This document shows, in pieces, positions 1 through 28,149 of a DNA stretch of 28,149 nt (position 1 is the stretch's first letter; every line of letters starts with the position of its first letter). The position numbers and the translations under genes were made by a program. The notes below the pieces were generated by a model. It was not told where the DNA came from. It searched no databases and saw only the letters and a program-made list of their open reading frames with translations. This stretch comes from a virus. The DNA lies in IMG/VR virus record IMGVR_UViG_3300042868_011342, positions 1-28,149 of that record. One strand, 5' to 3'.

Positions 1-52
1 GCCCCTCGGCGCTGGATACTCGTGGGGTACTCATCGCCAGATTATAACCCCC
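1..52. other. Left genome end, probable cos-side sequence
   Basis: These bases follow the HNH stop codon and reach the window edge. They contain a perfect minus-strand TATAAT (46 to 41) and most of the arm ATAACCCCCC (44-53), which is the inverse complement of GGGGGGTTAT at 28118-28127. If the ends are joined, about 100 bases separate the HNH gene from the small terminase gene, which is where cos lies in HK97-type phages. The assignment rests on gene order, not on a recognised cos motif. Confidence 0.5.
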
Positions 53-69
53 CTACCTATGGCGGGTAA
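41..69 (-). promoter_or_regulatory. Candidate late promoter (perfect -10) at genome end
   Basis: The minus strand reads TATAAT at 46 to 41. With a 17-nt spacer, the -35 position holds TTACCC (69 to 64), a 3-of-6 match to TTGACA. Transcription would run off the left end and, only if the genome is circular, into the terminase operon, with a leader of about 80 nt. The -10 is seen directly; promoter activity is inferred. Confidence 0.4.
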
Positions 70-373
70 CGCGGCCATGGCACGGGCGGCATAACACCCG
101 TAGTAGGTGCTCGGGTACTACGGGGTTTTGCCCTGGGTGCAGGGGGGTAATGTGGTCTACGGTTAGGTTATCCCGTGCGCCGCACGCCTCGCACCATGGG
201 CGCTTGGCGCGTAGCAGCGCCGATAGTTTGCGCCATGCTGGGTCGGTGTATACCGTAGGGCCGCGCTCTCGGCCCCGCTTGGCAACGATAGCCCCGGCGC
301 ACTTGGCGCAACGGTTGCCTTGCCGCTGCAATACCCCGCACGTTAGGCAAGCACGGGCAAACCGTAGCGGCAT
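53..373 (-). CDS. HNH endonuclease, packaging-associated
   Basis: This 106-residue protein has two zinc-binding parts. The N-terminal half carries CxxC pairs at residues 10/13 and 22/25. The C-terminal half is an HNH ββα-metal core: C61/C64, D73-H74 (in VDHITPL), H89 where the family often has Asn, and C95-x2-C98-H99. HNH proteins next to terminases assist cos cleavage in HK97-like phages, a known family role. Here it is the last gene of the transcription unit and would lie just upstream of the small terminase in a circular genome. The start overlaps the previous stop (TAATG) and is preceded by AAGAGGTA. A homing-type HNH is the alternative, but the position favours packaging. Confidence 0.85.
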   Translation of the reverse strand: MPLRFARACLTCGVLQRQGNRCAKCAGAIVAKRGRERGPTVYTDPAWRKLSALLRAKRPWCEACGARDNLTVDHITPLHPGQNPVVPEHLLRVLCRPCHGRVTRHR

Positions 374-774
374 TACCTCTTAGCCTTAAAGGCGGGCAAT
401 GGTAGTAGCGGCGCAATAACCGGGGCGAGGGCATCGGCTACCCGCTCGGTTTCGGTATCCCATAGGCTATTTAATAGTTCGTAGGCTTGGCTACCTAGTA
501 CCCCTTCGAGGCGCTCAACCATACGCTCAACCGCGGCGTTATGCACGTGCAATAACTCATGGGTAAGTATGTTGCGCTGGTGCTCGGGGGCCTCCTTAAA
601 AAACTCATTGCTTAACCGTATGGTGGCTACCCATAGGTTTTGGCTTACCTCAACGTCGGCCCAGGAATCGTCGGGGGGTAAATCGGGGCTTACCTTAATA
701 CGCCATTGGCGTAGGTTAAGGGTAGGCAATGCGGCGTTAAGGTAGCGCTCGGCTTGGTTTCTCATGGCTGGCAT
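373..774 (-). CDS. Zincin-like protein with HELLH motif
   Basis: From the start at 774 the protein has 133 residues. It carries THELLHVHN with the HExxH zinc signature at residues 72-76, followed by an acidic helix (DTETERVAD, about 106-114) that could give the third ligand. The fold suggests an SprT/ImmA-type zincin, but the substrate is unknown. An open extension to 900 runs through a hairpin-rich leader and overlaps the previous gene, so I reject it; ATG at 765 is a second possible start. Neither start has a good Shine-Dalgarno. The only purine-rich stretch (GGGCGG) is inside a hairpin arm at 780-787, suggesting structure-controlled translation. The stop overlaps the HNH start. Confidence 0.65.
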   Translation of the reverse strand: MPAMRNQAERYLNAALPTLNLRQWRIKVSPDLPPDDSWADVEVSQNLWVATIRLSNEFFKEAPEHQRNILTHELLHVHNAAVERMVERLEGVLGSQAYELLNSLWDTETERVADALAPVIAPLLPLPAFKAKR

Positions 775-779
775 TGTAG

Positions 780-836
780 CCGCCCGCGGCTGGGAGGAAG
801 CAGCCGCGGGCGGGGGGCCGCCCGCAAAGGGGCGGC
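780..836 (-). promoter_or_regulatory. Attenuator-like alternative RNA hairpins in leader
   Basis: On the minus transcript four arms follow one another: GCCGCCC (836-830), GCGGGCGGC (825-817), CCGCCCGC (813-806) and GCGGGCGG (787-780). Arm 1 pairs with arm 2 (7 bp). Arm 3 pairs with arm 4, extended to a perfect 13-bp stem (813-801 with 792-780) with an 8-nt loop. Alternatively, arm 2 pairs with arm 3 (8 bp, loop CCCC). This 1:2+3:4 versus 2:3 logic is that of an attenuator. Arm 4 ends six bases before the ATG at 774, so it could hide the ribosome site. No U-run follows either fold, so a classical intrinsic terminator is unlikely. Confidence 0.55.
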
Positions 837-856
837 GTGCGCGTATCTTAATACAC

Positions 857-1336
857 CTAGCCCCACGTATCGGGGGAAGCCACGCGTTTAGTTGCGGCAT
901 TGCTCGCCAACGGTAATGGCGAGGCGGGGCGCATAACGCACGTAGCGTCGCGGCATCGAGGGGTTAGCCCCTGCTCGGTATCGCCCCCGGTGCACCAATC
1001 GCAAAAGCGGTTAATAAGCATTTGTAGGCGGCGGCTCTCCCGCTCGGCGGGCGTAAGTTCTGGGCGGCGGTTTGGCATGTAAGGCTTGGGCAACTCGCTA
1101 CGCTCTACCCAATCGTCGTCCTCAAAGGGGCCAAAGGCTACGGCAAATAGGCGGCAAAACTCGGCGCTCGGGCGTCGCTCGGCTTTGGCATAGGAGCGGA
1201 TTGTGCGCCCCGTAATGGTTAGCCCTAACTCAACCATGCGGGCGGCTACCTTATCGCTGGCTAAGTTGGCGCTGCTATTTGGGTAGGCTTCAAGCACGCG
1301 CTTACCAATAACGTCGGGCCTCAATGCTCGGCTCAT
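857..1336 (-). CDS. Helix-turn-helix protein with C-terminal zinc knuckle
   Basis: The protein has 159 residues. Residues 25-70 look like a helix-turn-helix (SDKVAARMVELGLTITGRTI, then a conserved-looking SYAKAERRPS segment), so it probably binds DNA. Residues 112-133 form a C-x2-C-x12-C-x4-C knuckle (CDWCTGGD...CRDATC followed by MRP), a small zinc motif seen in various phage proteins. It may be a transcriptional regulator, but it lacks a CI-type cleavage domain and stands inside the operon with no divergent partner. The start at 1336 overlaps the previous stop (ATGA); the longer open frame to 1399 is not favoured. Directly downstream is the attenuator-like leader. Confidence 0.5.
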   Translation of the reverse strand: MSRALRPDVIGKRVLEAYPNSSANLASDKVAARMVELGLTITGRTIRSYAKAERRPSAEFCRLFAVAFGPFEDDDWVERSELPKPYMPNRRPELTPAERESRRLQMLINRFCDWCTGGDTEQGLTPRCRDATCVMRPASPLPLASNAATKRVASPDTWG

Positions 1337-1797
1337 GGCTGCACCATAAGCATAATGTCGGCAACGCCATAGCCCAGCGGGTAGCCCGCTGCACGCCATA
1401 CGGCGGGTGCCAAATCTATTAGCCGCTCATCGCCTCGGCGCTTTGTGCCGGTGCAGGAGCACCAATCAACCACCCGCACGTTTACGGTTACGCCCGTAGC
1501 CAAAAAGGTTATAGCCACGCCGTAGTTTTGCTTCCAGCGGTCGGGTACCAGCGCGCGCAACCCTGGGCCCGCGGCGCCGTAAAGGGTAATGCCCTTACGG
1601 GTATACCAGGTAGTTTGGTTGCCGCGCTCGGCATCAAACCAGGTAGCCGTACCAAATAGCGGGGTTTCGTAAAGCGTTGGCGTGCGAGGCTCCGTTAATA
1701 GTTGCGGTACGTACGGGGCGGGCGGCTCGCCCGTAGGCGCTGGGTTGCTCCATGCACCTATGGCAAGCAATAGGGCTAGGGCTAGGGCTATTTTCAT
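1333..1797 (-). CDS. Exported double-psi beta-barrel (RlpA-like) protein
   Basis: This is a 154-residue protein. A short Lys-plus-hydrophobic N-terminus (MKIALALALLLAIGA) is a typical signal peptide. Residues 48-154 resemble the double-psi beta-barrel of RlpA and expansin-like proteins: FGTATWFD, then GVAITFL, VRVVDWCSC (Asp111) and RLIDLAPAVW (Asp128) with GYGVADI. RlpA is a septal lytic transglycosylase, so this product may act on or bind peptidoglycan after export. It is far from the lysis cassette and sits in the early region after a nuclease gene (ATGA overlap). Catalytic activity is uncertain because I cannot match every RlpA active-site residue. Confidence 0.65.
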   Translation of the reverse strand: MKIALALALLLAIGAWSNPAPTGEPPAPYVPQLLTEPRTPTLYETPLFGTATWFDAERGNQTTWYTRKGITLYGAAGPGLRALVPDRWKQNYGVAITFLATGVTVNVRVVDWCSCTGTKRRGDERLIDLAPAVWRAAGYPLGYGVADIMLMVQP

Positions 1798-2150
1798 GGC
1801 TGCTTACCAAACCAGGCTACAAAATCGTCAAGGTCGAGCACAATAATAGTACGGCGCCGCTTGCCGGGCCCTGGGCTATCGCCTACTACCAGCGCTGCTA
1901 GTTGGTCGCCCTTGACGGTAATCGAGCGTAGCCAACCATCGTAGCGCTCGGAATAGGCGCCGCCTACCTTGCATTGCACCGCTACCCAATCGGTAGCCAC
2001 GTCGGTTTTACCGCCGAACTGGCCTACCCTCGCGCCGTTAAGGCGCTTGGCGACTTCGCGCTCAAAGGCATTGCCGCGTTGGCGCGCCGTGCGCCCTCGG
2101 CGCTTACGGGCGTTTTGCTCATCAACGTTTAAGTCGTTCGTTGCGGTCAT
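1794..2150 (-). CDS. PD-(D/E)XK nuclease, Holliday-resolvase-like
   Basis: The protein has 118 residues from ATG 2150, which overlaps the stop of the small gene before it (ATGA). An N-terminal basic stretch is followed by the nuclease core: RQRGNAFEREVAKRL (Glu30 candidate), GGKTDVATDW (Asp50) and VAVQCKVG (Gln59-x-Lys61). This is the QxK variant of the PD-(D/E)XK active site, with the family's following WLRSI helix. Phage proteins of this kind are often called Holliday junction resolvases or restriction-endonuclease-like nucleases. A role in resolving branched DNA during recombination or packaging is plausible alongside the Rad52/YqaJ pair, but not proven. Confidence 0.6.
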   Translation of the reverse strand: MTATNDLNVDEQNARKRRGRTARQRGNAFEREVAKRLNGARVGQFGGKTDVATDWVAVQCKVGGAYSERYDGWLRSITVKGDQLAALVVGDSPGPGKRRRTIIVLDLDDFVAWFGKQP

Positions 2151-2311
2151 CGTGCTAAAAAGCCTAGCGTAATGGCGGTTGCAACACTCAACGTAAACCA
2201 CGTAAATACCAGCCCTGGGTTTGTGCGGGGCTGGGTTAGGGCAATCCAACCCATAACTAGCGCTATGGCCGTATGGCAAACAATGAGGGCAACCGCTACG
2301 GCGCTAATCAT
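2147..2311 (-). CDS. Small two-helix membrane protein
   Basis: This hidden 54-residue frame fills the gap between 2150 and 2308. It begins MISAVAVALIVCHTAIAL and ends TLGFLAR. Two hydrophobic segments (about residues 2-24 and 35-53) flank a short polar turn (TQPRTNPG), so it should span the membrane twice. Both ends use ATGA overlaps: its start lies in the stop of the previous gene and its stop in the start of the nuclease gene. That junction pattern is the best evidence that it is real. It is close to an exported peptidoglycan-related protein, so a second holin-like or envelope function is possible. No family recognised. Confidence 0.65.
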   Translation of the reverse strand: MISAVAVALIVCHTAIALVMGWIALTQPRTNPGLVFTWFTLSVATAITLGFLAR

Positions 2312-2601
2312 TGCGGCAACTCAACAATGCGGGCAATGAGTACCCGAGCGCCGAACGGCGGCAATAGGATAGGGTCGCCTACTACGTGCAACGCGCCTTG
2401 GGTAATAAGCGCTTCAACCAGGTCGGTATTTTCGCTATACGCCTTGCAGAAAAAAAACCCTACGGGCGGCAACTCGCCGTCTACGTAGGTGCTCAATCGA
2501 GCGTACGGCATGCCGTCGGTATCAAATACCTCCGCAACGTTGCCGCGCTGGTTAAGCCAAAGGCCCTCCCCTTTGTACGTTGCCTTACGTACGGTTGCCA
2601 T
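2308..2601 (-). CDS. Hypothetical protein, 97 aa
   Basis: No family recognised. The product is a small soluble-looking protein with short beta-type segments (GLWLNQRGNVAEVFD, GVAR-like turns) and no membrane segment. ATG 2601 shares its A with the previous stop (TGATG) and follows GGGGGTAAGT, a usable ribosome site; the GTG one codon earlier is a less likely start. The gene sits in a run of tiny tightly coupled genes between the methyltransferase and the nuclease, so an accessory early role is the most that context suggests. Confidence 0.55.
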   Translation of the reverse strand: MATVRKATYKGEGLWLNQRGNVAEVFDTDGMPYARLSTYVDGELPPVGFFFCKAYSENTDLVEALITQGALHVVGDPILLPPFGARVLIARIVELPQ

Positions 2602-2795
2602 CACTTACCCCCGCCAATGCACGCCTTATGGCGCCAATCCCAGGTATGCGTAGCCTTGGCGCCCTCAAAGGTTTTAATAAGTACGCGGCTGGCTTTGGCG
2701 TGCGACTCAATCGGCTTATTGCACGCGGTGCAATCGCCGCCATGCCATACCGGCGCTTTGGTTGCGCCGCCCTTTTTGGTTTTTACTCCCGCCAT
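2601..2795 (-). CDS. Small zinc-binding protein
   Basis: This 64-residue basic protein has a CTAC pair (residues 22 and 25) and, near the C-terminus, WRHKACIGG (His/Cys pair), a likely CCHC-type zinc site. It could bind nucleic acid, but no family is recognised. The start is inside the last 13 nt of the methyltransferase gene, with a strong GGGGAGGAG upstream, so it is translated together with it. It may be a partner of the methyltransferase or simply an accessory early protein. Confidence 0.55.
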   Translation of the reverse strand: MAGVKTKKGGATKAPVWHGGDCTACNKPIESHAKASRVLIKTFEGAKATHTWDWRHKACIGGGK

Positions 2796-4231
2796 AGTTC
2801 CAACTCCTCCCCTGCGTTAATGGTGGGCGGCTCGCCCGCCAGGTTCGAGCCGCCCAGGGCTACGGTATCTGGCTGCTCGGCTAACGTCAAGCCTAAGCCC
2901 GCTTGGGCTACGGCAATGCGGCCGTTAATAATCTTTACGTACTCGGCCTCTCGCTCGCACCCAATCCAGGCTACGCCCTCTTGGATAGCGGCAACGGCGG
3001 TAGTACCCGAGCCCATAAAGGGGTCGAGGATAACCGAGCCTTTGCGGGCAACCATGCGGATTAAGTACGCCATTAAGGCAACCGGCTTAACCGTAGGGTG
3101 CGTATTGGCGCGGGGCTTTGACTCTCGCCCTCCATCGCGTAGGGCGCCCGTGCCCGCTACCTCGGTGTTAAACCCATCAAGCCCAAAGTTACGTTCGGCC
3201 CTCGCCGCCTTGGCTACGTAGAAAAACCGCGACGCCCCGCCGCTATCGCCATACGGCAAGCCCGAGGGTTGCGGGGTGTTTAGCCCATCGCCGTAGGTAT
3301 TTACCGCCTTAGCACCGTCTTTAACCGTATGAAAAAACCGCGAGGCCCCGCCGCTATCATTATGCCCGCGTACCCCTGGTTGCCGCGTATGCAGCCCCCA
3401 CCCCTCGGATTCTGGCCCCGCTTGCATCATTGCCGCTTGGCTTACACTCTCGCCGCTTTGCTCATCAAGCATTGCGGCCGCCTCCTCATCGAGCAATACG
3501 TTGGCTGGCCAACGGCCGTTTACGGCGTTGCCCTCAACGTTGCCAAACCGTATGCCATACACCCCGTTAGCCGTGCTAATACCGCCGGCATTATTAAAGC
3601 GTTCCTCGGTGCCAACGCGGGTAGCGTTAATGTTTATTGCGCCCGTACCGTAGCGCTGCACGTTTTCGGCAACCGTGCCAATAAGCGGCTTACGCGCCAT
3701 AACGATAGGCTCGACCGCCGGCTTTAACGCCGTGCCCCAACCTTCCCAATCGCGCGCGGCATCGGTTGCGGGTGCGGTTAAGTAATCGGTTTTACCTACG
3801 GTGCCGCTCTCATAAAGCGTATTGGCCTTAGTTGACTTTTCGCGGCTATTGGCATTACGCCCTAGTTTTACGCGCTCGGCGCCCGCGGCCTTATCTATCG
3901 CCTTACTTACGTCAAGGCTTTTTGGGAAGCCCGAGCCGTAAAGCCATAGTAGGCAATCGCGGATTTCAAACCCGGCGTCCTCAACGCCCGCCGCTAGGCG
4001 GTGGTAGGTGCGGGTGCCGCCAAAAGCAAGCAGGTAGCCGCCCGGCTTTAACACTCGGTACGCCTCGGCGGCCCATTGTGCCGTCCATTGCTGGAAGCCT
4101 AGCGGCGTGCCGTAGTTATCCCAATCCTTACCCATAAAGGTAAGCCCGTACGGCGGGTCGGTAATAACGGCGTCGACGCTCTCGGCATCGAGGGTACGCA
4201 TTTGCTCTACGCAATCGCCAATAAGCAGCAT
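2783..4231 (-). CDS. Beta-class DNA (N6-A or N4-C) methyltransferase
   Basis: The 482-residue enzyme shows catalytic motif IV DPPYGL at residues 25-30 near the N-terminus, preceded by MLLIGDCVEQM. The AdoMet-binding motif I, DPFMGSGTT, is near residue 403, after HPTVKPVALM. Order IV-target region-I defines the beta class, and DPPY points to amino methylation of adenine or cytosine. The middle 120-370 is long and probably holds target recognition; its specificity cannot be read. The start at 4231 follows TAGC of the previous gene and AAAGGGGG. It may protect phage DNA from host restriction, which is interesting given the missing palindromes of this genome. Confidence 0.9.
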   Translation of the reverse strand: MLLIGDCVEQMRTLDAESVDAVITDPPYGLTFMGKDWDNYGTPLGFQQWTAQWAAEAYRVLKPGGYLLAFGGTRTYHRLAAGVEDAGFEIRDCLLWLYGSGFPKSLDVSKAIDKAAGAERVKLGRNANSREKSTKANTLYESGTVGKTDYLTAPATDAARDWEGWGTALKPAVEPIVMARKPLIGTVAENVQRYGTGAININATRVGTEERFNNAGGISTANGVYGIRFGNVEGNAVNGRWPANVLLDEEAAAMLDEQSGESVSQAAMMQAGPESEGWGLHTRQPGVRGHNDSGGASRFFHTVKDGAKAVNTYGDGLNTPQPSGLPYGDSGGASRFFYVAKAARAERNFGLDGFNTEVAGTGALRDGGRESKPRANTHPTVKPVALMAYLIRMVARKGSVILDPFMGSGTTAVAAIQEGVAWIGCEREAEYVKIINGRIAVAQAGLGLTLAEQPDTVALGGSNLAGEPPTINAGEELELWRE

Positions 4232-4232
4232 G

Positions 4233-4526
4233 CTACGCCCCCTTTGCAGCGGCATACGCCGCGCGCCTTTTAGCGTTGCGTGCATCGCGGTTAGCCGCGT
4301 GCCAAGCCCGCATACGCGCTTTGTATGCCTCCTTATGGCGCTGGTACTTTTCGCGCTGGTGCTTACGCGCCGCCTCGGGCGTGCGGTAGCCGCGGGTTTT
4401 AACCTTTGGTGCCTTTACCCCCTCGGCCTCGCATGCCAAGCATACGGGGCTACCATCGCGGTAAAACTCGGCGTCGGCTGGCCAATCCTCTTGGCAACCA
4501 ATACAAACTTTGCCCTCCTCAACCAT
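4233..4526 (-). CDS. Zinc-ribbon protein with basic helical tail
   Basis: The protein has 97 residues. The N-terminus has two CxxC pairs (VCIGCQEDW and VCLACEAEG, about residues 8-32), forming a zinc ribbon. The C-terminal half is very basic and helical, rich in Arg, Lys, His and Tyr (KHQREKYQRHKEAYKARMRAW). This layout fits a nucleic-acid binding protein; proteins of this type are frequent in phage early regions and sometimes match HNH-like families, but no HNH core is visible. It lies four bases after its upstream neighbour and two before the methyltransferase, and has a GAGGAAT ribosome site. Confidence 0.55.
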   Translation of the reverse strand: MVEEGKVCIGCQEDWPADAEFYRDGSPVCLACEAEGVKAPKVKTRGYRTPEAARKHQREKYQRHKEAYKARMRAWHAANRDARNAKRRAAYAAAKGA

Positions 4527-4530
4527 GGCG

Positions 4531-4740
4531 CTATTCCTCGCCCGGGTTAATCATGGTGCCGAGTTTGCCAATCATGTTAAGCATGGCATCGTCTACGCTC
4601 TCGGCCTCAACGGTTAAGGTGTTGTTATCGTGGTCCTCGCATTGCAGCGTTACCTTGCCGGTTGCCGTATCTACTACCAAACTTGCATACCGAAAACCTA
4701 CCATTTCGGCCATGGTTTCAAGGTCGGTTAGGTTACTCAT
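4531..4740 (-). CDS. Hypothetical acidic protein, 69 aa
   Basis: No family recognised. The product is short, soluble and acidic, with a beta-strand-like centre (ASLVVDTATGKVTLQCEDHDNNTLTVEA) and a C-terminal helix. The ATG is preceded by AAAGGAGGTAGTAC, one of the best ribosome sites in the window, so strong translation is expected despite the tiny size. It overlaps the end of the kinase gene by 8 nt (ATGAGTAA). Confidence 0.6.
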   Translation of the reverse strand: MSNLTDLETMAEMVGFRYASLVVDTATGKVTLQCEDHDNNTLTVEAESVDDAMLNMIGKLGTMINPGEE

Positions 4741-5317
4741 GTACTACCTCCTTTTGGGCGGCTTCAAGCACCGCCGTTATGCACTCTAACGGTGTTAGGG
4801 CTTGGGTATCAAGCACTAACTCGGCGGGCAACTCGCCCGCTTGCCGCTCGGTAATGTCTAGTTGCCACGGCTCGGTTGCGCCCTCGGGCGGCCGTACTAG
4901 CCGTACAAAAAGGGTATGCGGGTACCATGCCGCAATGTAGTTACGCTCGGCATCGAGCCGCAAATCATCAACCACCCAGGGGCGGCTAGCCCCAAGGCCG
5001 ATAGTGCCGTCGGTCTGCTCGCACTCAACCCGGCGCCGCCATACCCGTAGCCAAAAAAGGTTGTCCATTTCCCGTAGGGCTGCGCCAATCTCTTGCAAAA
5101 GTTCCCGCCCGGTAATGAGGCGTGCCAAGCCCAAGGTATTTTGCGGGTACCTAGTTTGCTTATCAAACTTGCCAAAGGCCATTTGGGCTACCTCTCGGAT
5201 AGGCTCGGCAATGCTCAACCGGTCATAGCCGTAATGCTCGCTAAGCATTTGCGCCAAGGTGGTTTTACCCGTACCCGCTTTGCCCATAAATGCTATTGGC
5301 CGTAGGTGCTCGCTCAT
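4733..5317 (-). CDS. Deoxynucleoside monophosphate kinase-like P-loop protein
   Basis: The 194-residue protein starts with a P-loop (MGKAGTGKTT, residues 11-20) and contains VVDDLRLDAERNYI (about 115-128), which matches the switch region of phage dNMP kinases and adenylate-kinase-like proteins. It probably phosphorylates dNMPs to feed phage DNA synthesis in the cytoplasm. Substrate specificity cannot be read; with a modified-base pathway absent, ordinary nucleotide salvage is the simple guess. The start follows GGAGGGCGCAGCA and overlaps the previous stop (ATGA). Confidence 0.8.
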   Translation of the reverse strand: MSEHLRPIAFMGKAGTGKTTLAQMLSEHYGYDRLSIAEPIREVAQMAFGKFDKQTRYPQNTLGLARLITGRELLQEIGAALREMDNLFWLRVWRRRVECEQTDGTIGLGASRPWVVDDLRLDAERNYIAAWYPHTLFVRLVRPPEGATEPWQLDITERQAGELPAELVLDTQALTPLECITAVLEAAQKEVVHE

Positions 5318-5736
5318 TGCTGCGCCCTCCGCAAAATCTCGCCCAACGCTAAGGGGGTAGGGGGTTTCTTTTCTGCTCTCTCTCTGCTCTGCTCTATACC
5401 GTCAACCCCTTTTGGTTTCGTGCTCAATCTGGCGAGGTAATCCCGTTGGCGCTTTGCCGAGGTGGGGTCGACTTGGTATCGAGCGTAGTTCGAGATAAGC
5501 ACGGCGCCCTCCCCAGTTTTACTAAGCAGCCCGGCTGCTAGTAGTTGCGGGATAGCCCGCCCAAGCCTTGCACCTATGCAATGGCGGAGGTGCTCAACGC
5601 TCTTAAACTGCCCGCCGTTGCGCAACTGCTTGGCCTCGGCAATGGCAACGATAAAGGCCCTAAAAGCGGTATCGGTTATTTGGCTAATAGCCTCGTCCTT
5701 ATGCGCGTTTACTTCCCATTTAATCCATAAACCCAT
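5314..5736 (-). CDS. Winged-helix replication protein candidate
   Basis: This 140-residue protein has an N-terminal helical domain ending in a winged-helix pattern (TDTAFRAFIVAIAEAKQL, FKSVEHLRHCIGARLGRAIPQLLAAGLLS, then a beta hairpin VLISNYARYQVD). It resembles the first domain of phage replisome organisers. The C-terminal 50 residues are charged and probably disordered, and there is no DnaD- or DnaC-like loader domain. Its place right after the Rad52-like annealing gene supports a replication role. A strong GGAGGAGGG lies upstream, below a GC-rich hairpin. It could equally be a regulator. Confidence 0.5.
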   Translation of the reverse strand: MGLWIKWEVNAHKDEAISQITDTAFRAFIVAIAEAKQLRNGGQFKSVEHLRHCIGARLGRAIPQLLAAGLLSKTGEGAVLISNYARYQVDPTSAKRQRDYLARLSTKPKGVDGIEQSRERAEKKPPTPLALGEILRRAQQ

Positions 5737-5756
5737 AAACCCTCCTCCGGTATTGG

Positions 5757-5788
5757 TGGGGGGCGGTATAACCCGCTACCGCCCCCCA
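5757..5788 (-). promoter_or_regulatory. Intergenic hairpin between annealing and replication genes
   Basis: A perfect 12-bp inverted repeat (arm GGGGGGCGGTA at 5758-5768 and its complement at 5777-5787, extended by one A:T pair) encloses an 8-nt loop. No T-run follows on the minus strand, so it is not a standard intrinsic terminator. It separates two otherwise tightly packed genes and may set mRNA stability or processing. Confidence 0.5.
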
Positions 5789-5795
5789 TGGCTAA

Positions 5796-6479
5796 CTAAA
5801 AAGGCAACGACTCTAAATCCTCATTGCCCGCGGTGCTAATCGGCTCGGTTTGCTTGGCTACCCACTCAATGCTGGGCTTACGCTTGCACCATTGGCCGTC
5901 GGTTTTACCGCTGCATGCCCAAAAGGGGTTATACGGCTTGCCCGTTGCCTTACTTACGCCGCCCGGCTTTTTCGCCCAGGGCTGGCCATGGTCGGGGCAA
6001 CTATCGGCCGCGAAAAGTTCCATAGCCGCTTTAAGGACTACCGTATCGTGCCCAACGGTAGGCTCGGGTGCCCTCGCTACAATGCCCGTAGGGGCGGCAA
6101 CGCGGGCCGTAGGCGGGTTCTCCTTGGCGTAAAGGTACCTGGCTACCCCAAAAAGGCTAGCGCAACGGCGCAACGCATCGCTTGCCGCCTCTTTAAGGCT
6201 CTCGCCGCTACCCCCGGTTTCGTAGCCAAAGTCGGCCCTAATGGCAACGGTGCCGTCGCCAAATCGCACGTGCAGGGTGCCCTTAACGGCGTTAGTATCC
6301 CCTACCTTTTCTACCTCAAAGTCCCAGCCGTTTACGCCTAGCACCTCATCGAGGCGCCCCGCAACGGTGCGGGCATCAACCCAGGTAAGGTCGCGCCCGC
6401 CTTGCCCTGGGCGGTGCCGGATAACCTCGGGCGGGAACGGTGCCGCCAATGCGGCTAAAACCTCGGCGTGCTTACTCAT
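5796..6479 (-). CDS. Rad52-family single-strand annealing protein
   Basis: The 227-residue protein contains the Rad52/Rad22 core: TWVDARTVAGRLDEVLG, WDFEVE, VKGTLHVRF, ETGGSGESLKEAASDALRRCASLFGVARYLY (residues 31-118). It should anneal single strands during phage recombination and replication. The C-terminal part has C161, H164, C189 and C198, a probable zinc site, and ends in NEDLESLPF, an acidic tail closing with Pro-Phe like bacterial SSB tips. The start is set by GGAGGCACGCA and an 8-nt ATGAGTAA overlap; the longer frame to 6581 is rejected. It is paired with the YqaJ exonuclease one gene upstream. Confidence 0.85.
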   Translation of the reverse strand: MSKHAEVLAALAAPFPPEVIRHRPGQGGRDLTWVDARTVAGRLDEVLGVNGWDFEVEKVGDTNAVKGTLHVRFGDGTVAIRADFGYETGGSGESLKEAASDALRRCASLFGVARYLYAKENPPTARVAAPTGIVARAPEPTVGHDTVVLKAAMELFAADSCPDHGQPWAKKPGGVSKATGKPYNPFWACSGKTDGQWCKRKPSIEWVAKQTEPISTAGNEDLESLPF

Positions 6480-6999
6480 TGCGTGCCTCCAAACTTGGTA
6501 CCGCGTGCAGGTGTTTTTGGGCAACCCGCTTATAGCCCCTGCCGCTATCGGCACCAATGGCCCAGCCATCGGTTGCAGCAATCCAGCCGATTACGTCAAC
6601 TACCCCAAAGCCCGCCTCGGGTAGCGGGTAGGCTAACACTACAAACCTGTTAAGTGCAACGTCCTTTTCGCGCACTACTAGCCCGTTATCGGGCTTACGT
6701 ACCCGCTTAACCTCGATACGCTCGCCGCAATCGGGCTCCTCGGCGTGCCGCCAATGCTCGGCCGCTGGCCATACGCCCGCATGCCATGCAACCCCAAAGG
6801 CTTTGGCAACCGCGCACTCGCCCGCCGCCGCGGCAAAGGAGGCGGTTTCATCGTCCTCCATTTTATCGCGGTCGTAATAGGGTTTATCGGCTACGCCTCG
6901 GTTAGCCGCGTTGCGCCCATCGCCTACGGCCTTAGCCTTTGCCAACTCATCGGGCGTTAGCGTAATGAGCCGCCCGCGTGGCGTATAGCCGCTAATCAT
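6472..6999 (-). CDS. PD-(D/E)XK-like phage protein
   Basis: The 175-residue protein has GECAVAKAFG (Glu61), an acidic PDCGE, then IEVKRVR (Glu96-x-Lys98), a pattern typical of the PD-(D/E)XK nuclease-like fold common beside phage recombination genes. A short basic N-terminus and a C-terminal beta region with conserved-looking WIAATDGW follow. Exact activity is unknown. It sits between the exonuclease and the annealing protein with 8-nt overlaps at both ends. The start at 6999 follows GGGGGGCTTA; the open extension to 7011 is not needed. Confidence 0.55.
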   Translation of the reverse strand: MISGYTPRGRLITLTPDELAKAKAVGDGRNAANRGVADKPYYDRDKMEDDETASFAAAAGECAVAKAFGVAWHAGVWPAAEHWRHAEEPDCGERIEVKRVRKPDNGLVVREKDVALNRFVVLAYPLPEAGFGVVDVIGWIAATDGWAIGADSGRGYKRVAQKHLHAVPSLEARNE

Positions 7000-7936
7000 T
7001 AAGCCCCCCATCGCGCACGATAAAGCGCCGGCTACCCGCGCGCTCCTTGGTAAATGGCTGCACCTGCTCGGGCGTAGCGCCGAGGCTCTCGGCTACGGCT
7101 CGCCAATCGGTTACGGCGCTAGGGCGCGCTTGGCGCCAATACACCGTCCACCCCTGGCCCGTTAGCCCCGCCTTTTCGGCAATGGCCTCCTTTAATACCA
7201 TCTCCAAGGCATCGCGCTTTTGCTCTAAAAAGTGCAACTCGGCGCTGGTTTCTTGGTATTGCCGTAGCACCCGCTCATGGGCTGCATCGGCAACGGCGAA
7301 CTCCTCGGTGGCTTGGGGCGTAGCCTCGGCGTAGGCCATGGCATCGAGCGCTTCTAGGCTGGGCGCGGTGTTTGTATCTACTAACTCTAAAAACCGCGTA
7401 GCCGCCGCTTGCATGGTTTCCCAAAGTGCGGGGTCAAACTGCACCCGCTCAACCTTAAAAACCAGCCCGCCGAGCAGGGCGGCAACGTCGCACCACGGCG
7501 CGCCAACTATGCCCATTTGCCAGGTGGTTTGTAGTACTACCTCTGGGGGTACGGGCCAGGTGCTCCAACGCGGCGAGGCGCTGGTTTTAATCTCAACAAT
7601 GCCAGGGCTACCCGCAATGGTGCGGTCAAGGCTTGCCATAAACCGCGGGTTAGTTTTAAGGCGTACTACGCCATTGCTCTTACGCAACTTAACGCCGCGC
7701 TCCTGCTCGTACCAGGTGCCTACGGCGTCCTCCAGCAATACGCCCCGGTTGGCGGCGGCGCCTACCTTTTGCGGCTCAACCGCGCCCGTTTTCTCGGCCC
7801 ATAGCCCATAGGGCGTTTTATAGGGGCTTACCCCCATAACGGCCGCCATGTCGCTAGCGCCCAGCCCTCGGCGCCGTAGTTCGAGCCACTCGGGGCTACG
7901 TTGCGCCGCCTTTACAAACTCATACCGCTTAGCCAT
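6992..7936 (-). CDS. YqaJ-type viral recombinase exonuclease
   Basis: The 314-residue protein matches the YqaJ family: RSPEWLELRRRGLGASDMAAVMGVSPYKTPYGLWAEKTG at residues 13-51, then RGVLLEDAVGTWYE, ASLDR (Asp104), VEIKTS (Glu115-x-Lys117) and a Gln-containing helix near 136-140. These residues make a PD-(D/E)XK active site like lambda Exo. It would resect double-strand ends 5' to 3' and hand single strands to the Rad52-like protein. The C-terminal part is a coiled coil (212-255) plus a small domain. Start 7936 has GGAGGGTAAAA and an 8-nt overlap with the zinc-ribbon gene; the frame to 8059 is rejected. Confidence 0.9.
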   Translation of the reverse strand: MAKRYEFVKAAQRSPEWLELRRRGLGASDMAAVMGVSPYKTPYGLWAEKTGAVEPQKVGAAANRGVLLEDAVGTWYEQERGVKLRKSNGVVRLKTNPRFMASLDRTIAGSPGIVEIKTSASPRWSTWPVPPEVVLQTTWQMGIVGAPWCDVAALLGGLVFKVERVQFDPALWETMQAAATRFLELVDTNTAPSLEALDAMAYAEATPQATEEFAVADAAHERVLRQYQETSAELHFLEQKRDALEMVLKEAIAEKAGLTGQGWTVYWRQARPSAVTDWRAVAESLGATPEQVQPFTKERAGSRRFIVRDGGLND

Positions 7937-8123
7937 TTTTACCCTCCGCTTTTCTATCCTTTTTGGCCCAGCCCGAGCCCTTAAATACCAGCCCCGGCGG
8001 GCTAAATAGCCGCCATAGTTTGCCGCCGTCGGCCTCATGCCGTAGGGCCTTGCGCCCATCGGCGGGGGCTACCTGCTCAACCACCGCGCCGCATTTACGG
8101 CATTGGTAGTCATACGTGGGCAT
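7929..8123 (-). CDS. FmdB-type zinc-ribbon protein, second knuckle lost
   Basis: This 64-residue protein opens MPTYDYQCRKCGAVVEQ, the signature of FmdB family zinc ribbons. The family's closing motif is also present (WRLFSPPGLVFKGSGW). The usual second CPxCG pair is replaced by RHEADGG, so only one half of the ribbon has cysteines. Whether His or Asp substitute as ligands is unclear. FmdB proteins are putative regulators and no function is established in phages. The start is fixed by GAGGGGGTACCT; the open frame to 8300 is an extension through the previous gene. Confidence 0.75.
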   Translation of the reverse strand: MPTYDYQCRKCGAVVEQVAPADGRKALRHEADGGKLWRLFSPPGLVFKGSGWAKKDRKAEGKNG

Positions 8124-8319
8124 AGGTACCCCCTCGGCGCTTTGCGCGCCGCTCGGCAACCCGTGCGCAATAGGAGCACTCTCCGCATGTAACGGGGTTT
8201 GCCAATACCGGGCGCTGGCACTTGCCGCACCAAAGGCTACGCACGCATGGCCGCGTTTTGCCAATCCCGTTAAGGCTGCGCGGGTCGCATAGGTGCGCAA
8301 TCGTGCCCTCGCCGCTCAT
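8110..8319 (-). CDS. Small cysteine-rich zinc protein, 69 aa
   Basis: A Cys-rich middle (PCVRSLWCGKCQRPVL, VTCGECSYCARV) gives two clear CxxC pairs plus extra cysteines, followed by a basic end (AERRAKRRGG). It should fold around zinc and may bind nucleic acid; no family recognised. The start ATG overlaps the previous stop (CGATGAG) with GGGGCGGGC upstream, and the gene runs 14 nt into the FmdB-like gene. Confidence 0.55.
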   Translation of the reverse strand: MSGEGTIAHLCDPRSLNGIGKTRPCVRSLWCGKCQRPVLANPVTCGECSYCARVAERRAKRRGGTYAHV

Positions 8320-8465
8320 CGCCCGCCCCGCAAAATCGTTACCAGGATTATTAGCCCAATAAGCAGGATTATTTGGGCGTTGGCCCGACTTCGAGCCCGT
8401 GCCCGCTGCTTAGGCGTATAAAAGTTTCGGTACACCTTGGGCGTACCTGCTCGGTTAAGTTTCAT
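8316..8465 (-). CDS. Small single-pass membrane protein, 49 aa
   Basis: This short frame fills part of an otherwise empty 400-base stretch. It begins MKLNRAGTPKVYRNFYTPKQ, continues with an Arg-rich segment and then a hydrophobic helix (QIILLIGLIILVTIL, about residues 31-45) ending RGGR. A basic cytoplasmic N-terminus with a C-terminal membrane anchor is the natural reading. Start and stop both use ATGA overlaps and GGGAGGGAGGG precedes the ATG. Function unknown. Confidence 0.6.
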   Translation of the reverse strand: MKLNRAGTPKVYRNFYTPKQRARARSRANAQIILLIGLIILVTILRGGR

Positions 8466-8572
8466 AGCACCCTCCCTCCCATAATGGTATACGCGATTAA
8501 ATAACCAAGCAGCCCATACGCTGCAATGATTACGCCGCGGATAAGCCCGCGCTTAATGGCCGCCTTAATCAT
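8462..8572 (-). CDS. Tiny single-pass membrane protein, 36 aa
   Basis: The reading frame encodes MIKAAIKRGLIRGVIIAAYG, then LLGYLIAYTIM and GGRVL: a short basic amphipathic start and one membrane helix. Despite the size, the ribosome site (TTTGGAGGTAAAGC) is near ideal, and both ends overlap neighbouring genes by a few bases. A membrane-active role is possible, but nothing identifies it. Confidence 0.55.
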   Translation of the reverse strand: MIKAAIKRGLIRGVIIAAYGLLGYLIAYTIMGGRVL

Positions 8573-8720
8573 GCTTTACCTCCAAATAGTTTGGCCGCCC
8601 CTTTGCCGGTACGTAGCACTTTGCGCATACGGCCAATAGCCCGCCGTTATCGGTTTTAACTATGCGTAGGTAGCCGTGCTTTGGGCTTACCGGGCATAGG
8701 TTCCAAAAGGCGCCGCTCAT
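8565..8720 (-). CDS. Small zinc-knuckle protein, 51 aa
   Basis: The frame starts MSGAFWNLCPVSPKHGYLRI and has Cys9, His15 and a CAKC pair (residues 32 and 35), a possible zinc site, ending NYLEVKHD. The start overlaps the previous stop (ATGA), and its last 8 nt overlap the next tiny gene. No family recognised. Confidence 0.55.
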   Translation of the reverse strand: MSGAFWNLCPVSPKHGYLRIVKTDNGGLLAVCAKCYVPAKGRPNYLEVKHD

Positions 8721-9007
8721 GCTCGCCCCGCCTCGCCAAGGAGGGCGGCCAGTTCGGCTGTTATCTCATCTTGGGTAGGGTTAAACCGCAACTCCTTACC
8801 GCCCGCGCGGTAATGCTTAACGCGCAAACTTTGCAACGCCCAAACCCGCAATGCCGACTTGGCAACGGGGGATAGTTTCGCGGTTGCGCATACGATTACT
8901 AGCGCATACGCCGCTTGGGCATCGCGTACCCGCACCGCGCTTGCAATGCGTGCCCGCTCTCGCGCGTTGCGGCTTTCCTCAATAGCGGCAATGGCTTTGG
9001 TAATCAT
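8717..9007 (-). CDS. Hypothetical helical protein, 96 aa
   Basis: From ATG 9007 the protein is mostly alpha-helical, with an Arg/Glu/Ala-rich first half (KAIAAIEESRNARERARIAS) and no membrane segment or zinc site. The ribosome site GAGGAGGTGCCAGC and the ATGA overlap with the gene before decide the start; the open frame to 9166 is a shadow through that gene. No family recognised. Confidence 0.55.
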   Translation of the reverse strand: MITKAIAAIEESRNARERARIASAVRVRDAQAAYALVIVCATAKLSPVAKSALRVWALQSLRVKHYRAGGKELRFNPTQDEITAELAALLGEAGRA

Positions 9008-9282
9008 GCTGGCACCTCCTCGCCGTACTCGGCCATTAGTTCGGCTGCTACCTCGGCGTAGCGCTGCTTGGTAAGTGGGTGCAAAACGTTTACCTCGTAT
9101 GAGCACCAAACCTCCCAATAGTCGCCGCTCATCTCGTAAGCCGCAACCATTTGCTCCAATACGCAAAGGTCAAAGGCTACAAAGGCAATAAGGTATTTGC
9201 CGTCGCGGCGCTTGGTAAGTTTGTAAGCGTTTTTATACGCTCTAATGGAGTAGGTTTCGCCGGTACTAAACTTGCCCTGCAT
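9004..9282 (-). CDS. Hypothetical protein, 92 aa
   Basis: No family recognised. The sequence has a basic beta-type N-terminus (YSIRAYKNAYKLTKRRDGKYLIAFV), two tryptophans in YWEVWCSYEV and a helical acidic end. It is probably a small soluble early protein. The ATG shares its A with the previous stop (TAATG), and GGCGGTGCG lies upstream. Confidence 0.55.
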   Translation of the reverse strand: MQGKFSTGETYSIRAYKNAYKLTKRRDGKYLIAFVAFDLCVLEQMVAAYEMSGDYWEVWCSYEVNVLHPLTKQRYAEVAAELMAEYGEEVPA

Positions 9283-9521
9283 TATCGCACCGCCTTTACA
9301 ATGCGCTTAATCTCTCGGCGGTATGCCATTTGTGGCGTAGCCGCTGCATGCTTTGCGCATGTAGGCAAAACCTCAACGCCAATAAGCGCCCATGACCCGG
9401 CGTCTTTAATCTTGTACTCGGCAACGGTAGTAGCCGCCTCCTTGCATGTGTAGTTTCCGGTATGGCCGTTAAAGCCGTTACCTACTCGGTTAATCCTCGC
9501 AACCGCATTGCACTTTTCCAT
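9282..9521 (-). CDS. Hypothetical protein, first gene of early operon
   Basis: This 79-residue protein has scattered cysteines (4, 26, 55) and a basic C-terminus (YRREIKRIVKAVR). No family recognised. It is the first gene after the strong promoter candidate at 9576-9605 and has a consensus ribosome site (AAGGAGGAAAAAA), so it is probably among the most strongly expressed early proteins. That position is typical of host-takeover factors, but this is inference only. Confidence 0.55.
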   Translation of the reverse strand: MEKCNAVARINRVGNGFNGHTGNYTCKEAATTVAEYKIKDAGSWALIGVEVLPTCAKHAAATPQMAYRREIKRIVKAVR

Positions 9522-9569
9522 TTTTTTCCTCCTTATCGGCCGGCCCTAGCGGGCCTGTGTATTTCCGAT
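9522..9569 (-). other. Early operon leader with small hairpin
   Basis: The predicted leader of about 48 nt from the promoter to ATG 9521 contains GGCCCGCTAGGGCC (plus-strand positions around 9543-9556), a 5-bp stem with 4-nt loop, then the AAGGAGG ribosome site. A 5' hairpin could protect the mRNA end. No other feature seen. Confidence 0.35.
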
Positions 9570-9575
9570 ACCCAG

Positions 9576-9605
9576 ATAGTACACCTAACGGTTTTTAGCC
9601 GTCAA
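9576..9605 (-). promoter_or_regulatory. Sigma70-type promoter for the early region
   Basis: On the minus strand TTGACG (9605 to 9600) and TACTAT (9581 to 9576) are separated by 18 nt, a 5-of-6 -35 and a 5-of-6 -10. The -35 lies in the end of the zinc-ribbon gene at 9595. It faces the long unidirectional block that ends at 53, carrying recombination, nucleotide and modification genes. This is the best two-box promoter I found in the window. Confidence 0.6.
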
Positions 9606-9810
9606 GCCCCCCCTCATGGGGGCTGGGCAACCCCCCCTCCTTTACCGCCTCAATAACCACCTCCAAGCACGTTTTGCATACGGCTTGGCCCAAAATCCAG
9701 GGTATGCCGCCTACCCCCGTATTAACGGGGTACTCGTTAAAGCGGTATACCCGCCCCGCCTCCCCGCATACCGGGCATAGGGCGCTTTCGCCCTTAGCCT
9801 CGGGCACCAT
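9595..9810 (-). CDS. Zinc-ribbon protein, 71 aa
   Basis: The protein has CPVCGEAG near residue 12 and VCKTCLEV near residue 45, a classical four-cysteine zinc ribbon separated by GVGGIPWILGQ, then an acidic/Gly tail. Likely a small nucleic-acid or protein binding factor; no family recognised. It overlaps the end of the phosphoesterase gene by 17 nt. A hairpin (9605-9611 with 9618-9624) and the next promoter's -35 are within its last codons. Confidence 0.6.
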   Translation of the reverse strand: MVPEAKGESALCPVCGEAGRVYRFNEYPVNTGVGGIPWILGQAVCKTCLEVVIEAVKEGGLPSPHEGGLDG

Positions 9811-10822
9811 CGAGCCTAACCAGGTACTCGGCGGTAGGGCCCTCCTTGCCGAAAAATAGCGCCCATTGCGCGGGGGTACCGCTTGCCGCTAGCCATTCCT
9901 GGGCGTAGCGGTTGCTGCTTTCAATGCTGGCATTACCCCAGCATGTATGCGCCCCATCGGATAGCACTAACCGCGCGGGCGTATGCCAATGGCCGTAAAA
10001 CAAAAAGTCGAACGGCTGCACCGATAGGTTCCAACCCTGCGCCCGCTTTGCAATCGCGTAGTACGGCAACCCAAAGGCTCCGCCGCGGAACTGGTCGCCA
10101 TGTACCAGCATTGCGGTTTTGCCGCCCGGTAGCGCTAACGTATCGTGCCAATGGCGCCCGCCCATCGTTAGGCTCTCGCGCCAATCAACGCGCTTTTCGG
10201 CGCGTAGGTGCTCGGCTGCAATGCGGTACAAAATCGCGTCGGCGTTGCTTTCGTTGCTATGGTCGCCAAACCGCCCAAGGCGGCCGTGGTTACCAATCGC
10301 ACCGCGCACGGTTACCTTTGGTGCAAGCGCCGCCATTGCTCTAACGAACTGGGCAAGCATGCCCGCGCCCTCAAAAATCTGCACGTACAAACCGCCGCGC
10401 TCTACCTCGTAGGCTTGGCTTGGGAAAATGTTCCCGTCGCTCTCAACAAAGTCGCCAAGCAATACGCACGCAATCTCCTTAACGGGCGTGCCGTGCAACT
10501 CGATAAGCCGCGCTACCTTTTCGGCAAGCAGGGCAATGCGCGCCTTGGCGGTTTCTATGTTGTAGGTTTCCGACTGCTTACCTAGTTGCCAATCGCCAAG
10601 CAAAATAACCAGGGTTTCGGGCTCGCCCTTTTTGCCCGAGGCCTTGGGCTTTGGTACCGGCGGTATCGTTATGCTAAGTGCCGCATCGCGCGCCGCTTGG
10701 TACACCGCTGCAACCAACTCCTCGCGCGCTGCATCGCGCTTGGCTAGTTGCCGTAGCGCGCGTTTATGCGCCTCGGTAACCTCAATAAGCCGCTGCTCAA
10801 TCTGCAACTCCTCGCCGCTCAT
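9794..10822 (-). CDS. Calcineurin-like metallophosphoesterase
   Basis: The 342-residue enzyme starts with a coiled-coil-like helix (residues 6-50) and a Pro/Lys linker, then carries all phosphoesterase metal motifs in order: GDWQLG (Asp77), LLGDFVESDG (Asp124), GNHGR (Asn178-His179), VHGD (His241) and GHWH (His278, His280). It should hydrolyse phosphoesters with two metal ions. Phage relatives are often next to recombination or terminase-like genes, sometimes as SbcD-like nucleases, but the substrate here is open. The start at 10822 overlaps the preceding stop (ATGA); the TTG-initiated extension to 10867 is unlikely. Confidence 0.85.
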   Translation of the reverse strand: MSGEELQIEQRLIEVTEAHKRALRQLAKRDAAREELVAAVYQAARDAALSITIPPVPKPKASGKKGEPETLVILLGDWQLGKQSETYNIETAKARIALLAEKVARLIELHGTPVKEIACVLLGDFVESDGNIFPSQAYEVERGGLYVQIFEGAGMLAQFVRAMAALAPKVTVRGAIGNHGRLGRFGDHSNESNADAILYRIAAEHLRAEKRVDWRESLTMGGRHWHDTLALPGGKTAMLVHGDQFRGGAFGLPYYAIAKRAQGWNLSVQPFDFLFYGHWHTPARLVLSDGAHTCWGNASIESSNRYAQEWLAASGTPAQWALFFGKEGPTAEYLVRLDGARG

Positions 10823-11052
10823 CGTGCGCACGCGCACTCGCCGCGGCGGTGCCGGGCAATCGTCCAAAAACTTACGGTAATGCCGCGCTTAGCCAAAAAG
10901 GCGCTAATGGCCTTGGCGGTAATCGCGGGGTCGTTAAGCCCATCTAGTAGGGCTTGGTTTGCCGCCCCTTCGAGTGCAATAGCCGTAAAGCCGCATGGCG
11001 GGCCTTTGCGGGGCTTACTCAACGCGCGTAGTTCCTCTAACTCGCTACCCAT
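10819..11052 (-). CDS. Small helix-turn-helix DNA-binding protein
   Basis: This 77-residue protein starts MGSELEELRAL and ends with a helix-turn-helix pattern: NDPAITAKAISAFLAKRGITVSFWTIARHRRGEC. The closing RHRRGEC.C is typical of a phage protein group whose N-terminal half resembles terminase small-subunit DNA-binding domains. It probably binds phage DNA, possibly the repeats just upstream, as an autoregulator. GGAGGTACCAGCA gives a strong ribosome site at 11052. It is the first gene after the 94-base intergenic region. Confidence 0.6.
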   Translation of the reverse strand: MGSELEELRALSKPRKGPPCGFTAIALEGAANQALLDGLNDPAITAKAISAFLAKRGITVSFWTIARHRRGECACAR

Positions 11053-11146
11053 TGCTGGTACCTCCAAACTACTTACGCCGCCCTATACGGGCGGTTATAC
11101 GTAGCCTATACCAGGTGCTATGCCAGGTGTGTGGCGCGGTGTGTGC
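11053..11146 (-). promoter_or_regulatory. Regulatory intergenic region with tandem repeat and hairpin
   Basis: This 94-base gap separates the lysis cassette from the phosphoesterase operon. It holds two head-to-tail 12-mers, CTATACCAGGTG (11106-11117) and CTATGCCAGGTG (11118-11129), a minus-strand TATAAC (11099 to 11094) with no good -35, and a hairpin CCGCCC/GGGCGG (11078-11083, 11089-11094; 5-nt loop). An operator/promoter for the helix-turn-helix gene is the natural guess. Confidence 0.4.
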
Positions 11147-12289
11147 CTAGTTTTTTGGCTTAACCCCAAAGGCAACGTCGTTAGGGTTTAGGAAGCGCAC
11201 CACTACGTTAAGGGCCGCGGCAAGCCCGCCGCTTAGTACTACCTTAAAGTCGCCCGCGCCCATGTCGAGAAGGGGCGCCCCGGTTGCAAGCATCATGGCA
11301 ATGCAGGTACTTAGGAAAACCCGCGCCGCCTCCAGCGCGGCCTCGTCGAGGCCCGTATTATCCTTAATGTACTTAATAAAGGTAAGCATTTTGGCTGGTA
11401 CCCCTTTAACCTTTGCAGCGGCCGCCGCCGCGCTAGTAGCGGCGTTTAGCGCCCTCTCGCCAACTTGGGCATAGTTTACCTTGCCCAGGGCGGCCAACTG
11501 GGTTGCCACGGGGCTAGGGGCGGGTTTGGTGGAGGCGGCGAGGGGTTGCACCTCGCGTTTTGGCGTTGCGGCTTTTGGCTGCTCTACCACGGCTACGCGC
11601 CCCCCTGCGATAACTGGCGCGGGATTGTCCAACGGCTTTGGCGCTACGGGCGGGGTAGGCGCCGTAGGCGCAACCGGTGCCGTAGCCTTGGCTGGCCATG
11701 TAATGATGATGCAACGCTTATGCGGGGCGTCGCCTTTGCTGCTCGCAATCTGCTTTAAGGCGGCCTCGGTAATCTTAACGCCGTACGCCTCGGCGCCTAC
11801 GCCGCTACGGGTAGGGCAAGCCCAATACCAAACCCCCTCCTCGGCATCGTAGCCCGCGGAGGTCATGTGGCCATAGGTGCGGGTTGGCTGCTTTTGCTTA
11901 ACCCACCACCACTTTTTCCATTTCTCATGCCAAGCGCTAACCTCTTGCCCGGCTGGGTAGTTGCGCGGCTGTTGCACGTGCACGCCGATACCCGCACCCG
12001 CCTTAGCGGCGGCTACTACGTCCTCCCAACTCTTAGCGTATCGAGCCTTGGCGCCAAGGCGCTGGGCGGTTTTAATGAGTTGCGGAAGGCTGCTCCCGTT
12101 ATCGCTAACGCCCTGCTTATCTACTTGGCCCGTAGCCTCAAACTTAGCCCGGATACCATCGGCGGCGGTAAAATCGGGGTTATACTTTGCGGCCCATGCC
12201 GTAGCCGCGGCTACGCTACTTGGGCCGCAATCGTCCAAAATGCCGCCCTTCTCAACGTGCGGCAACTGGCTTTTAACTCGGTACTTCAT
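11147..12289 (-). CDS. C39-like peptidase lysin with holin-like C-terminus
   Basis: The 380-residue protein has an N-terminal papain/C39-like domain: DDCGPSSVAAAT with Cys21 as nucleophile, Gln-containing strands, and YGHMTSAGYD with His141. Then comes an Ala/Pro linker (200-265). The last 110 residues have a short helix and two hydrophobic segments (about 324-341 and 350-366) ending RFLNPND, which resembles small phage holins. It looks like an endolysin or peptidase carrying its own holin-like part. ATGA overlap with the gene before fixes the start. Peptidoglycan cleavage is inferred from the family; the alternative is a toxin-maturation-type C39 role, which the context does not support. Confidence 0.7.
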   Translation of the reverse strand: MKYRVKSQLPHVEKGGILDDCGPSSVAAATAWAAKYNPDFTAADGIRAKFEATGQVDKQGVSDNGSSLPQLIKTAQRLGAKARYAKSWEDVVAAAKAGAGIGVHVQQPRNYPAGQEVSAWHEKWKKWWWVKQKQPTRTYGHMTSAGYDAEEGVWYWACPTRSGVGAEAYGVKITEAALKQIASSKGDAPHKRCIIITWPAKATAPVAPTAPTPPVAPKPLDNPAPVIAGGRVAVVEQPKAATPKREVQPLAASTKPAPSPVATQLAALGKVNYAQVGERALNAATSAAAAAAKVKGVPAKMLTFIKYIKDNTGLDEAALEAARVFLSTCIAMMLATGAPLLDMGAGDFKVVLSGGLAAALNVVVRFLNPNDVAFGVKPKN

Positions 12290-12537
12290 CGGCTCGCCTC
12301 GCCCTTAATCGCCATGGCAACCGCTCGGGCGGCGGGCTCAAACTCTAACGCGGCGCTAATCGGGAACCCCTCGGTTACGCCCTCGGCGTAATCGTTGCCG
12401 TTATCGGCGCGGCGCCAAAGGGTACCCCCAAAGCCCGTAGCCTCAATGTTAAGTACCAGGGCTACCCACTCGCCCGGCGCGGTATCTACCCTAGTCCAGC
12501 CCTGGGCGGCAATGTTTGCGAGGTGCTCGGCGCTCAT
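12286..12537 (-). CDS. Hypothetical protein in lysis cassette, 83 aa
   Basis: No family recognised. The product is soluble, slightly acidic, with beta-type segments (GWTRVDTAPGEWVALVLNIEA, GGTLWRRADN) and a C-terminal Ala-rich helix. It lies between the two-helix membrane protein and the peptidase, with AAAGGATTAACAC upstream and an ATGA overlap downstream. A lysis accessory or regulatory role is suggested only by position. Confidence 0.55.
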   Translation of the reverse strand: MSAEHLANIAAQGWTRVDTAPGEWVALVLNIEATGFGGTLWRRADNGNDYAEGVTEGFPISAALEFEPAARAVAMAIKGEASR

Positions 12538-12540
12538 GTG

Positions 12541-12720
12541 TTAATCCTTTCCCCATCGTAGGGGGCCCGTAAGCCCCCAAAGTGCCAATAGGGCAATGAT
12601 GCATAGCCCTACAAAATCGCGCGTTTGCCCATCTGGGAGCACAATCCAAGCAATGAGCATGCCAAGCCAGGTCCAGGCCGAGGCGGCAAAGTCGAGCAAT
12701 AAATCTTTAAGTAGTTGCAT
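12541..12720 (-). CDS. Two-helix membrane protein, holin candidate
   Basis: This 59-residue frame (start MQLLKDLLLDFAASAWTWLG) has two hydrophobic segments, about residues 11-28 and 37-53, joined by a polar turn LPDGQTRD and ending LRWGKD. Size, topology and position just before the lysin gene fit a class II holin, which would form membrane lesions releasing or activating the peptidase. The start shares bases with the previous stop (TAATG), and the stop is 3 nt before the next ATG. Function is inferred from topology and context only. Confidence 0.6.
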   Translation of the reverse strand: MQLLKDLLLDFAASAWTWLGMLIAWIVLPDGQTRDFVGLCIIALLALWGLTGPLRWGKD

Positions 12721-13820
12721 TACTTAACCTTTCTAGCAGCGCTACCGGTTGCCGCGGCGGTAGCGGCGGCGGCTACGGCGGCTTGGGCAATCTGCGTAAT
12801 AATGATAGCGGGCACTATTGTAGCGGCGGCTTGCCGCTTTTCGGCGGGCGTAATGTCGTGCCCAAGGTTTGCCACAAAGGCGGCCGCCTCGCCTACCGCT
12901 TGCACCGCCTCGCCTACCGCCTCGGCTACGGCTTGGGCGGCCTCGCCTACCAATACCGCGGCGGCCTCGGCTGGGTTATCTGGGCTGGGCTCGGGCGTAG
13001 GCTCAACGCTTGGCGAGGGGCTCGGCTCAATCAAGGGGCTAGGGCTCGGCTCGGGGCTTTCGGGCGTAGCCGTAGGGGTTGGCGTGGGGCTGGGCGCTAC
13101 GGGGCTAGGGGGCGGCTCTACGGGGCTAGGCGTAGGGCTAGGGCTAGGGCTAGGCTCAATAGTAGGGCTAGGTTCAACGCTAAAAGTTGGCGTAGGCTCA
13201 ACGGGTGCCGAGGGCTCGGCCGTTGGCTCGGGTGTAGGGGGCGGGGTTTGGGTTGGCTCATCGGTGGGTACCTCGGTAGGGCTCGGGCTTTCGCTCGGGC
13301 TTGGCTCAACGCTAGGGCTAGGCAATACGGAGGGGATAGGCGGCGGGCTACCGGTTGGCGGCTCGGGGTCAAGCAAAAGCGGTAGGTTGGCAATAAGGTC
13401 GTAATGCCCGCCTTCATCAAAAGGCGCGGCTGGGTTAATGCAGCCCTCGGGCGTACAAAAAAACCGCCCAGCGCGTAAGCGGTAGGTGCCCGGCTCTAAC
13501 GCAATGCCAATGTAGGAGTTCCAACTTTGCCCGTTGCGGCGGGGGTCATCATCGTTAATAGCCAAGGCCTCGCCGTTAGTGCCGTATAGCCATAGCACCG
13601 AGTCGGTAAAGTGCCCGCCCTGCTCGGGGCGGCTGCACCAATAGCCGTCGGTATTTTCGCAAAGGTCGGTTTCGGCCTCAAAAAAGGTTGGCTGCTCAAC
13701 GATTACAAAAAAGTCCATGGTGCGGTTTACCGTAATAACGGTTTGCGCCTCTTGGGCTAATGCGGGCAAGGTGCAAAAAAGCATAGCGGCGGCTAGCAGC
13801 GGGATAAGTGCGCGGCGCAC
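12720..13820 (-). CDS. Exported, proline-rich, membrane-anchored envelope protein
   Basis: The 366-residue protein reads as five parts: a signal peptide (1-22, ALA-QE cleavage); a four-Cys beta domain (25-150) with FTDSVLWLYGTNGEALAIND and YIGIALEPGTYRLRA, resembling bacterial pre-peptidase C-terminal domains; a 130-residue Pro/Ser/Thr/Glu repeat linker (152-283); an Ala/Gly/Glu helix (284-318); and a hydrophobic C-terminal stretch (331-358) before RKVK. It probably spans the cell wall, anchored at the C-terminus. It begins with GTG, whose G is shared with the previous TAG. It sits in the lysis cassette, so a spanin-like or surface-binding role is possible. No phage family recognised. Confidence 0.6.
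   Translation of the reverse strand: MRRALIPLLAAAMLFCTLPALAQEAQTVITVNRTMDFFVIVEQPTFFEAETDLCENTDGYWCSRPEQGGHFTDSVLWLYGTNGEALAINDDDPRRNGQSWNSYIGIALEPGTYRLRAGRFFCTPEGCINPAAPFDEGGHYDLIANLPLLLDPEPPTGSPPPIPSVLPSPSVEPSPSESPSPTEVPTDEPTQTPPPTPEPTAEPSAPVEPTPTFSVEPSPTIEPSPSPSPTPSPVEPPPSPVAPSPTPTPTATPESPEPSPSPLIEPSPSPSVEPTPEPSPDNPAEAAAVLVGEAAQAVAEAVGEAVQAVGEAAAFVANLGHDITPAEKRQAAATIVPAIIITQIAQAAVAAAATAAATGSAARKVK
12972..13367 (-). repeat. Pro/Ser/Thr/Glu low-complexity coding repeat
   Basis: This is the linker of the exported protein, built of imperfect short units such as PSPS, VEPSP, PTPEP and TPTP. On the plus strand the unit GGGCTA recurs (for example 13135-13154). Length variation by slippage between relatives would be expected. 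It also makes long spurious plus-strand frames. Confidence 0.75.
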
Positions 13821-14005
13821 TATCTACCTTGGCTTTGCAGCCACGCCAATAGCGCGCCTAATCCCCCTACGCCCATAAATGCACCAATGGCTTTAAGTAC
13901 GGCTAGGCCGCCTTTCATCTGGTCTATCTCGGTTTTAAGGGCATCTATCTTGGCGCTCTGCGCATCGAGGCGCTCAATAATGGCGTCGGCTTGGCTACGG
14001 GTCAT
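13820..14005 (-). CDS. XhlA-like coiled-coil membrane protein
   Basis: This 61-residue protein has a heptad-type coiled coil (IIERLDAQSAKIDALKTEID, residues 9-30) followed by one hydrophobic helix (GGLAVLKAIGAFMGVGGLGALLAWL), the layout of XhlA/haemolysin-type lysis proteins that cooperate with holins. It sits first in the lysis cassette, directly after the fibre gene (ATGA overlap). Family assignment is by architecture. Confidence 0.6.
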   Translation of the reverse strand: MTRSQADAIIERLDAQSAKIDALKTEIDQMKGGLAVLKAIGAFMGVGGLGALLAWLQSQGR

Positions 14006-15708
14006 CGCTCGGCCTCAATCGCTGCAAGCCGGGCTTCAAGGTCATTAACCTTTGCGGTAAGCGCTTGCACCGCTCCAACTAGGTACGGAATCATTTTTGC
14101 GGCTGCAAGCGTTTGGTACTTAGGGTGGCCGTTTTCATCAACTGCGTCCTTATCGCCCTCTACCGCACTTGGTATTAACGGCTGCACCTCATGTGCAATA
14201 AATCCTAATAGGTTTGCATCTCCCGTTTCTTTATCGGTAAATAAAACCGGGCGGAGGCTATTAACGATTTGCCAAAAATCTATTTCGTTGGCGGCCGTTC
14301 TAATGTCTTTTTTTAATCGGTAGTCGGAACCTGCCGCGAACGATGGAGCGGTCGTTCCGTTATTTGCTACTAGTATGTGCCCGGTTGCGGTTAAGGCTGT
14401 ACCGCCCGAGGTTATTTTTCTAAAAAAGCGCACCATTTGCAAGTTGCCGGAAAGAAAACCAGAACTTAAAAATAGGGTTGCATCTGCCGCCGCGCTAACC
14501 GCTCGGTCGCCCCACAAAAAACCGCTTGCGGCACTAAAATAAAAGCCAGGTCGGTCAACCGACGACGTTGCTGGGGTAATGCGCGACCCAACAATAAATA
14601 CGCTATCCGTTCTTACGGTATCTCCGCTAGTGTTGTAAAGTTTTGCGTCGCCTAAATAAAGTTGGCCACCACCGACGCCGTCTTCAATAACTAGGCTGTT
14701 TGGCGCCGTAATGGTTGCGCTATCGCAGTTAATAAGAACCTGCGTAGTTGCGGTTAAGTCAATGTTTGCAGCGGTGCCGATAATGTCGCCCTCGGCAATA
14801 AGGTTTATGTCGCCGCCGCTCTCAATCGTAGTACCTGCCGAGCCCAGCCAATAACCATTAAGGCCAACGACTAGGTTTTCGCCGGTGGAGGCAACTAGCG
14901 ATAGGTTGCCTTGCTCGTTAAAAATGTAGGCTGGCTGGTACGTTGCCGGGTCGTCTTTATCTGTAAGAATAAGTTCGGGCAAACCATGCGCAACGCGCAC
15001 CTCCGTAAGGTCAACCGTTCGAGTATCCGATTGGGTGGCAACCGTTGCAATCGTAATAGTTAGTTTTAGGTATGCCGCATTTGCTGGCGCGGTAGTGCTG
15101 GTAAGGTCTGGCGCAACGGCGAACAAATCGGGCGCGGTTACACCTATTGCGCTTTGCAAACTGTTAAAGCCGAAGGTATCCGACGCAAAGGTTGCGCCCG
15201 TTGGGGTAATCTGGTCGGAGGTGTAAAACTCGCAACTAAGCGTTGCCGTTGCCTGGGTGCTATTGGTGCCGCTCTCAAAGGTAGCCTCCGCATAAAAACT
15301 AAAAGACCGCGAGGCCGAGGAGGCAACCGGTATAAACCTAGTAAGGGTTGCGCTTTTGCCCGTTAAGGTGCCGCTCGCAACGGTAAAGCGCAATACGTTA
15401 CCCGAGGCTGCGCCTGCATCGGCAACGATAGCCGCGGTAATCGCGCCCGCACTATTAACGTCGGTAAAAGTCCAATAAGGTAGCGGGTTGCCATCTTGCA
15501 CAATGGTAGCCAACGGGTCGAGCGGCGGGATAGCAAAGTCGCCGTTGGCAACGCCCGCTTGGATTTCTCGCAATGCAGCCGAGCCGAAAAGTAGCGACTG
15601 CTCGCCCGTGCTATCGCCGCTTAGTAGTACGGCGCCCTCCTCGGAGATAACACCGCCGCCAAACCCTGCTAGTTGCGCCTGGTCGCTACCTAGTTTTTCG
15701 TATCCCAT
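14002..15708 (-). CDS. Tail fibre with S74 intramolecular chaperone
   Basis: The 568-residue protein has a beta-rich, low-complexity body and a C-terminal peptidase S74 domain starting near SDYRLKKDI (Ser461). LLGFIAHEVQPLIP and a terminal coiled coil (VQALTAKVNDLEARLAAIEAE) follow. S74 domains trimerise the fibre and then cut themselves off before the Ser of the SD site, here removing about 108 residues. It is probably the receptor-binding protein. Three sampled 60-base blocks are 42-47% GC, well below the rest of the genome, suggesting acquisition or exchange. The start follows the hub stop without a gap (TAAATG). Confidence 0.8.
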   Translation of the reverse strand: MGYEKLGSDQAQLAGFGGGVISEEGAVLLSGDSTGEQSLLFGSAALREIQAGVANGDFAIPPLDPLATIVQDGNPLPYWTFTDVNSAGAITAAIVADAGAASGNVLRFTVASGTLTGKSATLTRFIPVASSASRSFSFYAEATFESGTNSTQATATLSCEFYTSDQITPTGATFASDTFGFNSLQSAIGVTAPDLFAVAPDLTSTTAPANAAYLKLTITIATVATQSDTRTVDLTEVRVAHGLPELILTDKDDPATYQPAYIFNEQGNLSLVASTGENLVVGLNGYWLGSAGTTIESGGDINLIAEGDIIGTAANIDLTATTQVLINCDSATITAPNSLVIEDGVGGGQLYLGDAKLYNTSGDTVRTDSVFIVGSRITPATSSVDRPGFYFSAASGFLWGDRAVSAAADATLFLSSGFLSGNLQMVRFFRKITSGGTALTATGHILVANNGTTAPSFAAGSDYRLKKDIRTAANEIDFWQIVNSLRPVLFTDKETGDANLLGFIAHEVQPLIPSAVEGDKDAVDENGHPKYQTLAAAKMIPYLVGAVQALTAKVNDLEARLAAIEAER

Positions 15709-17136
15709 TTATGCACTCTCCAAAAACTTTTTAAGTGGGTTGCGCGGTACCCGCTCGCACGTTAAGTCAAACTTACGTACCATGCTGCCCGGCTCAAAAC
15801 CCATAGTTATAGTTTCAATGCGGTATAGCCCACTAAGGTCTAGGGCGCTGGCCTCAATGTTAAGGTATTGCCCAGCCTCCCAGCCGCTTTGCAATACAAA
15901 GGTGCTTGGCGCGGTTTGGCGGTACCCGCTTGCATAGCCGTATTGGTTTGGGCTTTCCCCTGCGCCCGCAATGGTTAGCGTAATCGAGCGTTGCGGCGCT
16001 GCGCGGTTTGGGTAGGCATTAGTGCCAAAAAACTTATTGGCGTAGGTAGTTATTTTGCTAGTCCAAAAGGTAGGCGAGGCGGCGCGGTTAGGTACGGGGT
16101 TTACTTGGATAATGCCCTCCGGGCGCGGGCCGTTGCGGGTGCTCATACCTGCACCGTTAGGGGCGGCGGCATCGTATACGCGGCCATAGGGGTCGGCAAC
16201 GGTGTAGGCGCCGCCGCTAATCTGGCTATCGAGTTTGCTCCATGCACTATTCATTACAAACCGCGCCTTTTTAATAATCGCATCGTGGTCGAGGCTTACC
16301 GATAGGTTGCGCGCTTGCAAGGTCGAGGGGGTGCTTACCGAGCCTACGGGGTCAAAGGTGCCCGTGGCTACAATCTTAAAAGGGGCGTTAGCGTACGTAG
16401 GTGTTGCGGTGCCGAGGCGCGCCCACTGGATTGTGCCGCTCGGGGCAACCCAATACCGGCGCTGCTCGCCATCTACGCCCTCGGCGGCCTCTTTAATAGA
16501 ATCTAGGCATGAGCGTAGGGTTCCTGGTACTAACTTAATGTTGCCTACGGTTACCGCCGTACCGGTATAGGTAGGCGTGGTATTGGTTGCCACAATCAAC
16601 CTGTTAGCGGCTCGCCCGCTGGTACCGCTGGTATACGCCATTACCGCGTCGGCCTTTGCAACCAGGGCGGTTACGTTGGCTTGGTCGGTGCTACTCGCGG
16701 TGCCTACGCCAAAGTTGCCCGTATACTCTAATGAGTACCCAGCGGCTGCAACCTTACCTTTATAAACAATGATTTTGTCGAGAAAGTTAGACGCGGCATC
16801 GGCCTTAACGCTTGCCCGCGTACCTAGCCCGTTTTCGGCTAACTGGGCCTCAATGCTGGTAATAAATCCCAAAAAGGTAGTAGTACCGCTTACCTGGAAC
16901 CGAACCCTGGCGTTATCGTATACGTTGCCGCTTTTCCACCAAGGCCCGCCACCAGGGGTTTTAACCTGTACTACGTCAAAACTCAACTGGCCGCCCGAGC
17001 CGTTGGCATCGCTGGTAAGTTGCACGCTTTCGGGGTCTACCCAAGGCGTAGTAGGGCTTGCCGTTGCGTAATCGTCCAAAATGTTAGCACCGCTATTTAC
17101 GCCATCAACCAAAATAGAAAAAGGGTGGGTTGCCAT
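15709..17136 (-). CDS. Tail hub / minor tail protein
   Basis: This 475-residue protein follows the tape measure gene by 3 nt and precedes the fibre. Its N-terminus (HPFSILVDGVNSGANILDD) and beta-rich middle with FLGFITSIEAQL resemble tail-tip hub proteins (gp27/Tal-like) of siphophages, where two beta-barrels build the baseplate ring. The last segment (YRIETITMGFEPGSMVRKFDLTCERVPR) matches the usual end of such proteins. No peptidase domain is visible, so it does not digest the wall by itself. Confidence comes mainly from position. Confidence 0.6.
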   Translation of the reverse strand: MATHPFSILVDGVNSGANILDDYATASPTTPWVDPESVQLTSDANGSGGQLSFDVVQVKTPGGGPWWKSGNVYDNARVRFQVSGTTTFLGFITSIEAQLAENGLGTRASVKADAASNFLDKIIVYKGKVAAAGYSLEYTGNFGVGTASSTDQANVTALVAKADAVMAYTSGTSGRAANRLIVATNTTPTYTGTAVTVGNIKLVPGTLRSCLDSIKEAAEGVDGEQRRYWVAPSGTIQWARLGTATPTYANAPFKIVATGTFDPVGSVSTPSTLQARNLSVSLDHDAIIKKARFVMNSAWSKLDSQISGGAYTVADPYGRVYDAAAPNGAGMSTRNGPRPEGIIQVNPVPNRAASPTFWTSKITTYANKFFGTNAYPNRAAPQRSITLTIAGAGESPNQYGYASGYRQTAPSTFVLQSGWEAGQYLNIEASALDLSGLYRIETITMGFEPGSMVRKFDLTCERVPRNPLKKFLESA

Positions 17137-17139
17137 GGC

Positions 17140-18525
17140 TTAGCGCGGGGGTACGGTGTTGCCAACGATGCGCCCGAGGGAATCCCTAATAACACCGTCA
17201 ACGTCTTTGCCGCCAATGTTAATGCTGTACTTTGCCTCCATCGGGTTTTGCGAAATGCCGGTTCCCTGGTAAGGCGTATTGACGGTAGGAATAATAAACC
17301 CGCCACCATAAGGCCCAGCGCCCATTGCCAACGCAAAGTTTTTGCCAAAGTCGCCGCCCGGATTCATGGCATCGGCGTTGCGTTTATCTAATGCCTTTTG
17401 GTAGGCGTCGGCCTCGCCCGAGGCCGTTAAAAAGTCGGCAATGCCTTTAACTAGGTTGCCAATAACGGTAACTACGCCGGTAATAATGTCAAATAGCACG
17501 CCGATAGACGCGCCAATGGCATTAACGGCAAAGGCAAGCGGCCCGTTACCATCGCCCCAAAGGGCGCCTACAATAGTACCAATCGAGGTAAGCAGCCCAT
17601 CGGGCCCAGTAAGCACGCCAATAAACTTGCCTACCTTCTCGCCTAGCATCTCAAAAATAGGGCCAACTACCTTGCCTACGGAATCAAACACCCCGCCCGG
17701 CTTGGTTAGGTTTGTAATGTTGTCCTGGATAATCGGCCCAAAAGCGTTTACTAACTTGCCGCCAATGTCCTGCACAATCGGCGCCAACGTATCAAGCCCA
17801 GCGGCAACCCCTGGCAATACGTTTTTATTTAGGAAGTCGAGCCCATCGGCTGCAATAGGCAAAAACTTAGCGCCAAAATCCTCCATAATGTTATTAACGG
17901 TGTTTTGCGCGCGGGTAAACTTACCGCTTACGGTGTTAGCAGCGGCTGCCGCCGAACCGCCATACTTTTTAGTAATCGCTGCCAGAATCTCGGTAGCCTT
18001 AGCGCCCTTTTTGGTTTGCACGCCCAAGCCTTTAAGGCCCTTTGTATTGCCCTGGTATGCCTTGCCAACTAGGGCGGTTGCCTCCTCTAAACTAATGTTT
18101 CGGGCGGCGGCTACGTCGGCGGCTACGTTCTGGATTTTTAGGGCATCGTTAAAGTTTTTGGTAAATGCCGTTGCCGTAATAAGGCTCTCGCGTACCTGGT
18201 CGTCGCTAAATGCTAGTTCCTCTAACTTGGTAGTTTGCGTTTCAATCGCGGCGGTGTTGGCATCGGTAAGCATGCCGCGGGTTTTAAGTACGCCGTTAAG
18301 GCGCGCAATCTGCTTTTCCTCATCGGCGGCGGCCGCAACCGCTGCAACCGTAAACCCTGCTACGGCGGTAGCAATGCCGAGGGCGCCAACGGCTGCGGTT
18401 TGCAGCCCGCTACCTACCGCCTTGCCCGCCTTCGATAGCGTGCCAAAACCCTTGCCTACCTTTTTAAGCGTAGGGGTAGCATTGTCTACGGCCTTAATAA
18501 CAATGTTGGCCATGTTGCTATTCAT
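17140..18525 (-). CDS. Tape measure protein
   Basis: The 461-residue protein is Ala/Gly/Val-rich and helical. It begins MNSNMANIVIKAVDNATPTL with a clear tape-measure N-terminal pattern (KKVGKGFGTLSKAGKAVGSGLQ). Hydrophobic segments (about 38-65, and GTIVGALWGDGNGPLAFAVNAIGASIGVLFDIITG) follow. At the usual 0.15 nm per residue it would set a tail of about 70 nm, short for a siphophage. The ATG at 18513 is an alternative start. A long plus-strand frame lies opposite, but it is a codon-bias shadow. Confidence 0.85.
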   Translation of the reverse strand: MNSNMANIVIKAVDNATPTLKKVGKGFGTLSKAGKAVGSGLQTAAVGALGIATAVAGFTVAAVAAAADEEKQIARLNGVLKTRGMLTDANTAAIETQTTKLEELAFSDDQVRESLITATAFTKNFNDALKIQNVAADVAAARNISLEEATALVGKAYQGNTKGLKGLGVQTKKGAKATEILAAITKKYGGSAAAAANTVSGKFTRAQNTVNNIMEDFGAKFLPIAADGLDFLNKNVLPGVAAGLDTLAPIVQDIGGKLVNAFGPIIQDNITNLTKPGGVFDSVGKVVGPIFEMLGEKVGKFIGVLTGPDGLLTSIGTIVGALWGDGNGPLAFAVNAIGASIGVLFDIITGVVTVIGNLVKGIADFLTASGEADAYQKALDKRNADAMNPGGDFGKNFALAMGAGPYGGGFIIPTVNTPYQGTGISQNPMEAKYSINIGGKDVDGVIRDSLGRIVGNTVPPR

Positions 18526-18527
18526 GC

Positions 18528-19109
18528 TTAGCCCCTGCCTTTGCGGTATTTAATCTTGCCTTCCAGGTAGGCAACGACGGTATTGGTAATGGTACTCGTT
18601 GCCTTATCCTGCACGCTGCTATTTTGTGTAGCCTCCACAACAAAGTTATTAGCCGGTACTCGGCCCTTGCCGCTGCTACCAGCCTTGGCTTTACGCTCGG
18701 CATAGGATACGCCCGCGGCTACCTCGCTCCAACTCATTACCGGATTACTAGCCCGCCCTACGCTGGCTTGGCTACCCTTAACTTTGTGCCCGCTAATCAC
18801 AAACCACCGATACCACGCGCCCTTACTATCGCCCCGGCTCGCGCCCGCCTTTACGCCTACTACGGCGCTGGGCTTATTAAAGCGCCCTTTACGGGCTGCT
18901 ACGGCGGCCTTTAAGCGCCCCGTGCGGCTCGGTGCCTTGGCCTTTACTGGCTTAACCATGGTGCGGGCTGCATTAAGGGTGGCTAGTTGCAGCATGGCGG
19001 CAAACTTACGCGGGTCGCCCGATTCTAAAAAGCCAAGGCGTACCTGGTTAAGCCCGCTTAGGCTTTTGGTATCTACGTATACTTTTACCGAGTCCTTACC
19101 GACGGCCAC
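18528..19109 (-). CDS. HK97 gp10-like tail component
   Basis: The 193-residue basic protein contains AAMLQLATLNAARTMVKPVKAKAPSRTGRLKAAV, the core of gp10-like (HK97) proteins that join or complete the tail. It begins with GTG at 19109 behind a strong AAAAGAGGTAAAGC. The position after the tail chaperone is later than usual: this family normally precedes the tail tube. Its first 14 nt overlap the end of the frameshifted chaperone. Confidence 0.65.
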   Translation of the reverse strand: MAVGKDSVKVYVDTKSLSGLNQVRLGFLESGDPRKFAAMLQLATLNAARTMVKPVKAKAPSRTGRLKAAVAARKGRFNKPSAVVGVKAGASRGDSKGAWYRWFVISGHKVKGSQASVGRASNPVMSWSEVAAGVSYAERKAKAGSSGKGRVPANNFVVEATQNSSVQDKATSTITNTVVAYLEGKIKYRKGRG

Positions 19110-19577
19110 GCTTTACCTCTTTTGGCTGCAACTCAACAAATAGCGCCCATGCGCGTAGCACTAAGTATAGCGGCGCCTCGGCTACTTCCCACGGGAACTT
19201 GCCAAACTCCTTGGCAAGCAGGTGGTAAATAATCTCGGGCGGTGGTTTAACGGCTTGCCCAAGGCTTATTTGCCGGGCGGCAAGCCTTACGCTTTTGGGA
19301 GTTCGGCCGCCTGGGCAATAAACTTGGTAGCGGCGGTTTCTAGTGCGCCAATCGGCGCTTCGAGCGGGTCGCTCGTTGGGTTGCCATCAAGGTCGCGCCA
19401 ACCCTCAATGGCTAAAATCATTTTGCAATACGCTTGCAAGCGTACGGTTACCGACTCGCTTTCCAGGTCAATAAGCACCCGCGCGCTAATGCGCGTAAGC
19501 GGCCTAAATGTTGCGTGCCACCCTGCAAACTCGCCGTCGAGGTGCACGATTACCGGGTCGGTTGCGGTATCTACCAT
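19096..19577 (-). CDS. Frameshifted tail assembly chaperone (G-T fusion)
   Basis: This product reads 19577 to 19293 in the zero frame, slips -1 at C CCA AAA (19299-19293) and continues 19293 to 19096. The shifted part is open for 65 residues (SVRLAARQISLGQ..., then EIIYHLLAKEFGKFPWEVAEAPLYLVLRAW) and ends just inside the next gene, giving 160 residues. Lambda G/GT and many siphophages make two tail chaperones this way. The extension explains an otherwise empty 177-base stretch, and its WEV..EAP..L pattern looks like a real GT segment. Confidence 0.75.
19287..19577 (-). CDS. Tail assembly chaperone (G-type, unshifted)
   Basis: This 96-residue product lies between the tail tube and the tape measure, where tail assembly chaperones are found. 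It begins MVDTATDPVIVHLDGEFAGW, and its C-terminal part is acidic/helical, ending AAELPKA before TAA. The ribosome site AAGGAGGAGCAA is strong. The last codons contain the slippery heptamer, so most ribosomes should make this form and a minority the fusion. Confidence 0.75.
   Translation of the reverse strand: MVDTATDPVIVHLDGEFAGWHATFRPLTRISARVLIDLESESVTVRLQAYCKMILAIEGWRDLDGNPTSDPLEAPIGALETAATKFIAQAAELPKA
19293..19299 (-). promoter_or_regulatory. -1 ribosomal frameshift site CCCAAAA
   Basis: The zero-frame codons are CCA AAA preceded by C, an exact X XXY YYZ heptamer, and the zero-frame stop TAA is two codons later (after GCG). The -1 frame is then open for 65 codons to 19096. Downstream GC-rich sequence (CTTGCCGCCCGGCAA) can fold and may stimulate slippage. 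Confidence 0.7.
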
Positions 19578-19610
19578 TTGCTCCTCCTTGCCGCTATGCG
19601 GCGCTAATGA

Positions 19611-20627
19611 TTATGGCCGCGCGCTTAGCGGGCTATCAACCCAAGCCAAAATGCTATTGGTGCCATTGCTGGCTAGTTGCAGCGTTACGGTGTTTAGGAT
19701 AAGCCCGTCGGCCTCGCTACCAATAACGCTTACGTTCTCAACCACGCCGCATACGTTGGCGGTAAAGCCGTAGCCGTTGGCATCGGTGCCGTACACCTGC
19801 ACAAACTTAGTAGTACCAATGTCGCCTACGGCAAAGGTGCTATTAGCCGTGCTATTGCTCGCAATCGTAAGTTCGAGCGTACCGTCGAGGGCGCCCGTAT
19901 AGGCAACGCCGCCCGCGTTTACGTTTGTGGTCGAGCCGTTAAGCACCTGCAACGGCGCTACGCCCGGGGTAAGGGTAAGGTTCCAGTTCGTAATAAAGGA
20001 GGTGTAGGCCGTTGCGCCCGTGCCCGCCTTATCGGTAATAAAGGTTGACTTGGTTTTAAGGCCAAATAGGCGCCCTGGTACAAAGTACTGGGTAGCAAAG
20101 GCGGCGGTGCTGGTATCGCTGGTAGTTGCAAGCGCTCGCCCTGCCCACGTGCTACCTACCTGCAAAAGCCCGCCCTGGTCGGCGCTAATCGTAACCTCGG
20201 TAGGTACGCACCCGTCAATAATAAACTTTTGGTAGCCATCGGTAACGTAAAGGCTATACGTTTTAAGAGTATCTACGTCGGTCTGGCTTGGCGCGTATGC
20301 CCATTGGTACGGCCCAGCGCCCGTAGGGGTAATGGTTGCCAAGGCATCAAATAGCACCGGGAGGGTGCGCAATGATGCGGGCGCCTCGCCAAAGGTAACC
20401 GTAGGTGCCTTGGCGGTAATCGTTGCGGCCGCGGCTACGCGGCGCGGGCGGATACCCACGCTCTTATCGTCGCCCAAATCGAGCGTTACGCCGGGGTCAA
20501 CAATGCCCACAATGTCGGTATGCAGCAACTCGCCGTTGGCATCGCCAAAGGTTGCGGGGGTACCGTATGCGGCTTCGCTCTTGGCAACTACCTTGGTAAA
20601 TGCCTTTGCGCCTAGCGTAATGGCCAT
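19611..20627 (-). CDS. Major tail tube protein
   Basis: The 338-residue Thr/Ala/Gly-rich beta protein begins MAITLGAKAFTKVVAKSEAAYGTPATFG, a common start for tail tube proteins, and ends with long beta repeats. It precedes the chaperone and tape measure, the fixed order of siphophage tail genes. AAGGAGTAATCGACC upstream is a strong ribosome site, fitting an abundant structural protein. It is longer than lambda V-type tubes, perhaps with an added Ig-like domain in the C-terminal half, which I cannot confirm. Confidence 0.75.
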   Translation of the reverse strand: MAITLGAKAFTKVVAKSEAAYGTPATFGDANGELLHTDIVGIVDPGVTLDLGDDKSVGIRPRRVAAAATITAKAPTVTFGEAPASLRTLPVLFDALATITPTGAGPYQWAYAPSQTDVDTLKTYSLYVTDGYQKFIIDGCVPTEVTISADQGGLLQVGSTWAGRALATTSDTSTAAFATQYFVPGRLFGLKTKSTFITDKAGTGATAYTSFITNWNLTLTPGVAPLQVLNGSTTNVNAGGVAYTGALDGTLELTIASNSTANSTFAVGDIGTTKFVQVYGTDANGYGFTANVCGVVENVSVIGSEADGLILNTVTLQLASNGTNSILAWVDSPLSARP

Positions 20628-20633
20628 GGTCGA

Positions 20634-20813
20634 TTACTCCTTAGTTGGCTTAGCGGCGGGTGCCGCGGGCTTGGTTTCTACAATCTCAACCAGCCCGGAG
20701 GCTGCTAGCGATAGGGCAACGGCGGCGTCCATCTCGGTGGCCTCATCGGTTGCGGGAAGGTAGGGGTTACCCTCGGCGCGAGGCTGTACAACTTTTACCG
20801 TAATCGTACGCAT
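20634..20813 (-). CDS. Hypothetical tail-region protein, 59 aa
   Basis: From MRTITVKVVQPRAEGNPYLP the small protein has a beta strand, an Ala-rich helix (DAAVALSLAASGLVEIVE) and a Pro/Ala/Lys-rich end (KPAAPAAKPTKE). No family recognised. The helix-with-LxxSGLVEIVE pattern resembles short phage proteins encoded near head or tail completion genes. The start is four bases after the previous stop; a GTG four codons earlier is possible. Confidence 0.5.
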   Translation of the reverse strand: MRTITVKVVQPRAEGNPYLPATDEATEMDAAVALSLAASGLVEIVETKPAAPAAKPTKE

Positions 20814-20817
20814 TGTA

Positions 20818-21255
20818 TCAGGCACTAACGTTTACCCCTTCCAAAATACTTACCTGCAACTCCGCACTAACCGTAATGTAGGTTTGGTCGGCCCAGGTAT
20901 CGGTACCTAGTGTAGTACTAGAAACTACCGCTTGGGCTACGCCCGCTGTGTTTAGTTGCACCTGGCCGTCAAACACCCCGCGTAGCCACGTACGCCATGT
21001 AAGCAGGTCGGCGTATTTGCGGCTCATGTCGGCAACCTCGTTAAGGTAAATGGTTACCGATACGGTAAGCACCGTAGTGCGGCTACCCCCCGTGCCGTAG
21101 GTAATCGAGTCGCCGCCCGGTACGCATACCGCGGCGGGTACTACGGCGAGGTTATCGGGCGGGGTTGCATGGGTTGCCCGTAGGGCATAGCCCGCTGGTT
21201 TGGTAGCGGCGGCAAGCCGAGCGGCTACGGCGGTGTGGATTACTAGGTCGTCCAT
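20818..21255 (-). CDS. Probable tail terminator protein
   Basis: This 145-residue alpha/beta protein sits between the connector and the tail tube. It has an N-terminal helix (LVIHTAVAARLAAAT), a beta sheet with TYGTGGSRTTVLTVSVTIYL and a central helix (RKYADLLTWRTWLRGVF), as expected for tail terminators (lambda U-like) that cap the tube below the connector. Assignment is by position and fold pattern. The start shares an A with the previous stop (TAATG). Confidence 0.5.
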   Translation of the reverse strand: MDDLVIHTAVAARLAAATKPAGYALRATHATPPDNLAVVPAAVCVPGGDSITYGTGGSRTTVLTVSVTIYLNEVADMSRKYADLLTWRTWLRGVFDGQVQLNTAGVAQAVVSSTTLGTDTWADQTYITVSAELQVSILEGVNVSA

Positions 21256-21851
21256 TACGCTTGGATACCAAACCTATTGCGGTAGGGCTCTAAAAGGACT
21301 TGGGCTTCTGGGTGCAGGGCTCGGCTCATGCGCATAACCCCGCCCAAATCCTGGCTACCGATAACGCCAAAGGGGGCGGTGCGGCTCGACCATACGGCGC
21401 CCGCTTGGATAAGTGCGGCTTGCTTAACGGCGCTTGGCACCGAGGGCCAACCAAATACGCCCGTAATCTTAACCGCGCTTAGGGTAAGTGGGAAAAGTTT
21501 AGGCTCGTTAGGGGCGGTATCTACCTCCGTATAGGGGCGGCTATCCAATGAGGCGTTGCGCGGCATAAGCACGTAATCGGTGCTTGCCCACGTGGTTTCG
21601 TAGGTGCCGTTGCCATCGTCGTCGGTTTGTAGGCTCGATACGCTAACGATAGGGTCGGTAAGCGTAAATACTAGGCTGGGCGCGGTGTAGTAGCGGGTTT
21701 GGCTAGCGGTTTGCCCAAACCCGACTTTGGTATCGCAATAGTTGTTAATAAGTTGGTCGGTAGCATCAAGCACCGATTGCAGCGCGCTATCGTCGGTGCT
21801 ATCGGTAATACCTACGCTGGCCTTAAACTCGGCAAGGGTTGCATAACTCAT
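21255..21851 (-). CDS. Head-tail connector protein, gp6-like
   Basis: The 198-residue protein begins SYATLAEFKASVGITDSTDDSALQSVLDATDQLINNYCD, the classical start of phage gp6-like connectors, and has the helical C-terminus VPSAVKQAALIQAGAVW. It forms a ring under the portal. The start is 2 nt after the previous stop (TAACTATG). A separate head-closure protein was not found. Confidence 0.8.
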   Translation of the reverse strand: MSYATLAEFKASVGITDSTDDSALQSVLDATDQLINNYCDTKVGFGQTASQTRYYTAPSLVFTLTDPIVSVSSLQTDDDGNGTYETTWASTDYVLMPRNASLDSRPYTEVDTAPNEPKLFPLTLSAVKITGVFGWPSVPSAVKQAALIQAGAVWSSRTAPFGVIGSQDLGGVMRMSRALHPEAQVLLEPYRNRFGIQA

Positions 21852-21853
21852 AG

Positions 21854-22123
21854 TTAGTTATTACCTACTTTAAGAATCTGGGCGGTTTCGGTACCGGTGG
21901 AGGTGCGGCCGTAAAGTTTGGCGTTAGGCGGGAGCACAATCTCAATAAACCCGTCGGCATTGGCTAGGTTAAAGCCGTTGGCGGTGGTTACGTTATCGCC
22001 GCCAAGCCAGATAGAACCCGCGCCGCTATGGTGGATAAATACGCGGCAACCGTCGGTATCGGCTTGCACCAAAAGGGTAGCGGTAGTAGTAACGCTTACC
22101 TGGGCGCTGCTAATCTCTGCCAT
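21854..22123 (-). CDS. Small beta-rich head protein
   Basis: The 89-residue protein contains TLLVQADTDGCRVFIHHSGAGSIWLGGDNVTTANGFNL then IEIVLPPNAKLYGRTSTGT. This pattern (HxSGxGxIxLGGxxVTTxNG) is common to a small beta-sandwich family of phage structural proteins. It probably decorates the head or a fibre; exact place unknown. It lies between capsid and connector genes. Confidence 0.6.
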   Translation of the reverse strand: MAEISSAQVSVTTTATLLVQADTDGCRVFIHHSGAGSIWLGGDNVTTANGFNLANADGFIEIVLPPNAKLYGRTSTGTETAQILKVGNN

Positions 22124-22126
22124 GCC

Positions 22127-22357
22127 TTAACCCCGCTTTCGCTTTACTTTGGTTGCGCGCTCAATAGGTGCAATAACCGCCGCCTCCTCGCGCGGCTCCT
22201 CGGGCATTGTAGCGGGTGCAATAGGTAGCGGCACCGCGTAGCCATGTGCAATAAGTGCGTTGGCCTCATCGGCGGGCAAATCTGCAACGCCGCCCCTTGG
22301 CGGCCATGCGACGCCATTGCGTAGGCCCGTAATGTGGTTAAGCATTTTTACTAGCAT
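22127..22357 (-). CDS. Small head-region protein, 76 aa
   Basis: From MLVKMLNHITGLRNGVAWPP the N-terminal half (GLRNGVAWPPRGGVADLPADEANALIAHGYA) matches a short module often coded next to phage capsid genes. The rest is an acidic then basic tail (REEAAVIAP, KVKRKRG). Function unproven. AAGGGGGTACGC marks the start at 22357; the open frame to 22399 runs into the intergenic hairpin and is rejected. Confidence 0.6.
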   Translation of the reverse strand: MLVKMLNHITGLRNGVAWPPRGGVADLPADEANALIAHGYAVPLPIAPATMPEEPREEAAVIAPIERATKVKRKRG

Positions 22358-22378
22358 GCGTACCCCCTTAATGGCATT

Positions 22379-22406
22379 GGGGGGCTTGGCGCATGCCAAA
22401 CCCCCC
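22379..22406 (-). promoter_or_regulatory. Strong hairpin after capsid gene
   Basis: On the minus strand GGGGGGTTTGGC (22406 to 22395), loop ATGC, then GCCAAGCCCCCC (22390 to 22379) make a 12-bp stem with a single U:G pair. It is 28 bases after the capsid stop. No U-run follows, so a partial block, RNase processing point or mRNA stabiliser for capsid message is more likely than a classical terminator. Confidence 0.6.
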
Positions 22407-22434
22407 GTTGCCTATCTAAAAGCCGAGTTGGCTA

Positions 22435-23574
22435 TTAGACGTTTGCGCCCTTAAAGGACTTAACGGCCGAGGCTTCGATAAGCCCGGTTACGCCACGTAC
22501 CTGGATACGGTACGTAATAAGCCCGTAGTTAAAGGCAAAGTCGGCGCTGGAAGCGATTTCTACACCGCCCACAACAACCGTTTTTACGCTGCCCAAATCT
22601 CCAAAGACCAAAGAGAGGGCTTCGTCGCCCGTATCGGCAAGGGCGCCCGAGTAAATCGGGAAGCCAAGCACGGTATCAGGGCGGCCAAGGTCGCCTGGTA
22701 CAAAGATTGGTCGGTTCTGGCTATCAAGCAACTTCATAATGCCGCCAATGGTGGCATCGTTAGCAATAAAGCCGCGCTTTGGGGCTCGGCGGTACTGCTG
22801 CTTAACCGAGTAAATAAGGTCAACCAGGTCGGCATACACCGGCGCAACGGCTGCGCCCTGCTTACCAACCGTAGCCGCTGCGGCAACGGCTGGGCCGGCA
22901 ACTGCACCGTGTGCAATACCGACTTCCTGGCCCGCCTTATCGGCAACAAAAGCCGCAATGTCGAAGGCCGCATCTTGCACCAGTTCCTGGCTAATCTGGA
23001 GGAGCGTTGCGTACTTCGCTGGCGTAAGCGAAAGGTTAGAAAGCGTACCGTCGCTCTCGTTAATCTGGCCCGCCTCGGAAACTGCCGCGGCTGTGCCCAG
23101 CGCGGTTACGCGCGGGAGCAAAATGTTATTGCCGTTCGAGGCGCGGATAATCTCAACCACGTCCGCATTAAGGAACGGGTTCACCTGCCCGGCAACAACG
23201 TTTACGCGGTTTGCAACGGTAACTGGGTTGCCCAGACCGGTGCTCTTAGTAACGTCGCGTACCTCAAAGGTGCGCTCGCCGCCCTCGCGGGCAAGCCGGC
23301 GGAGTTCGGCTGCATCGTCGCTAGCCTCAACCTTTGGCGCCATGGCCGTTGCAAACTCGGCGCGTGCCGAGTCGGCGGCGGCTCGGGCCTCGGTGGCCTC
23401 GCGCTCGGACTTAATAACGTTGGCAAGGGTTGACGCCTCGGTTGTGAGGGCATCAAATCGAGCCTGGGCCTCGCCCGTTAGGGCCTCGCCCTTATCGGCG
23501 GTAGCCTCAACCAGGGCCGTAGCCTCGGTCAAAAGCGCCGCGCGCTTTTCGCTAAGTTTCTTAATGTCTGCCAT
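22435..23574 (-). CDS. Major capsid protein (HK97 fold)
   Basis: The 379-residue protein has an N-terminal helical, charged delta-domain-like part (residues 1-100, cut off by the protease in this family), then GNPVTVANRVNVV, FLNADVVEIIRASNGNNILLPRV and typical HK97 core segments (TPAKYATLLQISQELVQDAAFDIAAF, RRAPKRGFIANDATIGGIMKLLDSQNRPIFVP, FGDL). A cleavage site near residues 100-110 is expected. It follows the protease gene after a 115-base gap, and its leader is A-rich (GCGAGAAAAACAAAA) instead of a consensus ribosome site. Confidence 0.9.
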   Translation of the reverse strand: MADIKKLSEKRAALLTEATALVEATADKGEALTGEAQARFDALTTEASTLANVIKSEREATEARAAADSARAEFATAMAPKVEASDDAAELRRLAREGGERTFEVRDVTKSTGLGNPVTVANRVNVVAGQVNPFLNADVVEIIRASNGNNILLPRVTALGTAAAVSEAGQINESDGTLSNLSLTPAKYATLLQISQELVQDAAFDIAAFVADKAGQEVGIAHGAVAGPAVAAAATVGKQGAAVAPVYADLVDLIYSVKQQYRRAPKRGFIANDATIGGIMKLLDSQNRPIFVPGDLGRPDTVLGFPIYSGALADTGDEALSLVFGDLGSVKTVVVGGVEIASSADFAFNYGLITYRIQVRGVTGLIEASAVKSFKGANV

Positions 23575-23689
23575 TTTTGTTTTTCTCGCTTTCTTACTAT
23601 TGGTTTTTACTAAATGTTTTGTACCGCTCGGGGGGATAACTAACCGCGGGCTCGCCTACTAGGGGCGGCGGGGCGGTGCCTCGTGCCCG
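23575..23689 (-). other. Longest intergenic region, upstream of capsid gene
   Basis: These 115 bases run from the protease stop to the capsid ATG. The first half is GC-rich and could fold. The second half is A-rich on the minus strand, with AACATTTAGTAAAAACCAATAG. I find no convincing -35/-10 pair, though an independent capsid promoter or a processing site is plausible. Confidence 0.4.
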
Positions 23690-24922
23690 TTAAATACTGT
23701 CGCTTTCCAGTTTGGCAAGGGCAAGCCGAGCCGCGGCAATGCTGCGGTCAATCTCAACCGGCTTTGGCGCAAGCGCCATACGCACGGCGTCGATAACCTC
23801 AACCTCGTCGGGGCTTAGGCTCTTACCTGCTTTTACTGTTTCAAGCGTCGAGATAAGCCGCTCGGCGTTTACGCCAATGCGGGCCTCGGCAACTTTGCGC
23901 ACGGCGCTAAGGCCAAGGGTTGCGGGGTAGGCGGGCTGGTGCCCGCTCAAAATAGAAACCTCAAAAAGGTTTACCTCGGTAAGGGTGCGGGTTTCGCCGT
24001 CCCAAGTATCGCCGCCCTTGGGCACCGTAAAGCCAAAACTCATACCCATAGCCTTAGCCTCGTGGGTAAGTTTGCTAATAACGGCGGCTGCATCGGGGTC
24101 GGCTGGGTCTAGTTTGGCCTCAACGCGCAACCCCTGCAAATCCTCGGTTAGGGTAAGGCGCCCGCTCGCGGTGCTTGCAAGCATGCGGCTTTCATCGTGC
24201 CCGTGCAGGAACTTAACCACGCGCTCGGCCTTGGCTACGCGGTTAAGCGTACGCTTAAATGCACCTGGTTTAATGGTTTCGGTAAAGGGCAACCCAGCGG
24301 AAGGTTCGCCGTATAGGGCGGCGTAGCCGGTAAAAACCTTTTGCCCGTCCTGCTCGGTAAGCCTAAACTCGCCAAGCCCAAGGTTGCGGGTTTCAATGTC
24401 CTTAGCGCTACCGCGCGTTGGCGCGCCCTGCTCGGCGGGTGCGGCTGGGCTTTCCTCGGGGGCGGCCTCCTCGGCGGTATCCTCGGTTACGTCGTTTGGC
24501 TGGTTTTCCTCTTGCAGGTACTCGGTAGGGGTTTTGGCTTCTAGCCCCAACTCCCTAGCCATAGCGATTACCTCGGGGTCGTTATCTATGGCGCACTCAA
24601 TCCCGTTAGGGGTAGCCTCGCCCTTAATGCCGTACTCGGCAATAAGCGCTTCATACTTAGCGCGCTTAAAGGCAAGCCCTACGTTAGGGCCGCGCCCGGC
24701 GCCCTCAAAATCATTAAGGTATACGGCCTCTACGCCCGCTACGCCGTACTCCTGCAACCATGCGCGGGTTTCCTCTAACCGCTCAATAGGGCGCGCGCTT
24801 ACGACGATAAGTTGCGCATCGCCCTCCATTACCTCGGCGTTAAGGTAGTTAATAAGCGGCGTATTAGGCTCGTTATTATCGAGCGCTAGCGTGCCGTCAA
24901 TGTCTACGATTTTATACGCCAT
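23690..24922 (-). CDS. HAD phosphatase-prohead protease fusion
   Basis: The 410-residue protein is a single uninterrupted frame. Residues 1-135 form a HAD-type phosphatase like the polynucleotide 3'-phosphatase domain: IVDIDGT (Asp7, Asp9), VVSARP (Ser42), Lys86-Lys89 and IDNDP (Asp113, Asp115). An acidic Pro/Ala linker (137-175) follows. Residues 180-340 are the HK97-type U35 protease: LHGHDESRML (His240 or 242), MGMSFGF (Ser295), LFEVSILS (Glu321) and GHQPAYP. The protease matures the head shell. The HAD part may ride into the prohead, but its substrate is unknown. The portal gene overlaps by 11 nt. Confidence 0.85.
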   Translation of the reverse strand: MAYKIVDIDGTLALDNNEPNTPLINYLNAEVMEGDAQLIVVSARPIERLEETRAWLQEYGVAGVEAVYLNDFEGAGRGPNVGLAFKRAKYEALIAEYGIKGEATPNGIECAIDNDPEVIAMARELGLEAKTPTEYLQEENQPNDVTEDTAEEAAPEESPAAPAEQGAPTRGSAKDIETRNLGLGEFRLTEQDGQKVFTGYAALYGEPSAGLPFTETIKPGAFKRTLNRVAKAERVVKFLHGHDESRMLASTASGRLTLTEDLQGLRVEAKLDPADPDAAAVISKLTHEAKAMGMSFGFTVPKGGDTWDGETRTLTEVNLFEVSILSGHQPAYPATLGLSAVRKVAEARIGVNAERLISTLETVKAGKSLSPDEVEVIDAVRMALAPKPVEIDRSIAAARLALAKLESDSI

Positions 24923-26123
24923 TATTATTATCTCCCTCTGGTTGCTCGCCTACAATGCCAATGTTTAGCGGCTGCCTAAACTCGTCGCCCGCTGGGCCAA
25001 TCGGCGCCCGGTCTTCAAGTTGCCTAATCTCATTAAGGCTTAACCAGCCGTTATTAAGCGCTACCGCGTACGCATCGTACCGCTCCTTAGTCATTGGGCG
25101 TAGCAGCGCATCAACGTTAAACTTTACAAAGGTAGTATTACCTACAATAAGCCGTTGTAGCCCAGCCTCCACGCGTGCGATAAGTGGGCCAAGCCCAAGG
25201 CGTAGCCACTCGGCACTTACTACTTCCAGGCTGTTGTATGAGGTATTGCCGCCCGGGTATTGCAAAAGGTGCAGCGGTACGCCGTACAATCGAGCGATAG
25301 CCTCGGTACCCCATGCCATAGTTTCGATCATCTGCATGTCGCTAATCTTGGCGCTAAGGCTGGCAAAATCCGCCCCCCCGCTCAATACCGCTACGCGGTG
25401 CATGCGGTCGACGCCTTCGTGGTTGCGCCCAAAGGCGGCCCGCAATGTTTGGGCTTGCTCTTGGGTAAGTTCGCCCGGCACCTTAATAATGCCGCTAGGG
25501 GCTGCGCCCTGCTCATAAAACTTAGCGGCGTATACCTGGGTTGCGGAGGCAAGCCCGAGCGTTACGCGGTGGTGCTCAACGGGGCTAAGGCCGCGTAGGT
25601 TTTCGCCGTAGGCAAAAAGCGTAATGTGCACAATGGCGTCGGCGCCAAAAGTTGCCGCGCCCTCATTGCTAGTAATGCGATAGGTTGGCGTACCATCGTG
25701 CGCTTGGTGCACCTCAACCTTACGCGGGTCGAGCACGCGAACCTCCAACACCTCGCCCAAATCATTGCGTACGGTAAGCAGAAAGGCGTTCCCATCTAGG
25801 AGGAGGCTAGTAACGATACGGTGCCGCAAATCAAAACCCGTAAAGTTCGGATTATTTGGGATAGGGCGGTCAAACCATAGCGGGCGCCGTACGGTTCGGC
25901 GCTCGCCGTTATCCCTAATGTATGCGCCCCAAGGTAGGCTGGCTACGGTATCGGCGTAAAGTTTTACGGCCGCATACACCGCGCCAATGCTGGTGGCGTT
26001 ATCCTGGTTAATGGCAACGCCGGCTACGCGCCCGCCCGAGTCTTTCCACCAATCGTTAGCCCAGCCGCCGCCAATGGCGCGCTGCTCATTATCGCGCCCG
26101 AGAATACGGTCAATGATTCCCAT
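24912..26123 (-). CDS. Portal protein (HK97 family)
   Basis: The 403-residue protein has the portal pattern: VYAAVKLYADTVASLPWGAY near residues 49-68, NPNFTGFDLRHRIVTSLLLDGNAFLL, VHITLFAYGENLRGLSP, and IARLYGVPLHLLQ near the wing/stem, then the C-terminal NNGWLSLNEIRQLEDRAPIGPAGDEF. It forms the dodecameric ring at the DNA-entry vertex. AAGGAGTTT precedes the ATG, 9 nt after the terminase stop. Confidence 0.92.
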   Translation of the reverse strand: MGIIDRILGRDNEQRAIGGGWANDWWKDSGGRVAGVAINQDNATSIGAVYAAVKLYADTVASLPWGAYIRDNGERRTVRRPLWFDRPIPNNPNFTGFDLRHRIVTSLLLDGNAFLLTVRNDLGEVLEVRVLDPRKVEVHQAHDGTPTYRITSNEGAATFGADAIVHITLFAYGENLRGLSPVEHHRVTLGLASATQVYAAKFYEQGAAPSGIIKVPGELTQEQAQTLRAAFGRNHEGVDRMHRVAVLSGGADFASLSAKISDMQMIETMAWGTEAIARLYGVPLHLLQYPGGNTSYNSLEVVSAEWLRLGLGPLIARVEAGLQRLIVGNTTFVKFNVDALLRPMTKERYDAYAVALNNGWLSLNEIRQLEDRAPIGPAGDEFRQPLNIGIVGEQPEGDNNNGV

Positions 26124-26132
26124 AAACTCCTT

Positions 26133-27752
26133 TTATAGTTCGAGGTACTCAACCTTTGGCCGCGGCTTTTCTGCCGGCGTGCTACCTAGGGTAGCAGCCC
26201 TACCCCATGCCATGATAGTTGCCACGCACAAGTCTATTTTTTTGCCGCTATCTTTCCCCTTACGTACCTGCACCCCGTACCTAGTTTGGTAAGGCGTAGC
26301 GTTCATTACGTGCCGCGAAAGGCGGGGGTCGCCATCATGTTTAAGGCGGCCATTAACTACCGCATCGTAAAAGGCGGCGGTAGCCGGGGTCATACGGGCG
26401 GGGCTTTGCGGGTGCTCAACTACGGGCAAGCCCTCGGTTTGCCATCGCTCCATGGTGGCTTGCCAACGGTAGGGGTCGCAATCTATCTCCTTAACGGCGT
26501 AGGTTTTGCATAACTCAACCATGCGCAACTCTACCTCCTCAACGGGTACCCGCCAGGATAGGTCGTCGATAGGGCGCTCCCAATGCCCAAGTACAAACAC
26601 CGCCCCGTCGGTAATCCGCACGCCTACAATGGCCGTACTATCGTTAGAAAATGAGCCGTCAAACCCGATAACCAAAGGCTCGCCCTCGGCTAGCACTAGC
26701 GTTGCATCGGCGCACTTATCCCAGGTACCAGCCGGCAAAAAGGCGGCGCCGCTCGCCGTAAACTGGTTAAGGCGCTTGGTGCGAAACTCGGCCTCGGGGG
26801 TGCGCTTTTGCGCGCTGGTTAAATCATCAAGCGATAAAAGCGGCGGCTCGGATAGTAGCCCAGGGTTGGCTTGGGCCCATTTATCGGGGTTGCCGTAGGC
26901 ATCGTCGTCGGCCTCAAACCACGCCATGCCCAGGGTAGGGTCGTCGTTTTCGCCCGCAATGCGGCGGCGCGCCAACTGGTAAAGGGTGTAGGCAATCGAG
27001 TCCATGCCGGTTTGGTCGGTGCGTTGCCCAGCCGTAGTAATCGCCAAAAATAGCGGGCTGCGCCGTGCGCCCATGCTTAGGCTTAGCACGTCAAAAAGGT
27101 CGCGGTTTGGCCATGCCGCCAACTCATCGGCTAGTACCAGGGTTGCGCTTAGCCCCTCCTTGGTATACGCCTCCGAGGATAGCGCCCGCCAAATCGTACC
27201 CGTAGGCTTAAACTCTAACGTATCCCTAAATACCTTTATTTGCTCGGCAAGCATGGGGCTCATTTCAACCGCCCGCTTGGCGTGCGCCATAACTAGTTTG
27301 GCTTGGTCGCGGTCGGCGGCCGCGCTGTAAATCTCGCCGCCGTTATCCCCAAACAAACCCAGCGCCAAGGGCACCGTGGATAGCAGCGCGGTTTTGCCGT
27401 TTTTACGGGCGGCGCCAATCATGTAAAAGCGGTGCGTATAGGTACCGTCGGCTTTGCGGGCTAAGGCATGCCGTAATAACTCGCGTTGCCAGGGCCTAAA
27501 AACCATAGGCTCGCCCGATAAGCCTCCTATCGAGTCTTTGGCAATCGGTACCAGGGCCTCCCCAAACTCGGCTACCTGCTCGCCTTGGCTGCGCGCTAAA
27601 TCCTCAACCGAGGTAGGGGTTAGCCATCTTGGCGGCCATTGGGTAGGGCCGAGAACTTTTCCCGAAACTCCTCCAGCAATGTGCGCGCTTGCACCATTGC
27701 GATACCCAGCCTTGCCCGGTCGCTTGGCGTTAGCCCTAGTACGGTTAGCCAT
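26133..27752 (-). CDS. Terminase large subunit
   Basis: From ATG 27752 the enzyme has 539 residues. Its ATPase carries GAARKNGKT (Walker A, residues 113-121), LVLADE (Walker B, Asp209-Glu210) and TTAG (239-242). The nuclease has GFDGSFSND (Asp365), EIDCDPYRW (Asp424) and KIDLCV (Asp507), a Terminase_1-type layout. It translocates DNA and cuts at packaging ends. The start has AGAGGG and GGAGG just upstream, so the first 44 residues, basic and disordered, overlap the small subunit gene by 133 nt. The open frame to 27791 lacks such a site. Confidence 0.93.
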   Translation of the reverse strand: MANRTRANAKRPGKAGYRNGASAHIAGGVSGKVLGPTQWPPRWLTPTSVEDLARSQGEQVAEFGEALVPIAKDSIGGLSGEPMVFRPWQRELLRHALARKADGTYTHRFYMIGAARKNGKTALLSTVPLALGLFGDNGGEIYSAAADRDQAKLVMAHAKRAVEMSPMLAEQIKVFRDTLEFKPTGTIWRALSSEAYTKEGLSATLVLADELAAWPNRDLFDVLSLSMGARRSPLFLAITTAGQRTDQTGMDSIAYTLYQLARRRIAGENDDPTLGMAWFEADDDAYGNPDKWAQANPGLLSEPPLLSLDDLTSAQKRTPEAEFRTKRLNQFTASGAAFLPAGTWDKCADATLVLAEGEPLVIGFDGSFSNDSTAIVGVRITDGAVFVLGHWERPIDDLSWRVPVEEVELRMVELCKTYAVKEIDCDPYRWQATMERWQTEGLPVVEHPQSPARMTPATAAFYDAVVNGRLKHDGDPRLSRHVMNATPYQTRYGVQVRKGKDSGKKIDLCVATIMAWGRAATLGSTPAEKPRPKVEYLEL

Positions 27753-28102
27753 TTGTAAACCCTCTCCTCCGTTGCCGTGCGCATACCCCAAGCCGGGTGG
27801 GCATAGGCATAGTTTTTATCCGTATACAAAACCAGCCCGTCGCTTTCTAGCCTAGCGGTTAGTTGCGCTAGGAGCGCCTCATCGCGGCATAGCATCGTAA
27901 GCGCCTCGCGGTCGCTCTCGGCTAGCCAATCGCACGCCGTGGTAATCCTAGCCCAAACCCCTTGGGCAATCGGGTCTAGGCCCTCGGGCATGGTTGCGTA
28001 ATCGAGCGGTTGCACCCCTTTACCCTGCTTAGCCGGCATGCGGCTAGGCTGCAAGGTACCGCGCTTTGCCTTTACCTCATTGGGTATTGCCTTACGCCCC
28101 AT
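27620..28102 (-). CDS. Terminase small subunit (P27 family)
   Basis: The 160-residue protein begins MGRKAIPNEVKAKRGTLQPS and has KWLTVLGLTPSDRARLG near the C-terminus, both hallmarks of P27-type small terminases. It binds the packaging site and hands DNA to the large subunit. The start follows GGGGGG nine bases upstream, inside a 16-bp palindrome. It is the first gene of the structural operon and lies 47 bases from the right end. Confidence 0.85.
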   Translation of the reverse strand: MGRKAIPNEVKAKRGTLQPSRMPAKQGKGVQPLDYATMPEGLDPIAQGVWARITTACDWLAESDREALTMLCRDEALLAQLTARLESDGLVLYTDKNYAYAHPAWGMRTATEERVYKWLTVLGLTPSDRARLGIAMVQARTLLEEFREKFSALPNGRQDG

Positions 28103-28149
28103 GCTACAAAACCCCCCGGGGGGTTATTTTGCATGCGCACGTCAGCCCC
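28103..28149. other. Right genome end with palindrome before terminase
   Basis: The 47 bases hold the perfect palindrome AACCCCCCGGGGGGTT (28110-28125) directly upstream of the terminase start, including its ribosome site, and GGGGGGTTAT (28118-28127), inverse complement of 44-53. GCATGC (28131-28136) is also a palindrome. In the joined genome this belongs to the HNH-terminase gap and may include terminase-binding sequence. Confidence 0.45.

What the first reader, a model, noticed from the sequence alone, without database searches (positions are those of the whole stretch)
1..28149. Four 4-bp palindromes are missing or almost missing: AATT, AGCT, ATAT (none seen) and GATC (one)
Seen: in a by-eye scan I found no AATT, AGCT or ATAT and a single GATC (25326-25329), while the other 4-bp palindromes (TTAA, TATA, CTAG, GTAC, CATG, TGCA, TCGA, ACGT, GGCC and the C/G ones) are common. 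At about 56% GC, chance predicts roughly 100 each for GATC and AGCT and 60 each for AATT and ATAT. Codon choice seems to follow this: Ile after a codon ending in A is ATC, elsewhere often ATT; Ala after GTA is GCC or GCG, not GCT. Inference: long exposure to hosts with several restriction systems, beyond what one methyltransferase could protect.
Basis: partly seen in the sequence, partly recalled or inferred. Interest (0 to 1): 0.85.

Follow-up and report, generated by a model that had tools for sequence, protein, structure and literature searches.

The report
Phage genome purged of restriction-site words
This 28-kb freshwater phage genome has been emptied, by natural selection, of about a dozen short DNA words that look like restriction-enzyme targets, and close relatives have been emptied of different words, so the set each phage avoids appears to record which bacterial DNA-cutting defences it has recently faced.

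Summary
Confirmed and extended. AATT 0, AGCT 0, ATAT 0 and GATC 1 (25326-25329), against 73, 85, 31 and 54 in synonymous-codon shuffles. Non-palindromic words are also missing: CTGA/TCAG 3 vs 90, GTGA/TCAC 4 vs 87, GGATG 0, GAGAC 0. Some words are missing in one orientation only: on the coding strand ATGT is 0 while ACAT is 66.

About 100 IMG/VR relatives share the habit, but each clade lacks a different set (e.g. ACGT; CATG; GGCC+AATT+TTAA+CCWGG; AGCT+GATC). Terminase-bearing cellular control regions lack almost none. The words are mostly restriction-type sites.

The lexicon turns over fast. G001, 90.5% identical, has 61 aligned AGCT sites, of which the window keeps none; a tree shows G001 regained AGCT and began losing CGGCC within about 3.6% divergence. 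G001, unlike the window, carries an inserted C5-methyltransferase; two sister contigs with the same insertion but different target-recognition modules still lack AGCT. This fits "avoid it or methylate it", but the tolerant state was seen once, and a wider module-to-word test failed.

Best explanation: counterselection by host restriction systems, probably type II plus a type III-like one-orientation component. Hosts and enzymes are unknown. New variant of a known kind.

The parts
1..28149 (.). Whole phage record: lexicon-purged sequence (AATT 0, AGCT 0, ATAT 0, GATC 1, CTGA/TCAG 3, GTGA/TCAC 4, GGATG/CATCC 0, GAGAC/GTCTC 0, CTTAAG 0, GTTAAC 0; ATGT, CGTTT, GCTCT, ATCAA, CCATC missing on the coding (-) strand only)
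   Evidence: Counts and codon-shuffle null; the record is a 28149-bp IMG/VR virus contig
25326..25329 (.). The only GATC, in the portal gene; a GATC lies at the homologous position in L059
2783..4285 (-). N6/N4 DNA methyltransferase (DPPYG), conserved core with variable segments that differ from the G001 homologue
   Evidence: Pfam PF01555 E 8.4e-38; alignment; specificity unknown
7934..7947 (.). Site at which relatives G001, L234 and L237 carry an inserted ~1.1-kb C5-methyltransferase gene that the window, L308, L309 and L311 lack
   Evidence: HSP junctions; PF00145 in G001, E 1.2e-52
26133..27791 (-). Large terminase, used to find relatives
22435..23574 (-). Major capsid protein, used to find relatives and for the polarising tree
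   Evidence: PHROG 10 E 5.4e-39

Best explanation
The genome belongs to a group of phages (probably of freshwater actinobacteria and probably virulent) under very strong counterselection by restriction systems. Each phage genome that still carries an unprotected recognition word is cut on entry, so every copy of that word, across coding sequence and even at the cost of amino-acid choice, is replaced by whatever substitution the gene tolerates. Palindromic and both-strand asymmetric words fit type II and type IIS-like enzymes. Words missing in one orientation only fit type III-like enzymes, which need two inversely oriented sites, so clearing one orientation is enough. The word set changes quickly as the host population's enzymes change, and a word can return when the phage acquires a methyltransferase that protects it. 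Shown: the absences, that they exceed codon and composition nulls, clade-specific turnover, and polarised loss and gain. Inferred: restriction as the agent, the enzyme types, and the protective role of the C5-methyltransferase.
For: Codon-shuffle null. Clade-specific sets among ~100 relatives with 52-99% identical capsid or terminase. Primary taboo words resemble restriction sites: GGCC, CATG, ACGT, CCWGG, GGWCC, RCCGGY-like, CTTAAG, GTTAAC, AGCGCT, GGATG, GAGAC. Mean 2.06 taboo words per 12 kb in 35 relatives and 4-6 in the window, against 0.04 in 70 terminase-bearing regions of GTDB genomes. 61 AGCT sites in the 90.5%-identical G001, none kept in the window, while other palindromes keep 44-84%; substitutions at all four positions. 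Tree: G001 is sister to AGCT-free L059 (99-100% support), so AGCT was regained on the G001 branch; that branch lost 8 of 11 shared CGGCC sites and gained 11 AGCT, the L059 branch lost 0 of 3 CGGCC and gained no AGCT. C5-methyltransferase inserted in G001 but not in the window; L234 and L237 carry the insertion with different recognition modules and have 0 AGCT. One-orientation absence repeated in ten further contigs. Met followed by Phe/Tyr/Cys/Trp, which forces ATGT, is 0 where 11.7 are expected.
Against: No host or cognate restriction enzyme was found (one search gave only distant prophages). A dozen taboo words exceeds what most bacteria encode: at least 87% of REBASE bacteria have fewer than four type II enzymes (PMC7560954). 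I know of no enzyme cutting ATAT, nor of 4-bp type III sites, so ATAT and one-sided ATGT do not match known enzymes (memory, not tested). The coding-strand TC deficit (0.13 of expected across codon boundaries) is broader than any one site. C5-methyltransferase carriage alone does not predict AGCT tolerance: many carriers lack AGCT, and no recognition module maps cleanly to a word across 41 contigs. A large survey found type III avoidance rare and no systematic one-strand avoidance (PMC6286503).
Confidence: 0.82

Rival explanations
1. RNA-level or strand-specific selection: the words missing only on the coding strand (ATGT, CGTTT, GCTCT, ATCAA, CCATC, TC in general) are avoided because mRNA carrying them is cut, for example by sequence-specific host ribonucleases, while restriction acts only on the symmetric words.
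For: All genes lie on one strand and the missing orientation is on the mRNA strand; coding-strand TC across codon boundaries is 0.13 of expected versus 0.41 for GA.
Against: The symmetric palindromes need a DNA-level agent. The one-sided words differ between clades (GGGTC in the G018 clade; CCCAC and CCAAC in G013), which would need many different ribonuclease specificities.
Confidence: 0.25
2. Mutational bias: a word-specific mutator (a deaminase, or deamination of methylated bases) erased the words.
For: TC depletion resembles a deaminase context.
Against: AATT and ATAT contain no C or G. Lost AGCT sites became GGCT, AGTT, GGCG, AGCC, AACT, CGCT, TGCC and others; CGGCC losses are equally mixed. 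Loss is all-or-none and clade-specific.
Confidence: 0.03
3. Self-avoidance: the phage makes its own sequence-specific nucleases that destroy host DNA and must keep its own genome free of their sites.
For: HNH nuclease gene at 53-373.
Against: A dozen specificities would be needed; HNH genes beside terminases are common packaging genes (established knowledge), and no other nuclease of this kind was found in the genes tested.
Confidence: 0.04
4. AGCT tolerance in G001 comes from a change of host (no AGCT enzyme there) and the C5-methyltransferase insertion is coincidental.
For: CGGCC avoidance changed on the same branch, as a host shift would do; other C5 carriers lack AGCT.
Against: It is the only new DNA-modification gene seen in G001 relative to the window; sister contigs with other recognition modules at the same site still lack AGCT.
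Confidence: 0.5

Closest known systems
Restriction-site avoidance by dsDNA phages (orthodox type II sites; Rusinov et al. 2018, PMC6286503)
   Same: Palindromic type II-like words reduced to zero in a small, apparently non-temperate phage genome; near-complete elimination is reported in about one tenth of viral genomes
   Different: Here 6-12 words at once; non-palindromic and one-orientation words too, which that survey found absent or rare; and the set switches between relatives about 90% identical
Phage T7 and EcoP15I (type III): 36 sites, all in one orientation (PMC12707154)
   Same: An asymmetric word is kept freely in one orientation and absent in the other
   Different: Several words at once, one as short as 4 bp (ATGT); no type III enzyme is known for them and no host is known
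Multispecific C5-methyltransferases of Bacillus phages (Trautner et al. 1996, cited in PMC12707154)
   Same: Relatives of the window carry C5-methyltransferases with a conserved core and a mosaic array of exchangeable recognition modules
   Different: Absent from the window itself; specificities unknown; carried by phages that also avoid sites
Pontimonas phage phiPsal1 (MG835450)
   Same: Nearest named phage by terminase, 41.6% identity, similar size (31 kb)
   Different: No taboo tetramers under the same tests

Membership tests
Restriction-site avoidance (type II) | Words depleted beyond base composition and codon usage | tested here: met
Restriction-site avoidance (type II) | Removal by varied, mostly single substitutions, not by one mutation type | tested here: met
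Restriction-site avoidance (type II) | Host encodes an enzyme with that specificity | not testable with these tools
   Host not identified; one search found only distant actinobacterial and other prophages
Restriction-site avoidance (type II) | Avoidance relieved when the phage can methylate the site | tested here: inconclusive
   One contrast supports it (window, L234, L237 versus G001); module-to-word association across 41 contigs found nothing convincing
Type III orientation strategy (T7/EcoP15I) | Asymmetric word absent in one orientation and unconstrained in the other | tested here: met
   ATGT 4/90 vs ACAT 203/138, CGTTT 2/90 vs AAACG 94/103 pooled over the clade; repeated in ten contigs
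Type III orientation strategy (T7/EcoP15I) | Word is the 5-6 bp site of a host type III enzyme | not testable with these tools
   No host; ATGT is only 4 bp
Multispecific C5-methyltransferase phage (SPbeta-like) | Genome encodes a C5-methyltransferase | tested here: not met
   The window has no counterpart of the gene inserted at 7934-7947 in relatives; relatives G001, G008, G009 and G025 have it, and G012 has a different small C5-like protein

The most novel reading that the evidence does not exclude
A group of phages keeps a switchable 'taboo dictionary': it purges type II, type IIS-like and, in one orientation only, type III-like sites by the dozen, and trades avoidance of a given word against ownership of a matching methyltransferase module, so that the genome text of an uncultured phage can be read as a record of its hosts' restriction enzymes and of its own enzyme's specificity.
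Probability: 0.35. Interest if true: 0.85.

Novelty: new variant of a known kind. Interest (0 to 1): 0.7.

Why it matters
Restriction-site avoidance is known, but it was thought to be mainly a matter of type II sites, with type I and IIG sites not avoided and type III rarely so (PMC6286503). This group gives many replicated, closely related comparisons in which whole words appear and disappear, so the speed and strength of restriction selection can be measured. It also gives testable predictions of which enzymes uncultured hosts carry, and of what phage methyltransferases recognise, from sequence alone.

Tried and rejected
Mapping C5-methyltransferase recognition modules (8 module types) to tolerated words across 41 non-redundant contigs: nothing survives multiple testing, and contigs with the G001-type modules differ in AGCT (L231 0/44, L233 44/36), so I do not claim a module specificity. 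Linking C5 carriage in general to AGCT tolerance: G009 and G025 are AGCT-rich, but G008 avoids AGCTG and many carriers have none. Explaining CGGCC tolerance in the window by its N6/N4 methyltransferase: CGGCC has no adenine and the motif is DPPY, so unlikely. G019's N6/N4 methyltransferase: no word differs clearly from its relatives. Finding the host through prophages: best cellular hits 44-51% identity in various actinobacteria. Mutational bias and own-nuclease explanations: see rivals. D12-class methyltransferase: absent from all 25 relatives searched. Nearest DNA match among named phages: none.

Full report
OBSERVATION. Two hundred synonymous-codon shuffles that keep every protein and the codon usage give means of 73, 85, 31 and 54, and none reaches the observed value. 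The codon remark holds: Ile after A is ATT 0 / ATC 17, after G it is ATT 68 / ATC 0, and Ala after A is never GCT. The absence is wider than reported. CTGA/TCAG 3 vs 90 and GTGA/TCAC 4 vs 87 are as depleted as the palindromes, and GGATG, GAGAC, GACAC and ATTCG are at zero. With a maximal-order Markov model, which discounts depletion of shorter words, the primary missing words are AGCT, AATT, ATAT, GATC, GTGA, CTGA, GGATG, ACAAG, ACACG, CTTAAG, GTTAAC and CTTTAG.

ONE-ORIENTATION WORDS. On the coding strand (all genes lie on the minus strand) ATGT is 0 of 29 expected while its complement ACAT is 66 of 47; CGTTT is 1 of 30 while AAACG is 37 of 40. Pooled over the clade: ATGT 4/90 vs ACAT 203/138, CGTTT 2/90 vs 94/103, GCTCT 0/36 vs 103/130, ATCAA 1/46 vs 74/105, CCATC 2/37 vs 96/132. 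Ten further contigs repeat it. The purge reaches the proteins: Met followed by Phe, Tyr, Cys or Trp, which forces ATGT, is 0 against 11.7 expected, while relatives outside this clade have 3-10.

WHAT IT IS. The window is a 28,149-bp IMG/VR record of a siphophage-type genome: terminase, portal, protease, capsid, tape measure and tail fibre, Rad52-like annealase, YqaJ exonuclease, HNH, and an N6/N4 methyltransferase. No integrase was found among the genes tested. The nearest named phage is Pontimonas phage phiPsal1, terminase 41.6% identical. The host is unknown; cellular hits are distant, so 'actinobacterial' and 'freshwater' are inferences.

RELATIVES. Terminase and capsid searches gave about 100 related IMG/VR loci. 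They share the habit but not the words: window group AATT, AGCT, ATAT, GATC, STGA; G007 group AGCT, GATC; G012 group ACGT; G010 CATG; G008/G009 GGCC, AATT, TTAA, CCWGG, RCCGGY-like, CGAGG; G018 group CCWGG, GGWCC, CGAGG, TTAA, ATAT; G017 CCCG, ACGT, CATG, TTAA; G013 about a dozen tetramers including ACAG, CAGT, AAGT, GGAC, TCGA. phiPsal1 has no missing tetramer. On equal 12-kb pieces the family averages 2.06 such words and the window 4-6, against 0.04 in 70 terminase-bearing regions of GTDB genomes.

TURNOVER AND POLARITY. G001 (IMGVR_UViG_3300032291_003130) is 90.5% identical over 26.2 kb. It has 61 AGCT in aligned sequence; the window keeps none, while other palindromes are kept at 44-84%. 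The differences hit all four positions with transitions and transversions. In trees of two regions G001 is sister to AGCT-free L059 (support 99-100%), inside the AGCT-free clade, so G001 regained AGCT. On its branch (171 substitutions in 4.7 kb, about 3.6%) it gained 11 AGCT and lost 8 of 11 shared CGGCC sites; the L059 branch gained no AGCT and lost none of 3. Over the whole genome CGGCC is 124 in the window and 17 in G001. Loss of CGGCC at that speed looks like active purging; gain of AGCT is at least relaxation.

METHYLTRANSFERASES. G001 has a C5-methyltransferase inserted at the point corresponding to window 7934-7947. L308, L309 and L311 align through that point without it and have 0 AGCT; L234 and L237 have it at the same site, with different recognition modules, and have 0 AGCT. 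In G001 the tolerated contexts are HAGCTD only, and GAGCT is still absent, as if an enzyme with that specificity protected them. These proteins have a conserved core and a mosaic of exchangeable modules like multispecific phage enzymes. L044/L046 and G008/G009 also differ in AGCT, AGCTG and other words along with methyltransferase presence or modules. Against over-reading: across 41 C5-bearing contigs no module maps to a word after multiple testing, and L231 and L233 with similar modules differ in AGCT. I treat 'avoid it or methylate it' as a supported hypothesis, not a result.

MECHANISM. Host restriction is the best cause of the symmetric words: all-or-none, restriction-like, clade-specific, fast, varied substitutions. 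Type III restriction is the best cause of the one-orientation words because such enzymes need two inversely oriented sites and T7 escapes EcoP15I with all 36 sites in one orientation (PMC12707154). A 2018 survey found type I and IIG sites not avoided, type III rarely, and no systematic strand-asymmetric avoidance (PMC6286503), so this part would be new. An RNA-level cause is not excluded, and the general deficit of TC on the coding strand (0.13 across codon boundaries) remains unexplained.

VERDICT. It is an extreme, rapidly switching form of restriction-site avoidance, with two uncommon features: many asymmetric or one-orientation words, and coupling, seen once, to a methyltransferase insertion. 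Hosts and enzymes are needed to close the case.

Noticed in passing
L322 (IMGVR_UViG_3300006738_000002), 11300 bp: A phage contig carrying a relative of the window's N6/N4 methyltransferase lacks six palindromic tetramers at once: AGCT, GATC, ACGT, GTAC, CTAG, TCGA.
   Followed up: no
L228-L307 (loci with C5-methyltransferases): C5-methyltransferases with a conserved core and a shuffled array of at least eight recognition-module types, many in phage contigs that also lack several palindromes.
   Followed up: partly
2783-4285 and the homologue in G001: The N6/N4 methyltransferase is nearly identical in its core between window and G001 but has different, indel-rich variable segments, as if its recognition part had been exchanged.
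   Followed up: partly
25326-25329: The single GATC is shared by position with L059 (about 89% identical to the window) but absent from L040 and G001; a lone site may be tolerated.
   Followed up: partly
coding (-) strand, whole window: Dinucleotide TC is 0.13 of expected across codon boundaries and GA 0.41; GTC, TTC, GGA and TGT codons are little used. Not seen at this strength outside the window/G001 pair among the genomes compared.
   Followed up: partly
+ strand, e.g. 17441-18553: TGA occurs only 31 times on the + strand, so long spurious antisense ORFs (up to 370 aa) appear; gene callers could be misled.
   Followed up: no
L136/L073 (IMGVR_UViG_3300010885_055549): This relative lacks about a dozen non-palindromic tetramers (ACAG, CAGT, AAGT, AGTT, GGAC and others, all 0-1), an even richer lexicon than the window's.
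   Followed up: partly
23690-24922: The head maturation protease carries an N-terminal segment matching polynucleotide kinase-like PHROGs (residues 12-141), an apparent fusion.
   Followed up: no
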